A stretch of 64,000 nucleotides of DNA from Ferruginibacter paludis (GTDB taxonomy: Bacteria > Bacteroidota > Bacteroidia > Chitinophagales > Chitinophagaceae). Under the pieces are notes generated by a model. It had not been told where the DNA came from and searched no databases. It worked only from the letters and a program-made list of their open reading frames with translations. The stretch lies in assembly GCF_030409685.1 (NCBI RefSeq), contig NZ_JAUFQJ010000001.1, positions 186,001-250,000 on the forward strand, given 5' to 3'. Below are positions 1 to 64,000 of this stretch, in pieces (position 1 is the stretch's first letter; each line of letters opens with the position of its first letter). Position numbers and translations under genes: made by a program.

Positions 1-123
1 ATAATCTCCTTCAAACTCAGGTTTGGTTTGGTTGATTTGAAAATCTTTTTCTGTATAGGGATGATTGTATAGGGCAGACAATGCGGCCGTTACATGCGAT
101 TTTATGGTGTTTACAATTGACAT
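1..123 (-). CDS. argS: Arginyl-tRNA synthetase, N-terminal part (runs off the window)
   Basis: Reading the minus strand from 123 gives an open frame beginning MSIVNTIKSHVTAALSALYN and continuing into a KPEFEGDY motif, the start of the N-terminal additional domain of ArgS, which recognises the tRNA D-loop. The enzyme charges tRNA-Arg with arginine in the cytoplasm. Only 41 codons are present, so catalytic motifs cannot be checked. The ATG at 123 is favoured because a TATTTTTG box ends four bases upstream of it. The gene is divergent from the ABC-F gene at 386. The assignment rests on similarity of this short segment to Bacteroidota ArgS as I remember it. Confidence 0.75.
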   Translation of the reverse strand, partial: MSIVNTIKSHVTAALSALYNHPYTEKDFQINQTKPEFEGDY

Positions 124-127
124 GCTG

Positions 128-135
128 CAAAAATA
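128..135 (-). promoter_or_regulatory. -7 box for argS
   Basis: TATTTTTG on the minus strand matches the Bacteroidota TAnnTTTG element and ends only four bases before the argS ATG. The mRNA would start at or next to the start codon (leaderless or nearly so). No clear -33 element was seen. Confidence 0.5.
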
Positions 136-199
136 ATGAAATGAGGTTAGATGGTTTTGATGTTGTGGTTGTTACGCTGGTAATCACCAGCGATGCTGA

Positions 200-2011
<1,812 letters not shown>

Positions 2012-2109
2012 CACTACTATTTGCCAGGCTTCTGATATTGAGATAATTAAGATCAATTGTATGATCTGGCATGATTTTTACAAAACATTCAAAAACCCAA
2101 ATTAAATAC

Positions 2110-2595
2110 ATGAGAAAAATTATTTTAAGTGCAGTTGTTATGCTGCTTGTTTCTGCAACAGCCTTCGCTCAAAGAGGTGGTCATACTGATTATAACACAT
2201 CCGATAGTTATACGACTGCAGTTGGCGTTAAATTTTACCCCGGCGCTTTAACCATCAAACATTTCGTAAATGACAATACTGCACTGGAAGGCCTGGCATA
2301 TTTCTGGAACAGGGGTGCAAGAATCACCGGGCTGTATGAAATTCACGGCAATATCAATGGGGCAGACGGTTTGAAATGGTATATCGGTCCGGGAGCGCAT
2401 GTGGGATTTTATAACACGAAATATGGCGGCGGTTCTTCTATAGGGGTAGATGGTGTTTTAGGACTTGATTATAAAATTGGAGGAGCACCTATCAATTTGT
2501 CGCTCGACTGGCAGCCGTCATTTGAGTTTGGCAACAATTATGGCAACGGCTTTAGCGGAAACTGGGGCGGGTTTGCCATCAGGTACACATTTTAA
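2110..2595 (+). CDS. Small outer-membrane beta-barrel-like protein, 161 aa
   Basis: The protein starts with a clear signal peptide (MRKIILSAVVMLLVSATAFAQ) cut after AFA. The mature part is glycine- and aromatic-rich with alternating strands (YTTAVGVKFYPGALTIKHF, GLKWYIGPGAHVGFY) and ends WGGFAIRYTF; a terminal phenylalanine is the usual C-terminal signal of outer-membrane barrels. It is short, about eight strands. The ATG at 2110 is preferred over the upstream in-frame start at 2071 because it begins the signal peptide. The specific function is unknown. A terminator hairpin follows. Confidence 0.75.
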   Translation: MRKIILSAVVMLLVSATAFAQRGGHTDYNTSDSYTTAVGVKFYPGALTIKHFVNDNTALEGLAYFWNRGARITGLYEIHGNINGADGLKWYIGPGAHVGFYNTKYGGGSSIGVDGVLGLDYKIGGAPINLSLDWQPSFEFGNNYGNGFSGNWGGFAIRYTF

Positions 2596-2618
2596 AAGCT
2601 TTTAACACATTAATTTTG

Positions 2619-2647
2619 AAAATATCCGGTGAAAGCTGGATATTTTT
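2619..2647 (+). terminator. Hairpin terminator after the barrel gene
   Basis: AAAATATCC pairs perfectly with GGATATTTT across a 10-base loop and runs into a T-rich tail. It lies 24 bases after the stop codon at 2595. Confidence 0.6.
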
Positions 2648-2673
2648 GCTATTTCGACAGACTGATTTTATAT

Positions 2674-2681
2674 TATCTTCG
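2674..2681 (+). promoter_or_regulatory. -7 box (TATCTTCG) for the first GtrA-like gene
   Basis: TATCTTCG is one base off TAnnTTTG and ends 11 bases before the ATG at 2693. The same eight bases recur before the second GtrA copy. Confidence 0.4.
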
Positions 2682-2692
2682 TTATAATACGT

Positions 2693-3181
2693 ATGATTAA
2701 ACATGGCCTTATATCCTTGATAGATTTTTTTTACCCGCTTTTTAAGAAGGTGATGCCTCTTCAGACTTTTCGGTATGCTGCCTGCGGGTGTATTAATGTA
2801 GTGCTGGATATCGGTTTGTTTTTTGTGTTTTTTAATTACGTTTTTCGCAAGCAGGTGTTGCACTTGGGATTTTTTAGTTTTCAACCTCACATAGCTGCCT
2901 TCATTGCTTCCTTTTTTATCACTTTTCCTGTTGGATTTTTAACGTCCAAATATATTGTTTGGACGGAATCAACTATGAGAGGGCACGTTCAGCTATTCCG
3001 GTATTTTGTAATTATACTGATGAATTTTTTTATCAACTATATTTTTATAAAACTCTTCGTGGAATTTTTTCATATTTATCCTACTATCGCAAAAGTGTTG
3101 ACTACCGTAATTGTAGTGTTGTTCAGTTACCTCAGTCACAAGCATTTTACTTTTAAAGTAAAAAATCTTCAGGAAGTTTAA
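2693..3181 (+). CDS. GtrA-like membrane protein, 162 aa (copy 1)
   Basis: Four hydrophobic segments with the GtrA layout: an LQTFRYAACGCINVVLDIGLF start of the first helix and a C-terminal SYLSHKHFTF box. GtrA-family proteins are thought to help flip lipid-linked sugars across the inner membrane for glycosylation of lipopolysaccharide, teichoic acid or other glycans. Length is at the upper end for the family. It is followed 177 bases later by a close paralogue in the same orientation, with the same FLTSKYIVW/FLLSKYIVW region. No glycosyltransferase is adjacent, so the substrate is unknown. Confidence 0.85.
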   Translation: MIKHGLISLIDFFYPLFKKVMPLQTFRYAACGCINVVLDIGLFFVFFNYVFRKQVLHLGFFSFQPHIAAFIASFFITFPVGFLTSKYIVWTESTMRGHVQLFRYFVIILMNFFINYIFIKLFVEFFHIYPTIAKVLTTVIVVLFSYLSHKHFTFKVKNLQEV

Positions 3182-3336
3182 TAGACACTTGTCCGCCAAT
3201 ATGTAGCAACCGGTTTAGCTTCGTCTTTTCTGGAAGGAATATATTTTTCTGCTGAAAATAGTTTGTCGCAAATCTGTAATAGGGTTAAAAAACATCTTTT
3301 CGCCCAACAGCCCTTTTTCGATGCTTTTTAAACATA

Positions 3337-3344
3337 TATCTTCG
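3337..3344 (+). promoter_or_regulatory. -7 box (TATCTTCG) for the second GtrA-like gene
   Basis: An exact copy of the box before the first paralogue; it ends 14 bases before the ATG at 3359. This suggests the duplication carried its promoter. Confidence 0.4.
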
Positions 3345-3358
3345 CGGCCACAAAGGAT

Positions 3359-3850
3359 ATGATAAATTTTATTTTTACGCTGATTGATTTTTTTTACCAA
3401 CCATTTCGGAGGCTAATACCCCTTCAGACATTCAGATACATGGCATGTGGAGGCGGCAATATGGCATTAGATATTTTTCTCTTTTTTATATTCTACAATT
3501 TTGTTTTTCAAAAGCAAATATTGCAACTTGGTTTCTTTGCCTTTCAGCCACATACTGCGGCATTTCTCACTGCGTTTTGCATTACTTTTCCCATCGGTTT
3601 TTTATTGTCAAAATACATTGTATGGACCAACTCGATAGTAAAAAGCCACGTCCAATTGTTCCGGTATTTTGTTATTGTAATGGTCAATTTATTATTCAAT
3701 GTTTTGTTTATCAAATTACTGGTAGAGTACTTCCACTTTTACCCTACTGTTGCGAAAATTATTACAACTGCCATAAGTGTATTATTTAGCTATTTAAGTA
3801 GCAAGCATTTTACATTTAAAGTAAAAAATGACCCTTCTTCCAGCCGCTAA
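3359..3850 (+). CDS. GtrA-like membrane protein, 163 aa (copy 2)
   Basis: A paralogue of the preceding gene: both share the opening pattern I-DFFY-P, the LQTFRY-ACG box, FGF/FFAFQPH-AAF, the VQLFRYFVI segment and the end SYLSxKHFTFKVKN. Four transmembrane helices are predicted by eye. By family it is a candidate lipid-linked sugar translocase in the inner membrane. Divergence between the copies is substantial (roughly half of residues differ), so the duplication is not recent. Each copy has its own promoter and they need not be co-transcribed. Confidence 0.85.
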   Translation: MINFIFTLIDFFYQPFRRLIPLQTFRYMACGGGNMALDIFLFFIFYNFVFQKQILQLGFFAFQPHTAAFLTAFCITFPIGFLLSKYIVWTNSIVKSHVQLFRYFVIVMVNLLFNVLFIKLLVEYFHFYPTVAKIITTAISVLFSYLSSKHFTFKVKNDPSSSR

Positions 3851-4040
3851 ACCTCTTTGATACTCTGTGAAGGGTTTTTGAACATTTATAGATGGCATTC
3901 GTGCGACCCCATATCTCCAATAAACTGCTGGTGTTAAAGCAAGTCTTGAAAGTGAAATGGAATGAACCTGCCATTTTTTCACCCAAAACCTTATGGCATA
4001 ATCATTGAACATCTACCTTGAAACAAAAAAATAATCAATC

Positions 4041-5957
4041 ATGGGTAAGATAATAGGAATAGATTTAGGAACTACGAACAGTTGTGTTTCCGTAATGGAG
4101 GGCAGCGAACCTGTAGTAATTGCGAACGATGAAGGTCGCCGCACCACACCTTCTATTGTGGCTTTTCTTAAAAATGGCGAGCGTAAAGTAGGGGATCCTG
4201 CAAAGCGCCAGGCCATTACCAATCCGCACAATACCATCATGAGCGTGAAACGTTACATGGGGCACAAATGGAATGAAGTTACAAGTGATATCAGCCATAG
4301 TAGTTACAAAGTGGTAAAAGGTGACAATGATACAGTTCGTATAGACATAGATGGCAGGATGTACACGCCGCAGGAAATAAGTGCCATGATTTTGCAGAAA
4401 ATGAAAAAAACTGCAGAGGATTATCTTGGTTCAGAAGTTACTGAAGCCGTTATTACTGTTCCGGCATATTTTAATGATGCACAACGCCAGGCAACAAAAG
4501 AAGCCGGTGAAATTGCGGGCTTAAACGTACGCAGAATTATCAATGAACCTACCGCAGCTGCATTGGCTTATGGTTTGGATAAAAAGCACCAGGATCAAAA
4601 GATTGCCGTATTCGACTTAGGTGGTGGTACATTTGATATCTCCATCCTGGAATTGGGCGAAGGCGTTTTTGAAGTAAAGAGCACCAACGGTGATACCCAT
4701 TTGGGTGGTGATGATTTTGATAAAGTGATCATGGATTGGCTGGCGGAAGAATTTAAAAAAGATGAAGCCATCGACCTGCGTAAAGATCCAATGGCATGGC
4801 AGCGTTTAAAAGAAGCGGCAGAAAAGGCTAAAGTGGAATTATCTTCTTCTTCTGAAACAGAAATCAACCTGCCTTATGTTACCGCTGTGGACGGTGTGCC
4901 AAAGCATTTGGTTAAAAAGTTTACCCGTGCACAATTTGAAAAATTATCTGATGAGTTATTTTCAAGATGTTTAAAACCTTGTGAACTGGCCTTGAAAGAT
5001 GCTGGTTTAACAATCAACGATATCAACGAAGTTATTTTGGTGGGTGGTAGTACCCGTATTCCTAAAGTACAGGAAATTGTAGAAAAGTTTTTCGGCAAAA
5101 AAGCCAACCGCAGTGTTAACCCGGATGAAGTGGTTGCCATTGGCGCTTCAATACAAGGCGGAGTATTATCAGGGGATGTAAAAGATGTTTTGTTGTTAGA
5201 CGTTACGCCATTAAGTCTTGGTATTGAAACCATGGGTGGCGTTATGACGAGGTTGATTGAAAGCAATACAACCATTCCAACCAAAAAATCTGAAACCTTT
5301 AGTACTGCAAGTGATAACCAGCCCGGTGTTGAAATACATGTACTGCAGGGTGAAAGGCCTTTAGCCAACCAGAACAAGAGTTTGGGTAAATTTAATTTAA
5401 CCGATATACCTCCCGCACCCCGTGGTGTACCACAGGTAGAAGTAACTTTTGATATTGATGCAAACGGTATTTTACATGTTACTGCAAAAGATAAAGGCAC
5501 AGGCAAAAGTCATAATATACGGATTGAAGCAGGCAGTGGCTTAAGCAAAGAAGAAATCGAAAAGATGAAGAATGAAGCTAAGGCAAATGAAGCGACTGAT
5601 AAAGCTGAAAAAGAAAAGATTGAAAAAATTAACCAGGCTGATAGTTTAATATTCCAAACCGAAAAACAATTGAAGGAATATGGTGATAAAATCAGCAGTG
5701 GTAAAAAAGCACCAATAGAAGCCGCCCTTACTAAATTAAAGGAAGCCCATAAGGTACAGGACCTGTCACAAATTGATTCGGCCGTGGCAGAAATGAACGC
5801 AGCATGGACAGCAGCCAGTGAGGAAATGTACAAGGCAACTCAGGATAACGCAGGTGCGCAACAACCACAGGGTAATGCCGGCGGAGAGCAGGCCGCGGGA
5901 GATGGTAATGCCAATGCAGAAAACGTTACAGATGCTGAGTTTGAAGAAGTGAAGTAG
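4041..5957 (+). CDS. dnaK: Chaperone DnaK (Hsp70), 638 aa
   Basis: Full-length Hsp70. It begins [21 protein letters not shown] (phosphate-1 motif), has [16 protein letters not shown] (phosphate-2), a [11 protein letters not shown] adenosine motif and the substrate-binding domain with [17 protein letters not shown]. The C-terminal tail is rich in A, G, Q and N and ends with the DAEFEEVK box used by co-chaperones. DnaK binds exposed hydrophobic peptides under control of DnaJ and GrpE; neither gene is next to it here. No CIRCE element was seen upstream; a TACCTTGA sequence at 4014-4021 is a weak -7 candidate. A strong terminator follows. Confidence 0.98.
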
Positions 5958-5981
5958 TGTTGTAGTGAAAATAAAAAGGAA

Positions 5982-6011
5982 GACCGCAGCGATTAAGTTG
6001 CGGTCTTTTTT
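5982..6011 (+). terminator. Rho-independent terminator of dnaK
   Basis: A perfect 7-bp stem GACCGCA/TGCGGTC with a 10-base loop, followed by six T's, 24 bases after the dnaK stop. Confidence 0.85.
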
Positions 6012-6404
6012 ATTTAGTTAAGTTAATATATGCAGCGGTAATTGAATTTACAATAGCAGATCCCTGAGATCACTGGAACGGCCGCGAGGTAACCCACAGA
6101 TGATCGTCCCTTCCGAACACCAGCACCAACAGCGGCAGCAAATGCTACTAACCCTTACAGTGATGATAGAAGGAACTTTAAATAAAAATACTAAGTCCTC
6201 CTTGTGCATGCAATGTTTCCCCGACGTCGCTTAATCTAGTAGTTGATGGCATACCGGGAAACCCGAAAGTAATCCATGCAATATACATACGCTCATCGTT
6301 TTGCCCGTTTCAGTCAAATTACATACCTTTATAGAGTCTGAAATCTTACCCAATTACACCTGCGTCCTTCCTGTTATTTTTTTATTGGAAAATTATATAA
6401 TGTT
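6012..6404. other. Gene-free stretch between dnaK and the SGNH gene
   Basis: No convincing gene. The minus strand 6178-6288 has a 36-codon open frame with plausible amino-acid composition (ends HAQGGLSIFI) but no family match or promoter that I can recognise; it could be a remnant. Confidence 0.4.
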
Positions 6405-7364
6405 ATGAAGATTCAATTTCTTCTTAAGCTTCTTTGTGCGGGTGCTTTTTGTACGTGGTATTCTGCAGCTGCACAAAAAAAGGTGGTAATCATGGGCTCT
6501 TCAACGGCTGCTGGTTTTGGATCAAGTACCTATCAGTTGTCCTGGGCAGGCAGGTTGGAAGAGAGTTATAATATCAACAAAATGGATGGAGAAGATACTG
6601 TTTTTTACAATCTCGCAGTGGGGGGGTATAACACTTACCAGGAATTGCCGGCTGGCTATACCCAACCGGCGGGTCGCCCTTCCCCCGATCCGCTGGCAGA
6701 TGTAACCAAAGCCCTGGGTTTCCATCCTGATATTGTTATCATCAATTTGCCCAGCAACGATGTCGGCGCCGGTTTTTCATTGACGGAAACGATGTGTAAT
6801 TTTCGGCTGATGTACAACACAGTCACAGCCGCTGGCGCAAAATGTTATATCACCACCACTCAGCCAAGGAACGATTATAATATTGCACAACGTCAGGCCT
6901 TGCTGGTAATGAAAGACTCTATCCTGGGCGAGTTTGGAAATTTTGCAATAAATTTTTGGGATGATTTGGTGACTGGGGATGGCCTGAATATGCTCAGGGA
7001 GGACAGACGGAGCCCTGGCGGCCTGGTGCATCCGAACGATACAGGCCACAATTATCTTTTTAAGAGAGTAAAGGATAGTAATATTTTTGATGCCACTTCT
7101 GTAAATAGTCTCATAAATATTACCAAAATGTACAGGGAGAATAGCGGTGACAATTTAATAGCAGAGATTAGCTTAATTGGTAACCAAAATGTTTTGATGA
7201 CTATTTACAATATCGCAGGCATATTGATGCAACAAAAAAAATGGTATTTACCTCAACCTTCAGAAAGGATGATTGTGCCGATAGCAGCTTTACCAATCGG
7301 AATATATTTCTTTAAGCTTAGCACTGGTAATAGTACTGCTGCAATAAAGGCTTTTATTAAATAA
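6405..7364 (+). CDS. Secreted SGNH/GDSL hydrolase with T9SS sorting domain, 319 aa
   Basis: Signal peptide (residues 1-23, ending YSAAAQ) followed by an SGNH-hydrolase fold: block I is MGSSTAAG with the nucleophile serine near 33, block II LAVGGYNT near 72, block III NLPSND near 115-120, and block V HPNDTGH with Asp213 and His216. The family includes carbohydrate esterases and lipases. Residues from about 245 to the end (NVLMTIYNIAGILMQQ ... GIYFFKLSTG ... AIKAFIK) match a type IX secretion type A sorting domain, so the enzyme should be exported across the outer membrane and anchored or released. The substrate is unknown. It is a single-gene unit. Confidence 0.88.
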   Translation: MKIQFLLKLLCAGAFCTWYSAAAQKKVVIMGSSTAAGFGSSTYQLSWAGRLEESYNINKMDGEDTVFYNLAVGGYNTYQELPAGYTQPAGRPSPDPLADVTKALGFHPDIVIINLPSNDVGAGFSLTETMCNFRLMYNTVTAAGAKCYITTTQPRNDYNIAQRQALLVMKDSILGEFGNFAINFWDDLVTGDGLNMLREDRRSPGGLVHPNDTGHNYLFKRVKDSNIFDATSVNSLINITKMYRENSGDNLIAEISLIGNQNVLMTIYNIAGILMQQKKWYLPQPSERMIVPIAALPIGIYFFKLSTGNSTAAIKAFIK

Positions 7365-7691
7365 TGAACAATAAATTCTATGATGATTGCTTCCCCGGTT
7401 TATTTTTAGGTTTAAATAATTAAAACGGATACAACATTATTAATGGTGACCGCAGCTGAGTAAAAAAAACTGCCAAAGAATTATCGTACCAACCAAATAC
7501 CCCATGTAAATCTTCAAACCTTCAGCACAGCATTGACGAGGGACGCATGGAGGCAATTGTATTGCCGTTATTATGCCGTGGTCATCTTTCCGTCAATATC
7601 CTCCTTAAGGAACCCACCAATTAAGAGGTCTTGCATCAGCGTAAGTATGCAGTTGAGAGGACTATGTCAGATGATAATACCCCTCCAACAG
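7365..7691. other. Gene-free stretch
   Basis: Nothing convincing seen. Short open frames on the plus strand here (from 7533 and 7631) have poor composition and the second overlaps the minus-strand gene that follows. Confidence 0.5.
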
Positions 7692-7934
7692 TCAGCTGGT
7701 TGTTTCTTCACTATGATTTCTTTTGTAATCATAATCATCATAAAAATATTCGTCAAAGGTCCGTTCTGATGGTGTACCATCTTTCAGGATTTTATATACC
7801 ATCCACAGTAATAAGAAGGGAGAGGCCAGGTACATTACGGCGATTGTATTATCATAAAAGCCGAGGAGTACCGCAGACTGGTAAATAATCAGATAGCTGG
7901 TTACAATCGCAATGGGCCATTTAATCTTTTGCAT
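7692..7934 (-). CDS. Small two-helix membrane protein of unknown function, 80 aa
   Basis: The minus-strand frame begins MQKIKWPIAIVTSYLIIYQS and has two hydrophobic helices separated by a short loop, then a charged acidic-aromatic tail FDEYFYDDYDYKR. I recall similar short conserved membrane proteins in Bacteroidota, none with a known role. The start at 7934 is chosen because upstream in-frame residues (from 8003) do not look conserved and the helix begins there. It is convergent with nothing and has no obvious operon partner. Confidence 0.6.
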   Translation of the reverse strand: MQKIKWPIAIVTSYLIIYQSAVLLGFYDNTIAVMYLASPFLLLWMVYKILKDGTPSERTFDEYFYDDYDYKRNHSEETTS

Positions 7935-8089
7935 AAAAATAGTTGAGTGGTTTAAAAACGTATTGAAAATAAGTGTGATAAAAGTTAAAATATCAATTGG
8001 CATGCCGCTGTTAACCCTTTCCTAAATCTCCACACCTGTTTATTGAAAAATCTCAGTTTGTGGTTAACTTGCCACAAATAAGCCATCGC

Positions 8090-8710
8090 ATGAAGCAACT
8101 TTCCTTAGCAATAAATATTTTACTTACAGCAGCCGTGGTGGTACTGTTTTACCTGCATTTTGAAGGCAATAAGGGCAACCTCACCGAGGCTGAAAAACAC
8201 ACCAGCAACTATTGGGTTAAAGACAGCTGCGGAGACAATATTCCGGTAGTAGCTTATGTAGAGCTGGACTCACTGAACAATAATGTATCGTTTATTAAAG
8301 TGCGTAAGAAAGAACTGGAGGCTGAACAAAAAAGCATTGCACAGGAGTACGAAAATGCTTACCGTTCGCTGACGGCAGAAAAGGACGAATTTTTAAAAAA
8401 GGGCAATGCCATCACACAGCAGGAAGCTGAAGCGTTCCAGGCAAAGCTGGGCCAAAAGCAACAGCAGATTGAAAATAACCGCCAGGTGAAAGGTCAGCGA
8501 CTGGCAGAAAAAGGGGCTAAAATTATGGAAGATATGCAAACCCGGGTAAGGGCTTTTATGAAAGAATATAATAAAACAAAAAACTACAGTTATATTTTAG
8601 CAACTGGTACCGGATTAGATTATTTATTTTTTAAAGATTCAACCTTAAATATTACCAATGATGTAATTAAAGGTTTAAACCAGCAAATGAAGGAAACGGT
8701 TAAACAATAA
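8090..8710 (+). CDS. OmpH/Skp-like periplasmic chaperone, 206 aa
   Basis: The N-terminus MKQLSLAINILLTAAVVVLFYLHF is an uncleaved anchor or signal peptide. A short strand motif IPVVAYVELDSL is followed by a long charged, glutamine-rich coiled coil (about residues 75-160) and a C-terminal return strand YSYILATGTGLDYLFFKDSTLNIT with DVIKGLNQ. This is the OmpH (Skp) family pattern. Skp holds unfolded outer-membrane proteins in the periplasm. The start at 8090 is preferred to the in-frame one at 8060 because it opens the hydrophobic segment. A terminator follows. Confidence 0.85.
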   Translation: MKQLSLAINILLTAAVVVLFYLHFEGNKGNLTEAEKHTSNYWVKDSCGDNIPVVAYVELDSLNNNVSFIKVRKKELEAEQKSIAQEYENAYRSLTAEKDEFLKKGNAITQQEAEAFQAKLGQKQQQIENNRQVKGQRLAEKGAKIMEDMQTRVRAFMKEYNKTKNYSYILATGTGLDYLFFKDSTLNITNDVIKGLNQQMKETVKQ

Positions 8711-8736
8711 TTCCGATCAATTTATATATCTTCATT

Positions 8737-8762
8737 CCCGTTACAATGTAGCGGGATTTTTT
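8737..8762 (+). terminator. Rho-independent terminator
   Basis: An 8-bp stem CCCGTTAC/GTAGCGGG with one G-T pair and a three-base loop, followed by a T-run. It separates the OmpH-like gene from the permease. Confidence 0.75.
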
Positions 8763-8788
8763 ATTATACAAGATTTTACCAGCTTATT

Positions 8789-10255
8789 ATGGATGAAAAA
8801 ATAACTTCGTTTAAACCCACCCTGAGTTTGTTTGATGCTACGATGATTGTTGCCGGCTCCATGATAGGGTCCGGTATTTTTATTGTAAGTGCAGATATTA
8901 CACGAAATATAGGCAGTGCCGGATGGCTTATTGCGGTATGGCTTATCACAGGATTTATGACGCTTACGGCAGCATTAAGCTACGGCGAACTGAGTGCTAT
9001 GTTTCCTAAAGCGGGCGGTCAGTATGTGTACCTGAAAGAATCTTATAACCCGCTGGTGGGTTTTTTATACGGCTGGAGTTTTTTCGCCGTGATCCAAACA
9101 GGCACCATTGCAGCCGTTGGGGTAGCTTTTTCTAAATTCGCTGCCTATCTTATTCCAGCCTTAAGCGAAGACAATAAAATAATCCAGGTACAAACTGGCA
9201 CAGACGCCTGCAACGCACCCGTTTTTTTCAGCATCAGCGCAGCGCAGATAGTAGCAATATTGCTGATCATGCTTTTAACTTATACCAATACAAAGGGGGT
9301 AAAGGGAGGCAAATGGATTCAAAATATTTTCACTTCGGCAAAATTATTATCACTTTTCGGATTGATCCTTGCCGGCCTGCTTGCTTTCAATCCGGCAATA
9401 TGGCATGCCAACTGGGCCAATGCCTGGCACGCTACCAAAACCTCGTTGCTGGATGTATGTAACTCCAGTGCAGGTTTTTCTGTTGCAACTATTACCGGTA
9501 CTGCATTACTGGGCGGTATTGCCGCGTCCATGGTGGGGTCGGTTTTTAGCAGCGATGCCTGGAACAATGTAACTTTCATTGCCGGCGAAATTAAAAATCC
9601 CAAAAAAAATATTGGCCTCAGTTTATTTTTAGGCACACTGATCGTTACCGTATTGTATGTTTCTGCCAATTTGGTTTACCTGGCAGTTTTACCAATGGAT
9701 AGTATTGCGCACGCTGATAAAGACAGGGTAGCTGTTGCTGCCAGTAATGCAATCATGGGTAATATTGGTACTTACGTGATTGCAGTTATGATCATGATTT
9801 CAACCTTTGGGTGTAATAATGGATTGATATTGGCGGGCGCTAGAGTATACAATACAATGGCAAAGGATGGACTCTTTTTTAAGCAGGCCGCAACGCTTAA
9901 TAAAAATGCTGTTCCGGGTTTTGCCTTGTGGATACAATGCCTGGTGGCAGCCCTGCTGTGTTTAAGCGGCAAGTACGGTGACCTGCTGGACATGATTTCG
10001 TTTGTGGTAGTAATGTTTTATGCACTCACCATTGCAGGTATCTTTATTTTAAGAAAAAAGATGCCCGATGCAGAAAGACCATATAAGGCCTTTGGTTACC
10101 CCATACTGCCGGCCATCTATATTGTAATGGCCATCGCTTTTTGTATTTTACTGATTGCTTTTAAACCGGCATTTACCTGGCCGGGGCTGATAATTGTACT
10201 CATTGGCATCCCTATTTATTATATTGCAGTGCGAAATAAAAAGGTAAACGGATAA
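8789..10255 (+). CDS. APC-family amino-acid permease, 488 aa
   Basis: A polytopic protein with about 12 transmembrane helices. The first helix carries the APC signature MIVAGSMIGSGIFIVSADI, where the GSGIF unwound region binds the substrate amino group, and helix 2-3 has SYGELSAMFPKAGGQYVYLKE, typical of the LAT/APA branch. Helices 6-8 contain SDAWNNVTFIAGEIKNPKKN, a conserved APC segment. It probably imports or exchanges amino acids at the inner membrane. The DUF4254 gene starts 10 bases after its stop, so the two may be co-transcribed. The exact substrate cannot be told. Confidence 0.9.
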   Translation: MDEKITSFKPTLSLFDATMIVAGSMIGSGIFIVSADITRNIGSAGWLIAVWLITGFMTLTAALSYGELSAMFPKAGGQYVYLKESYNPLVGFLYGWSFFAVIQTGTIAAVGVAFSKFAAYLIPALSEDNKIIQVQTGTDACNAPVFFSISAAQIVAILLIMLLTYTNTKGVKGGKWIQNIFTSAKLLSLFGLILAGLLAFNPAIWHANWANAWHATKTSLLDVCNSSAGFSVATITGTALLGGIAASMVGSVFSSDAWNNVTFIAGEIKNPKKNIGLSLFLGTLIVTVLYVSANLVYLAVLPMDSIAHADKDRVAVAASNAIMGNIGTYVIAVMIMISTFGCNNGLILAGARVYNTMAKDGLFFKQAATLNKNAVPGFALWIQCLVAALLCLSGKYGDLLDMISFVVVMFYALTIAGIFILRKKMPDAERPYKAFGYPILPAIYIVMAIAFCILLIAFKPAFTWPGLIIVLIGIPIYYIAVRNKKVNG

Positions 10256-10265
10256 TTTTTTTAGA

Positions 10266-10877
10266 ATGATGATAAGTGAATTGTGCAATACTATTTTCGA
10301 CCGCAGTATTAATGACTATCATGTGGAGGATAGTGTAGAAATGCAGGTTAAAAATCCATATACTGCGGCTACTTTAGAGCACCTATTGTACACAAAGAAC
10401 TGGATAGATACCGTACAATGGCATTTGGAAGATATAGTTCGTAACCCGGATATTGATCCTGTAGACGGTCTTTCTTTAAAAAGAAAAATTGATGCCTCCA
10501 ACCAATTGCGGACAGATATGGTAGAATATATCGACAGTTATTTTTTAATCCAGTACAAAGATATTCAGCCCAAAAAAACGGCCACCATTAACACAGAAAG
10601 CCCAGCCTGGGCAATTGACCGTTTGTCAATACTCGGCCTTAAAATTTATCACATGAATGTGGAAGTACACCGCCGCGATGCCAGTGCAGAACACATCATA
10701 GCCTGCACGGATAAACTGGCCATTTTAATGGAGCAACGAAAGGACCTTTCGGCTGCCATAGACGCATTGCTTGCAGATATCGCAGGTGGCGATAAATACA
10801 TGAAAGTGTACAAACAAATGAAAATGTACAACGATCCCGGATTAAACCCTGTTTTGTACCAACAGCAAACTAAGTAG
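10266..10877 (+). CDS. DUF4254 family protein, 203 aa
   Basis: An all-helical protein whose pattern (HLLYTKNWIDTVQWHLEDIVRNPDIDP near residues 38-66, SLKRKIDASNQLRTDMVE, then WAIDRLSILGLKIYHM) matches DUF4254, a family found mainly in Bacteroidota. Its function is not known. The stop codon TAG overlaps the GTG start of the next gene, a glycosyltransferase family 9 protein, so the two are translationally coupled. I recall this pairing in related genomes, which suggests a role in envelope glycan assembly. No signal peptide was seen. Confidence 0.8.
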   Translation: MMISELCNTIFDRSINDYHVEDSVEMQVKNPYTAATLEHLLYTKNWIDTVQWHLEDIVRNPDIDPVDGLSLKRKIDASNQLRTDMVEYIDSYFLIQYKDIQPKKTATINTESPAWAIDRLSILGLKIYHMNVEVHRRDASAEHIIACTDKLAILMEQRKDLSAAIDALLADIAGGDKYMKVYKQMKMYNDPGLNPVLYQQQTK

Positions 10878-11911
10878 TGCAGCAATCACAACATATACTG
10901 GTAATCCGTTTTTCAGCAATGGGTGACGTTGCAATGACTGTACCGGTAATAAAAGCGGTGCTCACCCAAAATCCGCAGGTAAATATTACGGTTGTATCCA
11001 ATGCTTTTTTTCAACCGCTTTTCGAAGGAATAGATCGTTGCCATTTTTATCAGGCTAACCTAAAGCAACAGCACAAGGGGATTGGTGGCATTTTCAGGTT
11101 GTATAAAGAGCTTAAAAAAAATGCTCAAATTAATGCCATTGCTGATCTGCACAATGTATTGCGTTCTTCTATTCTGAAATTATTTTTTAGATCAGGGGGG
11201 TACAAGATAGCCACCATTGATAAAGGCAGAGCTGAAAAAAAAGCGCTGACCAGGAAAGAGAATAAAGTTTTTCAACCACTTACTACCACGCATGAACGTT
11301 ATGCTGATGTTTTCAGACAGCTTGGACTTGTTGTGGATATAAAAATGCAAATACCTGTTTTTAATAAGAGACGAATTCCTGCGGCAGTAGCAACACTGTT
11401 GGAAACAGGTAAAAAAATAATTGGCATAGCGCCCTTTGCACAATACAAAGAAAAAATGTACCCGCTTGAAAAAATGCAGGCAGTCGTTCAACTACTGGTA
11501 GCAGAAAATAACAGCGTATTGCTTTTTGGTGGTGGCGAAAAAGAGTCAGCTGTTTTGCAGCAATGGGAAAATGATCTCGAAAATGTACATTCGGTAGCTG
11601 GTAAATTTTCATTTGCAGAAGAACTTGCTATCATCAGCAATTTAAGTACAATGGTCAGTATGGATTCTGCCAATATGCACCTGGCGGCTTTGTTTGGTGT
11701 TCCGGTAGTCAGTATTTGGGGCGCTACTCATCCCTATGCAGGGTTTACCAGCTGGGGTTTATTGCCTGAAAATATAGTGCAGGCAGATTTATACTGCAGG
11801 CCTTGTTCCGTATTTGGCAATAAGCCCTGTTACCGAGGTGATCATGCTTGTATGCAGATGATTACACGGGATATCATACTTGAAAAAATAACAGGGATGT
11901 CTGATGTCTGA
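10877..11911 (+). CDS. Glycosyltransferase family 9 (heptosyltransferase-like), 344 aa
   Basis: Begins with the GT9 opening ILVIRFSAMGDVAMTVPVI and contains the C-terminal donor-site region MVSMDSANMHLAALFGVPVVSIWGATHP, typical of ADP-heptose:LPS heptosyltransferases. It probably adds a sugar to the lipopolysaccharide core at the inner face of the cytoplasmic membrane. The start is GTG at 10877, overlapping the upstream TAG by one base; no better ATG is near. Cysteines near the end (YCRPCS, KPCYRG, HACM) form a motif common in Bacteroidota copies. The donor sugar is uncertain. Confidence 0.9.
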   Translation: MQQSQHILVIRFSAMGDVAMTVPVIKAVLTQNPQVNITVVSNAFFQPLFEGIDRCHFYQANLKQQHKGIGGIFRLYKELKKNAQINAIADLHNVLRSSILKLFFRSGGYKIATIDKGRAEKKALTRKENKVFQPLTTTHERYADVFRQLGLVVDIKMQIPVFNKRRIPAAVATLLETGKKIIGIAPFAQYKEKMYPLEKMQAVVQLLVAENNSVLLFGGGEKESAVLQQWENDLENVHSVAGKFSFAEELAIISNLSTMVSMDSANMHLAALFGVPVVSIWGATHPYAGFTSWGLLPENIVQADLYCRPCSVFGNKPCYRGDHACMQMITRDIILEKITGMSDV

Positions 11912-12060
11912 TTTTTTGATGTGATTTTGGTGCTGTATTAGGGTTGCCGGGAAAAAATGAACTCACTAACGTTACAAAAAAATAGAGTCTTCTATGTTCT
12001 GTGATATTTTAGTTTCGTAAGAAATCAGATATCAGCGATGAAAAAAATCAGACATAAAAA

Positions 12061-12690
12061 TCAGCTTCCAACTGTCACTGTTACTTTCTTAAAACCTGCA
12101 TCCCGTAAAAAATTTTCCATAATCAGTTTTGCTTTGTCGCCGGCTTTTTGGATAATATTTTGTCTCAAAACAGTAATAATCAGTTTGTCTTTTAATTTTT
12201 GTTTTACAAGTCTTACCTCATCGTCACTCCATACACCCGTTTCTTCAAACGTTTCAAAATCGGAAGGATTAAGAATAACCTGTAATAGCACAGCTTTGGG
12301 CAGACTCACCGAAACGGAATCACCCTTCACAAATATGTTTTTATCAGAGAGTTTGGCGAGATCTACTCCAGCCAAAACCTTTCCTTTTCCAATCAGTATT
12401 ATTTTTTTATCAGGAAATCTCATGCCCGGTATGGATGGCACCAATGGGCCGGAAAAAACAGGTGCACCTTTTATTGTTTGCTCAATTACCACTTCATTAT
12501 AGGCCGTGATGGTAATCAACTGCGCCAGTGCATTTATTTCCTTTATAACAAGGGGAGTGTTATCAATTTCAAGTGGCTGACTCGTAAATACATCTTTGAA
12601 CGAAGGCAGCCATTTTATTTGCTGCAACAAAAAAACAGTTGCAAGCAACAGCAATATAAGCCACAGATACCTGGTAATAGTTTTACGCAT
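12061..12690 (-). CDS. DUF4230 family membrane-anchored protein, 209 aa
   Basis: One N-terminal transmembrane helix (TRYLWLILLLLATVFLLQQI) followed by a soluble domain with ITITAYNEVVIEQTIKG, KIILIGKGKVLAGVDLAKL and SVSLPKAVLLQVILNPSDFETFEETG, the DUF4230 pattern. It is probably anchored in the inner membrane facing the periplasm. Function is unknown. Its ATG directly abuts the stop codon of the upstream paralogue (no spacer), implying translational coupling and a shared product or complex. Confidence 0.85.
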   Translation of the reverse strand: MRKTITRYLWLILLLLATVFLLQQIKWLPSFKDVFTSQPLEIDNTPLVIKEINALAQLITITAYNEVVIEQTIKGAPVFSGPLVPSIPGMRFPDKKIILIGKGKVLAGVDLAKLSDKNIFVKGDSVSVSLPKAVLLQVILNPSDFETFEETGVWSDDEVRLVKQKLKDKLIITVLRQNIIQKAGDKAKLIMENFLRDAGFKKVTVTVGS

Positions 12691-13257
12691 TTAATTTTTT
12701 GTGCTGCTGGCGTTATCAAAGTGAATGGTTATTTTTTCATATCCCAGCCGGTGTAAAAAACTATTTACAAACAAAGCAGCATTCGTTTCTGCTGTTTGTA
12801 AAATACCGAGTTCAGCTACACTTGCTTTTACCTGGGTTTCTGCCTGTATTGCCAGTGCGTTTCTTTCTTCTCCCGAAAAAGGTTGCCGTAAAACGTCGAT
12901 GGATTCGTATTCCTCCACAATATCTTCCGGCTTAATGTTTACAGCAATCATTTTGGAATGTGGCAGTGTAAGGGTAATATTTTTTCCTTCAATTTGCACC
13001 TGTTCACTTTTAATAGCACTCAGGTCAATACCCGCAGTCAGTGTGGCTTTACAACTCATCAGTATTTTTCTGTCGCCTATTTTATACCAGGTTTTATTGT
13101 CGCTGGCTTTTATAATTTTAGTCACAACATACTCCACCGTTGCGAGGTCGCTCATTTGCTGTAAAGCCATTACCTGTTGTAGCCGCTGCTCTTTTTTATT
13201 GCAGGCTGAACAATAAAGAATCAGCAGTAAAAAGGGGCAGTATTTTTTAAAAAGCAT
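12691..13257 (-). CDS. DUF4230 family lipoprotein, 188 aa
   Basis: A lipoprotein signal MLFKKYCPFLLLILYCSAC ends in a YCSAC lipobox with the cysteine at 19. The mature part repeats the pattern of its neighbour: VEYVVTKIIKAS, KILMSCKATLTAGIDLSAI, NITLTLPHSKMIAVNIKPEDI. The two proteins are paralogues with different membrane anchors. The start at 13257 is chosen because it begins the lipoprotein signal and follows a near-consensus -7 box; the longer frame to 13371 would run through the ispD promoter region. The gene is divergent from ispD. Confidence 0.85.
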   Translation of the reverse strand: MLFKKYCPFLLLILYCSACNKKEQRLQQVMALQQMSDLATVEYVVTKIIKASDNKTWYKIGDRKILMSCKATLTAGIDLSAIKSEQVQIEGKNITLTLPHSKMIAVNIKPEDIVEEYESIDVLRQPFSGEERNALAIQAETQVKASVAELGILQTAETNAALFVNSFLHRLGYEKITIHFDNASSTKN

Positions 13258-13262
13258 GGGTG

Positions 13263-13270
13263 CAAAATAA
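13263..13270 (-). promoter_or_regulatory. Probable -7 box for the DUF4230 pair
   Basis: TTATTTTG on the minus strand is one base off TAnnTTTG and ends five bases before the ATG at 13257. It lies back to back with the ispD box 30 bases away. Confidence 0.4.
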
Positions 13271-13300
13271 TTACTAATCTTTATTGTACCCGAAAAATTA

Positions 13301-13308
13301 TAATTTTG
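13301..13308 (+). promoter_or_regulatory. -7 box for ispD
   Basis: TAATTTTG fits TAnnTTTG exactly and ends five bases before the ispD ATG, implying a leaderless or near-leaderless transcript. Confidence 0.5.
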
Positions 13309-13313
13309 CAGTA

Positions 13314-13979
13314 ATGAAAAAAGTAGCAGTAATAGTGGCCGGTGGTAGCGGCACAAGAATGAACAATACAACTCCTAAACAGTTTTTGCTTATTAAAGGC
13401 AAACCGGTTTTATATTATACGCTGAAGACGTTTTTAGATAGTTACAAAGATCTTGAAATAATTTTGGTACTGCCGGAAGAGCATATTGCGGCAGGCCAGG
13501 AAATCATAGATGCATTTTTTGATTATAAAAGAATTCAGATTACAGCGGGCGGACGCACCAGGTTTCATTCTGTACAAAATGGGCTTGCTTTGATAACAGA
13601 TGAATGCATGGTGTTTGTACATGATGGCGTAAGATGCATGCTCACAAAAAAGCTAATCAAGGTTTGTTACGAGGCGGCCCTTGAATTCGGTTCTGCAGTG
13701 CCAGTGACAGAATGCAAAGACAGCATCCGCCTGATAAAAGAAGATGACAACGAAGCTTTTGACCGCAACAGGGTAAAGCTCGTGCAAACACCGCAAACCT
13801 TTCACAGTAAAATTTTATTACCTGCTTTTAAAATTGACTACAAAGATAAATTTACAGACGAGGCAACCGTTGTAGAAGCTTTTGGTTTAAAAGTATACCT
13901 GGTAGAAGGCGAAGAAGACAATATCAAAATTACCCGGCCAATTGACCTTGTAATAGCCGAAACACTATTGGCTGAATAA
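13314..13979 (+). CDS. ispD: 2-C-methyl-D-erythritol 4-phosphate cytidylyltransferase, 221 aa
   Basis: The N-terminus MKKVAVIVAGGSGTRMNN and TPKQFLLIKGKPVLYYTL form the nucleotide-binding signature of IspD. VFVHDGVRCML matches the conserved catalytic DxxR stretch, and DNIKITRPIDLVIAE is the family's C-terminal MEP-binding segment. The enzyme couples CTP and MEP in the third step of the non-mevalonate isoprenoid pathway in the cytoplasm. The ATG at 13314 is preferred over 13284 because of the -7 box directly upstream and the usual N-terminus. Length is normal. Confidence 0.93.
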   Translation: MKKVAVIVAGGSGTRMNNTTPKQFLLIKGKPVLYYTLKTFLDSYKDLEIILVLPEEHIAAGQEIIDAFFDYKRIQITAGGRTRFHSVQNGLALITDECMVFVHDGVRCMLTKKLIKVCYEAALEFGSAVPVTECKDSIRLIKEDDNEAFDRNRVKLVQTPQTFHSKILLPAFKIDYKDKFTDEATVVEAFGLKVYLVEGEEDNIKITRPIDLVIAETLLAE

Positions 13980-13999
13980 TCTTTCCCGGCGGGTTGTTG

Positions 14000-14890
14000 C
14001 TATTTCAAATACTTCAGCGGCCAGGGCAAATGATTGTATCGCAGAAAGAAATAAGGTTCATTAACAGCTCCGAATTTTTGGTAAAAGCCGGCTATGCCGG
14101 GGATGGAAGAACCTTCAAAATCCAGCACAAAATCCTGCCCGCTGAATTCCTTTATCAATTGATCAAATAAAAAATGATTGGCTTCGCATTGCCTGCCCTC
14201 TTTTGTAACAGTTGACATGAGGTTGTACAAACGTTGCTTGTCCTTCAACAGCAGTACAACAGCGATCGTAGCGCCATCGTCATTTATAACCTTTCGTATC
14301 AATAACAACCCTCTTTGTTTTGCAGACTGGCAAAGCACCGAAAAACGTGCATAATCATGCTGATGCACATGCGGCATTCTTTGTGCGTAGTGAAGTTGGT
14401 AAAGCTGTATAGCCTCTTGTATATCGTGTGACGAAACATAGCTGAGATGAAATTTTGCTGCGTGCTTTAAATTTTTGAGTAAATCATTTTTGTACTGCTG
14501 CCGTGTTATTTCGTATGGCTGCTGAAGTGGTAAAACAAAATTTACCTGGGCATTGCCAGCTGGGAAGTTGACAAAAAATTCAGCAAACCTGAACCGTTGT
14601 TTAGCTCCGGCGATAAATAATTGCTGCAGTGTGTCATCACTTTTTGTTGTGCTGAAAATGCCGAGTTGTTGTGTAAACGGCGGCTGGTACAAATAAGCGA
14701 TGCCATATTTTTTATTCCAGGTCAATGGCATTACAGCTTCATAATCATTTAGTACAAGCGCATCCCAGTGTTTGGCCATGGCGTCCAGGTAAAATGAACG
14801 GGCATACACGAGGCCATTGTGGGCGGATTCAATACAGGCATCCCATTTTATTTGATCAATTTGCTGATATGGAATATAGTGAACAGGCAC
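14000..14890 (-). CDS. FemAB/GNAT-like acyltransferase, 296 aa
   Basis: A soluble protein with a GNAT-like C-terminal half: ATIAVVLLLKDKQRLYNLMS, EANHFLFDQLIKEFSGQDFVLDFEGSSIPGIAGFYQKFGA. The layout recalls FemAB or acetyltransferase family 6 proteins that often sit near exopolysaccharide genes. The start is GTG at 14890; the stop codon of the M1 peptidase lies two bases upstream, so translation is likely coupled. The substrate is unknown. Confidence 0.65.
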   Translation of the reverse strand: MPVHYIPYQQIDQIKWDACIESAHNGLVYARSFYLDAMAKHWDALVLNDYEAVMPLTWNKKYGIAYLYQPPFTQQLGIFSTTKSDDTLQQLFIAGAKQRFRFAEFFVNFPAGNAQVNFVLPLQQPYEITRQQYKNDLLKNLKHAAKFHLSYVSSHDIQEAIQLYQLHYAQRMPHVHQHDYARFSVLCQSAKQRGLLLIRKVINDDGATIAVVLLLKDKQRLYNLMSTVTKEGRQCEANHFLFDQLIKEFSGQDFVLDFEGSSIPGIAGFYQKFGAVNEPYFFLRYNHLPWPLKYLK

Positions 14891-14892
14891 AG

Positions 14893-17742
14893 TTAAAATG
14901 CAATTTGAGGAACAACTTTCTTAAGGCTGAAGTTTTGTATGTCGATGCTGAAAGAAATATTTTTTAAGAATCGCTTTTCAGGTATCGTTGATTTAAAATA
15001 ATCCCTGTATACCTTACTGTACAGCAGTGGAACATACACCTGCACTACATCTTTAAAGAAAGATAGTTGCAGGCCGGCATCATAAATAAAACGGCCTGTT
15101 GCAGCATTTTTTTGCCATGATTCTGCGTAAGTGCCCACATCGACAAAGGCTTTTAACGGAATTTTTACCGGCAACAACTGTAAAATATTGATCGCTTTAG
15201 GTATGTCGGTTGTAAAGTTGGCTGCCATCAGCCAGTTATCTGTTTTACCAACTTTGCTACTCAGAAAATCGGTCCTTACTTTAAAAAAGCCATCGCGGTT
15301 CATTATTTGTTGTGATGCCCATCCGTTGAATTCGTTTCGACCCGCAAAGTAATTGCTGTATGTATAGTCTTCATACCCTTTTGGTCCGCTCATGTTCAAA
15401 TGGTAGGCATCTGTTTCAAATTGTTTTAAATAAGTCTTATCACCCAGGTAAATAAACTTGCCTGCAAATAAGCGCAGGTTTAAGCCGCCTTCCTTTGCAT
15501 AGTTAAAATAATAGTTTCCTGTAAATGCCAGCCTTAAAAAACCTTCGCCCTGTTCCGTAAGTAATTCGGTGTTATATGGATATAGCACCCTGCTGTTTGC
15601 CAGCACAAAACGAAGTTGGTTGAGGTAACGACTGGCAGTTGGATAGGTGATTATGTTTTGTTGCTGAACAGTATCTTTTGTAAAAAGAAGGCCCTGTTCT
15701 TCAATAAGAAATGTTTTCCATTGAATAAATTTGGTGGTTGTACTCAAGGCATTTTTTCTGCGGAAAGTATATTTTACAGAAGGCACCAGTTTGCTGAAGC
15801 GAAATGTTTTTTTGTTGCCGGCAGAGTCTGTGAAGGAATCGTTGCTAAATGTCTCGCCGGAGAAGGATATTGCTGTATTGGCACCATTACTGCCATTGTA
15901 CCAATGATAACTGATTCGCCCAAGCCCATTCAATTGACGGCTTCCGGTGGCGTACATGGGAGCTAAGAAAAATTGAAATTTTTCGGCAGGCAAAGTATAA
16001 TTATGGATTAAAACACCCATCATCAGCTTGTCATAAATATTGGTACCAATAGCCGGTGCAACAAAAACGTAGTGATGCTTATCCGTATTGTTGAAACTAA
16101 ATAGGGATGCAAATTTGATATCTTTTTTTACTGCTTTTTGCGGAAGCTGCCCTTTTTTATTGAGCAGGGTAAAGTCGGCCCCCAAATCCTTGCCACTCAC
16201 TTCTTCAAATACTTTTTGCAAGTCTTCGGGATAAGGATGTTTAAATTGCCAGCGCTGGTAATAGGTATGCATACAACTGTCAAATATTGCCCTGCCTAAA
16301 TGCTCTTCCAGCATCTCCATCCACTTGCCTGTTTTATAGTAAGCGATGGTATTATAATTGGTTTCATTAAAATTCTGTGATTCAGTTTCAATGGGCTGGT
16401 CTTTTTTTGAATCATATAAATTTGCTGCTATAAACTGGTCATGGTCTGCCGGCATCCTGCTTTCCAAATATCTCCTGTTTCTTGCATCTTCATTTTGGGG
16501 AACAATGTTTTTACCAGCGCTGTAATAGCGGTTGTCGTAATAGGTATTGATACCTTCATCCATCCATGGATGCATTCTTTCGTTCGTCGCCAGGATGCCA
16601 TAATTCCAGTTGTGGCCCACTTCGTGTTCCAGTACGCTTTCCAGTGCTGCGCTGCTTTTGACGGGCGAAATGGAAGTAATCGTTGGATATTCCATACCGC
16701 CGTCAAAACCCATTTCCACTTCAACCGCTGTAACTGTGCTGTAAGGGTATTCACCCAAAAAACTACTTCGTGTAATAACTGCTTGTTTGATATACTGCAA
16801 ACTATTTTTCCAAATGTCTGCTTGCCCGGGCTGGTAATATGTTGCCACCTGGATGGCTCTTCCCGACGGCAACTGCAAACTGTCTTTTTTTACAATAAAA
16901 GATTTGTCAGCAAACCAGGCAAAGTCATGCACATTGGCTTGTTTGTAAACAAGGGTTTTGGTATTGGTTGCAGATAGAATGGAATTGTCTGGAGCCTTCT
17001 TTTTTTTAAGAAATGGAGGATGCTTTGGAGTGATAATTACCTGTTGTACAAATTTAGTTTTTAAACCAACGGGTGATGTGGTCTCACTGACTAGTTCGCC
17101 AGTAGCGGCTACTACATAATTGGCAGGTAAAGTTATTTGTACTTCATAATTTCCAAACTCGCTGTAAAATTCACCCTGATCAAGGTACGGCATCGCATGC
17201 CAACCCTTACGGTCATACACCGCCGGTTTGGGATACCATTGGGTTATTTGATAAGCCTGCCCAACATGACCTCCGCGTGAAAAATTGTAAGGCAGCTTGA
17301 GATGAAAAGGCGTTTCAATTTTCGCGGTGCTATGTGGTGTAAGTGGTTGCGGCAACAGTAGTTTAAAAATATCCTGGTGCTCCGGATGATCCTGTAACGG
17401 TGCCAGCTGTCCGTTCACCTTAAAATCAAGCCGGTTAATGTAGCCGCGTTTATCTTCATTGCTAAAATAAAAATCGGTTCGTCCATTCTGCAGCAACTGA
17501 TCGCTAAAGGCCGTTCGATCGTTTTTATATGCATTGGGCCAGGCGTGTATCCAGATGAAAAAAAGTGTATCAGGCGAGTTGTTATAATAATCCATTTTTA
17601 CATACCCATCCAGTGTATGGGCAGTGTCATTTAAAGTAACATCGATTGTGTAATTTACCTGCTGCTGCCAATACTTAGTTTGACAAAATATTGCTGAAAA
17701 ACAAAAACTAAAAAGAACCGTTAACAGGATTGTTTTTTTCAA
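14893..17742 (-). CDS. Secreted M1 family (gluzincin) metallopeptidase, 949 aa
   Basis: Signal peptide (about 1-20, ending AIFC) followed by an M1 aminopeptidase catalytic core. The zinc motif HEVGH is at 373-377 and the third ligand Glu396 sits in MDEGINTYYD, the standard HExxH-18-E spacing. GGMEYP at about 348-353 replaces the GAMEN exopeptidase box. A large C-terminal part, from roughly 530, is rich in alternating aromatic strands and ends FSLKKVVPQIAF. It may be a beta-barrel or sandwich domain. It probably degrades peptides at the cell surface or in the periplasm. It is the first gene of a two-gene unit with the GNAT-like gene. Confidence 0.88.
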   Translation of the reverse strand: MKKTILLTVLFSFCFSAIFCQTKYWQQQVNYTIDVTLNDTAHTLDGYVKMDYYNNSPDTLFFIWIHAWPNAYKNDRTAFSDQLLQNGRTDFYFSNEDKRGYINRLDFKVNGQLAPLQDHPEHQDIFKLLLPQPLTPHSTAKIETPFHLKLPYNFSRGGHVGQAYQITQWYPKPAVYDRKGWHAMPYLDQGEFYSEFGNYEVQITLPANYVVAATGELVSETTSPVGLKTKFVQQVIITPKHPPFLKKKKAPDNSILSATNTKTLVYKQANVHDFAWFADKSFIVKKDSLQLPSGRAIQVATYYQPGQADIWKNSLQYIKQAVITRSSFLGEYPYSTVTAVEVEMGFDGGMEYPTITSISPVKSSAALESVLEHEVGHNWNYGILATNERMHPWMDEGINTYYDNRYYSAGKNIVPQNEDARNRRYLESRMPADHDQFIAANLYDSKKDQPIETESQNFNETNYNTIAYYKTGKWMEMLEEHLGRAIFDSCMHTYYQRWQFKHPYPEDLQKVFEEVSGKDLGADFTLLNKKGQLPQKAVKKDIKFASLFSFNNTDKHHYVFVAPAIGTNIYDKLMMGVLIHNYTLPAEKFQFFLAPMYATGSRQLNGLGRISYHWYNGSNGANTAISFSGETFSNDSFTDSAGNKKTFRFSKLVPSVKYTFRRKNALSTTTKFIQWKTFLIEEQGLLFTKDTVQQQNIITYPTASRYLNQLRFVLANSRVLYPYNTELLTEQGEGFLRLAFTGNYYFNYAKEGGLNLRLFAGKFIYLGDKTYLKQFETDAYHLNMSGPKGYEDYTYSNYFAGRNEFNGWASQQIMNRDGFFKVRTDFLSSKVGKTDNWLMAANFTTDIPKAINILQLLPVKIPLKAFVDVGTYAESWQKNAATGRFIYDAGLQLSFFKDVVQVYVPLLYSKVYRDYFKSTIPEKRFLKNISFSIDIQNFSLKKVVPQIAF

Positions 17743-17882
17743 GACAGTTGGGGTTTATCCAAAAATAATAAAAATGTTTCGCACTGATGGGTTTCACACC
17801 AAGTGAACAACGGATACAACGGGCGCCAAGGACTTTTGTTGTACTTTGATTACGGATGTTTTCAGGACAAAGCCTCATGCAG

Positions 17883-19280
17883 TTATTTTCCTTTTCCGGA
17901 TAAAATAATGCGAATGCTGTGCAGCATAATTTTCAAATCTAAGATGATGGATACGTTCTCTATATACATAATGTCATAGGGCATGCGTTCAATCATTTCG
18001 TCAACGGTTGAAGCATAGCCAAACTTTACCATACCCCAACTTGTTAAGCCGGGTTTTACTTTCAGCAGGTATTTATATTCAGGATGTTTAGCCACAATCT
18101 GGTCAATATAAAATTTTCTTTCGGGGCGGGGCCCCACCAGGCTCATTTCTCCCTTTATAATATTGATTAGTTGAGGTAGTTCATCCAAGCGCCATTTGCG
18201 CATTATTTTCCCCCACCTTGTAATACGCTGATCATTGGCACTGCTTAACATCGGTCCATCTTCTTCCGCATTTTTGTTCATGCTCCTGAACTTGTAAATA
18301 GTGAAAGGTTTTCCCTTATAACCCATTCTTTGCTGAAAAAAAATGACCGATCCTGCAGATGAAAAGAGTGTTCTGATGGCGGCGTATAATAATAATGGAA
18401 AGAGTATTACCAGTCCCGTAAGTGCGATCGAAATATCCATCAGGCGTTTGATATTTTTTTGCCAGGATGGCAATATGCCACTATGTACATCAATTAATGG
18501 TATCCCCATTACGTTGGTTGCCTGCACAGCACCACTTATGATATCAACAGCATCAGGTGTGATTTTAATATTGACATCTTTATCACTCAGCAGTCTTAAA
18601 ATGTCAGCGAGCAGATCCCGCTCGTTTTTTTCAACAGTAATAATAACTTCTTCAATGGCATCGCCGGCAATAATATCATCAATGGCAGACAGCTGATTGT
18701 ATTTATAGACTGAGGCAGGTAAGTCAATACCTGCATTACCATTAATATTTAAAAAGCTTGTTATTAAATACCCTGAGTGAGAATTGGTAGTAGTAAACGT
18801 ATTAAAAAAACGAACAGCATTTTTACTGGTTCCAATAAGCAGCACATTAAAAAATACTTTATTCTTTTTTAGCTGCAAATTAACGGCTCTTAAAAATAAG
18901 AGTCTTGAAACAATGGTAAAGAAAAGCATTGGAATCAACAGGCTGTAAAATTCAGCGTAATAATTAAAATTATTTTGCTGGGGATTTTTTAAGATAAAGA
19001 TAAAAAGCAGCACAAGAGTCCCAATCAGGCTTACAACAATTGTTCTTAAAACCTCAGACAATTTTGATTTGTGATAGATATCTTCATATGCACCGCTTAA
19101 AAAATGCAAACTTAACCAACCCGTGGTGTATAAAAGCAGTCCGAGATAAAACCCGGCAGGTAGTGTAAAAGGATAGTGGTAAATAACGGTTCTAAGAAAA
19201 TAAAAGCAAAGCCATGTAAGTATGGCGATACCTGCATCGCTGAGTATATATAAGGTACTATTTATCCTGGGTTGCTTCAA
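17883..19280 (-). CDS. Initiating sugar transferase (polyprenyl glycosylphosphotransferase), 465 aa
   Basis: Four N-terminal transmembrane helices, a CoA-binding-like middle domain (VLLIGTSKNAVRFF), another helix, then the conserved bacterial sugar-transferase domain: FFQQRMGYKGKPFTIYKFRSM, WRLDELPQLINIIKGEMSLVGPRPE. This WbaP/WcaJ-type enzyme transfers a sugar-1-phosphate to undecaprenyl phosphate at the inner membrane, the first step of O-antigen or exopolysaccharide synthesis. No other polysaccharide genes are adjacent apart from the oxidoreductase upstream (gap 37 bases), which may share the transcript. Confidence 0.92.
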   Translation of the reverse strand: MKQPRINSTLYILSDAGIAILTWLCFYFLRTVIYHYPFTLPAGFYLGLLLYTTGWLSLHFLSGAYEDIYHKSKLSEVLRTIVVSLIGTLVLLFIFILKNPQQNNFNYYAEFYSLLIPMLFFTIVSRLLFLRAVNLQLKKNKVFFNVLLIGTSKNAVRFFNTFTTTNSHSGYLITSFLNINGNAGIDLPASVYKYNQLSAIDDIIAGDAIEEVIITVEKNERDLLADILRLLSDKDVNIKITPDAVDIISGAVQATNVMGIPLIDVHSGILPSWQKNIKRLMDISIALTGLVILFPLLLYAAIRTLFSSAGSVIFFQQRMGYKGKPFTIYKFRSMNKNAEEDGPMLSSANDQRITRWGKIMRKWRLDELPQLINIIKGEMSLVGPRPERKFYIDQIVAKHPEYKYLLKVKPGLTSWGMVKFGYASTVDEMIERMPYDIMYIENVSIILDLKIMLHSIRIILSGKGK

Positions 19281-19317
19281 AATGCAGCGTGAATTATCTT
19301 ATGGAAAAAATGAAAGT

Positions 19318-20280
19318 CTATACGCCGCCAATTTTATCCAGTATCTGGTGGGCCACATCCATTGCTCTGAAACCATCTACTACATTTACCGGTGTATCTG
19401 TATTTTGTACAATGGCCTGGTAAAATGCCTGCAGTTCCATCTTTATGGCATTTCCCTCTTCAATAACCGGGTTGGCAATGGCAATAGTTTTTTTACCATT
19501 GTTGGTTTCAATATCAAACGTAAATACATTGGTGTCATCCGGCGCACTCAGTTTTATAATTTCTGTTTTCTTCTCAAGGAAATCAATGCCAATATAGGCA
19601 TCTTTTTGAAAGAGGCGCATCTTCCTCATTTTTTTCATGGAGATACGGCTGCTTGTAAGGTTGGCTACGCAGCCATTATCGAACTCTATGCGTACGTTGG
19701 CAATATCCGGCGTGTCACTCATTACAGCAACACCATTGGCGTTGATCGATTTTACATTGCTTTTTACAAGACTTAAAATAATGTCAATGTCGTGTATCAT
19801 CAAATCCAGTATCACACTAACATCTGTACCCCGGGGATTAAATTGTGCCAGGCGATGCACTTCAATAAACATGGGTTCCAGCCTGCGATTTTTCAAAGCT
19901 AAAAAAGCAGGGTTAAATCGTTCCACATGCCCCACCTGGAATTTTATATTGGCTTCTTTGGTAAGTTTTACGAGTTGCCTTGCCTCATCCATTGTGTTGG
20001 CCAAAGGTTTTTCAACAAACACATGCTTGCCTTTGGTAATAGCTGCTTTGCACAAATTAAAATGGGTGATAGTAGGTGCTACAATGTCAACGGCATCACA
20101 GGCGTCCATCAATTCTTCCGCATTATCAAATCTTACTAACTTGTATTTTTCAATAACCGCGTTGGCTATTTCATCATTGGGGTCAAAAAAACCAACAAGT
20201 GTTGCGCCTTCTATTTCCAGCCAGTTATTTAAATGAAATTTTCCGAGATGGCCAACTCCTAAAACACCCACTTTAAGCAT
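19318..20280 (-). CDS. Gfo/Idh/MocA family oxidoreductase, 320 aa
   Basis: An N-terminal Rossmann fold with GVLGVGHLGKFH (residues 5-16), the conserved IVAPTITHFNLCKAAITKGKH segment and the EKPLANT signature carrying the catalytic lysine, followed by the alpha/beta C-terminal domain with VGHVERFNPAF and MIHDIDIILSL. Such NAD(P)-dependent enzymes act on sugars or nucleotide sugars. Position directly upstream of a sugar transferase points to surface-glycan precursor synthesis. The exact substrate is unknown. Confidence 0.9.
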   Translation of the reverse strand: MLKVGVLGVGHLGKFHLNNWLEIEGATLVGFFDPNDEIANAVIEKYKLVRFDNAEELMDACDAVDIVAPTITHFNLCKAAITKGKHVFVEKPLANTMDEARQLVKLTKEANIKFQVGHVERFNPAFLALKNRRLEPMFIEVHRLAQFNPRGTDVSVILDLMIHDIDIILSLVKSNVKSINANGVAVMSDTPDIANVRIEFDNGCVANLTSSRISMKKMRKMRLFQKDAYIGIDFLEKKTEIIKLSAPDDTNVFTFDIETNNGKKTIAIANPVIEEGNAIKMELQAFYQAIVQNTDTPVNVVDGFRAMDVAHQILDKIGGV

Positions 20281-20441
20281 ATCAATATTCTTTGTTCAAA
20301 GATACCATTGTATCGTTTAATGTGCAGTTATTAAGTTTGTTACGCTGTTCACATCACATGCCCACATTAACAAAGCTGTCGTACACATACTCCACCTCGC
20401 TAAAATCAACTTATCACTTACCACCTATAACTTATAACTAT

Positions 20442-22172
20442 CTAAAGGTTTCCTTTCTTTAACTCGTCCACCGCATAATTGGCCGCTCTTGCTGTTAAAG
20501 CCATAAAAGTCAATGATGGGTTTTGTGTACTGGTTGAAACCATGCTGGCGCCGTCGGTAACAAAAACGTTTTTACAATGGTGCATGGCGTTGTTTTTATC
20601 TAACAAGGAAGTGGCCGGATCTTTACCCATTCTTACACCACCCATTTCATGTATATCCAATCCCGGCGCCTGTTTGCTGTCGTTGGTGCGGATATTTTTA
20701 CAACCTGCTTTGGTAAGCATTTCCTGTCCCTGCTCTAAAAAATCTTTTAATAATTTTTCGTCATTATCATCATAAGCAACTGAGGTTACCAGCAACGGGA
20801 TGCCCCATTCATCTTTTTCATCTTTGCTTAAGCGCAGATGATTGGATTCTTTCGGAATCGTTTCCCCCTGCATCATCATAAACACGCCCCAGCCGCCCGG
20901 TTCAGACATCGCATCTTTATAAGCGCCGCCAATATCTTCTTTGTTACTGCCATCACCGGTTCTTCTGCCCGCGCTGTAATGAACCATATAGCCACGCAAG
21001 AAATCCATTTCCTGTTTGTGTACATTTCTAAAATTCGGCATCATGGCACCTGTTGGCTTACGGCCATAATAATATTGATCCAGGTGTCCATCCACATCCG
21101 CTGTTAAAGTGCCACGGTAATTGTGAAAGGCAACATATTTTCCCAGCAGGCCATTGTCATTACCCAATCCATTCGGAAAACGGCCTGAAGTTGAATTCAA
21201 TAATACCAGGTTAGAATTTAGACAGGCTGCATTTACAAATATCACTTTGGCAAAATATTCAGTAGCAACTTTGGTGTGTGCATCAATTACCCGTACACCC
21301 GTTGCCTTCTGTTTTTTTTCATCATAGATGATGGAGTGTACAACCGAATCAGGCCGCAAGGTAAGGTTGCCGGTCTTCTCAGCCCACGGCAAGGTAGAAG
21401 CGTTGGAACTAAAATAGCCGCCAAACGGACAACCCCGGTCACACATTGTTCGGCCCTGGCATTGTTGCCTGCCCTGGTCAAGATGAATTTGATTGGGTTT
21501 GGTTAAATGCGCACAACGGCCTATGATAACATTGCGGTCTTTATAATTGCTATTTATTTTTTGCTGTAATTCCTTCTCTACGGTGTTCAATTCCCACGGC
21601 GGTAAAAATTCGCCATCGGGCATTGTGTCCAGTCCATCCATATTGCCGCTGATGCCTGCAAACTTTTCTACATGACTGTACCAGGGCGCCAGTTCCTCAT
21701 ATGTAATCGGCCATTCAACTGCAAATCCATCTCTTCCCGGTCCTTCAAAATCGTATTTACTCCAGCGCTGCGTAGCCCTTGCCCACAACAAAGATTTACC
21801 GCCTACCTGGTAGCCACGAATCCAGTCGAACGGCTTTTCCTGTACGTAAGGATGTTGTTTATCTTTTACAAAAAAATGTTCAGTCGCTTCACTCAGTGCA
21901 TAGCACCTGCTTACTATTGGGTTTTCTTTTTCCACTTTCAGCGGCATGTGTAAACGGTGTGTAAAATCCCATGGATCTTTGGTAGCGGTAGGGTAGTCTT
22001 TTAAATGCACTACATTCTTGCCTCTTTCCAGTACAAGCGTTTTTAATCCTTTTTCACATAGTTCTTTCGCAGCCCAGCCTCCACTGATTCCCGAACCAAT
22101 TACGATGGCATCAAAAGTGTTTTTGGCAGCACCACCTGCATTGATGTTGACTTGTGTTGAATCGCCTGGCAT
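20442..22172 (-). CDS. GMC family oxidoreductase, 576 aa (copy 1)
   Basis: FAD-binding GMC enzyme. The dinucleotide fold GSGISGGWAAKELCEKG is at about 27-43 and is followed by LVLERG. The C-terminal domain has GLDIHEMGGVRMG and STQNPSLTFMALTARAA, carrying the usual His/Asn active-site pair. A cysteine-rich stretch CQGRTMCDRGCPFGG lies mid-protein. No signal peptide or Tat motif was seen, and no gluconate-dehydrogenase subunit 3 gene is adjacent, although related GMC proteins often have that partner. It probably oxidises a polyol or sugar alcohol. It is a tandem paralogue of the next gene. Confidence 0.9.
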   Translation of the reverse strand: MPGDSTQVNINAGGAAKNTFDAIVIGSGISGGWAAKELCEKGLKTLVLERGKNVVHLKDYPTATKDPWDFTHRLHMPLKVEKENPIVSRCYALSEATEHFFVKDKQHPYVQEKPFDWIRGYQVGGKSLLWARATQRWSKYDFEGPGRDGFAVEWPITYEELAPWYSHVEKFAGISGNMDGLDTMPDGEFLPPWELNTVEKELQQKINSNYKDRNVIIGRCAHLTKPNQIHLDQGRQQCQGRTMCDRGCPFGGYFSSNASTLPWAEKTGNLTLRPDSVVHSIIYDEKKQKATGVRVIDAHTKVATEYFAKVIFVNAACLNSNLVLLNSTSGRFPNGLGNDNGLLGKYVAFHNYRGTLTADVDGHLDQYYYGRKPTGAMMPNFRNVHKQEMDFLRGYMVHYSAGRRTGDGSNKEDIGGAYKDAMSEPGGWGVFMMMQGETIPKESNHLRLSKDEKDEWGIPLLVTSVAYDDNDEKLLKDFLEQGQEMLTKAGCKNIRTNDSKQAPGLDIHEMGGVRMGKDPATSLLDKNNAMHHCKNVFVTDGASMVSTSTQNPSLTFMALTARAANYAVDELKKGNL

Positions 22173-22341
22173 ATTTTTTAATTAAAAATTAATAATTAAG
22201 AATTAATAATTTGTTCGAATCAGTAATACAGAAGAAATAAGTAAAAATTCAAAAAGAGCCTGTCAATCTGACTCGTTATAACTGATCACTTTTAATCTAT
22301 GATTTTGTAACTCATAACTTAACACTTATAACTCATAACTC
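22173..22341. repeat. AT-rich repeats between the GMC paralogues
   Basis: Holds AATTAAAAATTAATAATTAAG-like repeats next to the copy 1 start and CTTATAACTCATAACT-type repeats next to the copy 2 stop. The latter resemble the bases just past the copy 1 stop at about 20424-20440, so the duplication included 3' flank. Confidence 0.5.
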
Positions 22342-24075
22342 TTAAAGGTTTCCTTTCTTCAATTCTTCCACCGCATGGTTGGCAGCCCTTGCTGTTAATG
22401 TCATGTACAATATCGATGGGCTTTGATTGCCTGTACTTGTCATGCAGGCGCCATCTGTTACAAAAACATTTTTACAATGGTGCAACGCATTCCATTTGTC
22501 CAGCATCGAATTGTTGGGATCGTTCCCCATCCTGCAACCGCCCATCTCGTGAATATCCAGTCCCGGCGCCTGTTTGCTGTCGCTGTGTGTAATATTTTTT
22601 ACGCCGGCGCCGGTAAGCATTTCTTCTGTCTGCGTAAAAAAATCTTTCAATAATCTTTCATCATTGTCATCATATCCAACAGAGGTAACCAGCAACGGAA
22701 TTCCCCACTGGTCTTTTTTATCAGTACTTAAGCGAACATGGTTGATTGCTTTCGGAACGGTTTCTCCCTGCACATAAGCATATACATGCCATGGACCGGC
22801 TTCCGTCATCGCCTCTTTGTAGACTGCTCCAATTTGCTCAGGGCAACGGTCACCATCGCCTCTTTCACGGTAAGCTCCGGCGAAAGTGGTAAAGCCACCC
22901 ACGAAGTCGGTATCTATTTTATGTAAATTTCTGTAGTTCGCAATAATGGTATCTGTCGGGTTTCGGCCATACACATACTTGTCTTCAAAGCCATCGATGT
23001 GGCCACTCATCCAGCCACGGTAGTTATGAAAGCAAACATATTTTCCTAAAATGCCACTGTCATTTCCAAGTCCGTTAGGGAACCTTGCAGAGGTTGAATT
23101 CAGCAGAATTAAATTGCTGTTTAATGCAGAGCCGTTTACAAAAATTATTTTAGCAAAGTACTCTGTTGTTTCTTTTGTAACGGAGTCTATAACCCTTACG
23201 CCGCTTGCTTTTTGCAGCTTATCATCGTAGATAATAGAATGCACTACAGAGAAAGGTCTGATGGTAAGATTGCCTGTTTTGGCAGCCCACGGAAGGGTAG
23301 AAGAGTTGCTGCTAAAGTAGCCTCCAAACGGACACCCACGCATGCATAAATTTCTTGCCTGGCATTGCGCACGGCCCTGGTCTAAATGTATTGGATTGGG
23401 CTTTGTTAAATGCGCCCACCGGGCATGAACCAAATAGCGGTTACCGTAATTTTTCAAGAAACTATCTTTCAAATGCTGCTCTACAACATTTAAATCAAAG
23501 GGCGGTAAAAATTCACCATCGGGCATAGATTCAATGCCATCTTTATTACCACAAATACCAATAAATTTTTCAACATGGCTATACCATGGAGCCACATCGG
23601 CGTAGCGAATTGGCCAGTCCCAGCCATAACCAAACCGCTGCGGACCGGTAAATTCAAAATCGCTCCAGCGCTGCGTGGCCCTTCCCCATGTAAGCGATTT
23701 GCCACCTACCTGGTAACCCCGTATCCACTCAAAAGGTTTCTCCTGTACATAAGGATGGTCTTTATCATTAACAAAAAAATGCTGGTTGTCTTCGCCATAA
23801 CCAGCCGCCTTTGTAATCAGCGGATTTTGCTCTAACGTTTCTTTTGTAATTCGGCCACGGTGTTTTAATTCCCATGGGTCTTTGGTAGCAGTGGGATAAT
23901 CCTTGTTGTGTTCTACATTACGGCCTCTTTCCAGCACCAGTGTTTTCAATCCCTTCTCACACAATTCCTTCGCCGCCCAGCCGCCGCTGATACCGCTGCC
24001 GATCACAATGGCATCGTAGGTATGTTTTTCAGCACCGCCACTGTTAATATTCACTTTTGAAGAATCACCAGGCAT
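22342..24075 (-). CDS. GMC family oxidoreductase, 577 aa (copy 2)
   Basis: Paralogue of the gene at 20442, with the same opening MPGDSSKVNINSGGAEK, the FAD fold GSGISGGWAAKELCEKG, the central CQARNLCMRGCPFGG motif and the C-terminal DIHEMGGCRMG and GNQSPSILYMTLTARAA. In the last block, the Asn of copy 1 (TQNPS) is replaced by Ser (NQSPS, with Asn two positions earlier), so the active-site partner may differ. The two genes end identically (VEELKKGNL versus VDELKKGNL) and both are followed by similar TAACTTATAACT-like repeats. Confidence 0.9.
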   Translation of the reverse strand: MPGDSSKVNINSGGAEKHTYDAIVIGSGISGGWAAKELCEKGLKTLVLERGRNVEHNKDYPTATKDPWELKHRGRITKETLEQNPLITKAAGYGEDNQHFFVNDKDHPYVQEKPFEWIRGYQVGGKSLTWGRATQRWSDFEFTGPQRFGYGWDWPIRYADVAPWYSHVEKFIGICGNKDGIESMPDGEFLPPFDLNVVEQHLKDSFLKNYGNRYLVHARWAHLTKPNPIHLDQGRAQCQARNLCMRGCPFGGYFSSNSSTLPWAAKTGNLTIRPFSVVHSIIYDDKLQKASGVRVIDSVTKETTEYFAKIIFVNGSALNSNLILLNSTSARFPNGLGNDSGILGKYVCFHNYRGWMSGHIDGFEDKYVYGRNPTDTIIANYRNLHKIDTDFVGGFTTFAGAYRERGDGDRCPEQIGAVYKEAMTEAGPWHVYAYVQGETVPKAINHVRLSTDKKDQWGIPLLVTSVGYDDNDERLLKDFFTQTEEMLTGAGVKNITHSDSKQAPGLDIHEMGGCRMGNDPNNSMLDKWNALHHCKNVFVTDGACMTSTGNQSPSILYMTLTARAANHAVEELKKGNL

Positions 24076-24224
24076 CGTTAATATTTTTTATGTACCCAAC
24101 TTATGTATTTCAATTAAGCTGCATTGGCGTCGCACTCTTGTACAAAAACAGCAAAGGGCAACTTTTATCAAAGCGTAGAGAGCGGTTTAATATATAGCCT
24201 AAAAAAATAAAAAAACTGGTATTA

Positions 24225-25217
24225 TTAAACACCGGCAGCTTCAGCGGGCAACTCATTCCAGAAGCCCATTTTTCCAAATTTTACAATGCGGTCTGCGCAA
24301 CGTTTTTCAGCAGGTATCTGTTTCAATTCTTTGATAATCGGTATCAAATGTTCTTTTAAAATCCGGCCAGCCTCATCATAATCCCAGTGACTGCCACCAG
24401 CGGGCTCTGGCACCACGCCATCCACCAGGCCAAACCGCATCATATCAGGACCGGTTAAACGCAGTTGTTCAGCCGCTGTTTCTTTCTTATCCCAGCTGCG
24501 CCATAAAATGGAACTGCAGTTTTCCGGCGATATTACTGTATACCAGCTGTTTTCCAGCATCAGCACTCTGTCGCCAACACCTATGCCGAGCGCACCACCA
24601 CTGGCGCCTTCACCAATAATTACGCAAATCACAGGCACCTTCAACCGCATCATTTCGTAAATGTTGCGGGCAATGGCTTCGCCCTGGCCACGTTCTTCAG
24701 CTTCCATGCCGGGATAAGCGCCCGGTGTATCAATTAAGGTAACAATAGGTTTATTAAACTTCTCGGCCAGGCGCATTAATCGCAGTGCCTTTCTATAGCC
24801 TTCCGGGTTGGCCATACCAAAATTTCGCAGCTGGCGCATTTTGGTATTGATTCCTTTTTGCTGGCCTATAAACATAACCGTTTCTCCATCCAACTGGGCA
24901 AAACCGCCCACCATGGCTTTATCATCTTTCACATTTCTATCGCCATGCAGTTCAATAAAATTTTCGGTCATTTTATCAATATACTTTAACGTATAAGGTC
25001 TGTCGGGGTGCCTGCTGAGTTGAACTTTTTGCCATGGAGTAAGATTGGCTGTCAGATCGCGTTTAGTATCATTGATTTTTTGTTCCAGTGTTTGTACATA
25101 TCCGCTTACATCAGTCTTATTTTTTTCAGCGGATACTTTTATCTGTTCTATCTGGTCGTATAAGTCCTTGATTGGCTTTTCAAAATCGAGGAATTGTCGT
25201 TTTTTAAATTCAGGCAT
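24225..25217 (-). CDS. accA: Acetyl-CoA carboxylase carboxyltransferase subunit alpha, 330 aa
   Basis: Full-length AccA. An N-terminal coiled region (FEKPIKDLYDQIEQIK) is followed by the crotonase-like carboxyltransferase core: SRHPDRPYTLKYID, FIELHGDRNVKDDKAMVGG, NFGMANPEGYRKALRLM, DTPGAYPGMEAEERGQGEAIA and IGEGASGGALGIGVGD. With AccD it transfers the carboxyl group from biotin to acetyl-CoA, the committed step of fatty acid synthesis. It is monocistronic here and divergent from the tRNA-Asp gene. Confidence 0.97.
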   Translation of the reverse strand: MPEFKKRQFLDFEKPIKDLYDQIEQIKVSAEKNKTDVSGYVQTLEQKINDTKRDLTANLTPWQKVQLSRHPDRPYTLKYIDKMTENFIELHGDRNVKDDKAMVGGFAQLDGETVMFIGQQKGINTKMRQLRNFGMANPEGYRKALRLMRLAEKFNKPIVTLIDTPGAYPGMEAEERGQGEAIARNIYEMMRLKVPVICVIIGEGASGGALGIGVGDRVLMLENSWYTVISPENCSSILWRSWDKKETAAEQLRLTGPDMMRFGLVDGVVPEPAGGSHWDYDEAGRILKEHLIPIIKELKQIPAEKRCADRIVKFGKMGFWNELPAEAAGV

Positions 25218-25303
25218 AAGAGCAATTTACAGCTTTGTGTGTAAGCAGTGAAAAATAATAAATCAGTGTTGCAAAAATAAGTCTTCAAAATTTTTAATAA
25301 AAG

Positions 25304-25336
25304 TTTTGGCTCAGGAAATTGAAAAACATATCTTTG
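25304..25336 (+). promoter_or_regulatory. Promoter of tRNA-Asp
   Basis: TTTTG (25304-25308), a 20-base spacer, then TATCTTTG (25329-25336): a complete Bacteroidota -33/-7 pair, 59 bases before the tRNA. Confidence 0.75.
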
Positions 25337-25395
25337 CAATCCCGAAAAACAAAGCAGGGTTTTTAAATAAATTTTGTTGCTGTAAAAAGGGAAAC

Positions 25396-25469
25396 GGATT
25401 GGTAGTTCAGTTGGTTAGAATGCCGCCCTGTCACGGCGGAGGTCGCGGGTTCGAGTCCCGTCCAGTCCG
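25396..25469 (+). tRNA. tRNA-Asp (anticodon GTC)
   Basis: The acceptor stem GGATTGG pairs with CCAGTCC (one G-T pair). The D-arm contains AGTTCAGTTGGTTAGAAT, the anticodon loop is CTGTCAC with GTC, and the T-arm is GCGGGTTCGAGTCCCGT. The CCA end is not encoded. A terminator follows directly. Confidence 0.95.
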
Positions 25470-25482
25470 CTCAAATTTTGTT

Positions 25483-25517
25483 AAAACCCGCTCTGGTAGC
25501 GGGTTTTGCTTTTTTTA
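25483..25517 (+). terminator. Terminator after tRNA-Asp
   Basis: A perfect 10-bp stem AAAACCCGCT/AGCGGGTTTT with a five-base loop, followed within two bases by a seven-T run. Confidence 0.85.
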
Positions 25518-25701
25518 TTCTATTTTTTATTCTATAAAAAAGCGAATAGACCCAAAATTTGACCTTATTTTACTTGTCTTTATTCAACCTGACTCGTTGT
25601 CTGTTTAAAGGTACGATTTCCCAAATTTCAAAGAACTAAGAGACGGTACGAGGCAAGAATATAACAAAAAAGCAGTGCCTTTTACACTGCTTCGAAATTA
25701 C

Positions 25702-25971
25702 TCATGCCTTCATCAACTCCCTGATATCCCTACCAAGGAAATATACCCTCGACCTTATCTTTACCTTCTTCAATTTTCCATGCTTTATCCAATCATAGAT
25801 CGTAGGTTTTGTAACTTTAAAAAGGGAACAGATTTCCTGGATTTTAAACAATGGCTTTTCGGTAAACCCGGTAGTTTCCCTTATGGAAGTTTGGGTTGGC
25901 TGTTGTTTTTGCTCTTTTGCTACTTCTTCCCGGATCTTTATTGTTTGGCGGAACAGGGCAAATGAAGACAC
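25702..25971 (-). CDS. Excisionase-like helix-turn-helix protein, 89 aa
   Basis: The C-terminal half (from about residue 40) is a winged-helix of the MerR/excisionase type: LFKIQEICSLFKVTKPTIYDWIKHGKLKKVKIRSRVYFLGRDI, where helix 2 recognises DNA and the wing follows. The N-terminal half is a charged linker. Such proteins regulate or assist integrases of mobile elements. It lies 232 bases downstream of tRNA-Asp, a common integration site, but no integrase is in the window. It may be a leftover of a deleted element. Confidence 0.75.
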   Translation of the reverse strand: MSSFALFRQTIKIREEVAKEQKQQPTQTSIRETTGFTEKPLFKIQEICSLFKVTKPTIYDWIKHGKLKKVKIRSRVYFLGRDIRELMKA

Positions 25972-26033
25972 AAAAAGCCTTTAATCTTTGTGAGAGTTTT
26001 GCAAAGGGTGTGACGATGGAATTTTATAATTAA

Positions 26034-26076
26034 GATCAAGTAAGGGGCAAACGTTGCGTTTGCCCCTTACTTGATC
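26034..26076. repeat. Perfect 20-bp inverted repeat (hairpin 1)
   Basis: The arm GATCAAGTAAGGGGCAAACG is followed by three bases (TTG) and its exact reverse complement. There is no T-run on either side, so it is not a normal terminator. Confidence 0.9.
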
Positions 26077-26094
26077 AGATTGTTAAAGCCTGGA

Positions 26095-26124
26095 AACGCC
26101 CCACGCCCTCAAGCGTGGGGCGTT
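26095..26124. repeat. Perfect 12-bp inverted repeat (hairpin 2)
   Basis: AACGCCCCACGC and GCGTGGGGCGTT flank a six-base loop CCTCAA, 18 bases after hairpin 1. It is strikingly GC-rich against its AT-rich surroundings. Confidence 0.9.
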
Positions 26125-26451
26125 GGCTCAGTGCAATATTTCTTTAAACAAATTTCTTTGAGAATATGAACGATTGGAAGTCAGGAATCTATCAATTTTT
26201 AACTGTAAAATCAAGTTATATAAAAGTATATTTACCCATGGAAGGATGAGCCAGTCTTTAATGACACTTCTTGAGAAATGCACACATTCTTATTTTATAT
26301 TGATGTGTTGTATTATTAAAAGTATATTTGAAAGGCTTTGATACAAGACAACACTAAGCAAATTCATTAAGTGAATGATATCTTTTAGAAAGAATTTTCA
26401 TTGACTTAATTGAAACCCATTTAATAATTATCCAAACTGATTCAAAAGAGG
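26125..26451. other. AT-rich spacer with a promoter and a 13-bp direct repeat
   Basis: No gene seen. TAAAAGTATATTT occurs exactly at 26221-26233 and 26317-26329. The second copy runs into TATATTTG (26323-26330), which lies 20 bases after a TTG at 26300-26302; this is a good promoter for the TlpA-like gene. Confidence 0.5.
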
Positions 26452-27039
26452 GTGATAAAGTCCAACTACGTTATTACTAAGCTAAAAAAAAACGGAATAA
26501 CAATCCTTATGATGGCCGTTTTGCTGCTCATAACAATCAGCCCGGATGCTAAGGCATGGTTGCTGCAGCAGCTGGTTGCAATTGGTTTATTTAAAGCTGA
26601 CATAAAAAAAGATGGTATTGAAAATGAGCCGGCAGTTGCTCCTTTTAATTTTACAAATGCAGCGGGTGAAACGGCTTCTACAGCCAGTTTGAAAGGCAAG
26701 GTTGTATTCATTAATTTCTGGGCATCCTGGTGCCCGCCATGCAGAGCTGAAATGCCTTCGGTACTGGCATTGTATCAACAGCTGAAGCAGGATGACAGAA
26801 TTGTTTTTTTATTCATTAACGAAGATGATGATTCCAGTAAAGCACTACAGTATCTCAAAAAAAACAATTACATCCTGCCTTTATATTACCGTTCCGGAAC
26901 CGTTCCTGCTGAAATTTTCACTGGCAGTTTACCCACTACCCTTGTTATCAATAGAGAAGGTAAAATTGTGCTAAAGCATGAAGGCATGGCTGGCTACGAC
27001 ACTGAAAAATTCATCAACCAGTTAAAAGAATTGTTATAA
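26452..27039 (+). CDS. TlpA-like membrane-anchored thioredoxin, 195 aa
   Basis: An N-terminal hydrophobic helix (ITILMMAVLLLITI) anchors the protein, with a thioredoxin domain outside the cytoplasm. The redox motif is WASWCPPC at about 90-97 and the cis-proline is in GSLPTTLVI. TlpA/ResA proteins reduce disulfides of periplasmic targets, for instance in cytochrome maturation. The start used is GTG at 26452, directly after AAAGAGG; the ATG pair in front of AVLLLI (about residue 20) is an alternative start. No cytochrome genes are nearby. Confidence 0.85.
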   Translation: MIKSNYVITKLKKNGITILMMAVLLLITISPDAKAWLLQQLVAIGLFKADIKKDGIENEPAVAPFNFTNAAGETASTASLKGKVVFINFWASWCPPCRAEMPSVLALYQQLKQDDRIVFLFINEDDDSSKALQYLKKNNYILPLYYRSGTVPAEIFTGSLPTTLVINREGKIVLKHEGMAGYDTEKFINQLKELL

Positions 27040-27157
27040 ACAGGCTCAATAATTGTTGAGCAATAGTTGTCACCACTCATCATGGAAAATTGATTAAGTC
27101 AAAACAACATACTTTAAAGTGACCTGCCAACGTAGCACCAATCAATACACCTAACAA

Positions 27158-27538
27158 ATGGACGAAAACAAAATGCACGGTAATCCGAGCGATCATTTAG
27201 CAAATGAGCGCACCTTTCTTGCTTGGGTACGCACCAGCATCGGCATCATGGCGTTTGGCTTCGTGGTGGTAAAGTTTTCATTATTTGTAAAACAGATTTC
27301 ATTAATCCTTGGCAAGGAAACCGTGATTCATCAAACTGGTTATTCTGGCATTTTAGGAATTGTTCTGGTGGCTGTAGGTACAGTAACTTCCGTACTATCT
27401 TACATTCGCTATAAGCAGTCAGAAAAGCAATTAAATGAAGGCAATTATAAACATTCTTCCTTACTGATAACTGTGCTGACAGCCTTCATTCTGTTGGTGA
27501 GTATATTTCTGATTGTTTACCTTCTAAAAAGCATATAA
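27158..27538 (+). CDS. DUF202 (YidH-like) membrane protein, 126 aa
   Basis: Three transmembrane helices with the family's opening NERTFLAWVRTSIGIMAFGFVVVKFSLF, where the NERTxLAWxRT box is diagnostic. Function is unknown; these small inner-membrane proteins are common in bacteria and resemble the VTC-associated domain of eukaryotes. It is 118 bases after the TlpA-like gene and probably has its own promoter (TACTTTAA near 27111). Confidence 0.85.
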   Translation: MDENKMHGNPSDHLANERTFLAWVRTSIGIMAFGFVVVKFSLFVKQISLILGKETVIHQTGYSGILGIVLVAVGTVTSVLSYIRYKQSEKQLNEGNYKHSSLLITVLTAFILLVSIFLIVYLLKSI

Positions 27539-27707
27539 CATTGTTTCATGCTGGTTATGAGTTGACCACCTGCCATTTAATTGCATTTTAAATTGTGAAT
27601 AGCCGCTATATTCGATGGTGTCATCGCTGGCAACATCAAAAGTGATAGTTTAAAATGACATTGAACAAAACAGTTTTTGAAGCTGACCCAAAAAGGCAGA
27701 TGCTAAC

Positions 27708-28571
27708 ATGAAAAAGATTCCCATAAGACAGCTTGGTTCTTCACAGCAGGAACTACACTTAGCCGAACGTTTTAAAATTCGCCGGGTGGAAGATATTTTG
27801 GGAGGTACTGATTTGGTTCACGACCTACATAGGCATGACTTCTTTTTTATCCTTGCATTAAAAATAGGGTCAGGTAAGCATGAGATAGATTTTACAGCCT
27901 ACGATGTGATGGATAATTCAGTCTTTTTTATACGCCCCGGCCAGGTGCACCAGTTGGAATTGAAAGCATGTAGCACTGGATATTTAGTAGAGTTCAATGC
28001 TGAATTTTATCACCCTAAAGACAAGCTATCAATCCAGCGCTTAAGAAAAGCAAGCAATAAAAACTACTGCGAATTGGAAATAAGCAGGTTTAATAAATTG
28101 CAAAACATTCTGTCCTCTATGCTGGATGAATACACTTGCAAAGATGAAGGATACCAGGATGTGATAAAATCGAGCCTTGACATTTTCTTTATTGAATTTG
28201 GAAGACAAAGTTCCAATCCCAGGGGAATACAAACAGCTGCTAATTCCTATACACAGGAGCGCTTTGAAGAATACTTAGAGTTACTGGAAAACCATATTGC
28301 CACTCATAAGCAGGTTGCCCAATACACTGATTTGATGAACCTCTCTCCCTACCAGCTAAATGAAATCACAAAATCATCTATTGGTAAAACGGCTTCAGAT
28401 ATGATCAATGAACACATTATTCTGGAAGCTAAGAGATATTTATTAGCAACTGCAAACCAGGTAAAAGATATTGCTGACCAACTAGGGTTTGAAGACACCT
28501 CTTATTTTATCCGATTCTTTAAAAAGCATATAGGTCATTCGCCTGAAGTGTTTAGAAAAAGCTTTAAATAA
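27708..28571 (+). CDS. AraC family transcriptional regulator, 287 aa
   Basis: An N-terminal cupin-like sensing domain (DLHRHDFFFILALKIGSGKHEIDF, FFIRPGQVHQLEL) and a C-terminal double helix-turn-helix from about 190 (MNLSPYQLNEITKSSIGKTASDMI ... VKDIADQLGFEDTSYFIRFFKKHIGHSPEVFRKS), the AraC/XylS pattern. It probably responds to a small ligand and activates transcription. The SDR gene starts 85 bases downstream, and its promoter carries GTCCTG repeated 21 bases apart, a likely target site. Confidence 0.93.
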   Translation: MKKIPIRQLGSSQQELHLAERFKIRRVEDILGGTDLVHDLHRHDFFFILALKIGSGKHEIDFTAYDVMDNSVFFIRPGQVHQLELKACSTGYLVEFNAEFYHPKDKLSIQRLRKASNKNYCELEISRFNKLQNILSSMLDEYTCKDEGYQDVIKSSLDIFFIEFGRQSSNPRGIQTAANSYTQERFEEYLELLENHIATHKQVAQYTDLMNLSPYQLNEITKSSIGKTASDMINEHIILEAKRYLLATANQVKDIADQLGFEDTSYFIRFFKKHIGHSPEVFRKSFK

Positions 28572-28628
28572 GTCCTGCATAACTGCGGCATCGTCCTGTT
28601 ATACTGCCTTGCGGTGAATTTACTTTTG
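28572..28628 (+). promoter_or_regulatory. Putative AraC-type operator and promoter of the SDR gene
   Basis: GTCCTG occurs at 28572-28577 and 28593-28598, exactly 21 bases apart. The -7 box TACTTTTG is at 28621-28628, 22 bases after the second copy. Direct repeats two helical turns apart next to the core promoter suit an AraC-type activator, here most simply the one encoded just upstream. Confidence 0.5.
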
Positions 28629-28656
28629 CGTAAATAAACTTTTAAAATTTACAAAA

Positions 28657-29253
28657 ATGAAAATTATCATCGTTGGTGCATCAGGTACTATGGGAAAGCA
28701 TTTAACAACAGCCTTTGCAAAAGATCACGAAGTAATCACAGCAGCTTCCAAAGGATGTGATGTGCAGGTAGATATTACTTCAACAACATCCGTTGAAAAT
28801 ATGTACAGGCAAGTAGGCGCATTTGATGCATTGATTTCAACTGCAGGTCCAACCTTTGTAGGTCTCTGGAAAAAATTAACCGACAAGGAATTCCGGCAAG
28901 GCGTGGAAGGGAAAATGATGGGGCAGATAAACCTTGTATTAATAGGCCAGCATTATATTAATACAAAGGGATCATTTACATTGATAACGGGAGCTCTGTC
29001 ACATGACCCGCAGAAGAATTTTGCCAATGCATCGGCGGCCAATGGAGCAGTAGAGGGATTTGTGAGAGGAGCGGCCATTGAGTTGGAAAATGGTATCCGT
29101 ATTAATGCAGTGAGTCCAACTGTTATTGAAAATTCTCCTCAATATTTCCCTTATTTTCCAGGCGACATTCCCGTAACGATGCAGCAATTAGAATATGGGT
29201 TTCGCAAATCTATATTTGGCGCAAATACAGGCCAAATAATTAAACCTTATTAA
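28657..29253 (+). CDS. Short-chain dehydrogenase/reductase, 198 aa
   Basis: Compact SDR with the cofactor motif GASGTMGKHL at about 7-16 and STAGP in place of NNAG. Catalytic positions: the usual YxxxK is replaced, the segment reading ASAANGAVEGFVRGAA, so the tyrosine/lysine pair is missing; this is a known feature of a short atypical SDR subgroup. IRINAVSPTVIENSP follows, as in classical SDRs. Substrate is unknown and activity is uncertain. It is probably controlled by the AraC gene upstream; a terminator follows. Confidence 0.85.
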   Translation: MKIIIVGASGTMGKHLTTAFAKDHEVITAASKGCDVQVDITSTTSVENMYRQVGAFDALISTAGPTFVGLWKKLTDKEFRQGVEGKMMGQINLVLIGQHYINTKGSFTLITGALSHDPQKNFANASAANGAVEGFVRGAAIELENGIRINAVSPTVIENSPQYFPYFPGDIPVTMQQLEYGFRKSIFGANTGQIIKPY

Positions 29254-29280
29254 TTACAACATTCAATCAGCTTAAAAAAA

Positions 29281-29316
29281 GAGCCTGGATTTTTAAAAGC
29301 CAGGGCTCATTTTTTA
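29281..29316 (+). terminator. Terminator after the SDR gene
   Basis: GAGCC-TGG pairs with CCA-G-GGCTC (one bulged G) and is followed by ATTTTTT. Confidence 0.7.
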
Positions 29317-29750
29317 CATTTGTATTGAGTATTACAACGCTCAAAAAGGTATCGATTACCATGTTGAGTATGCTAAATGTTAAATTACTTTAGGTTTACC
29401 CTGCACAGTGTGCTGCCCGTTTCTCTCTTTAAAAACACTTTCTTTATTTACAAATGTTTTGATAGCAGAATAACGCCCTCTGCTATTTTTTATAATTCAA
29501 TTTGGGCATCTTTATCAGGTACCTATTATTGGTAATAAGTTTTAAGGCTGGAAGCAGCACCGCCCATGTTATTGTTTCTGAAGTTTTGAAAAAAGCCGTG
29601 GATGAAGGTTATGTGCTGATGCCGCCGCGAAATCTGGTTACACTGGTTTTAAAAATGTGCTATACAACTGCCCGTTTGTCCTACTACGGAAGCCACTGCA
29701 AAAACTACTTTTGTGCCAACAAAGAAATCATTCACTTAAAAATATTTATC
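29317..29750 (+). other. Mostly gene-free region with a possible remnant and a promoter
   Basis: The frame 29502-29700 encodes a plausible peptide (KKAVDEGYVLMPPRNLV) but lacks a recognised family and runs in frame into the next small gene; it may be a gene remnant. TACTTTTG at 29706-29713 is a consensus -7 box, 37 bases before the ATG at 29751. Confidence 0.4.
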
Positions 29751-29981
29751 ATGAAAACAAAAATGAAAGTGATCGCATCTTTAAAAATCTGGATTGCTAT
29801 CTATCCTTCTATCACCTTGTTTCTTTACCTGTTTGGGGAAAAGCTGGCTGCATTACCATTGTACCTGCGAACATTTCTGTTAACCATTTCCCTGGTGCCC
29901 TGGATTGTATTTGCTGTAGTGCCATTTATAGACACAATACTTAAAAGAGTTTCATCTAAACAGTTAGAACCGAAAAAATAA
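29751..29981 (+). CDS. Small two-helix membrane protein, 76 aa
   Basis: Begins MKTKMKVIASLKIWIAIYPS and has two hydrophobic helices (SLKIWIAIYPSITLFLYLF and TFLLTISLVPWIVFAVVPFID), ending in a basic tail. I recall similar small proteins in Bacteroidota, often beside oxidoreductases, of unknown function. The ATG at 29751 is chosen because of the -7 box at 29706 and because upstream residues look unrelated. The flavoprotein gene starts 14 bases after its stop, so they form an operon. Confidence 0.65.
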   Translation: MKTKMKVIASLKIWIAIYPSITLFLYLFGEKLAALPLYLRTFLLTISLVPWIVFAVVPFIDTILKRVSSKQLEPKK

Positions 29982-29995
29982 AACGCGTCGCTACT

Positions 29996-31003
29996 ATGAT
30001 GCAAATATCAAGACGTGACTTTATAAAAATGGGTACGATTGCAATACAAACTATTGCTTTACCATTTTCTTCTTCAACAATTCTAAAATATAACATGGCA
30101 CCCGAAAATAAATTTGATGTAATCATTATTGGAGGCAGTTACTCCGGCCTTGCTGCCGGTATGGCACTTGGCCGGGCCTTAAGAAAAGTATTAATAATCG
30201 ACAATGGAAAACCTTGTAACAGGCAAACACCTCATTCGCACAATTTTCTTACAAACGACGGAAAAACACCCACTGAAATAGCCGCATTGGCCAACCGGCA
30301 GGTAAGCAGGTATGAAACTGTAGAGTTTTTCAATGGTCTGGCTGTGGCGGCAAAACAAATTGAAAAAGGCTTTCAAATACAGGTGGCTACCGGCGAAACC
30401 TTTATAGCAAAAAAACTAATTTTCGCAACAGGCATCCGCGACATCCTTCCTGCTATTGATGGGTTTGCAGCATGTTGGGGAATTTCTGTGCTCCATTGCC
30501 CATACTGCCACGGCTACGAAGTAAGAAATGAAAAGACTGGCATATTTTTGAATGGTGATGCCGCCTTTGATTTTGCCAGGCTTATAGCTAATTGGACAAC
30601 GGACTTAACTTTGTTTACTAATGGACCTTCCTCCTTATCTGCCGAACAGTCTGCAAAACTTGAAAGTCACCACATCAAAATAATTGAAAAGCAAATTGAA
30701 AAATTAGCTCACGTTAAAGGGCATCTTGAAAGCATTGTTTTCAGCGATGGTACAACAACACCCTTAAACTTTCTATATGCACCCGCTCCATTTGAACAGC
30801 ACGGCACAATACCACAATCATTGGGGTGTGAACTGAGTGAAGATGGATACATCAAAGTGGATCATTTGCAGGAAACTACCATAAAAGGTATTTATGCTGC
30901 CGGCGACAATGTAAGCCGGATGCGGACCGTAGCAAACGCAGTGTCGATGGGAACAACTGCCGGCATAGCCATAAGTAAGAAAATGATTTTAGAAGAATTT
31001 TAA
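29996..31003 (+). CDS. Thioredoxin-reductase-like flavoprotein with Tat signal, 335 aa
   Basis: FAD/NAD(P)-binding disulfide reductase fold: GGSYSGLAAGMALGRALRK at about 46-64, ATGIRD near 144-149, redox pair CPYC at 168-171 followed by HGYE, and GIYAAGDNVSR near the C-terminus. Relatives in Bacteroidota are normally about 300 residues and cytoplasmic. Here 33 extra residues carry a twin-arginine motif SRRDFIKMG followed by a hydrophobic stretch (TIAIQTIALPF), so export of the folded flavoprotein is likely. An internal ATG at 30095 (MAPENKF) would give the usual cytoplasmic form. The methyltransferase follows after 11 bases. Confidence 0.85.
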   Translation: MMQISRRDFIKMGTIAIQTIALPFSSSTILKYNMAPENKFDVIIIGGSYSGLAAGMALGRALRKVLIIDNGKPCNRQTPHSHNFLTNDGKTPTEIAALANRQVSRYETVEFFNGLAVAAKQIEKGFQIQVATGETFIAKKLIFATGIRDILPAIDGFAACWGISVLHCPYCHGYEVRNEKTGIFLNGDAAFDFARLIANWTTDLTLFTNGPSSLSAEQSAKLESHHIKIIEKQIEKLAHVKGHLESIVFSDGTTTPLNFLYAPAPFEQHGTIPQSLGCELSEDGYIKVDHLQETTIKGIYAAGDNVSRMRTVANAVSMGTTAGIAISKKMILEEF

Positions 31004-31014
31004 AACAAATAATT

Positions 31015-31650
31015 ATGAAAAAAAGCTGGGATGAAATGTATAAAAATATGTGGGATGAACGCTATAAAGAAACGACGTATGCTTACGGTAAAGGGCCTAA
31101 TGTTTTTTTTAAAGAATGGCTTGAAAAATTTACACCCGGTACCATTTTAATGCCTGCGGATGGTGAAGGCCGCAATGGAGTTTTTGCAGCATGTTTGGGC
31201 TGGAAGGTAACCTCCTTTGATTTGAGTATTGAAGGAAAAGCAAAGGCCCTGGCACTGGCAAAAGAGTTCAGTGTTACGCTAGATTATATCGTTGCAGACC
31301 TGGAGCAACTCGACTTAAACAATGAGTCTTTTGATGCAATCGGGCTTATCTATGCCCATTTTGCAGCCGATAAAAAAGAAGTATATCATGCTAAGCTGAA
31401 TAAATATTTAAAGCCGGGAGGGCTAATTATTCTGGAAGCTTTTAGTAAAAACCATATTGCCCTGAATGAGTGCAACCCCAGTGTTGGCGGCCCTAAGGAT
31501 ATTGACATGTTGTATTCTAAAGGGCAAATATTGGCAGATTTCGGTAGCTATGAACTGCTTATCCTGGAAGAAGAAGAAATTGAATTAAACGAAGGGAAAT
31601 ATCATATTGGCAAAGGATCGGTAATAAGGTTCGTTGGAAGAAAGATGTAA
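31015..31650 (+). CDS. Class I SAM-dependent methyltransferase, 211 aa
   Basis: A Rossmann-type methyltransferase: motif I is ILMPADGEGRNGVFAA (with PADGEGRN, as in the TehB/thiopurine-like group), then TSFDLSIEG, and GLIYAHFA and LKPGGLIILEAF as motifs II and III. The substrate could be a metal(loid), a thiol or a small molecule. It ends the operon with the flavoprotein and the small membrane protein. The N-terminus has a near-repeat, WDEMYKNMWDERYKE, so an alternative ATG a few codons in is possible. Confidence 0.88.
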   Translation: MKKSWDEMYKNMWDERYKETTYAYGKGPNVFFKEWLEKFTPGTILMPADGEGRNGVFAACLGWKVTSFDLSIEGKAKALALAKEFSVTLDYIVADLEQLDLNNESFDAIGLIYAHFAADKKEVYHAKLNKYLKPGGLIILEAFSKNHIALNECNPSVGGPKDIDMLYSKGQILADFGSYELLILEEEEIELNEGKYHIGKGSVIRFVGRKM

Positions 31651-31852
31651 TGGTAACAGTTACTTTGGCGTACATCAATTCATTTGCGAATGAGGGGCTT
31701 TTGTAGTTCCTTCCATCCTTAAGCTCGGTTTTGCATCAGCGGAGCTTTTTCACCTTCGCTATAAGCGCTTTCACCTAGTTATACTCCACTGGTCAACAGT
31801 TTTCTAATTCATAATAAATTTTACTGTAAATTGTCCAATCCTTACACACAGC

Positions 31853-34294
31853 ATGAACCAAAACCCTGAACAACTTGCCCTTGATCGTATCGACTCTGAA
31901 TTAATCCGGAGTGGCTGGTGTATTCAGAACAAAAATCAAATCAATTTAAACGCAGGCACCGGAATTGCAATCCGGGAATATCCAACAGACATTGGTCCAG
32001 CCGATTACGTGCTCTTCGTAAACAAACAACACGTAGGCATCATTGAAGCCAAACGTGCAGAAGAAGGCGTACACCTCACTATGCATGAAGAACAGACAGA
32101 AGGTTACCGCACGGCCAAACTAAAATACCTCAACAATCAACCCTTATTCTTTGGTTACGAAAGTACTGGCGATGTAATCAGGTTTACTGACTCCCGTGAT
32201 CCCAAACCAAGATCAAGCCCTGTGTTTACTTTTCACCGGCCGGAACTTTTTGCGGAGTGGATAAAACAGGATAAATCATTAAGGGCAAGATTGCAGGATA
32301 TACCTGCATTGCCTGAAATCGGTTTAAGAGATTGCCAGGTGCTCGCCATCAACCAGCTGGAAACATCTTTTAAAGATGCCCGGCCAAAAGCGCTGATACA
32401 AATGGCCACGGGTTCCGGTAAAACTTTTACCGCCATTACTTTTATTTACCGCTTATTAAAATATGCCAAAGCCAAACGCATTCTGTTTTTGGTCGACACA
32501 AAGAATTTGGGCGAACAGGCCGAACAGGAATTCATGGCCTATGTGCCCAATGATGATAACCGCAAGTTTACTGAACTCTATGGCGTAACACGGTTAAAAA
32601 GCAGCTCCATACCCAACGATAGCCAGGTGTACATTTCCACCATACAAAGAATGTATGCCATTTTAAAGGGAACCGAAATGGAGGAAAGTGCGGAAGAACA
32701 AAATCCCAATGAACGCTTTCAGCCAAAGGAACCTTTGCCAGTGGTGCACAATGAAAAAGTGCCGATGGAGTTTTTTGATTTTATCGTGATAGATGAATGC
32801 CACCGCAGCATTTATAATTTATGGAAACAGGTACTCGATTATTTTGATGTATTCCAGGTTGGCTTAACTGCCACACCCGATAACAGAACCTTTGGTTATT
32901 TCAATAAAAATATCGTGAGCGATTACGGGTATGAAAAAGCCGTGATCGACGGCGTGCTGGTGCCCTACAATGTATTTACCATCGAAACAAAAATCACCAA
33001 AGAAGGCAGCAGAATCACCATGGGTGAAAACGTAGACAAACGGGAACGCCTCACAAGAAAAAAATTCTGGGAAGCTGTAGATGAAGATACTGAATACAGC
33101 GGCAAACAACTGGATAGAGACATCGTAAACCCCAGCACCATAAGAACCATCATCAGAGCCATAAAGGAGAATCTGCCCGCCATGTTTCCTGATAGGGCCA
33201 GGGAGATTCGAACTCCCATGCCGGATGGGCAAGGGCACACGGAGACGGTTTTTGAAGTCCCTAAAACATTCATCTTCGCCAAAACAGATTCCCACGCCGA
33301 AGACATCATTGAAATCGTTCGCAATGAATTTGCCGAAGAAAATAAATTCTGTAAAAAGATCACCTACAAAAGTGTGGAAGATCCCAAGACTGTGCACAGC
33401 CAGTTCCGCAACGATTACTACCCACGCATAGCCGTAACCGTTGATATGATTGCTACCGGCACGGATATCCGTCCGCTGGAAGTATTGGTATTTATGCGGG
33501 ATGTAAAAAGCCGCAGCTGTTACGAGCAGATGAAAGGCCGTGGCACCCGTACCTGCAGCCTGGAACAATTAAAAGCCACGGGCACGCCCTCTGCCAAATT
33601 TACCAAAGATCATTTTGTGATCATTGATGCCATTGGTGTGGAGCAATCGCAAAAAACCGACAGCCGCCCGCTGGAAAAAAAGCCCGGCATGAGCCTGAAA
33701 GATTTGTTGCAAAATGTAGTCATGGGCAACACGCAGGAAGACATCCTCAGCACACTTGCCAACCGCCTCATCCGGCTGGATAAACAGATCAATGAAAAAG
33801 AAAAAGCCAGTTTTGCAGCACAGGCCAACGGTCATACCATCCTGCGTTTACCCACGCGTATCTTTTATGCCAATGGTGTAAAAGCAAATGTGTTGTTCTG
33901 GGATGGCAAGCCAGCAGCAAAGACCCCATGGACAAAAGACGTATGGGTATATGATTACAGAACCAACATTCACCACACGCTAAAGAAAAATCCATTTAAG
34001 CTGGATGACCTGAAAGATTTTATAGAATGCTACAACCCCAAAAATCGCAACAAGCGAAAAGAAACTTACCACACAACAACCAACCCCGAAGGACGTTTCA
34101 GAAAGTTTAGCTACGATGAAATCATTGCCAGGGATAAAACATCTTTAGACATCACCTGGCTGAAAGATAAGTCCCTCGCTGACTTGGATAACCTGCCGGA
34201 CCCGGATGTGCTGGCACTGGATATTGTAGAAAACCTGGAAGCAGGGCTTGAAAGTTTCAGGGCGATTATTGCGGCGTTGAATATGAAAAATTGA
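31853..34294 (+). CDS. Type I restriction enzyme R subunit (EcoEI-like), 813 aa
   Basis: The N-terminal nuclease domain has GPADYVLF and IIEAKR (Asp51, Glu65, Lys67), a PD-(D/E)xK pattern. The SF2 motor follows: ATGSGKT at 185-191, DECH at 314-317, LTATP at 338-342, and GRGTRTC as motif VI near 560. The C-terminal EcoEI_R_C-type segment ends ENLEAGLESFRAIIAAL. HsdR translocates DNA and cleaves it, but needs HsdM and HsdS to recognise DNA. Neither is present on either side, so this is an orphan. The reading frame is intact and about the normal length for the EcoEI group. Confidence 0.92.
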   Translation: MNQNPEQLALDRIDSELIRSGWCIQNKNQINLNAGTGIAIREYPTDIGPADYVLFVNKQHVGIIEAKRAEEGVHLTMHEEQTEGYRTAKLKYLNNQPLFFGYESTGDVIRFTDSRDPKPRSSPVFTFHRPELFAEWIKQDKSLRARLQDIPALPEIGLRDCQVLAINQLETSFKDARPKALIQMATGSGKTFTAITFIYRLLKYAKAKRILFLVDTKNLGEQAEQEFMAYVPNDDNRKFTELYGVTRLKSSSIPNDSQVYISTIQRMYAILKGTEMEESAEEQNPNERFQPKEPLPVVHNEKVPMEFFDFIVIDECHRSIYNLWKQVLDYFDVFQVGLTATPDNRTFGYFNKNIVSDYGYEKAVIDGVLVPYNVFTIETKITKEGSRITMGENVDKRERLTRKKFWEAVDEDTEYSGKQLDRDIVNPSTIRTIIRAIKENLPAMFPDRAREIRTPMPDGQGHTETVFEVPKTFIFAKTDSHAEDIIEIVRNEFAEENKFCKKITYKSVEDPKTVHSQFRNDYYPRIAVTVDMIATGTDIRPLEVLVFMRDVKSRSCYEQMKGRGTRTCSLEQLKATGTPSAKFTKDHFVIIDAIGVEQSQKTDSRPLEKKPGMSLKDLLQNVVMGNTQEDILSTLANRLIRLDKQINEKEKASFAAQANGHTILRLPTRIFYANGVKANVLFWDGKPAAKTPWTKDVWVYDYRTNIHHTLKKNPFKLDDLKDFIECYNPKNRNKRKETYHTTTNPEGRFRKFSYDEIIARDKTSLDITWLKDKSLADLDNLPDPDVLALDIVENLEAGLESFRAIIAALNMKN

Positions 34295-34375
34295 TTGCTT
34301 CATTATACAATTACAACCTTTGCCTGTCTCTTTTGCTGCTAAACATCTAACACATAAATCAAAGAAGTGTCGCCT

Positions 34376-35593
34376 ATGGAAGACCTGAATGAAGAAGAGG
34401 AATGGGAATACCCGTTGTCTGGATTTACTAAAATATTTTACAGTTTAACGTCCGCTGCAATATTCCTGTTTGGCCTTTACCTGGGCTCAACCCCTTCGCC
34501 GGCAGGTATAGCATTTTCATTGACTGTTGTATCGGTTTTAATGTTACTTGCAGGCTTAATTGTTCTTAATGTAGCGAGAAAGAAACTGGTCATCACTAAA
34601 GACCGCATTTTATACACCAGCCTGTTTTCAACCAGGGAACTTCCGATACAATCAATCCGGGGATATAGAGTTTCTTCCAAAGCAATCGTGATAGAACCTT
34701 CATCGCCGGAATACGGCCGTATCTATATCGGAAACTATACTGATTTAGCTAACAGCAGTGATATCCGGAAATGGGTAATGGCTAATTTCAAAGATGTAAA
34801 TGCAGAAGACCTTGCAATAGCTCGCCATCAAATGCTGGAAGATCCCACCGTTGGTAATTCGCCGGAAGAACGTGAAAAAAGCTATCAGCGGGCAAAAGTC
34901 TTTGCATACGGGTACAATACTATAGCGATTATAACAGGCATTGTCATGGCGTTAATTTCTTCGGCTTTTAGCAATATTTGTTTATTGCTAATTCCCTGGA
35001 TTGGTGTGGTGGTAATGTTTAGTAACAAAGGCCTGATTAAGTTGTATGGTGCAAGCAACAGAAGCATCAACCCATATGTTATGCCTGGCATTGTTTTGTC
35101 TTCCGTCTGCATGCTTGTAAAATCGGCAAAATTGTATACCCTGCTGAATATAGCACCCCTCTTGATTCCCTCAATGCTTGCGGCTACTGTTCTTATTGTT
35201 CCCTTGTATTTGAGAGGTAGAAATGCTGCAGCCGGAAGCCTGCAAGGCCAGGTAATTTTTATTTTAGTTGCCGGTTTAATATATGGTTTTGCCAGTATAA
35301 GGTTAATAAATTGTGCTTTTGATGCCAAGCCGGCAGAACTATACCAGGCTGAAGTATTGCGGCATTGGTATACAACCGGCAGGGGCCGGGGATATTTTAT
35401 TAAACTTAGTCCATGGGGACCACAAACCGAACCAAGCAAAGTGGAAATTGGCCGGCAGTTTTATCAAAACACTTTTATTGGAGATTCTGTACTTGTACGA
35501 TTAAAACCAGGCTTGTTGCAATTACCCTGGTACCGGGTAGAAAGGCGGGAGGATAACATAATTACTGAGCGAAAAGGAATTAACCCCAATTGA
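34376..35593 (+). CDS. Membrane protein of unknown function with PH-like segment, 405 aa
   Basis: Two N-terminal helices are followed by a strand-rich stretch (KKLVITKDRILYTSLFSTRELPIQSIRGYRV) resembling a bacterial PH-like domain. Then come about six more helices and a soluble C-terminal part (WYTTGRGRGYFIKLSPWGPQ ... SVLVRLKPGLLQLPWYRVE). I do not recognise the family. The ATG at 34376 is preferred to an in-frame GTG at 34367. It lies downstream of the orphan HsdR gene, but no functional link is evident. Confidence 0.7.
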   Translation: MEDLNEEEEWEYPLSGFTKIFYSLTSAAIFLFGLYLGSTPSPAGIAFSLTVVSVLMLLAGLIVLNVARKKLVITKDRILYTSLFSTRELPIQSIRGYRVSSKAIVIEPSSPEYGRIYIGNYTDLANSSDIRKWVMANFKDVNAEDLAIARHQMLEDPTVGNSPEEREKSYQRAKVFAYGYNTIAIITGIVMALISSAFSNICLLLIPWIGVVVMFSNKGLIKLYGASNRSINPYVMPGIVLSSVCMLVKSAKLYTLLNIAPLLIPSMLAATVLIVPLYLRGRNAAAGSLQGQVIFILVAGLIYGFASIRLINCAFDAKPAELYQAEVLRHWYTTGRGRGYFIKLSPWGPQTEPSKVEIGRQFYQNTFIGDSVLVRLKPGLLQLPWYRVERREDNIITERKGINPN

Positions 35594-35671
35594 ATTCATT
35601 TTTTCAACACTCAACTCAACTATAACAAATCAAAACATTAAACAACACTAACACAACAACCAGTTCCACAA

Positions 35672-36271
35672 ATGAAAAAAACATTAATCGCTCTGCTGCT
35701 TCTTGGCAACGTTGCCTTTGCCCAAAGTAATAGCCATGCTGCCTATATTGATACAATAAAAGCGTTTCAAAAAAATTACATCGATACCCACGAAGTGGTA
35801 AAAGGAGAAGACCGGAAATATTTACAATTCTTTGCTCCGGATGAAACCTATAAAGTATTAGCGAGCTTTGAAAAACTAAATGATGTGCAGGGTTTCAGCA
35901 TGCCAACCTCAACCAAAGCAATGCAGCAATATTATAAGTATGGCAGAATAACTTTTAAAATCAACCATCACCTCTGCCACCTTTTTGTATACCAGTCAAA
36001 AGATTTAATGTCTACAAAAGATTATGGCAATTACCTGTTTATTCCTTTTACTGATCCAAGCAATGGAGTGGAAACGTATGAAGGCGGAAAATATATAGAT
36101 CTAACCATGCAGGATATTAAAAACAATACACTGGAAATTGATTTTAATAAAGCCTATAATCCTTACTGTTGTTATGTTGCCGGCTATAGCTGTCCAATTC
36201 CGCCAAAAGAAAATGCATTGGAGATTCCGATATTGGCAGGAGAAAAAAAATATACGAAGCCGGTTCATTAG
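35672..36271 (+). CDS. Exported DUF1684 family protein, 199 aa
   Basis: Signal peptide (MKKTLIALLLLGNVAFAQ) and a DUF1684 domain: YIDTIKAFQKNYIDTHEVV, YLQFFAPDETYKVLASFEKL, then the diagnostic NPYCCYVAGYSCPIPPKENAL near residues 161-181, normally NPYCAYxxGYxCPLPPxEN. The function of the family is unknown. The protein is expected in the periplasm. It lies alone, with a CPBP protease gene following after 84 bases. Confidence 0.88.
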   Translation: MKKTLIALLLLGNVAFAQSNSHAAYIDTIKAFQKNYIDTHEVVKGEDRKYLQFFAPDETYKVLASFEKLNDVQGFSMPTSTKAMQQYYKYGRITFKINHHLCHLFVYQSKDLMSTKDYGNYLFIPFTDPSNGVETYEGGKYIDLTMQDIKNNTLEIDFNKAYNPYCCYVAGYSCPIPPKENALEIPILAGEKKYTKPVH

Positions 36272-36355
36272 TTATTACCCTGCACAGCATGCGCACTCAA
36301 ATAAAAGTGCAGAATTACTATTTGCCAATTTATATAGAAACCATCCAAACTGATA

Positions 36356-37048
36356 ATGACATTTTCAACAAAGGACAGTAACTATTTTTCCATCAGGGGA
36401 ATTGTATTCATTTTCTTATTCCTGTTTCTGATTGGCCCACTTGCTTCGTCGCTGAGCCATTTTGGTTTGTTGACATTAACTCCTGCCACTTTCTTTATTT
36501 CCAGGTTGATTTATTGGTTAGCCCTTGGCTTATTATGGCTTTATGCGGCCAAAATCGAAAAACAACCGATTTTAATTTGGAAGGAAAAAAGTTATACCGC
36601 TCTGCAATACATCGGATCATTTTTTTTAATTTTTTTGATTCTCATCATTGGGATGATAATAATTAACTTTCTCTACTCTTTAACGGGCTTAAGCAAAACA
36701 AGTACTGCACTGGCAGACACCGTAGGTATTTTGCGGGATCATTTCCTGCTGGCTGTTTTTACAGCCCTAACGGCAGGTATTGTGGAAGAGGTTATTTTCA
36801 GGGGTTATATACAGCCAAGGCTGGAGAGTATTCTAACAAATTTATCCGCCTCCATCATCATTTCTTCGCTGCTGTTTGGCTTGCTGCATTACAAGTATGG
36901 TACGGTCATAAATGTTATCGGCCCCTTTTTTATCGGTCTTATTTTTGCGCTTTATTACTCGAAATACAGGAATATAAAAATGATAATCATTTGTCATTTT
37001 GTATGGGATATGATTGCGATTTTGACATTAATGAGAATGCGGCATTAA
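36356..37048 (+). CDS. CPBP family intramembrane metalloprotease, 230 aa
   Basis: About six to eight transmembrane helices with the CAAX-protease/ABI motifs: EEVIFRGY (Glu144, Glu145, Arg149), LLFGLLHYKYG (His178) and CHFVWDM (His215). In the family these residues bind the metal and hydrolyse peptides within the membrane; bacterial members are linked to bacteriocin immunity or protein maturation. No bacteriocin-like gene is visible beside it. It is convergent with the crystallin-like gene. Confidence 0.9.
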   Translation: MTFSTKDSNYFSIRGIVFIFLFLFLIGPLASSLSHFGLLTLTPATFFISRLIYWLALGLLWLYAAKIEKQPILIWKEKSYTALQYIGSFFLIFLILIIGMIIINFLYSLTGLSKTSTALADTVGILRDHFLLAVFTALTAGIVEEVIFRGYIQPRLESILTNLSASIIISSLLFGLLHYKYGTVINVIGPFFIGLIFALYYSKYRNIKMIIICHFVWDMIAILTLMRMRH

Positions 37049-37271
37049 TTATTCGGCTTAAACCATTCGCCCCAGTTGCAAGAGTGGACTACAAAAATGA
37101 AGTTTGCTTTGGTGCAAGGCGCAGGGTGGGAATAAGCGTCGCTATCCTTGTGCCAGAGAACAAATGCGATAACAATAATAATGCACCCACTGAGTCACCT
37201 TCACTTGCCATGAATGGTTATTATTGAGGGAAAGAAAGCTTTCACGCGTAACCAAATTTTTTAATAAAAAA

Positions 37272-39104
37272 TTATTGTTCCACACCCGCTGTATGTATAT
37301 TATGAATGATCGGCCCCTGCTGATTGGTAATTTTTCTTACGGTGATATTTATTGAACCACCAGGAAGATCAAGTGGTACTGTTTCAACGATAATATAACC
37401 TTGTATAGAGCCGTCGGGCCTGGTTCTTATTTTATCAAATAAGACATCATGGGTTTTCTGCAGCTTTATGATAGAATTATCAACAACCTTTAATACCTCG
37501 ACTCCGTTGTATTTACGTGAAAAGGTTTGTGCTTTTACTTCTTGCGGTGTATTGTTTGTAAAATCAAAACCAATTCCATCAATATCATATTCGTACGAAG
37601 TGAACCCGGTTATTGTGGCAGCTCTGGAACCGGGTTTTGGAAGTTGAAATGGAATATAAAAGCTCCGCGTAAGATGTAAGCCTGAAGCTGCTATTTCGGC
37701 ATTGCTTGTTTTATCAAAGTAGCCGTTGCCGTCAGCTATCGCAATTAACTGCAGGTCTTTACCGGCTTTGTACCAAAGTTGATTTACCGGGTGTATTTCA
37801 TTGTTTGTATTGATATCTAATTTTCCCAAACCAATGCTGCTGCCAGTGAGGGGGATAGATGCCTTTGCGTGAAAGTCCAGGATATCAGCCATCCACGGAC
37901 CATATATGCAAACATTGCTGTCTTTTAAAATTTTTACCAGCAAAGGATTGTGCGGGCTCGTTGTTTCGTTTGTATTTCCATTGCCTGTATTGATGTTATA
38001 AAGGTTTTTCATTTTTACCTCACCCTCAATGGTCGTTTTTTGTTCAGAAGATTTTAACCACCTGTTGTTGGTTGCCCACGAAAAATTGCTGGCAGGAGTA
38101 AGTTCAATATTTACATCTTTATCAACAGTCAGTTTTGTATGCAGGTAATCCTGGGAGCATATGGATACATCCTCATTCATCTTTCCGCATACGGTTACTT
38201 TATTGGCACTTACCGGATACCAGGCATCAATCCACATAGCGGTGGAACTACTTCCAAACAGCCAGTCTTTTATTTCATCCGCAAATTCTATCAGTACTTT
38301 TCCTGTATAGGGAATCATACTCAGTGCACCACCAACCACTGAAATTCCGGCTACCTTGCCAGTAGCCCATTGCAAAAAGCCGCTCGGTAACCTGGAGGCG
38401 TCGATCAGTTTTTGATATTTGTACACCGTTTCGTTGGGCTGGTTTGCATGATAATAAAAAGGCTGGTTATTGGTTCCTCCAATTACACCTGCACCCATTT
38501 GATTGGTATTAATATTATTAAACTCATCTATTTCAGCCTGGGTTGCCTGCGGAGCCACTGCCAAATCGTTTGGGTCGGGCTGGTGTGGCGGAGTGGGCGG
38601 TGCAACAACCGCAACAGAACCATTGGGGTTAAATCCATTGGCTCTTTGCCTTTCCCAATGGCCTGCAACAAATTGTCCATTTAGCATTTTACCCCTAACC
38701 CAAATCAACCCATCAGTATTTTTTGCGTTAAACACTGTAATATAAGCGGTCTTGTCATTAAAGTTATATTGCCCCAGCTGAGCACAGTCTTCCATCAAAT
38801 CAACGGATGCGCCATACCCGCCACCGATATCTGCATGGTCATAAATAATTGCCACTAAGCCTGCTGGTATTTTAACTGAACTAACCATATTGCCCAGATT
38901 GCCGGAATCAGTTAAAGCGAATGAGCCGATACCAAAGGTTTTACTTTGCCCGCCAAAGTTGTCGTCTTTAAAAAGCGTTACAACATTTTGACTTACTGCA
39001 TTAATTAAAACAGGGCTGTTTTTGGGAAGGTTACCTTTGATGATTTGAGCCAGCATAGATTGACCCAATGAAATGAAGGCAATAGCTAAAAGGATCTTTT
39101 TCAT
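37272..39104 (-). CDS. Secreted protein with N-terminal beta/gamma-crystallin-like domain, 610 aa
   Basis: A signal peptide (MKKILLAIAFISLGQSMLAQ) is followed at about 40-125 by two Greek-key-like motifs: NVVTLFKDDNFGGQSKTF with SSVKIPAGLVAIIYDHADIGGGY, the beta/gamma-crystallin pattern, often calcium-binding. A proline-rich linker (APPTPPHQPDPN) near 180 leads to a long C-terminal region I do not recognise. It has YELFADE-like and HP-rich parts and ends without a sorting domain or barrel signal. The start at 39104 is chosen because it opens the signal peptide; the longer frame to 39200 is unlikely. It stands alone. Confidence 0.75.
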   Translation of the reverse strand: MKKILLAIAFISLGQSMLAQIIKGNLPKNSPVLINAVSQNVVTLFKDDNFGGQSKTFGIGSFALTDSGNLGNMVSSVKIPAGLVAIIYDHADIGGGYGASVDLMEDCAQLGQYNFNDKTAYITVFNAKNTDGLIWVRGKMLNGQFVAGHWERQRANGFNPNGSVAVVAPPTPPHQPDPNDLAVAPQATQAEIDEFNNINTNQMGAGVIGGTNNQPFYYHANQPNETVYKYQKLIDASRLPSGFLQWATGKVAGISVVGGALSMIPYTGKVLIEFADEIKDWLFGSSSTAMWIDAWYPVSANKVTVCGKMNEDVSICSQDYLHTKLTVDKDVNIELTPASNFSWATNNRWLKSSEQKTTIEGEVKMKNLYNINTGNGNTNETTSPHNPLLVKILKDSNVCIYGPWMADILDFHAKASIPLTGSSIGLGKLDINTNNEIHPVNQLWYKAGKDLQLIAIADGNGYFDKTSNAEIAASGLHLTRSFYIPFQLPKPGSRAATITGFTSYEYDIDGIGFDFTNNTPQEVKAQTFSRKYNGVEVLKVVDNSIIKLQKTHDVLFDKIRTRPDGSIQGYIIVETVPLDLPGGSINITVRKITNQQGPIIHNIHTAGVEQ

Positions 39105-39375
39105 ATTGTGATGATTTAAAAAAATGTACAATTGAAAATTGTCTTTTGTAATATTGATGCTTACCCTAATGTAAAAAATCCCGTTTACAAAAAGAAGCAA
39201 TTGCCAGGCGGTAGCAATTCAATAACAATTCATGGTGGCGTTGCCGGAGCCGCTTCGAATTCTTTTCGCCTAATTAAATACTAAGCCAATTATTGGATAA
39301 TAATCAACCATTCAATACATCTATAAGTGGATAGAATTACCACACTTTACCATTAAGAAATGGAAATCAGATAGT

Positions 39376-39901
39376 ATGCAATTAAAAAAGGAACTCATAC
39401 AACAAATACAGTCCATCATTGCCACCGCAAAGGACAGAGCCATTCGTTCGGTTGATACTGACCGGGTGCTGATGTATTGGCAAATAGGCAAGGTAATTTT
39501 GGAAGAGGAGCAGGAAGGCAAGGAAAGGGCTGGTTACGGCGAGTTTCTTATAAAATCATTATCAGAAATGCTTCAGCAGCAGTTTGATAGTGGCTTTTCC
39601 ATCCGCCAGTTAGAAATGTGCCGCCAGTTTTGCCGCACATTTCCAATTACGAACGCACTGCGTTCGCAATTCAGCTGGACACATTACCGCACACTCATAC
39701 GCATTGATAAAAAAGAAAAACGGGAGTTTTACATAGCCGAAGCAGCAAAGAACAACTGGCCAGCGATAAAGCAGGCATTAAGGTAGCTGAATACCTGACT
39801 GAGTTGCCCAGCAAAAAATTACTGCAACAGAAGTTACATGATGCCATAGCAATTTCAAAAAAGCAGCTGGAGAATAACTACTTGAAACCGGAAGAAGGCT
39901 G
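39376..39901 (+). pseudogene. DUF1016 (YhcG-like) nuclease pseudogene with internal deletion
   Basis: The first 126 codons (39376-39753) read as a normal DUF1016 N-terminal domain: VLMYWQIGKVILEEE, GYGEFLIKSLS, FSIRQLEMCRQF. The frame then runs to a stop at 39786. From about 39754, another frame encodes the family's C-terminus, QLASDKAGIKVAEYLTELPS and KKLLQQKLHDAIAISKKQLE, ending at 39901. The central PD-(D/E)xK nuclease domain, roughly 190 residues, is absent. The joint falls around AACAACTGGCCAGC near 39753-39766. Such genes often accompany type I restriction systems, as the orphan HsdR here would suggest. Confidence 0.8.
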
Positions 39902-40038
39902 ACTTGCGCCAGCCACTCATATCAAAGTCTAAATTGCCTGCAATACGGTGTTGCGGGTAATTTAGACTTTCACTTATAAAGCCTGCAATTTCTGATTCAT
40001 TTCAGAGCGGATTTTAATTTATTAACACCTGAAGTGCA

Positions 40039-40953
40039 TCAGTTTTTTAAGATTCGCTGTAATTGTCTTGCTGTTTTAAAGCCGCACTGGGAGGCGATAT
40101 ATTCAATAGTATAATCAGGATTATTCAGCATAGTATTAGCATACTCTTTTCGTAGCAGTGTTAAATATTCCAATACCGTAGAGCCCGTTTTTTCTTTAAA
40201 CACCCTGCTCAGATTTCTTGGGCTCATACCCACAAGCGACGCCAGGGATTCAATACTGTTCTCTTTGGAAAGATTATCAATCAGGTGATCCTGCACCTCA
40301 TGTACCTGGGGATTAATGTGATTCCTGTAGTCGAGGTATATGCTTTGTTGTTTGTGCCTGCCACTTCTTCTGTGATATACCACCAGTCCACGGGCGACTT
40401 TATGCGTAAAAAGCGCACCTTTTAAATCTTCAAGAATAGCTAATGCCAGGTCAATACCGGCACTGATACCTGCGCTTGTGTAAACATTGTTGCTTTTTAT
40501 ATATAGGATATCTTCAACTACTTTTGCCTGTGGAAACTGCGTTTGTAAAGCCTTCACTCTTCTCCAGTGCGTAGTACATTCGGTGTCTTTCAGCAGTCCT
40601 GCATGCCCCAATGCAAAGGCTCCGTTGCAAATTGAACATACAATTACTTTCTTTTCCGAACATTCTTTCAGCCAGTTAAAGAATGCCCTTTCGGCCTTGA
40701 ATGGAATACTGTTAATATAGTCGTTGTCCATGCCGGGTACAAAAACAAAATCTCCTTCCTTTAATTTTGCTTTTTTATAATTTTCAATTTTGCCAAATCC
40801 AAGACCGGCCGTGCTAACGGGTTCCTCGCTGTACTGATAAAATTCCATCTCGATTTCGAAACCATAAAATTTGGCTTCCGTAAAAACCTGGACAGGTCCG
40901 GCAAGGTCCAGCAGTTCGACCGTAGGAGGGATGATAAAGGCTACCTTTTGCAT
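40039..40953 (-). CDS. GlxA-type AraC regulator with DJ-1/PfpI domain, 304 aa
   Basis: An N-terminal DJ-1/PfpI (GATase1-like) domain (VAFIIPPTVELLDLAGPVQVF, VFVPGMDND, VIVCSICNGAFALGHAGLL with the Cys of the nucleophile elbow, and TSAGISAGIDLALAIL) is joined to a C-terminal AraC double helix-turn-helix (IESLASLVGMSPRNLSRVFKEKTGSTVLEYL, YIASQCGFKTARQLQRI). GlxA-type proteins usually activate transcription. Its own promoter carries the shared three-half-site element found before five other transcription units, so autoregulation and control of a regional regulon are plausible but unproven. Confidence 0.9.
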   Translation of the reverse strand: MQKVAFIIPPTVELLDLAGPVQVFTEAKFYGFEIEMEFYQYSEEPVSTAGLGFGKIENYKKAKLKEGDFVFVPGMDNDYINSIPFKAERAFFNWLKECSEKKVIVCSICNGAFALGHAGLLKDTECTTHWRRVKALQTQFPQAKVVEDILYIKSNNVYTSAGISAGIDLALAILEDLKGALFTHKVARGLVVYHRRSGRHKQQSIYLDYRNHINPQVHEVQDHLIDNLSKENSIESLASLVGMSPRNLSRVFKEKTGSTVLEYLTLLRKEYANTMLNNPDYTIEYIASQCGFKTARQLQRILKN

Positions 40954-40979
40954 ATTATTTTGTTCTTTAAATTATTTAA

Positions 40980-41035
40980 TAAAGGTAAAGAGATGTTTTG
41001 CTGAGATCCGGACAAGATGGTGTCAATTACAGACA
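40980..41035 (-). promoter_or_regulatory. Shared operator/promoter, site E (GlxA-type regulator)
   Basis: Minus strand, 5' to 3': TGTCTGTAATTGACA (41035-41021), six bases, TGTCC (41014-41010), 22 bases, then the -7 box TACCTTTA (40987-40980). The ATG is 26 bases further at 40953. Spacing is identical to sites A, B, C, F and H. Confidence 0.75.
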
Positions 41036-41151
41036 GTTAAATTGCTATCAGTTTCATGAAAATTTTAAAAATGCCTGATAAATATTTAAGCTGCCAGCCG
41101 GGTAACAAATTGAATCCGTATCCATGGCTTTCCTTTGCTGCTGCAGTCATA

Positions 41152-42675
41152 TCATCGATCGTTTTTCTCTTCATCAATTTCGTTCTGTATTCTTTTATTT
41201 ATATCAATCTTAGCCTTTATAAAAACAAATATGGTTGTTCCATATTCCCTGGCAAAAGAATTTGTTATGGCCCCAGCTACATACGCAGTGTCAAAAAAAG
41301 GCCCCGTTTCTTTTAATTCATTGTCTTTCTCCTCTGCAGTTTTTACCCTGATTAAGTTATCAAATTTTTTATCCAATACAAACCAGTTGATATAATCTGC
41401 ATTAAAAGAAACGGCCCTGTTGTTTTTATTTTTTGTATAGTAATTAATAGCCCCGGCCTGGCCATAATTGTCACAAAGAATGAGCGTGTGTTCACGCTCC
41501 GGAAGCGTTGAATGAATTGAGTCAATCTTGTACGCCAGCTCTTTCCAGCCAAGCATGTCTGCAAAGTCCTGTGGCAGGGAATGGTCTTTGCCGTCTTCCC
41601 AGCGTAATAAGCCCCAATTTTTATATGCCCCCGGATGACCTGCAATATAGGCAGGGCTTTTATTTGGAAATATTATTTTGTATATAGGGATGAAAAATAA
41701 TAATGGCAGGGCTATTACAGGGGGCTTTAAGTATTTTTTCCAGCCAGGTTGTAAAACCCTTTCGAGGTAAACGGAACCAAAAGCTATGTAAACTGGATAT
41801 AATCCGATGGCATAGTAGCTTTTTGCTTTCAGATAAGTAAAAATTGCCAGCGTAAAGCACAGTGTCCAAAAGAAAAACCTGTATTTTTTGAACGGCGGGT
41901 AAAATAACAGTGCATATAGTGCTGAAAAAATCACCAACAATGACCCGATAAAAAAGAGCAACTGATCTTTTAAAAAATTCCACCTGTTTACATTAACCAG
42001 CTGTGTTTTAGCCAACTGTTCCAAATGGTGAAATACAGGAAAGTTGTTGTGGTACTGCCATGCAAGATTGGGTGAAATAAGTGCGAGGCCCAACAAAATT
42101 GAAAGGTAAAAATGTTTATTGGTAAAAACCGAGCGCCTTGTTAGTAAGAGAGCGGGCACAAGTCCTGCCAGCACAAAGACGATATTGTATTTATTTAAAA
42201 ACCCGATAGCAAACACAGTCATTGCTATGTAAAACCATTTCGGATGTTCATCATTGGAGTATTTCACCAAAACAAAGCAAAAGGTGGTCCAGCAAAGTAC
42301 ATCCAGCGAATTGGGATGATATAATAAGTTCAATCGCAAAAGAGCGGAAAATAATACGCAGGTGGCGCCTGATATCAATGCAAAAAGATTTCCTTTCAAT
42401 GCTTCAATGGTTTTCCAGACAACAACTATTGTCAGCGCACCAAATAAAGCAGGAAAAAATCTAACCCAAAAAAGGGAGTTGCCTAAAAAGATGATGATGC
42501 TGGAAATCCAGCTTGTAACAGGAGGTACCGAAGTATATCCCCAGGCCAAATGTTTTGCCTGGTCAAGATGTAAAAACTCGTCCCGGTGCAACTCATATTC
42601 CTGGCCCACTACCATGTATTGGAGCAGCAATTTCGCAATGACAAAGAGTATTAAGATGTTTATTTTCTTTTTCAT
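41152..42675 (-). CDS. GT39-like (ArnT/PMT family) membrane glycosyltransferase, 507 aa
   Basis: About 11 transmembrane helices, with the first periplasmic loop reading ELHRDEFLHLDQAKHLAWGYTSVPP. The conserved acidic DE pair and the W-G-Y-PP segment are hallmarks of GT39/GT83 enzymes, which move a sugar from a polyprenyl phosphate to lipid A or proteins. The C-terminal soluble part has LILCDNYGQAGAINYY, also typical. The acceptor is unknown. Site F, about 310 bases upstream, is the nearest good promoter, with only a broken small gene in between. Confidence 0.85.
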   Translation of the reverse strand: MKKKINILILFVIAKLLLQYMVVGQEYELHRDEFLHLDQAKHLAWGYTSVPPVTSWISSIIIFLGNSLFWVRFFPALFGALTIVVVWKTIEALKGNLFALISGATCVLFSALLRLNLLYHPNSLDVLCWTTFCFVLVKYSNDEHPKWFYIAMTVFAIGFLNKYNIVFVLAGLVPALLLTRRSVFTNKHFYLSILLGLALISPNLAWQYHNNFPVFHHLEQLAKTQLVNVNRWNFLKDQLLFFIGSLLVIFSALYALLFYPPFKKYRFFFWTLCFTLAIFTYLKAKSYYAIGLYPVYIAFGSVYLERVLQPGWKKYLKPPVIALPLLFFIPIYKIIFPNKSPAYIAGHPGAYKNWGLLRWEDGKDHSLPQDFADMLGWKELAYKIDSIHSTLPEREHTLILCDNYGQAGAINYYTKNKNNRAVSFNADYINWFVLDKKFDNLIRVKTAEEKDNELKETGPFFDTAYVAGAITNSFAREYGTTIFVFIKAKIDINKRIQNEIDEEKNDR

Positions 42676-42717
42676 TCATTTATATTTTACCCCTGCTACA
42701 AGCTAACCTGTTTCAAG

Positions 42718-42910
42718 TTAATTTAAAATTTCACATTTAAATCCCAGGTTATTCAGATCTTTTACAAATTCCTCTGTATGGGAATTTTCCTTCCATTTAA
42801 TCATAAATTTTGACGGGATCATGTAAGTCAAAATCTACTCCGGCATCAAATAATATTTTTTTCAGGCTGTTTAATATGCGTTTTGCAGCTGCCTTACTTT
42901 GACCATTCAT
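42718..42910 (-). pseudogene. Small, probably frameshifted gene under site F
   Basis: Two overlapping minus-strand frames look coding: 42797-42910 (37 aa, MNGQSKAAAKRILNSLKKIL, FDAGVDFDLHDP) and 42718-42822 (34 aa, MIKWKENSHTEEFVKDLNNL, GFKCEILN). They are in different frames and seem to be consecutive parts of one small protein. A third frame upstream reads TTIDEWSK just before the first. No family is recognised. It could be a decayed gene or two short coupled peptides. Confidence 0.45.
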
Positions 42911-42986
42911 CTATCGTGGTATAAGTATTTATTTGGTGTGCCGTTTATGTCTGTACTTATTTTGATTTTTACTGGTGCTCTGAACA

Positions 42987-43042
42987 TAAAGTTATCCGGA
43001 ATGGGATAATCCGGGAAGACAAACTTCTGTCATAAACAGACA
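42987..43042 (-). promoter_or_regulatory. Shared operator/promoter, site F (broken gene and GT39)
   Basis: Minus strand: TGTCTGTTTATGACA (43042-43028), six bases, TGTCT (43021-43017), 22 bases, then TAACTTTA (42994-42987). It lies directly after the terminator of the metallothionein-like gene. The first possible start downstream is at 42910. Confidence 0.7.
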
Positions 43043-43043
43043 T

Positions 43044-43072
43044 AAAAAAAGCCGCCCCATTAAGGAACGGCT
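43044..43072 (-). terminator. Terminator of the metallothionein-like gene
   Basis: On the minus strand AGCCGTTCC pairs with GGGGCGGCT (nine pairs, two of them G-T) across a TTAAT loop and runs into seven T's. Confidence 0.8.
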
Positions 43073-43096
43073 GGTGGTTGCTTCAGCAGGATTAAC

Positions 43097-43213
43097 TTAC
43101 TTACAGTTTGCACAAGTACAGTCAGTACCGCAGTTGCAATTAACACAGTCGCAGTTTGGGTTACCGCATTTTACATTTTGTGTGGCCTGGTTTTTTGTTG
43201 TCGTTGATTTCAT
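43097..43213 (-). CDS. Cysteine-rich metallothionein-like peptide, 38 aa
   Basis: Encodes MKSTTTKNQATQNVK followed by a block with eight cysteines in 22 residues (CGNPNCDCVNCNC, then GTDCTCANCK). The CxC and CxxC pairs are typical of metal-thiolate clusters, so it should bind soft metals such as Cu, Zn or Cd in the cytoplasm (no signal peptide). It has its own promoter (TACTTTTG about 30 bases before the ATG) and a strong terminator. It sits downstream of the HMA-AraC regulator gene. The exact family is not recognised. Confidence 0.75.
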   Translation of the reverse strand: MKSTTTKNQATQNVKCGNPNCDCVNCNCGTDCTCANCK

Positions 43214-43311
43214 GTTTTTATTTTTTAATTGTTATTTGATATCACAAAAGTAGGTGGAGACAGAAGGGTGGTTGTTACATTACTTTGGGTAAACGTTGTA
43301 CAATTTTGGGT

Positions 43312-43887
43312 TTAAATTTTATCCAGGGATTTACGCTTTGCAATGCCGATCTCTTTAAAGTAAGTAGGCGTTAGCCCTGTTATTTTTTTAAACTGGGTAG
43401 ACAGATGGGCTGTACTGCTGTACTCCAGATCGAAGGCAATTTGCGACAAAGTCAGTTGCCCGTAAATTAATAGCTCTTTGGCTTTTTCAATCCGCTGTTC
43501 AATAAAATAATTTTCAATAGTTCTTCCTTCAACAGAAGAAAATAAACTGCTCAGGTAAGTGTATTCATGACTCACTTTTTCGGTAAGATAACGTGACAGT
43601 TTTATTTTGCTTTCCTTTTCATCGACTTCGTTTCGGGCCCGTTTAATGACAAGCTGCTTAATTTTTTCAATGAGCCCTACCGTATAATTGTCAATCAGTT
43701 CAAAGCCAATTTTACCCAGCTTATTTACCAGCCGCTCCTGTTGGTCCGGCGACAGTTTTTCCGCCAAATTGATCTCACCAAAATTTACATTTTGAAATGG
43801 GATTGATTCCTTTTTTAAAATGTCCTCCACCGCAAGTATGCAGCGATGACATACCATGTTTTTAATAAGTAATGTTGTTGAAGTCAT
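43312..43887 (-). CDS. AraC-family regulator with HMA-like N-terminus, 191 aa
   Basis: The N-terminal 70 residues resemble a heavy-metal-associated fold: LLIKNMVCHRCILAVEDIL, with the Cys13/Cys16 CxxC pair, and FELIDNY. The C-terminal AraC helix-turn-helix reads LTLSQIAFDLEYSSTAHLSTQFKKITGLTPTYFKE. I recall this architecture as a recurrent Bacteroidota family; a metal-sensing role is inferred. It starts 12 bases after the stop of the DUF6010-like gene, so it is in an operon with it and the DUF2147 gene. The metallothionein-like gene follows it. Confidence 0.88.
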   Translation of the reverse strand: MTSTTLLIKNMVCHRCILAVEDILKKESIPFQNVNFGEINLAEKLSPDQQERLVNKLGKIGFELIDNYTVGLIEKIKQLVIKRARNEVDEKESKIKLSRYLTEKVSHEYTYLSSLFSSVEGRTIENYFIEQRIEKAKELLIYGQLTLSQIAFDLEYSSTAHLSTQFKKITGLTPTYFKEIGIAKRKSLDKI

Positions 43888-43899
43888 AACGATGGTATT

Positions 43900-44301
43900 T
43901 TAATTATGTGCCTTCATTTTCAAGTTTCGCTTGTTAAGAATCAAAAGGTATACAGCAATGGAGAAGTCCAGCGATGAACAAAATAAACCGTAGTGCGGGG
44001 GAATTAATCCGGGGTTCTGAAAATAGTGGTATGCAATATCCCAGCAGCCATGAAGCAAATAGCCTGCTGCCAACAAGACCAGGCTTTTCTTAATTCCATA
44101 ATATGCCAGGAACAGGAACAGGATTGCCTGCGCACAATTTACAATGAGTGCCTGCAAATTCGTCCAGGCAAATCCAACATAGAGAAATCCAATTCCTGCA
44201 AGTGCAAGACCATAAATTATCTTTTTATCCAGTTGTTTTAAAAGACCAATCAATAATATTATTAAAAGCCCCGAAGAAACTCCGATGATTGTTGCAACCA
44301 T
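43900..44301 (-). CDS. DUF6010-like four-helix membrane protein, 133 aa
   Basis: Four to five transmembrane helices with the conserved-looking GYLLHGCWDIAYHYF near residue 80 and NPGLIPPHYGLFCSSLDFSIAVYLL after it, which recalls DUF6010. Function is unknown. It lies 28 bases after the DUF2147 gene and 12 bases before the HMA-AraC regulator gene, in one transcription unit. Confidence 0.65.
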   Translation of the reverse strand: MVATIIGVSSGLLIILLIGLLKQLDKKIIYGLALAGIGFLYVGFAWTNLQALIVNCAQAILFLFLAYYGIKKSLVLLAAGYLLHGCWDIAYHYFQNPGLIPPHYGLFCSSLDFSIAVYLLILNKRNLKMKAHN

Positions 44302-44329
44302 TGTTTTATAGTTTAGTATGTCAATGTAT

Positions 44330-44755
44330 TTATTTTATTCTTTCAAAATATTCAGTGCGGCCAAACAGAGAAATCCCGATATAACCTCTTACTTTAAGTT
44401 TGTCTCCTTCCAGGTTCATTTTGCAGGCGTATGTTTTACCAGTTTCCGGATCATATATCTCACCGCCACTGTATACCCCGTCATTGTAAGAAAACTTAGT
44501 TAATAATTCCAATCCCAGCACATCCCTGTTTTGTAATTCTTTCGCCGGATTTTTAGTGTCCTTTCTGGGTGTTGCCAGCCATATAAATTTCCCAAAGTAT
44601 TGCTGGCCCTTTAAATAAATTTCAATTTTTGCATCTTTTTTAGGCGACCAGTATATCCCGATAATCTCGTTGGGAGAAATATGTTTCGCTTCCATAAATG
44701 CCTGGCAAAACAGTGACAGTAAAGTCAAAAAGATAACTGTGTGTACTTTTTTCAT
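44330..44755 (-). CDS. DUF2147 family exported protein, 141 aa
   Basis: A signal peptide (to about QAFMEA) is followed by a DUF2147 domain: EIIGIYWSPKKDAKIEIYLKG, YFGKFIWLA, LLTKFSYNDGVYSGGEIYDPETGKTYACKM and GYIGISLFGRTEYFERI. The family, periplasmic and lipocalin-like, is of unknown function; the YDPxxGKxYxCK box is diagnostic. It is the first gene of the operon with the DUF6010-like and HMA-AraC genes. Confidence 0.88.
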   Translation of the reverse strand: MKKVHTVIFLTLLSLFCQAFMEAKHISPNEIIGIYWSPKKDAKIEIYLKGQQYFGKFIWLATPRKDTKNPAKELQNRDVLGLELLTKFSYNDGVYSGGEIYDPETGKTYACKMNLEGDKLKVRGYIGISLFGRTEYFERIK

Positions 44756-44822
44756 AATCTTTATTTAAGTTGATCGTTAGTGATTATATTCTTTTTATTG
44801 ATTTTATTTTTGCGTTAAATTA

Positions 44823-46004
44823 TTAGTTGTAATCCAGCGATATTTTCACAAATTCGCCGAAGCGGCTTCCATATTGTTCATTGATTCTTTTTAAACAAAT
44901 ATCAATCGGGTATTGCTGTTGGAGGGTGTCGTAACAGATTATTTTAGCATTGTTAAAAATCGATCCGGCATCTTTTTGAAATGAGGAGGGCTTCAATAAA
45001 TGCACTTCATCTAATCCTTTTAACCGGGCTTTACCTTTATTTATCAATGTCAGTCCATATTTTGTTTGGATGGTAGTGTCGTTTAAATTGAAGGTTGTAA
45101 ACGATGCAGGGAAAGTGCGGCCATAGGTCTCTATGATGCTTGCCATTTCAAATTCATTCATCCCATTTTCAAGCAGCATACCTATGTTCCTGTTCTTTCT
45201 GAACATAACTTTTTTAACCACAGTAAATATATTGCTGCTACCGAGTGCCACACTTGTATGAGTTGTTTTAATTGCATTAACAGGATAATAAATACTTCTC
45301 AAAACGGTTTGCATTGTTTCCCTGCCAAACAATTCATTGATAACTGTAAGGCTGCCTTCCACGGCATTGGATACACCTGCGGTACTGTAAAGATTGCCGC
45401 TATTTGCAACCGCAACATCTTTTATCCAATCCGGTTTACTGAAGTGTTTTTTCAAACCGGTAAAGTCAGATGCATGACAGGTTAAGGGTTTGCCATCGTA
45501 GAGCCCCGTGGCAGCTGCGGTAGATGCGCCATCACATACGGCCAGCATTTTAGTGGTTGGTGTAAAATGGACTTTTATCCAATTGGTAATTGTCGAATCC
45601 TGGTGTTCATCCCTTGTTGATAAGGCCGGAATTACAATAACATCAGCTTGTAGTTGCATAGCGTCGGCTTCGTCAAAAGTTAACTGTGGTGCCACAAACA
45701 GGTCCCGCTTTATTAAAATGGGCGTTTTGTCTTTTGTAATGATATACACATTGGCTTTTTCAGTTGCGTTGAATAAATAGAATGGAGCCAACATATCAAA
45801 CAGTACGGTCAATCTGGAATCTGCGATGATGAAGACATTTTTTTTTGCTGCATCATGGACCAGCTGTTTCATCTCAAAATTACGTTCACCCTGCCAGGGG
45901 GCTGGCGGATGTGTAAGATTACGAACAGGGCCGCAGGCATTTAAGCATAGTGCTGCTAACAATAGTAAGCTTACTGCTAAAGCTGAAGTTTTAAATATTT
46001 TCAC
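44823..46004 (-). CDS. Lipoprotein with tandem DJ-1/PfpI-like domains, 393 aa
   Basis: The frame opens with a lipoprotein signal (KIFKTSALAVSLLLLAALC then LNAC). A DJ-1/PfpI-like domain follows: VFIIADSRLTVLFDMLAPFYLF, VIVIPALS, MLAVCDGASTAAATGLYDG with the nucleophile Cys, and STAGVSNAVEGSL. From about residue 290 a second, partial copy begins: NIGMLLENGMNEFEMASIIETYG. The start is taken as GTG at 46004, which leaves a short leader from the weak site D promoter; the longer frame starts with TTG at 46028 inside the -7 region. DJ-1-like domains outside the cell are unusual. Confidence 0.75.
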   Translation of the reverse strand: MKIFKTSALAVSLLLLAALCLNACGPVRNLTHPPAPWQGERNFEMKQLVHDAAKKNVFIIADSRLTVLFDMLAPFYLFNATEKANVYIITKDKTPILIKRDLFVAPQLTFDEADAMQLQADVIVIPALSTRDEHQDSTITNWIKVHFTPTTKMLAVCDGASTAAATGLYDGKPLTCHASDFTGLKKHFSKPDWIKDVAVANSGNLYSTAGVSNAVEGSLTVINELFGRETMQTVLRSIYYPVNAIKTTHTSVALGSSNIFTVVKKVMFRKNRNIGMLLENGMNEFEMASIIETYGRTFPASFTTFNLNDTTIQTKYGLTLINKGKARLKGLDEVHLLKPSSFQKDAGSIFNNAKIICYDTLQQQYPIDICLKRINEQYGSRFGEFVKISLDYN

Positions 46005-46025
46005 GATGATGATAGTTTTTGATGG

Positions 46026-46082
46026 CAAAAAAATGCCTTGTAATTAATATTTTTTCGGAGAACCAGCCGTCAAAAACAGACG
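46026..46082 (-). promoter_or_regulatory. Weaker shared operator, site D (DJ-1-like lipoprotein)
   Basis: Minus strand: CGTCTGTTTTTGACG (46082-46068), six bases, TCTCC (46061-46057), 23 bases, TTTTTTTG (46033-46026). It differs from the others at one base in each TGTC/GACA end and by one base in spacing. Confidence 0.45.
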
Positions 46083-46120
46083 GCTAAAAATGACAGCCAT
46101 TCTATTGACGAAGTATTGAA

Positions 46121-46477
46121 TTAGTAGTCCTGAATTTCAGATTTTGCAAATTGCTTTTTAAACGCAAAGTGATACCGCTCACTTTCACCAATGCGAACAG
46201 GATAGGCGTTAATGAATACCCAACCGTCTTTGCTCATATAATTCATGGCATCAATAATGGTATTAAATTTTTTAATTTTTCCATCATAAGTTTTAAGCCT
46301 TGTATCCCGCCAAAAACTTTTCTCTTCACCAAAGTCAATATCAATGGTTACTTTATTACTCAGTATTCTTTGGGTAGCGATTAGCTGGCAGTATTGCTCA
46401 ATCTTAGAAGTGTCTGACTGTGCGTTTGAAGCCTGTGAATACAATAGGACGACAGCTATTATGATAAATTTTTTCAT
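46121..46477 (-). CDS. Exported protein of unknown function, 118 aa
   Basis: A signal peptide (MKKFIIIAVVLLYSQASNAQ) followed by a small mixed domain: KVTIDIDFGEEKSFWRDTRL, FNTIIDAMNYMSKDGWVFINAYPV, YHFAFKK. The DAMNYMSKDGWxF pattern is something I recall from short Bacteroidota exported proteins of unknown role. It starts one base after the stop of the small peptide gene at 46479 and is co-transcribed with it from site A. Confidence 0.7.
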   Translation of the reverse strand: MKKFIIIAVVLLYSQASNAQSDTSKIEQYCQLIATQRILSNKVTIDIDFGEEKSFWRDTRLKTYDGKIKKFNTIIDAMNYMSKDGWVFINAYPVRIGESERYHFAFKKQFAKSEIQDY

Positions 46478-46478
46478 T

Positions 46479-46673
46479 TTATTTGTTTTTAATTTGATTG
46501 ATTAAATTATTGAATACTTCCTGTTTAAGATTTGATGTTGAATCGGCTTTGGACATTTGAGCATTAAAAGTTCCAGGCGACTTGCCAGGTACTTGCTTTA
46601 TTTCAAGAGACACACATTGCAGAAATAAAGCAACAGAGCCAGCAACCTTTAGTCCGAACAGGATTTTTTTCAT
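46479..46673 (-). CDS. Small exported peptide heading operon A, 64 aa
   Basis: Begins MKKILFGLKVAGSVALFLQC, a lipoprotein- or signal-like stretch, then a hydrophilic tail. The start resembles that of the small peptide at 53614-53835 (MKKVVFAIQVFGLLAMFPVC): both share MKK, VF/LF, V-G spacing and a cysteine at 20. Each is the first gene after a copy of the shared operator. Function is unknown. Confidence 0.65.
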   Translation of the reverse strand: MKKILFGLKVAGSVALFLQCVSLEIKQVPGKSPGTFNAQMSKADSTSNLKQEVFNNLINQIKNK

Positions 46674-46705
46674 TTTGTTATTATTTAACTGCAGTTTGAT
46701 GATGT

Positions 46706-46761
46706 AAAAGTATAGTGGATCCTGGGAGGCTAACGGACATCATAATGTCAAAAACGGACAA
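46706..46761 (-). promoter_or_regulatory. Shared operator/promoter, site A
   Basis: Minus strand: TGTCCGTTTTTGACA (46761-46747), six bases, TGTCC (46740-46736), 22 bases, TACTTTTA (46713-46706). The ATG is at 46673. It lies directly after the stop of the upstream barrel gene. Confidence 0.75.
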
Positions 46762-47571
46762 CTATAAAGCATTAAAGATGTTATGCTCTAACCGGATAAA
46801 AAAGCCATTTGGTGCGGTTCTTAATAAACTGCTGCTTATTTGTTTTCTGTAGCCTATGTCTATTCTGCTTTCGCTGTTAAATATCAATTGAATTGAAGGC
46901 GCAATATCCAGGTAATATTTTCCTGATCCGGTGTTAACCTGGCTTAAGGTTTCTACCATCAGGTTTATATTTGTCTGATGGTAATTGCTGTATTCCTTCG
47001 GTAACATTAATTTACCAATTGATAAACTGTAGTTAATTGCCTTGTTATTTTTTGTGCCATATACATATTTGTTGTTGTTGCCGTTGTCCGATGCTTTTGC
47101 CAATGATATGGAAGACGACAAAGCAACCTTATGTAATAATTGAGTAGCGACCATGCCTGTTTCAAAGCCGGTGTTATGGCCGTACATATTGATTTCTTCC
47201 TGGTGAATATCACTGTTATTAAAACTCATTGTTCCAAAAGCAGCCATACGGAAATGCTTTTGTACTGCATCATTACTCAGGAACCGGTACTTGGCATAAA
47301 TACCGCCGCCTTCTTTTTTAAGTTGTTTGGTGCGGTTACTAAAAAAGGCGTTGGCATCGATCATTAATTTCTTCGATATACCGATCCGTATTTCGGGAAT
47401 AAGATGATAGTTTATTTTTGAAGAGTTGGTTTCATCCATAATAGAATTATCAATCCTGAAACCAATACTTCCTGCGGCCATATTACTGGCCGGTTCCGTC
47501 ATTGAAAACAATTCCTGGGCATGACAGGACAGGGAAAGAAAAAGCATTCCCAATAAAAGTAACTTCGTCAT
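46762..47571 (-). CDS. Putative outer-membrane beta-barrel protein, 269 aa
   Basis: Signal peptide (MTKLLLLGMLFLSLSCHAQ). The mature protein is made of amphipathic strands (GSIGFRIDNSIMDE, INYHLIPEIRIGISKKLMIDANAFF, YYLDIAPSIQLIFNSESRIDIGYRKQI) ending NGFFIRLEHNIFNAL. It is the last gene of the RND efflux operon (starting at 53835), 39 bases after the HMA gene. It might help metal or drug export across the outer membrane, but no family is recognised. Confidence 0.65.
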   Translation of the reverse strand: MTKLLLLGMLFLSLSCHAQELFSMTEPASNMAAGSIGFRIDNSIMDETNSSKINYHLIPEIRIGISKKLMIDANAFFSNRTKQLKKEGGGIYAKYRFLSNDAVQKHFRMAAFGTMSFNNSDIHQEEINMYGHNTGFETGMVATQLLHKVALSSSISLAKASDNGNNNKYVYGTKNNKAINYSLSIGKLMLPKEYSNYHQTNINLMVETLSQVNTGSGKYYLDIAPSIQLIFNSESRIDIGYRKQISSSLLRTAPNGFFIRLEHNIFNAL

Positions 47572-47610
47572 TGCTTAAATTTTTAGTGATGATATTAACA
47601 AATCTGATGG

Positions 47611-48093
47611 CTACAGACTGACATGAAAGATTTCAGGAGATGAAGCTATAAAAGAATTCATTTTATATTCCTTTGGTGACACAAAGCCCTTGTCCAGTAT
47701 TTTAACTTGTTTGTCACCGTTTAAAATATACTCTCCGGTATTTACAAAAAGAAATGTTTTATCCTGAAATATAACAGGTTGCCGGTCCTTCACCCGGACA
47801 TTGTCAAAATGAATATGGGCAACAAAAGCGCAAACAGTAAAGCCTGCACTTTCAACGCTTTTTCTTAGCATGTCAAAATTGATAACACTGTTTGGTTTAA
47901 ATGAAATCTCAAAAGTGGATGTCTTAATTTTGGCGTCTACCTTTTGAACAAAATCGAGTTTTTTTAATGCTTTGTTAATTGCATTACTGCACATGCTGCA
48001 TGTTAAACCACTAGCCTGTAAAGAAACGGAACTAACCTGTGCCCTTGCTGTAATTGATACAGCGATGGCAATAAATAGAATAATCTTTTTCAT
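47611..48093 (-). CDS. Exported HMA-domain metal-binding protein, 160 aa
   Basis: A signal peptide (to about ARAQ, residue 19) is followed by an HMA fold with GLTCSMC (Cys32, Cys35), ALKKLDFVQKVDAKIKTSTFEISF and SVESAGFTVCAF. The CxxC in this context binds Cu or similar ions. The rest (RQPVIFQDKTFLFVNTGEYILNG) may be a second domain. In a periplasmic location next to an RND pump it could deliver or sense metal. It is 19 bases after the RND gene. Confidence 0.82.
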   Translation of the reverse strand: MKKIILFIAIAVSITARAQVSSVSLQASGLTCSMCSNAINKALKKLDFVQKVDAKIKTSTFEISFKPNSVINFDMLRKSVESAGFTVCAFVAHIHFDNVRVKDRQPVIFQDKTFLFVNTGEYILNGDKQVKILDKGFVSPKEYKMNSFIASSPEIFHVSL

Positions 48094-48112
48094 CTTTATA
48101 AGTTTTTAAATT

Positions 48113-51100
48113 TTAAATTTTTGGTGCCAGTAATTTGTATAGAACAGGCGTTACAACCCGTGAAAGAATTAATGAACTGATCAGGCCACCGACCAATACC
48201 CATGCAAGCGGAGAATATAAGGGAGAGTGCTCCAGTATAAGTGGAATTAAGCCGCCAATGGCTGTCATAGTGGTTAGAATGATCGGTAAAAAGCGTGTCT
48301 CACCCGCTTCGTGAATGGCTTCATCCAATGTCTTTCCCTCACGGCGGAGATGATTGGTATAATCTACTAACAGGATTGAATTTTTTACCTCAATGCCTGC
48401 CAGAGCAATAATGCCGATGACCGCAATAAATGAAAGGGTGTTGCCGGAAATTAATAATGCTATTACAGCTCCGATGATTCCAAGAGGTATAACAGAAAGC
48501 ACGATCAGGGTACTTTTGAAAGTTTTAAACTCCAATAATAAAATTGCCAGGAAGCCAAATACGGTAATGAGTATAATTTTTCCAAGGCCGCCAAAACTAT
48601 GCGCCTTGCTTTCCACTTCGCCCGCAACCATATAACTAAAGCCCTCAGGCATACGAAGTTTCTCAAGTGATTCCACCACTTTATTAGTAACGGCTTCGGT
48701 GTTGAATCCCTGGGCTACTGAACTTGAAATAATGATGTACCTTTTTTTATTGTAGTGTTTGATTGTTGGAACAGAGGTTTGAAAATTAAGATTGGCCAGT
48801 TGATTGACGGGCACCATGGCACCAGAATAAGATGGCACATATATTTTATTGAACACATCCAATGTTTGATTTTTTTCCCTACTAAGGCTTACCGAAATAG
48901 GATAATCATCTCCTTTTTGATCTTTATAGTTGGCGATATTGATACCTGAAACACCTAAACGTATGGTACGGTCTATCTCTTTCAGCGCAATGCCCAGTAA
49001 GGCTGCTTTATCCTTGTTAATATCTACTTTAATATCGGTTTTATAGGTTTGTAAAGGGTTACTCACATAAATCGTTCCTTCGGTAGCTTTGATAATCCCT
49101 TCCACTTGTTTTGCCATTTGCTTCAACGAGTCCAGGTCTTCTCCAAATACCCTGATCACAATGGGCGCTTCAATCGGCGGGCCCTGCTCAAATTGCTTTA
49201 TTTCAATTTTGGCATCCGCCACATTATTGAACCGGCTTCTTAATTGCTGAATCAATTGTTCAATCTCCGGGAAATCCATTTCTTCCAGCCGCACAAATAG
49301 TTGAGCATAATTAGGCGATTCATTTTTTTGAGCAATATTGTAATAGATACGGGGATTGCCTTTACCTACATTGCTGGAAACTGACTTCACTTTTTGTTGC
49401 GCTGCTATTACATGTTCCACTTCATGGGCAAGGCTGTCCGTTTTATAAATGCTGGTACCAAGCGGCGTTTCTATATTAACCAGAAACATCGGTTTTTCCG
49501 ATCTTGGGAATAAACTGAATCCAACAACTTTAAACAAAAAGAGGCTTCCAACAAAAAGTGATAAGGCAATACCAAGCGTTGTTTTAGGTTTAGATAAAGC
49601 CTTGTCGAGCAGTTTCGAATAAGAGCCGGCAATTATTTTTTGCAAAGCCTGCATAAATATATTCCCTGCCGGGTTGTGGTTTTTTTTGAGCAACCTGCTT
49701 GCAAGAAATGGGACAATGGTCATGGAAACAAAAAGGGAAGCCAATACAGTAAAAATAACAGCCATAGGCAGGCAACGAATAAAATCGCCCGAGGTTTCCG
49801 GAAGAAAAACGATTGGTAAAAATGCAACAATTAAGATGGCCGTACAACCCAGCACTGCAATTGCAATTTGTTTGGTTCCCTTAATTGCAGCATCCATTCT
49901 TGAATATCCGTTGCGTAGATGTCGTTCGATATTTTCCACCACTACGATGCTGTCATCTACAAGCAAGCCCAATGAAATAATTAAACCTACAATGCTCAAC
50001 TGGTTAATGGTATAACCAAAACTATCCAATAAGAATAATCCGATTGCTATTGAAAGCGGAATGGAGATCATTACAATTACAGATGCCCGGCTACCAAGTG
50101 GAATCAGTGTTATAAGCACGAGCAATACCGCTATTAAAAAATCCTTAGAGAAATGAGACAGCCGCCTGCTTACATCTTCAGCTTGCACAAAACCTCTTTC
50201 AAGTTTTACAGAAGTTGGCAGTGTCGCAGTAAAACGGGACAAGAGTTTCTCCACCTGTTTGTTGACGGCAATGATATTCGTTTTGTCTTTTTCATTGATT
50301 GAAACAAACAATGCTTTTTTTCCGTTGAAGCGGGCTATGTAGGTCTCATCCGCATGTTTCATTTCAACCGCAGCAATATCTTTTAAATAAACAATCCGGT
50401 CGGCTGTAGCCAATACAACCGTATTTTTAATTTCATCCAATGAAGCATAATCGCCACTGGTTTTGATATTGAATTTTTTTCCACCTGCATCAACGCTTCC
50501 CCCGGGAATATTTTTAGCATCGCTTTGAACGATGGCCAATACAGCATTCAGAGAAAGTTTGTTCTGAGCCATCTTTTCCAGGTCTATTGAAATCCTTACC
50601 TGCTCCTGGGGGTAGCCATTTATTTTAACCTTTTTAATATCACTGATTGTTTCCAGGCTTTTTTTCAAACGGTCCGCTTCATCATAAAGTTGCCGGTAAG
50701 TGGCACTGTCTCCCACCAAAGCCAGTTGATAAGTATTGATATCAGATGCCGTAATTTTCTGAATATCTATTGACAATAAATCCGCAGGTAACGATGACCT
50801 CAAAGCGTTCATTTCCCTTACCACTTCATTGTATTTTTCATCCGGATTTTCTTTGTACATGAATTCCACTTCGGTAACACAAACCCCATCATTGATATCA
50901 GAACGGATTCTTTTAATATTATCCAGTTCATTTAATTTTTCTTCAATAGGATCTGCCACCAGTTTCTCCATATCATTTGGACTCGTACCGGGGTAAACCG
51001 AAACAACAACAAATGTGGGTGGCGTGAATGTTGGATCTTCGCCTCTTGGCATGTGTAATAATGATCCGAGACCCAGTGCCAGCAGCAATACAAAAATGAT

Positions 51101-51145
51101 GATGGTAAACTGGTAATTTTTAACCGAAAATTCCGTGATTCTCAT
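48113..51145 (-). CDS. RND efflux transporter, inner-membrane pump, 1010 aa
   Basis: Two repeats of transmembrane helix 1 plus a large periplasmic loop: helix 1 starts NYQFTIIIFVLLLALGLGSLL, and the first porter loop has RGEDPTFTPP. Helix 4 carries GLLVDDSIVVVENIERHL with the paired Asp used for proton relay; this matches HAE-type drug/solute pumps better than the metal (HME) type. Length is normal. It forms a tripartite pump with the adaptor and TolC-like genes. The substrate is unknown; the HMA neighbour hints at metal, the helix 4 motif does not. Confidence 0.92.
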   Translation of the reverse strand: MRITEFSVKNYQFTIIIFVLLLALGLGSLLHMPRGEDPTFTPPTFVVVSVYPGTSPNDMEKLVADPIEEKLNELDNIKRIRSDINDGVCVTEVEFMYKENPDEKYNEVVREMNALRSSLPADLLSIDIQKITASDINTYQLALVGDSATYRQLYDEADRLKKSLETISDIKKVKINGYPQEQVRISIDLEKMAQNKLSLNAVLAIVQSDAKNIPGGSVDAGGKKFNIKTSGDYASLDEIKNTVVLATADRIVYLKDIAAVEMKHADETYIARFNGKKALFVSINEKDKTNIIAVNKQVEKLLSRFTATLPTSVKLERGFVQAEDVSRRLSHFSKDFLIAVLLVLITLIPLGSRASVIVMISIPLSIAIGLFLLDSFGYTINQLSIVGLIISLGLLVDDSIVVVENIERHLRNGYSRMDAAIKGTKQIAIAVLGCTAILIVAFLPIVFLPETSGDFIRCLPMAVIFTVLASLFVSMTIVPFLASRLLKKNHNPAGNIFMQALQKIIAGSYSKLLDKALSKPKTTLGIALSLFVGSLFLFKVVGFSLFPRSEKPMFLVNIETPLGTSIYKTDSLAHEVEHVIAAQQKVKSVSSNVGKGNPRIYYNIAQKNESPNYAQLFVRLEEMDFPEIEQLIQQLRSRFNNVADAKIEIKQFEQGPPIEAPIVIRVFGEDLDSLKQMAKQVEGIIKATEGTIYVSNPLQTYKTDIKVDINKDKAALLGIALKEIDRTIRLGVSGINIANYKDQKGDDYPISVSLSREKNQTLDVFNKIYVPSYSGAMVPVNQLANLNFQTSVPTIKHYNKKRYIIISSSVAQGFNTEAVTNKVVESLEKLRMPEGFSYMVAGEVESKAHSFGGLGKIILITVFGFLAILLLEFKTFKSTLIVLSVIPLGIIGAVIALLISGNTLSFIAVIGIIALAGIEVKNSILLVDYTNHLRREGKTLDEAIHEAGETRFLPIILTTMTAIGGLIPLILEHSPLYSPLAWVLVGGLISSLILSRVVTPVLYKLLAPKI

Positions 51146-51165
51146 GATTTAAATTATTAAGATGA

Positions 51166-52206
51166 TTAATGTTGAATTTCTAAGGGGAGCTTGTCAGATA
51201 AGTAAGCACCGCCATCAGTAACAACCTCCTGCACATTTTCAAGACCGGACCTGACAGCAACCATATCCTTTAATATGTAGGCGACCTGTACCTTGTGAAG
51301 GGTAGCCATTTTTCTATTAAGAGATACAGAAAAAACGTTCGCACTTTTTGCATCAGCTTCGTGAATTGCGGCAACCGGGATAAGATATACTTTGTCTGTT
51401 ATTGTTGGCAAAATCTGCACTTTACCAATGAGGCCGTTGGCAAATTTTTTTGACCCCGGATTGATTTTTAACTCAATCGCAAAAGTTCCCGAACCCTGGT
51501 CTGAAGCTTGTGCTATGTTGGAAACCGTGGCGGGAAAGATTTGTCCCGGGTAAGCATCTAATGTTACTGCTGCTTTATCTCTTAAACGAATGCGGGCCCA
51601 GTCTTTATCAGCTACGCCAACGCGAATTACCCAGTCCTCTTCATTGGTAGAATTGATGATATACACGGGCATACCAGGCGCCGCCATTTCGCCCTCGTTG
51701 CCTAATTTACTGATGACCCTTCCAGACACAGTGGAGTAAATCGCAGAGTACTGTTTGTTAAACGAGGCTATCTTCAGCGATTCTCCACTCATCTGCAATT
51801 CTGTATTGGCATTTTCCCATTGTTCCTTAGTGGTGCCACTGTCTTTTAGTAAGTTATCAGCCCGCAGAAAATCCCGTTTTGCTTTTTTGTAAGCAGATTG
51901 AAGTTGGGTAACCTGGGCATCAACCTCCGTCATATTTAACATGGCAAGCAGTTGCCCCTTGTGCACCATCTCGCCTTCTTTAACATACATGCGGGAGATA
52001 ACTCCACCGGTTTTAAAACTAAGTCTTGCTTCCTTTCCGGAACTAACAATTCCGCTGCTGATAACCGGCACAGCATACTCTTTAAACTCTACTTTTTGTG
52101 TTCTTACGGCAATGGGCTGGCTTGGCTTATCTGCAATTGGTTTGTGGTGGCAGGCTTGCAAAAGCAACACCATCGCCACCAGTTTTAATAATAGTTTCTT
52201 TTTCAT
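51166..52206 (-). CDS. RND periplasmic adaptor (membrane fusion protein), lipoprotein, 346 aa
   Basis: The start at 52206 opens a lipoprotein signal, MKKKLLLKLVAMVLLLQAC, with the lipobox cysteine at 19. The mature part has the lipoyl-like half-motif KTGGVISRMYVKEGEMVHKGQLLAML, a helical hairpin (VTQLQSAYKKAKRDFLRA) and a beta-barrel. It bridges the RND pump and the outer-membrane channel. The in-frame start at 52257 lies inside the TolC-like gene and is rejected. Co-transcribed within the efflux operon, with a 10-base gap to TolC. Confidence 0.9.
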   Translation of the reverse strand: MKKKLLLKLVAMVLLLQACHHKPIADKPSQPIAVRTQKVEFKEYAVPVISSGIVSSGKEARLSFKTGGVISRMYVKEGEMVHKGQLLAMLNMTEVDAQVTQLQSAYKKAKRDFLRADNLLKDSGTTKEQWENANTELQMSGESLKIASFNKQYSAIYSTVSGRVISKLGNEGEMAAPGMPVYIINSTNEEDWVIRVGVADKDWARIRLRDKAAVTLDAYPGQIFPATVSNIAQASDQGSGTFAIELKINPGSKKFANGLIGKVQILPTITDKVYLIPVAAIHEADAKSANVFSVSLNRKMATLHKVQVAYILKDMVAVRSGLENVQEVVTDGGAYLSDKLPLEIQH

Positions 52207-52216
52207 TTTTTGTTGT

Positions 52217-53602
52217 TTATGTATTTGGGAAAATGTAAGATGCAGTTGCTCTTTCAACCTCTGCTTGCTTGATTAATATGTCTGTCTGGTTCGTTTCAAA
52301 TTCAAGCCGGCTGTTAATCAGCTGTGTAAAGGCATCCAGTAATTCGATACTTAATGCCTGGCCCTGGCGATACCGTAGTTGGGTTTCCCTGTAAATTTCT
52401 AAAGCGAGTTGCTGATTGGATTTTGAAGCGGTTAATTTAGCCAGTGCAGAATTTAGTTCCAGCTTTTTGTTGATAGTTTCTACTTCAATCTGCCGCGTTG
52501 TTTCAGTTAATTGTACCTGGAGCATTTGAAAATCGGTGGCTGCCTGTTTTGCTCGGCTGGATGTTTTTGAACCATTGTAAATAGTCCATTTTAGTTGTAC
52601 GCCGCCAAACAGGTATGCATTGTCTGAATTCATTTTATAATTACGCCCCTGGATACCTGCATTGAAAAATGCTCCTACCTGTGGCAACCAGGCGGCTTTT
52701 TCTTTTTTTACTAACAGCGCCGATTGCCTGGTCAGACTTTGAACAAGGCTGATTTCTTCTCTGCCAAACCTATTTTCTTTTAAATTATCCTTTGCCGCAA
52801 GATTAGATGTTTGGTAAAAACCAGCGTCTGTGACAATCGATGCATCCAGTGGTGCATTGATCAAAAAATTAAAATAAGCTGCCGCTGTCTTCGATTTATT
52901 TTCTGCTTCTAAAAGCAAAGCGGCGTTGCTTGAGAGTTGCACCTGTACTTTCAGCAGACTACTTTTTAAAGCCCTTTCATTCCTGATCAACACTTCAGTG
53001 TACCTGATATTATCCCGTAATAGCTCACCGGCATTTTTATAGATTTCGATCATTTGCTGCGCCAGCAGATAATGATAATAAGCTGCCTGGATATCTTTTA
53101 TCAGTTCCCGCTTATACACATTTACTGCTGCCTGTTTTTCTGTAATTGCTTCTTTTCGTATCAGGTTAAAATACCTGATCTCCTGGTTTACCAGGGAAAC
53201 ATTCGTTTGAATCCTGGTATCCTGGAAAACAGGTTGCATCAAAGCGAATTGTTGATTCTTCACCATCTTAAAATCAGTTGACGCAGTTAGTTTATTAAGA
53301 CTTGCATAAGCACTGTTCAGCAAATCACCAAGTGGCAGATCTATTGACCGACCTCCTTTTGCTAAATTGTAATCACTTTGAAAACTAATGGTTGGTAAAT
53401 AAAAACTCCTGGCTTCCTGGAGGGCAAGGTGCGATTTCTGAAGGTCAAACTGCTTCTCCTGCATTGCTAAATTATTTTTTAAGCCAAGCCTGATATATTG
53501 TTCCAGCACCTTACCAGGATTTACTACTTGCTGGGCAAACAACATAAGGTAACCAGGCCAAAGTAGGAGAATAATGACACCAGTCAATTTTAACGCTTTC
53601 AT
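52217..53602 (-). CDS. TolC-like outer-membrane efflux protein, 461 aa
   Basis: A signal peptide (MKALKLTGVIILLLWPGYLM ... FAQQ) is followed by a TolC/OEP fold of two repeats with long helices and strands: LGLKNNLAMQEKQFDLQKSHLALQEARSFYLPTISF, LLRDNIRYTEVLIRN, and RYRQGQALSIELLDAFTQLINSRLEFETNQTDIL. It forms the outer-membrane channel of the tripartite efflux complex. It starts 11 bases after the small peptide gene that heads the operon. Confidence 0.9.
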   Translation of the reverse strand: MKALKLTGVIILLLWPGYLMLFAQQVVNPGKVLEQYIRLGLKNNLAMQEKQFDLQKSHLALQEARSFYLPTISFQSDYNLAKGGRSIDLPLGDLLNSAYASLNKLTASTDFKMVKNQQFALMQPVFQDTRIQTNVSLVNQEIRYFNLIRKEAITEKQAAVNVYKRELIKDIQAAYYHYLLAQQMIEIYKNAGELLRDNIRYTEVLIRNERALKSSLLKVQVQLSSNAALLLEAENKSKTAAAYFNFLINAPLDASIVTDAGFYQTSNLAAKDNLKENRFGREEISLVQSLTRQSALLVKKEKAAWLPQVGAFFNAGIQGRNYKMNSDNAYLFGGVQLKWTIYNGSKTSSRAKQAATDFQMLQVQLTETTRQIEVETINKKLELNSALAKLTASKSNQQLALEIYRETQLRYRQGQALSIELLDAFTQLINSRLEFETNQTDILIKQAEVERATASYIFPNT

Positions 53603-53613
53603 GATTTATAATT

Positions 53614-53835
53614 TTAAAAGTGGAGTAAATCCGTTAAAAACAGAACCTTGTCAATATTTTCTTTCGGCGTTTTTACTTTGGATTGGATGCTTGTTTTTGT
53701 TGGCTCCTTAATAATATTCCGGGATGTATTATTTACAGGAACGGTTTCACTTCCGCGATTTAATTCGGCTGTAATACATACCGGGAACATTGCTAATAAA
53801 CCAAAAACCTGGATTGCAAATACTACTTTTTTCAT
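53614..53835 (-). CDS. Small exported peptide heading the efflux operon, 73 aa
   Basis: Begins MKKVVFAIQVFGLLAMFPVC, followed by a hydrophilic, Thr/Lys-rich tail ending LFLTDLLHF. It matches the start of the 64-residue peptide at 46479. Both are the first genes after a shared operator. A leader or signalling role is a guess; the function is unknown. Confidence 0.65.
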   Translation of the reverse strand: MKKVVFAIQVFGLLAMFPVCITAELNRGSETVPVNNTSRNIIKEPTKTSIQSKVKTPKENIDKVLFLTDLLHF

Positions 53836-53866
53836 TTTTATTTTATTTAGTTGTTATTTTATGATG

Positions 53867-53922
53867 TAAAGGTAGAGCGGCTTTCAGCGGCCGGAAGGAC
53901 AGGCTGATGTCAAAAACGGACA
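53867..53922 (-). promoter_or_regulatory. Shared operator/promoter, site B (RND efflux operon)
   Basis: Minus strand: TGTCCGTTTTTGACA (53922-53908), six bases, TGTCC (53901-53897), 22 bases, TACCTTTA (53874-53867). The operon ATG is at 53835. The 15-base distal block is identical to that of site A. Confidence 0.8.
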
Positions 53923-53949
53923 AGAAAAAAATAAGCATGTTGGAAAATA

Positions 53950-53979
53950 AAAAATATCCATTTTGACATGGATATTTTT
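53950..53979. terminator. Bidirectional-looking hairpin
   Basis: AAAAATATCCAT pairs perfectly with ATGGATATTTTT across a six-base loop (TTTGAC), with A- and T-runs on the two sides. It may end transcription from either direction. Confidence 0.6.
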
Positions 53980-54324
53980 ACGCAGAGTGGAAGACAACTG
54001 GCAAATTGAAAAAGCTATTATCGTTGGTGCTAAGCGATGATATAAATCAGTGTAGATTAAATACAGGCTGAGGAAAAATAAAAAAAGGGGAGGCGTTTAT
54101 TATCAACAATTTCCTTCATTGCAGTTTTAGTAATCCTTTCAATTTATTTTATCCAGACTGCACTTGTTAGTAAAAAATCACTTTTGGTTATTGATATTCT
54201 ATATTGTTCCGGAGTCAGGAATATTGTTTTTAGCATGCACAATTATCTTAACACGAATGCCTGAAATTACTAATTGCGCTGCTATGGTTTCTCTTCAGAA
54301 ATGGATAGCGTATAGGTTTTTATA
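53980..54324. other. Gene-free stretch
   Basis: No convincing gene or structure seen between the hairpin and the 3' end of the zinc-free alcohol dehydrogenase-like gene. Confidence 0.5.
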
Positions 54325-55278
54325 TTAGACTTCGATTGCAACATTTCCTTTCTTATGTCCTTTGTCAACATAAGCGTGCGCTTCTGCAATTTGCTCCAAT
54401 GAATAAGTTCTGTCAATTACAGGTTTCAATTTATCTGCTTCAATAAGCACCTTTAGAAAATTAATATCTGCTGCTGTATGACTAATTACACCTGTGATTA
54501 CCTTTTTGTTACTTGTCATCGAAACCCAAAAGCCCTGCAGCATTTCTGACATTCCTGCGGCGCTAAGAATCATGATGCCATTTTTATTAAGTGATTTCAA
54601 ACTTCGAAAAACAGGTATTGTTTTCACTGTATCAAAGATGACATCATAAGTTTCCCCATCTTTGGTAAAATCCTCCTGTGTATAATCAATTACTTTATCT
54701 GCTCCGATCGATTTTACTAAAGCAATATTTGCAGTGCTGCAAACACCGGTAACATTGGCTCCAAATGACCTGGCCAATTGAACGGCGGCACTTCCCACTG
54801 CACCGGAAGCGCCTACTATAAGCACTTTTTGCCCTTTTTTTATTTTTGCTTTTTTTATAAAATGCAATGCTGTAACTCCACCAAAAGGAATTACTGCTGC
54901 TTCCTTATGAGAAATATTAGCAGGTTTTAAAGCCAAAGACCCATTTTCGGGCAGACATTTATACTCAGCGTAGGAACCAAAACTCATATCCGTATGACCA
55001 AACACAAAGTCACCCACTTTAAACTTTTTTACATCTTTCCCGATACTTTCAACTTCGCCTGAGAACACACTTCCAAGAATATTAATTTTTGGTTTTGTCA
55101 AGCCGAAAAAAAATCTCACTGCAAATGGATCGGCTTTTCGCAATCTCACATCACCTGAATTGACTGCGGTGATTTTAACCCTTAATAGAATTTCATTATC
55201 CTTTGGAGTTGGCTTTTCAACATCATTAACCTGGAGCACCTCTGGCGAACCATATTGAATGTAGACGGCTGCTTTCAT
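54325..55278 (-). CDS. MDR-type NADPH quinone/alkene reductase-like protein, 317 aa
   Basis: Medium-chain dehydrogenase/reductase without visible structural zinc cysteines. The N-terminal catalytic domain has MKAAVYIQYGSPEVLQV and VKITAVNSGDVRLRKADPF; the coenzyme domain has VLIVGASGAVGSAAVQLARSFGANVTGV with the AxxGxxG pattern typical of NADPH-binding quinone reductases. It probably reduces quinones or enals in the cytoplasm. It has no shared operator and stands alone. Confidence 0.88.
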   Translation of the reverse strand: MKAAVYIQYGSPEVLQVNDVEKPTPKDNEILLRVKITAVNSGDVRLRKADPFAVRFFFGLTKPKINILGSVFSGEVESIGKDVKKFKVGDFVFGHTDMSFGSYAEYKCLPENGSLALKPANISHKEAAVIPFGGVTALHFIKKAKIKKGQKVLIVGASGAVGSAAVQLARSFGANVTGVCSTANIALVKSIGADKVIDYTQEDFTKDGETYDVIFDTVKTIPVFRSLKSLNKNGIMILSAAGMSEMLQGFWVSMTSNKKVITGVISHTAADINFLKVLIEADKLKPVIDRTYSLEQIAEAHAYVDKGHKKGNVAIEV

Positions 55279-55407
55279 TGTTATTTGTTTTATTTAATTA
55301 TTGCAATGGATTAATGCAGATGAGTCATTTACTGCTTTCGTTGACCTTGGTTAGAAAATGAAAAATTATTTTTAAAGTATCGGCAAGCCCTTCACGTTAG
55401 CGGATAT

Positions 55408-56235
55408 TTATTGTAAGTAATCGTTTACTTTAAGCAATTGGTATTCCGGGGAAGCGTCGAAAAATGAATTTAATAGGGTCATATGCCCTGCACCAAAGAT
55501 AACCAATACTCTGTCCGCTGGTGTTGTGTTTAATTTTTGAATATTTCTGAAAATTCTCAAATTTCTATTGAACCACCAACCTGTAACAAAGTCTGGCCCG
55601 AAAAATTTATTGTCGGTGGTTTCATACTTGAAAATACCAATCAAATAGGTGCCCAAATCTGATTTGATATTTTGGGGATCATTTTTTTGTATGAGTTCTG
55701 CCTTAATACCTTTTGTTTTGAAAATTGGTTTTGGAAAATATCGTTTTAAAGTATCCGCACATTGATTAAAATAGTTCATGAATTTTTTATTCTCCATGGT
55801 GTCCTTTCCCTCCAAAACTTTGTTCAGCGCCTCATAGTCTGTTCCCCAGGCGTTAACACAATTGAGTCTTTTCAGGTGCATCATTTTCGCAATCCTGAAT
55901 CCAATTTGTTCTTCTTCACCCCGTTTTAAATTATAGTGGCCTTGCAAATATTGATTATACAATGAGTCATATTTAGCTTGTTTCTCCGGATCTTCTTCAA
56001 TGGCGATAACGGTGGGTTTAAACTTAGCAATCCGTGCAACAATGTCTTCAATTTCCTTTTGATATTTAGGGTCAAGTACATCAATCTGGTCATCTTTGGT
56101 AGTTTTTATTAAGTCTAAATTGTGAAAAGCAAAATGGAATGACCCCAATGTCAATACCTCCACCTTTTTTTGGGGCTGTGCAAATGTACTAGCGATGAGG
56201 AGTGACAATATCACAGTTAGATTAAGTTTCATCAT
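55408..56235 (-). CDS. Exported DUF5694-like (EreA/TraB-like) protein, 275 aa
   Basis: A signal peptide (to about STFAQ) is followed by VEVLTLGSFHFAFHNLD near 28-44 with a conserved GSFHF, PTVIAIEEDPEKQ with a catalytic-type Glu, and a late DRVLVIFGAGHMTLL with the GAGH motif. This matches DUF5694 as I recall it, distantly related to erythromycin esterase and TraB-like proteins. The function is unknown. It may belong to the operon starting at 57831 (gap 111 bases to the barrel gene). Confidence 0.7.
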   Translation of the reverse strand: MMKLNLTVILSLLIASTFAQPQKKVEVLTLGSFHFAFHNLDLIKTTKDDQIDVLDPKYQKEIEDIVARIAKFKPTVIAIEEDPEKQAKYDSLYNQYLQGHYNLKRGEEEQIGFRIAKMMHLKRLNCVNAWGTDYEALNKVLEGKDTMENKKFMNYFNQCADTLKRYFPKPIFKTKGIKAELIQKNDPQNIKSDLGTYLIGIFKYETTDNKFFGPDFVTGWWFNRNLRIFRNIQKLNTTPADRVLVIFGAGHMTLLNSFFDASPEYQLLKVNDYLQ

Positions 56236-56346
56236 GTTTTATTTAGAAGCGTTGTTGGAATTGGTTATGGTTACGCTGACGGCAATTATATCAACAGGTA
56301 GTTTAGTTACTCAAATTCAGGCTCAACAAAATTATCAGCACTGTTT

Positions 56347-56961
56347 TTATTTAATTTTTATGCCTGCACCAAATTCTAAAGCAATATTATTCATATTGCC
56401 ATCCACAGCGGAAATATTAGTGGCTTTAACAGGCCAGGGATAAAGTGGTACATACATACGAAAACTGAAAAAATACTTTTTTACGCCCTTCTTCAGGCTA
56501 TACATCAATCCATAATCAGGACTTAAAGCGTTTACTCCTGCACTTACATTTTTGTTATCTGGATTAAGTAAAATTTCCTTAAAGGAAGTATATTTTATAC
56601 CAGCCATTAATAGAAATGTATTGGAGCTTCTTTTTGAATAGAATGTAGTACCTACGCCAAACTTTTGGTTAATGGAATAATTGTATTCAGTTTTGATACC
56701 ATTAAAATTTCGCTGAAGTAAATTGTTGATATTATAAGACGAATGTGAAGCAAAGGCAAGATGTTTCTTAGGATTCCATTGAACCAGGTTTGTGATGAGT
56801 AAATCTGTTCCAAAATTAGAATGGATACCAATGCCCAGCTCAATGGTTAATTGCCTTACTGCAAAATGTTTTTCTTTTATTGCCTGTTTTTCTGTTTGTG
56901 CAAGACTATTACTAAAGGTTAACACTGATATAATGAAGAATAAAAATTTATGCTGTTTCAT
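56347..56961 (-). CDS. Outer-membrane beta-barrel-like protein, 204 aa
   Basis: Signal peptide (MKQHKFLFFIISVLTFSNSL, AQ) and amphipathic strands: QLTIELGIGIHSNFGTDLLI, TEYNYSINQKFGVGTTFYSKR, FFSFRMYVPLYPW, ending MNNIALEFGAGIKIK. It has no recognised family. It lies 45 bases downstream of the esterase gene and is probably transcribed with it from site C. Confidence 0.65.
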   Translation of the reverse strand: MKQHKFLFFIISVLTFSNSLAQTEKQAIKEKHFAVRQLTIELGIGIHSNFGTDLLITNLVQWNPKKHLAFASHSSYNINNLLQRNFNGIKTEYNYSINQKFGVGTTFYSKRSSNTFLLMAGIKYTSFKEILLNPDNKNVSAGVNALSPDYGLMYSLKKGVKKYFFSFRMYVPLYPWPVKATNISAVDGNMNNIALEFGAGIKIK

Positions 56962-57006
56962 ATAAATGATGTTTTAGAAAGTGAATTAAATGAATGCTGA
57001 TTGCTA

Positions 57007-57831
57007 TTACTTGTTTTGAAAATAGAAATGGAGGCCCTTTTCTATATTTGGATTTCTTGACCCCAGATGATCTAAATTCTTTTCATGATTTTTTTCGAGT
57101 TTAATATCAGAATAGTTTTTTTGCAGCGCTTGGTAAAATGCCTCAAAAGGGGCTTGCATCCTTCCTGCATTTTCTGCTTCGCCGATGCCCATAAATACCA
57201 GTTGTTGTCTTGTTTTATTATCGTTCCTGTTATCCTTTTCCTGCCGTAAAGCAATAAGATCATCAAACCAAAATGAAGGGCTCAGTAAGATATAATTACC
57301 AAACAATTTATTATGAATACTAAAAGCATATCCACCAAATAAACCTCCATATGAGTGACCAAGAATTACCCTGCTGGCTCGGGCAGTATCTACCTTATAA
57401 TCCTGCTCAATTTTGGGTATTAATTGCGTTTTAATAAAATTCAGGAATTGAGGAGCACCGCCAGTTATTGAGCTAATTTTTGTTGGAGTGTAATCTATAC
57501 TGCGGTCTTGCCCGTACCCAATGCTTACAATCACTACATTTTTAACAGCAAGGTTATCGGAAATTTCTTTGCACTTATTAGCGACGAAATCAAAAATATC
57601 ATTCCCGTCCAACACATAGATAGTTGCATATTTTTCCACCAGGGGATTGTAATTGGCGGGTAACCCAACCCTGATTTGATAGGAGGCATCGTTTGCAGCA
57701 GATTGTAAAGTAAACTCTTTTGTTGCACCTGAGTTGAAGGATTCTTTTTTGCATGAGCCAAGTAGAAAAAGCAACATAATTGCACTTGTTGATGCGAAGA
57801 TTTGTGTGAGTAAAATTGCTTTCTTTTTCAT
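57007..57831 (-). CDS. Esterase (EstD/IroE-like alpha/beta hydrolase) lipoprotein, 274 aa
   Basis: A lipoprotein-type signal with SCKKES after the hydrophobic stretch (MLLFLLGSC), then an esterase D-like alpha/beta hydrolase: RVGLPANYNPLVEKYATIYVLDG, VIVSIGYGQ and the nucleophile elbow VILGHSYGGLFGGYAF (GHSYG, Ser at about 161). A late His, LDHLGSRNP, may complete the triad. Family members hydrolyse siderophores, acetyl esters or S-formylglutathione. The gene is directly under the shared operator, site C. Confidence 0.85.
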   Translation of the reverse strand: MKKKAILLTQIFASTSAIMLLFLLGSCKKESFNSGATKEFTLQSAANDASYQIRVGLPANYNPLVEKYATIYVLDGNDIFDFVANKCKEISDNLAVKNVVIVSIGYGQDRSIDYTPTKISSITGGAPQFLNFIKTQLIPKIEQDYKVDTARASRVILGHSYGGLFGGYAFSIHNKLFGNYILLSPSFWFDDLIALRQEKDNRNDNKTRQQLVFMGIGEAENAGRMQAPFEAFYQALQKNYSDIKLEKNHEKNLDHLGSRNPNIEKGLHFYFQNK

Positions 57832-57860
57832 TTTTATATTTAATTGGTTATCGTATGATG

Positions 57861-57916
57861 CAAAGCTACAGCGGCTTTCATCCTTCGAAGGGACAGTTTG
57901 ATGTCAAAAAAGGACA
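57861..57916 (-). promoter_or_regulatory. Shared operator/promoter, site C (esterase operon)
   Basis: Minus strand: TGTCCTTTTTTGACA (57916-57902), six bases, TGTCC (57895-57891), 22 bases, TAGCTTTG (57868-57861), a full -7 consensus. The ATG is at 57831. Over the 22-base spacer it also shares TGAAAGCCGC with site B. Confidence 0.8.
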
Positions 57917-58127
57917 TGCTGAAAAAATGCCGGTAGCAAATAGTAGGTTATAAAAAATAGTGTTTGTGATTGAGCCTTTTTTAAATTTTTACCGGCGGGT
58001 AAGGGCAGTGGATTTTCCGCTTTCTGTTGGCATCGCTGTAAACGCAACTCCAGGTTAGCAGCAAAGCCTGCAACCTTTTCCTGCCGCAGAGGTACTTTAA
58101 AACGCCTCTTCAAATTTTTATGTAAGC

Positions 58128-58394
58128 ATGGGTTTAACCGCTGGTTCTGTAGTAACAACCAGCGGTCACGGTGTAAGCAAAGCGGTTTACCTGAATGATA
58201 TTGCCAGCAATATCCAGTTTTATAACAAGGTCACCAGGTACACCCGTCTATATTATGCAGACTTACCTTTGCTGGCCGCCCTTAAACTGGGAAAACGATG
58301 GTCTGTTGAGGATGGCCTGCAGGCATCGGTATTATTAAATATAAACAGTAAAGAGGCCATTGATAAATATGATTTTCAGATGGTTATAATCTAA
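58128..58394 (+). pseudogene. Outer-membrane beta-barrel (porin-like) fragment, 88 codons
   Basis: The frame has the look of an internal piece of a porin-like barrel: strands IQFYNKVTRYTRLYYADLPL and LAALKLGKRWSVEDGLQASV, the segment where related proteins have YFQVPLLL and DAGPxxSVLL. There is no signal peptide and the protein stops early. It is likely the rest of a deleted gene. Confidence 0.55.
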
Positions 58395-58434
58395 TTTTTT
58401 ACGCATTCATTGAATAAATCTGTATTGACCATTT

Positions 58435-58770
58435 ATGATTAATTATAACGGCAAAATATTTTCGCCTGCTAATAATAAAACTGGCGGTGATTTCAGTACA
58501 GAAACTTTCTTTGTATTCAGGCAAACAGGCAACATCCTTAGCTCAAATTATTCAGGTGAGAATATCGTAAGGGGACAAGTACTTACCATTGTTGGCAATG
58601 ACGGTAGTATGGAGATGAACTATCAACATGTAACCACCCAACTGGTGTTAATTGCAGGAAGCGGTAAGTTTATCCCGGAATTATTACCAAATGGAAAAAT
58701 AATGCTCAACGAAAAAAGGAAATTAGTTGACGGAGATTTTGTGCAAGGGGATTTGATTATTGAACATTGA
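58435..58770 (+). CDS. Small beta-rich protein of a family often mis-annotated as N-acetylglutamate synthase, 111 aa
   Basis: Pattern: MINYNGKIFSPANNKTGGD, TFFVFRQTGNILSSNYSG, GQVLTIVGNDGSMEMNYQHV and ELLPNGKIMLNEKRKLVDGD. I recall short soluble Bacteroidota and Firmicutes proteins with the same repeats of FxxxQxGxxxSxxYSG and LPNGKIxLxEK; database entries sometimes call them n-acetylglutamate synthase, with no catalytic evidence. It is complete in length. Its function is unknown and the neighbours do not help. Confidence 0.7.
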   Translation: MINYNGKIFSPANNKTGGDFSTETFFVFRQTGNILSSNYSGENIVRGQVLTIVGNDGSMEMNYQHVTTQLVLIAGSGKFIPELLPNGKIMLNEKRKLVDGDFVQGDLIIEH

Positions 58771-59058
58771 TTTTGAGGGGTTTGATTATATTGCAAAAAG
58801 GAATCAATAAAAAAGTTTTTACTACGATATTCCCTGGCTTGGCAGCACAAAAATATCGTTGAACAAGACTTCCTGAAAGTTATACCTGCATAGGAGGAGG
58901 CATTCAGGATATTTAAATGGCTGAAAATCTTGCCATATTTTGAAGGGACCGGAGCCTTTTTGCAACAACTCATTTTGCAGACAAATATGGCCTGTTTGCA
59001 TATCAGTTTCACAAAAGTGAAATTAATAAGAGACCTTCATACTCTTTAAGTACTTATT
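58771..59058. other. Gene-free stretch before the LytS-like gene
   Basis: No convincing gene; the minus-strand frame here opposes the end of the 58435 gene. No shared operator was found upstream of 59059. Confidence 0.5.
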
Positions 59059-60126
59059 ATGAAAAAGTCTTTTATTGTCTTATTACACATCGGCTTTTGG
59101 GCCTGCTATTTTATTTTGATTGTAATCATGTTAAGTGTTTACTATCGCAGCAGCCTGTATGCCAGTGCGCCCAACTCCCGCATGGTGATTGCTTTTAAAA
59201 ATATCTTATTGTTTGCCTTTACACCCTCCTTTATCACATTTTATTTATACTATGTTATTTTATTTCCTAAATACCTGCAGCAAAAAAAGTTTCTCCAGTC
59301 CATTGCTGTCGGCTTGCTTATATCCATTTGTGCATCTATTATAGCCTACATCCTGCACCGCTATTTAATAGAGACAGGCCGTGTGATCGACATGGACCAG
59401 GGTGGAAAAAACGGCCGGTCTACTGCTGTAAGGGTAATTATTATCATGACTTTTATTGGTTCTGTTTGTGGCATGGTGGCGTTAGTGATTAAAGGTTTTA
59501 TCACCTGGTTCAACGAAATAAAATTGAAGCAGGCATTAAAAGAGAAGAACCATGAAATGGAACTGGCACTGATTAAATCCAAGCTGGATCCGCATCTTCT
59601 CTTCAATACCATCAATAACATCGATGCACTTATTATAAAAGACGCTGTTGAAGCATCCAACTACTTAAATAAGTTATCCGACATTATGCGGTTTATGTTG
59701 TACGAGACAATGGCGGACCAGATACTGCTGTCGCAGGAAATTGAATACATTGAAAAATACATCGCCCTGCAAAAAATAAGAACATCCAACGCCAATTATG
59801 TACGGTTTTTAGTAACCGGTCCGATTGGTAATAAGATGATTGCCCCGATGGTTTTTATTCCCTTTATTGAAAATGCTTTTAAACATACCAACAATAAAAA
59901 ACTGGCGAATGCCATCACCGTTCATATCGTAATAAATGATAAAACCATACAATTGGTATGTGAAAATAAATTTGATTCGAAACCGACCGTGCGGCCACCT
60001 GACAGCGGCTTAGGCAATGAGCTGATTCAAAAACGGCTACAACTTATTTACCCGGAAAAACATGTGCTGGAAGTGCATAAAACAGCTGAATTATACACCG
60101 TAAACTTAACGATTACCAATGGATAA
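59059..60126 (+). CDS. LytS-type sensor histidine kinase, 355 aa
   Basis: Four transmembrane helices in the first 150 residues, a short coiled linker, then a HisKA_7TM/His_kinase (LytS) domain: the phosphoacceptor region KLDPHLLFNTINNIDALI with His179, where most relatives have NPHFLFNT, and an ATPase part with FIPFIENAFKHTNNKKL and SGLGNELIQKRLQLIYP. It phosphorylates the LytTR regulator whose ATG overlaps its stop codon by eight bases. No sensing domain is evident outside the membrane part. Confidence 0.92.
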   Translation: MKKSFIVLLHIGFWACYFILIVIMLSVYYRSSLYASAPNSRMVIAFKNILLFAFTPSFITFYLYYVILFPKYLQQKKFLQSIAVGLLISICASIIAYILHRYLIETGRVIDMDQGGKNGRSTAVRVIIIMTFIGSVCGMVALVIKGFITWFNEIKLKQALKEKNHEMELALIKSKLDPHLLFNTINNIDALIIKDAVEASNYLNKLSDIMRFMLYETMADQILLSQEIEYIEKYIALQKIRTSNANYVRFLVTGPIGNKMIAPMVFIPFIENAFKHTNNKKLANAITVHIVINDKTIQLVCENKFDSKPTVRPPDSGLGNELIQKRLQLIYPEKHVLEVHKTAELYTVNLTITNG

Positions 60127-60814
60127 ATATACCTGCATCATTATTGAAGACGAGCCACTGGCGCTGGAAAAAACAAAAGACTTTGTAAACAAAGTTCCCT
60201 TCTTAAATTTAAGCGCCACGTTCGACAATGCCTTGAGTGGCCTTACCTACCTGAACAACAATAAGGTAGATGTACTTTTCCTGGATATTAATATGGATGA
60301 ATTATCCGGCATAGAATTACTGGAAAGTTCTAAAATAACCAGCCAGGTTATTATTACAACAGCCTACCAGGAATATGCTTTAAAGGGCTATGAGCTGCAC
60401 ATTACAGACTACCTTCTAAAACCATTTACATTCAATCGCTTTTTACAAGCCGTAAATAAAGCACAGGAAAATTTAAGCAAGCGTGTAGCGGAAAAATCAT
60501 TGGATTTTATTTTCGTGAAAACAGAAAACCGACTTGAAAAAATAATGATCAATGACATCCTTTACATAGAAGGGATGAGAGATTATTTACGCATTCATAC
60601 GCCCGGTAAAAAGATCATGACCTTGCAGGGTTTCAGCGAGCTCGAACAGCTGATACCAGCTCACCTGGTATGCAGGGTACATAAGAGTTTTATGGTTGCC
60701 ATCAATAAAATAGAATCTATCGAACGCAGCAGGATTAAAATTGCAGATCAGCTGATTCCAGTTTCAGATACCTACAAGGAAGCCTTCCTTCAACTCATCA
60801 ACAGCAAGCCATAA
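60119..60814 (+). CDS. LytTR family response regulator, 231 aa
   Basis: A receiver domain (CIIIEDEPLALEKTK, phosphoacceptor Asp56 in VLFLDINMDE, TTAYQEYALKGYELHITDYLLKP) is joined to a LytTR DNA-binding domain from about 130 (FIFVKTENRLEKIMINDILYIEGMRDYLRIHT, QGFSELEQLIP, CRVHKSFMVAINKIESI). LytTR proteins bind direct repeats two helical turns apart, the spacing seen between the outer half-sites of the shared operator, so it is an alternative candidate regulator of that regulon. It overlaps the kinase gene and is translated with it. Confidence 0.95.
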   Translation: MDKYTCIIIEDEPLALEKTKDFVNKVPFLNLSATFDNALSGLTYLNNNKVDVLFLDINMDELSGIELLESSKITSQVIITTAYQEYALKGYELHITDYLLKPFTFNRFLQAVNKAQENLSKRVAEKSLDFIFVKTENRLEKIMINDILYIEGMRDYLRIHTPGKKIMTLQGFSELEQLIPAHLVCRVHKSFMVAINKIESIERSRIKIADQLIPVSDTYKEAFLQLINSKP

Positions 60815-60905
60815 TCCATCCGGAATTTGGAAGATTAAAAAGCCCCGTTGGCAGACATCATTCTTCGCTTTGCATAGCTGAATTGCACGCCCACAGCCGT
60901 TCCTA

Positions 60906-60913
60906 TACTTTTG
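60906..60913 (+). promoter_or_regulatory. -7 box (TACTTTTG) for the barrel gene at 60952
   Basis: TACTTTTG fits the consensus and lies 38 bases before the ATG. The shared element does not occur at the expected spacing upstream. Confidence 0.5.
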
Positions 60914-60951
60914 CTTCAGTTAAATAATTAACCAACTTTAAAAAAATTATT

Positions 60952-61602
60952 ATGAAGCAGAAATTACAAACAGTACTCGTAACGGGTATGATTTTTTTGG
61001 CAGCAAACACCTTCGGTCAAACCAACACTTACCTGGATTTGATGATCAATGTGGTAAGCACTAACCTCAATTACGGTGATGCCAACAAATCGCTGGCCGA
61101 CTATAAAAAGTCAACCAATGGTATACAGGCTGGCGTATCCTTCCAGGCTGGTATCACACCCGCATTTTCAATTGTTCCCGAATTGTATTATATGAGGAAA
61201 GGTGGCAAATTAAAAGTAAACAATCCGATCACCACTAACGAGTCAAGCCTTCGTTTAAACACTTTGGAATTACCGCTGCTGGGCCGTTTACACATGGGTA
61301 GATTTTACGTGAATGCAGGGCCATCCATTGCCTACAACCTGAGTGGCAAAAACACCATGGGCGATCTGTCAACCAAACTCTCTTTCAATAATACCGACGG
61401 AGGTTTTAAGCGGTGGGATGCAGGTGTTCAGATGGGTGGTGGTGTTGAGTTTCCTTTTAAACAAAAAAGAATCGCCATTGACATCCGGTACAGCTATGGT
61501 TTAAGCGACATATCGTATGACAGGGAAATACACAACAGGGCAGTGATGGTGAGTGTGCATTTTTCCAAAGCATGGTTAACAAACCCATTGGGAAGAAATT
61601 GA
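60952..61602 (+). CDS. Porin-family outer-membrane beta-barrel protein, 216 aa
   Basis: Signal peptide (to NTFGQ at 23) and barrel strands: SFQAGITPAFSIVPELYYMRKGGKL, LRLNTLELPLLGRLHMGRFYVNAGPSIAYNLSG and GFKRWDAGVQMGGGVEFPF, IAIDIRYSYGLSDI, the PorT/OmpW-like porin family pattern. It ends SVHFSKAWLTNPLGRN. It might be a target of the adjacent two-component system; this is inferred from position only. Confidence 0.78.
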   Translation: MKQKLQTVLVTGMIFLAANTFGQTNTYLDLMINVVSTNLNYGDANKSLADYKKSTNGIQAGVSFQAGITPAFSIVPELYYMRKGGKLKVNNPITTNESSLRLNTLELPLLGRLHMGRFYVNAGPSIAYNLSGKNTMGDLSTKLSFNNTDGGFKRWDAGVQMGGGVEFPFKQKRIAIDIRYSYGLSDISYDREIHNRAVMVSVHFSKAWLTNPLGRN

Positions 61603-61682
61603 TACTCCTAACGGCGTTCTTTCAACACAGTGTTGTCCATCGTTTCACAAAAAACAGTTGATCAATTTTAAAAAATAGCAAC

Positions 61683-62420
61683 ATGAATACCATTCAAAAT
61701 ATAGCTCTCCGCATGGATGTACCAACAGCAAGCGTGCCGATGACTTCACTGCGGAAAAGATCGCTCACTGCAGGCATATTGTACCTGCTCACATTTGTAT
61801 CCATCCCAACGTTGGCACTCTATCGTCCGGTGCATGCTGCAAACTATATCACAGGTCCTGGGCCTGATACCGCTGCCATCATTGGTGCCATTCTCGAAAT
61901 CATCGTGGCACTCGCCGGCATCAGCACCGCAGTGGTGTTGTACCCGGTGCTAAGGAAACAAAATGAAAGTGCCGCATTGGGCCTTGTTGCCGCACGCATT
62001 CTTGAATCGGGCACCATCTTCGTTGGTGTGGCTTTTCTGCTGTCAATAGTAACGTTAAGACAAGCAGGATCCGGTGCAGCTGCATCGGTTACCGGTCATG
62101 CACTTTCAGTGCTTTATGACCGCATCTTTTTACTCGGGCAAAGTTTTATGCCGGCTATATGCGATCTGCTGCTTGGTTTCATGTTGTACAAGTCCCGCCT
62201 GGTACCACGAGGCCTTGCGATCATTGGGATGGTGGGAGCAGTGCCGTTGGTGGCGGGTTATGTAGCTATGCTGTTCGGTGTAATCGGGCAACATTCGCCC
62301 CTGGCAGGATTGTCCGCAGTACTGGTTGCACTGTTTGAATTCTCGCTGGGCATTTACCTGGTAGTTAAAGGATTCAGGCCATCGGGAATCACTGCCGGTA
62401 TTCAAATGGAAAGCGAATGA
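61683..62420 (+). CDS. DUF4386 membrane protein, 245 aa
   Basis: Six hydrophobic helices with the DUF4386 pattern: RSLTAGILYLLTFVSIPTLALY, GAILEIIVALAGISTAVVLYPVL, ARILESGTIFVGVAFLLSIV and SRLVPRGLAIIGMVGAVPLV. Function is unknown. Its DNA is richer in G+C than that of its neighbours, which may mean transfer. A weak, poorly matching copy of the shared element precedes it near 61620-61637. Site H starts eight bases after its stop. Confidence 0.85.
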   Translation: MNTIQNIALRMDVPTASVPMTSLRKRSLTAGILYLLTFVSIPTLALYRPVHAANYITGPGPDTAAIIGAILEIIVALAGISTAVVLYPVLRKQNESAALGLVAARILESGTIFVGVAFLLSIVTLRQAGSGAAASVTGHALSVLYDRIFLLGQSFMPAICDLLLGFMLYKSRLVPRGLAIIGMVGAVPLVAGYVAMLFGVIGQHSPLAGLSAVLVALFEFSLGIYLVVKGFRPSGITAGIQMESE

Positions 62421-62427
62421 TTGTATA

Positions 62428-62483
62428 TGTCTGTATCTGACATTGGGCTGTCCTTTGAGGCGCTGAAAGCCAGGGTAGTTTTG
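62428..62483 (+). promoter_or_regulatory. Shared operator/promoter, site H (plus strand)
   Basis: TGTCTGTATCTGACA (62428-62442), six bases, TGTCC (62449-62453), 22 bases, TAGTTTTG (62476-62483). It is the only strong copy on the plus strand, with the same spacing throughout. No start codon with a good frame follows closely. Confidence 0.75.
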
Positions 62484-62709
62484 TATCATAAATTAGCAAT
62501 CAAAAAACTTGAAAATAAACTTTAAAAAATATTCAACAATTGATAGTCACTATTGCAGGTTCAAAAATAAATTTTCTCGACCCTACAGGCAAAATTGTTT
62601 ATAGTTTACCCAATAAAGAGAATCGCTAAAGAACAGCAGGCAATTGCATACACCAACCTTTAAGTTAGCGGCAATTTTTGACATTCATTAATTCTAACGA
62701 GGGAAAAAC
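62484..62709 (+). other. Region after site H with an apparent gene remnant
   Basis: The frame ending at 62630 reads IVTIAGSKINFLDPTGKIVY then SLPNKENR but has a stop upstream and no start, so it looks like the tail of a lost gene. Another TTTTTGACA occurs at 62685-62693, without the rest of the element. Confidence 0.4.
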
Positions 62710-63558
62710 ATGAAAAAAGAGAATAAAAAAAACTATAGGCAACTTCTAATCGACAAAATAGAAGGATTAGTTGAACAAAGAGAAGTAACTATTGTAACAA
62801 TTAAAACCACCTACTTATTATGTGGAAATGGTAAACCTGTCATTTTCCTGCATGGAGCTGGTGCAGGTGCTGTTACCTGGTATCCATCAATTAATACTAT
62901 CTCTGAAAATTTTCAAGTAATAGCACCAGATATAGTTGGATATGGAGAATCTGATAAACCTGATGCGCCTTATAACAGGTCATATTTTTCAACCTGGCTC
63001 AAAGATTTCATGAAAGAATTGAAAATATCAAAGGCTCATATTGTCGGATTGTCTCAAGGTGGTGCCATTGCGTTGCATTTTGCCATAGAAAATGCTGAAA
63101 TGGTTGATAAGCTTGTTTTAGTTGACTCTGCAGGTTTAGGTGCAAAAGTCTCTTTTTGGCCTTTAATTGGAACAATATGGATGAATAGTTTTCCATCATC
63201 AATGGCAAATCGTTTTAATTCCCGTTATATACTTCATAAACCTATAAACAGAGACCCGAACCATAGTAGCTACTCAATAGCCGTTCTCAAATATAAAGGA
63301 GGAAAAAATGCATTTAAGCAAGGGCGTGGAACCGCAGTCTCTAAAATATCAGAAGAATTATTAAAGCAAATAAAAAATGAAACACTTATCATTTGGGGGG
63401 AAGATGATAAATTATTTTCTGTTGAATATGGTGAAGCAGCAGCTAAAATTATCCCAAATGCAAAGATTCATTTAATTCAAGATGCTGGACATTTACCATT
63501 AATGGATCAACCCGAAATTTTTAATAAAATTCTTGATGATTTTTTAAAAAGCGAATAA
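62710..63558 (+). CDS. Alpha/beta hydrolase (MhpC-like), 282 aa
   Basis: Classic alpha/beta hydrolase: oxyanion loop VIFLHGAGAGAVTWYPS near 42-58, DIVGYGESDKP, nucleophile elbow VGLSQGGAIALHF with Ser at about 117, Asp in IIWGEDDKLF and His in DAGHLPLMDQPE. Family members hydrolyse C-C bonds or esters; it lacks a signal peptide. Its codons are more A/T-rich than those of its neighbours, suggesting separate origin. Site H is the nearest promoter upstream, 226 bases from the ATG. Confidence 0.88.
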   Translation: MKKENKKNYRQLLIDKIEGLVEQREVTIVTIKTTYLLCGNGKPVIFLHGAGAGAVTWYPSINTISENFQVIAPDIVGYGESDKPDAPYNRSYFSTWLKDFMKELKISKAHIVGLSQGGAIALHFAIENAEMVDKLVLVDSAGLGAKVSFWPLIGTIWMNSFPSSMANRFNSRYILHKPINRDPNHSSYSIAVLKYKGGKNAFKQGRGTAVSKISEELLKQIKNETLIIWGEDDKLFSVEYGEAAAKIIPNAKIHLIQDAGHLPLMDQPEIFNKILDDFLKSE

Positions 63559-63609
63559 AAAACGGCGCACACCAAGAGTATTGCCAATAGTAGGAGTAAA
63601 CGTTGAAGT

Positions 63610-63816
63610 AATGGCTGCATTTCGCTTTCAGCTTTGGTTCTGGCAGATGCATTGCTTAAACTAAATATTGCAAACTATCCGGGAACAGCGAATTGTTATG
63701 ATGGGTTGGGAGATCTGTGCCTGGCAAAAGGAGATACATTAAATGTCATAGCAAGTTTCAAAAAAACGTTGTCGTTAAGGAACATTCCGGAGACAAAACT
63801 AAAGCTTGAAACATGA
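63610..63816 (+). pseudogene. C-terminal TPR-like fragment
   Basis: The frame with no proper start reads LLKLNIANYPGTANCYDGLG then DLCLAKGDTLNVIASFKKTL, one TPR unit as found at the end of many Bacteroidota serine-hydrolase proteins. It has no upstream domain. It is likely a remnant of a deleted gene. Confidence 0.5.
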
Positions 63817-64000
63817 TTGAAGCAAAAGAAATAAGTCCTTTATAAAATGCAATATCAAGACCTGGGATGAAATATTTATTATGAAAGCCTCAGGGATGCA
63901 GATAAAATTCCAGGTCATTTAAAGATCTGCATTTATCAGTAAGCTGCTACCATTTGTAAAAATCATTTAGCCACACAACAATCAATGAATAAATTCAAAT
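63817..64000. other. End of window, no clear gene
   Basis: No convincing gene. An ATG near 63984 (MNKF) could be the start of a gene running out of the window. Confidence 0.3.

Follow-up and report, generated by a model that had tools for sequence, protein, structure and literature searches.

The regulator locus and a repeated, probable operator

The stretch of DNA analysed (the window) comprises 64,000 nucleotides of the Ferruginibacter paludis contig NZ_JAUFQJ010000001.1. It holds seven copies of a compact sequence element, one of them degenerate, together with several candidate regulators. Window coordinates are as follows.

40039..40953 (-): GlxA-like regulator, 304 aa, DJ-1/PfpI domain and AraC double helix-turn-helix; candidate operator binder
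41010..41035 (-): site a, exact; -7 box 40980-40987; putative autoregulatory operator of the GlxA-like gene
42724..42907 (-): broken 70-aa gene behind site b, in pieces in two frames (tblastn with the 70-aa proteins of relatives)
43017..43042 (-): site b, exact; -7 box 42987-42994; precedes the broken 70-aa gene
43312..43887 (-): short AraC-type protein with N-terminal MVCHRC (Pfam HTH_18 1.6e-16); neighbour and rival regulator
46057..46082 (-): site g, degenerate, 3 mismatches; precedes the DJ-1 lipoprotein gene 44823-46028
46735..46760 (-): site c, exact; -7 box 46705-46712
Unit of site c (-): 64-aa leader ORF 46479-46673, then 46121-46477
53897..53922 (-): site d, exact; -7 box 53867-53874
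Unit of site d (-): 53614-53835; TolC-like OMF 52217-53602; adaptor 51166-52257; RND pump 48113-51145; periplasmic HMA protein 47611-48093; 46762-47571
57891..57916 (-): site e, 1 mismatch (TGTCCTT); -7 box 57861-57868
Unit of site e (-): esterase 57007-57831; 56347-56961; DUF5694 55408-56235; zinc-type dehydrogenase 54325-55278
59059..60814 (+): histidine kinase and LytTR response regulator; neighbours, rejected as binder
62428..62453 (+): site f, exact; -7 box 62476-62483
Unit of site f (+): remnant of a 254-aa gene, then alpha/beta hydrolase 62710-63558

The pattern TGTCYKT-n3-TGACA-n6-TGTCY has exactly six exact matches in the 6.92-Mb genome, all inside one 21-kb part of it. With up to 3 mismatches allowed, TGTCYGTNNNTGACANNNNNNTGTCY matches the window 7 times: five matches are exact, a sixth has 1 mismatch and a seventh has 3. 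In 100 dinucleotide shuffles the mean was 0.31 and the highest count 2, which confirms the six copies located in a preliminary description of this DNA. Elsewhere in the genome 8 further matches turned up, one of them with 1 mismatch and seven with 2; a reversed-pattern control gave 9, so these 8 were discarded. The degenerate site g has a similarly degenerate counterpart in the sister genome G016, and other relatives carry matrix sites before the DJ-1 lipoprotein gene. In part of the relatives glxA is again preceded by a site, some 80 bp away, as it is by site a here.

The weight matrix was built from 70 non-redundant sites, in which the boxes and the -7 region carry most of the conservation. 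The preliminary description had proposed to weigh matrix hits inside genes against those before them; 105 of the 112 matrix sites in relatives lie outside ORFs longer than 300 bp (simple ORF calling), which make up 79% of that DNA, and the comparison favours the operator.

Box geometry and promoter architecture

TGTCY boxes lie at offsets 0 and 21 and the middle box, TGACA, at offset 10; of the half-site offsets initially given as 0, 11 and 21, the outer two stand and the middle one does not. The spacing holds in relatives, as the preliminary description expected of an operator: n3 is found in 53 of 53 cases and n6 in 53 of 57, the remaining 4 having n10, with no match at 14 other spacings tried between boxes 2 and 3. 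TAnnTTTR (TA..TTT[AG]) begins exactly 22 bases past the operator at all six good sites, as first described. Across genomes this distance is 22 bp in 48 sites and 23 bp in 3.

The middle box reads TGTC instead of TGACA in 10 of 12 diverged GlxA promoters, so that the letters of the operator drift with the GlxA protein. For this reason the boxes are read as direct TGnC repeats at 0/10/21. An inverted-repeat reading of TGTC...GACA is disfavoured, and TGACA, formerly taken as a half-site of its own, is better seen as one more direct box. Together the three direct TGnC boxes are best taken as a tandem site of AraC type whose period is 21 bp. No fourth box is apparent, TGnC occurring at offsets 28-37 in no more than 1 of 70 sites, and the second contact of a second protomer is therefore not visible in the sequence.

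Bacteroidota sigma-A promoters have a TAnnTTTG -7 box at -12 to -5 (PMC9723704). Across the 70 sites of the matrix, YAnnTTTR peaks at offset 48, in agreement with such a box, and A occupies the predicted +1 in 45. TTTG is found near -33 in just 4. The proximal TGTCY box takes the place of the -33 element, from which we infer class-II activation.

The GlxA-like protein

Pfam assigns DJ-1_PfpI (2.4e-17), HTH_18 (6.4e-13) and HTH_AraC (8.5e-12) to the GlxA-like protein, whose residues 210-304 match MarA (1bl0). Its AlphaFold model (mean pLDDT 82) consists of a DJ-1 domain and a C-terminal seven-helix region joined by a linker, residues 192-212, with values below 50. The best solved structure is 3gra, an AraC-family regulator (Z 24.8, residues 1-191), and InhA scores 24.1 over residues 1-192; the fold-search matches among those listed cover the DJ-1 part only. 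Compared with InhA, GlxA has two extra invariant cysteines, Cys106 and Cys126. With the GATRs (GATase1/DJ-1-like AraC regulators) it shares a DJ-1/PfpI (GATase-1-like) amino terminus, an AraC double helix-turn-helix carboxyl terminus and, in its putative operator, direct tandem half-sites with a period of about 21 bp.

The nearest NCBIfam models, FtrA and GbdR, both score below cut-off. FtrA (NF006902) is the best, yet its 169.8 bits (E 8.1e-50, residues 38-301) fall far under the cut-off of 425, hence the protein is not an FtrA. The GbdR equivalog NF052371, at 101.8 of 480 bits, was likewise rejected as its identity. In the GlxA tree Arenibacter is separated from Flavobacterium and Flavobacteriaceae requires 3 changes, which hints at transfer between families.

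Candidate regulator and operator occur together

A sample of 394 genomes of the family was divided by GlxA. Of the 26 genomes encoding one of at least 60% identity, 23 have sites (at most 1 mismatch), versus 4 of the 368 others (Fisher p 4e-30, counting genomes as independent; the 23 genomes span 12 genera). The three GlxA genomes lacking such a match are G684, where the gene is at a contig end, and G710 and G834, which have 2-mismatch matches. Four of the 27 motif genomes (G207, G579, G658, G742) have no GlxA above 26% identity; their sites lie upstream of regulon-type genes. G207 consists of a single contig, so that either loss or a different binder has to be assumed there.

Among 98 genomes including that of F. 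paludis, six contain full-pattern matches with at most 1 mismatch, and an intact GlxA of at least 84% identity is present in precisely these six; the other 19 genomes with matches have 3-mismatch ones only. G044, in which only a piece of glxA survives (residues 100-303, containing a stop), has no site. Only three genomes of a class sample of 395 (G000, G298, G111) encode GlxA at 60% identity or more. Matches with at most 2 mismatches number six in G000, four in G298 and one in G207, and a single 2-mismatch match in each of 7 further genomes is comparable to 8 control matches. G111 has no match at that threshold, yet the matrix finds two near-canonical sites in it.

The 53 GlxA loci contain 92 matches (at most 2 mismatches) versus 2 in reversed DNA; 44 loci have at least one and 9 have none. 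In 12 of 25 diverged GlxA genes (34-58% identity), TGnC-n6-TGnC-n7-TGnC precedes the gene's own start by 66-93 bp; this spacing pattern is present at 45 of 3900 random positions. This own-promoter core site is absent in 13 of 25 diverged and 36 of 51 closer GlxA genes.

Comparison between genomes is what shows the site and its rigid geometry, the mostly intergenic position, the linkage to GlxA and the presence at the glxA promoter. We propose with good confidence that the regulator of the operator is the GlxA-like protein 40039-40953, with a site in its own promoter. The original proposal of one regulator with a local regulon, which named no protein, is supported and gains a candidate.

Genes behind the sites

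The 119 matrix sites (7 in the window) include 114 with an ORF behind them. The first gene is GlxA in 25 cases, the DJ-1 lipoprotein in 17, a leader ORF in 11, a cyclase-like gene in 10, an esterase in 9, DUF6010 in 8, an HMA gene in 7, DUF2147 in 6 and a multicopper oxidase in 5. Genes led by the sites thus include HMA proteins and multicopper oxidases, as well as DUF3347. A YHS domain suspected by eye in the tail of the cyclase-like protein was not found by Pfam and is not claimed.

Two of the six units here are damaged, those behind sites b and f. The gene behind the 43.0-kb site had been reported as broken, and what is left of a conserved 70-aa protein, spread over two frames, bears this out; intact copies lie upstream of glxA in some relatives. 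The protein has no Pfam family, and an HMA fold suspected by eye was not found by Pfam. Behind site f, only about the last 25 codons (read by eye) are left of a 254-aa gene that in G016 follows the counterpart of the site and is preceded by a 63-aa ORF. The glycosyltransferase 41152-42675, formerly counted in the regulon, is present in only 2 of 53 regulator loci. It looks like a passenger, the site upstream belonging to the broken 70-aa gene.

Model and alternatives

We privilege the hypothesis, at a probability of roughly 0.8, that the element is an AraC-type tandem operator by which the GlxA-like regulator acts on its own promoter and on a local gene set through class-II activation. Direct binding of GlxA, two protomers and activation are what we infer from the sequence. 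One protomer would set both helix-turn-helix motifs on the distal TGTCYGTnnnTGACA, at about -60 to -46. A second would set its first motif on the proximal TGTCY, at about -39 to -35, in the place of the -33 element, and so position sigma-A RNA polymerase on the YAnnTTTR -7 box. GlxA would thereby control its own gene with local efflux, periplasmic and detoxification-type genes, possibly in response to a thiophilic-metal or thiol-reactive signal that Cys106, Cys109, Cys126 and His129 in its DJ-1 domain would sense. Such a metal or thiol signal, drawn only from gene content and the cysteines, is a fair guess. More tentative is the wider picture of horizontally spread Bacteroidota DJ-1-domain AraC activators in which these four residues would sense copper or another thiophilic metal and the three-box operator, replacing -33, would switch on an island of HMA, multicopper oxidase, RND and cysteine-rich peptide genes.

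GlxA could also bind and repress, its site over -60 to -35 blocking RNA polymerase until a signal arrives. We consider this improbable, because the absence of a conserved -33 element under the proximal box (TTTG in 4/70) makes the promoters look activator-dependent. Moreover, CdhR is described as an activator (PMC5806209) and SphR as needed for induction (PMC3900636).

It is a little less probable still that the short AraC-type protein 43312-43887 binds the operator, alone or with GlxA. The protein is encoded nearby and has a DNA-binding domain of the right family (its amino terminus has no HMA match in Pfam), and an orthologue of at least 73% identity occurs in 5 of the 6 motif genomes of the 98-genome sample. 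We keep it as a rival because of G207, where its 64% orthologue lies between two strong matrix sites and GlxA has no orthologue. As a general binder it was rejected: among 20 site-bearing genomes, hand-chosen and including the four GlxA-less exceptions, only 3 have an orthologue of at least 60% identity and 9 have no match at 1e-50. The gene lies within the examined flank of 21 of 53 regulator loci, and as many as 38 of 98 genomes have paralogues of it at 1e-10, mostly without the motif. Diverged GlxA loci L197, L205, L206 and L207 have sites but no short AraC gene, while L195 has one.

LytTR regulators bind direct repeats, and the 21-bp direct repeat TGTCY...TGTCY first suggested the LytTR response regulator 60119-60814, whose gene lies inside the regulon stretch. 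Its distribution makes this very unlikely and led us to reject it. Orthologues of at least 86% identity exist in 8 of 98 genomes, three of which (G010, G025 and G044; completeness 77, 65 and 96) have no site, whereas G020 (67% complete) has sites without an orthologue. The gene falls within the examined flank at just 9 of the 53 GlxA loci, its median identity there being 46%, and LytTR binding leaves the middle box unexplained. Finally, chance or functionless copies of a dispersed repeat are a negligible prospect. Some spacers share GCTGAAAGCC, so that a few promoters may be duplicates, but the shuffle counts and the 105 of 112 sites outside long ORFs speak against this reading, and at the sequence level it is already refuted by the 92 matches in GlxA loci against 2 in reversed DNA, by the conservation centred on boxes and -7 region, and by the own-promoter sites of diverged GlxA genes.

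Relation to known AraC-type systems

CdhR and GbdR, GATRs of Pseudomonas aeruginosa, belong to the same GATase-1-type AraC subfamily as the GlxA-like protein. CdhR recognises direct repeats with half-site GGTCGC, a 15-bp spacer, a 21-bp period and a 34-bp contact region (PMC5806209). It is called class I and binds upstream of its promoter, whereas the operator here abuts the -7 region at a fixed spacing; box 2 (TGACA) is also as strong as box 1, and phylum and gene set differ. ArgR of Pseudomonas (AraC/XylS) binds TGTCGC-N6-GNAA in tandem with 5 bp between, again a 21-bp period; its second repeat is less conserved and the repeat separation is variable in P. alloputida (PMC10963909). As that source presents it, ArgR serves an arginine regulon and its second contact is GNAA, where ours is TGACA. 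SphR, an AraC-family protein of P. aeruginosa, uses two direct TGNCCSNNRNNSNCC half-sites 6-8 bp apart (PMC3900636). This 15-bp half-site has nearly the same shape as TGTCYGTnnnTGACA, but SphR is portrayed there as sphingosine-responsive, with a small regulon, and belongs to a different phylum. Among the best 8-15 of up to 1518 matches per search of the open-licence PMC literature, we found neither a description of this operator or regulon nor a defined operator for GlxA-type regulators in Bacteroidota. The kind of switch is known; the GlxA regulator and its gene set appear undescribed.

Significance

Promoters of Bacteroidota are unlike those of other bacteria. The sequences of dozens of genomes here allow a probable regulator, its three-box operator and the predicted targets to be read side by side. 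The change of the middle box from TGACA to TGTC suggests that an AraC-type operator may drift together with its protein. The weight matrix predicts regulon members in any genome carrying the system. If the DJ-1 domain senses a metal or thiol, the much-studied DJ-1 cysteine pocket would be tied to a transcription switch.

Operator in the window and the genome

The preliminary description had proposed that six promoters share one precisely spaced operator, and this is borne out. Within the window the pattern has seven matches at up to three mismatches versus 0.31 expected, and exact matches to TGTCYKT-n3-TGACA-n6-TGTCY in the 6.92-Mb genome are limited to the six reported sites, all on contig 1 and spanning 21.4 kb. 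TA..TTT[AG], the -7 box, lies 22 bases downstream in all six. Eight weaker genome matches do not rise above the reversed-pattern control (nine). The operator pattern is genuine and greatly exceeds chance expectation.

Candidate regulator

The region encodes three DNA-binding candidates:

40039-40953, GlxA-like protein (DJ-1/PfpI and AraC; GlxA below)
43312-43887, short AraC protein
60119-60814, LytTR response regulator

The full promoter pattern and each candidate protein were searched in the same 98 genomes, source genome included. Sites with at most one mismatch are found only in G000, G016, G020, G028, G047 and G050, while 19 further genomes have three-mismatch matches alone. Exactly these six genomes encode an intact GlxA of at least 84% identity; G044 has a truncated glxA copy and no site. 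LytTR orthologues (at least 86%) occur in eight of the 98 genomes; three of these lack sites, and G020 has sites but no such orthologue. The short AraC orthologue (at least 73%) is found in five of the site genomes, the exception being G020, which is 67% complete, and at 60% or above in 3/20 examined site-bearing genomes. In the family sample (n=394) a site with at most one mismatch accompanies GlxA of at least 60% identity in 23/26 genomes versus 4/368 others, or 25/26 versus 7/368 at up to two mismatches, counts that ignore shared ancestry and come from overlapping samples (98, 395 and 394 genomes). No site match is found in the 19 genomes of this sample whose best GlxA falls below 60%. The only multi-site genomes of the class sample (n=395) are G000 and G298, the latter with four sites, one directly upstream of its 77% GlxA. 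This co-occurrence points to GlxA as the candidate regulator of the operator.

Four genomes bear sites while their best GlxA reaches at most 26% identity. The sites front DUF6010 and a leader ORF in G207, a DJ-1 lipoprotein in G579, a cyclase-like protein in G658 and an HMA protein in G742, which is 79% complete. These cases may reflect a lost glxA gene, gaps in the assembly or another protein that binds the sites.

Conservation across GlxA loci

A scan for GlxA yielded 53 loci spread over Chitinophagaceae, Saprospiraceae bins, Mucilaginibacter, Pedobacter, Arenibacter, Flavobacterium, Arcicella and further bins. They hold 92 motif matches (up to two mismatches) versus two in reversed DNA; nine loci have no match, four of these being contigs below 5 kb. 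The spacing is kept in relatives as had been anticipated, with n3 in 53/53 cases, n6 in 53/57 (n10 in the other four) and a distance to the -7 box of 22 in 48 sites and 23 in three. A weight matrix built from 70 non-redundant sites of 39 sources has strong boxes TTGTCcGTttY, TGACAt and YTGTCcTT plus the -7 box, with little conserved between them; 105/112 matrix sites do not overlap ORFs longer than 300 bp, a mostly intergenic placement. Weak matrix peaks stand in the spacer at offsets 33, 36, 40 and 43. In sites d, e and f of the window the DNA that separates the operator from the -7 box reads GCTGAAAGCC or close variants (offsets 34-43 from the site start), a type that occurs in other genera too.

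Diverged GlxA homologues keep the operator geometry with letters partly changed. TGnC at 0/10/21 is present upstream of the gene's own start in 12/25 homologues below 60% identity, versus 45/3900 random positions, a set that can include real sites; an example at a 51% GlxA is TGGCTCAAAATGTCCGCTGGTTGGCT. Locus L207 also has the core and stands outside the 25 because its upstream DNA is too short. Above 60% identity, 15/51 GlxA genes have an own-promoter core and many others lie inside site-headed units, 39 GlxA genes being found in site-led units.

At locus L195 (genome G111, 5.9-16 kb) a stretch of 10 kb contains three glxA-like genes, of which one has an internal stop, and operators of two flavours, TGTCC-TGACG-TGACC and TGTCC-TGTCC-TGTCC. 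It is possibly a natural case of regulator and operator diverging together.

Proposed operator architecture and possible signal

PMC9723704 places the Bacteroidota -7 box at -12 to -5, which sets boxes 1, 2 and 3 at -60, -50 and -39 to -35. TTTG near -33 is found in 4/70 sites. AraC proteins have two HTH motifs per protomer. Published work describes a 16-bp ArgR box with repeats 5 bp apart (PMC10963909), CdhR half-sites GGTCGC with a 15-bp spacer (PMC5806209) and 15-bp SphR half-sites with TGNCC, 6-8 bp apart (PMC3900636). By arithmetic these sites have, like the present operator, a 21-bp or near-21-bp period, and the SphR half-site shape is nearly matched by the 15-bp TGTCYGTnnnTGACA. The two HTH motifs, these periods and the half-site shape lead to a two-protomer class-II reading: a distal protomer would occupy boxes 1 and 2, a proximal one would sit on box 3, replacing the -33 element, and GlxA would act as a class-II activator. 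We infer its binding, stoichiometry and sign of regulation.

All 52 GlxA sequences of at least 65% identity (the window's included) share Cys106, Cys109, Cys126 and His129; below 65%, Cys109, Cys126 and His129 are kept in 27/27 and Cys106 in 21/27. The corresponding residues in the aligned sequence of isonitrile hydratase InhA are T, C, A and H. That GlxA senses a thiol or a metal is no more than a plausible guess.

Putative regulated genes

Among the genes of site-led units, Pfam identifies multicopper oxidase, DUF3347 and HMA proteins as well as a single MauE+HMA protein. In the window, an RND operon follows site d and includes, towards its end, a gene for a periplasmic CSMC HMA protein. Multidrug models score above CusA models for the RND pump and none reaches its cut-off, so that a metal role of this operon is suggested at most.

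Several first genes recur. A DJ-1/PfpI protein without HTH (44823-46028) is first behind a site in 17/114 cases; it may be secreted and act as a partner to the sensor domain of the regulator. In 10 cases the first gene encodes a class-III-cyclase-like protein whose tail contains cysteine (L124:8840-9463 and relatives). Short leader ORFs at 46479-46673 (64 aa) and 53614-53835 (73 aa) open the window's two main operons, and leader-like ORFs follow sites in 11 cases. In two Saprospiraceae bins the first ORF behind sites L118:11233 and L121:1339 encodes a 61-aa cysteine-rich metallothionein-like peptide; no Pfam family was found for the L118 peptide. Behind site f, 62484-62640 is the remnant of a 254-aa gene that is whole in the sister genome G016. 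The window's block at 59059-62420, with genes for the kinase, the LytTR regulator, a beta-barrel protein and DUF4386, is also found as a group in G044 (L209), where only a truncated glxA is present.

Of the local regulon under one activator that had been put forward, the regulon itself stands, with a candidate regulator named by co-occurrence, and the activator role belongs to the proposed reading of the operator. Its members are apparently undescribed among the best-ranked titles of the open-licence PMC literature. The regulon, ordinary in kind, is real and well bounded, with an AraC-type operator.
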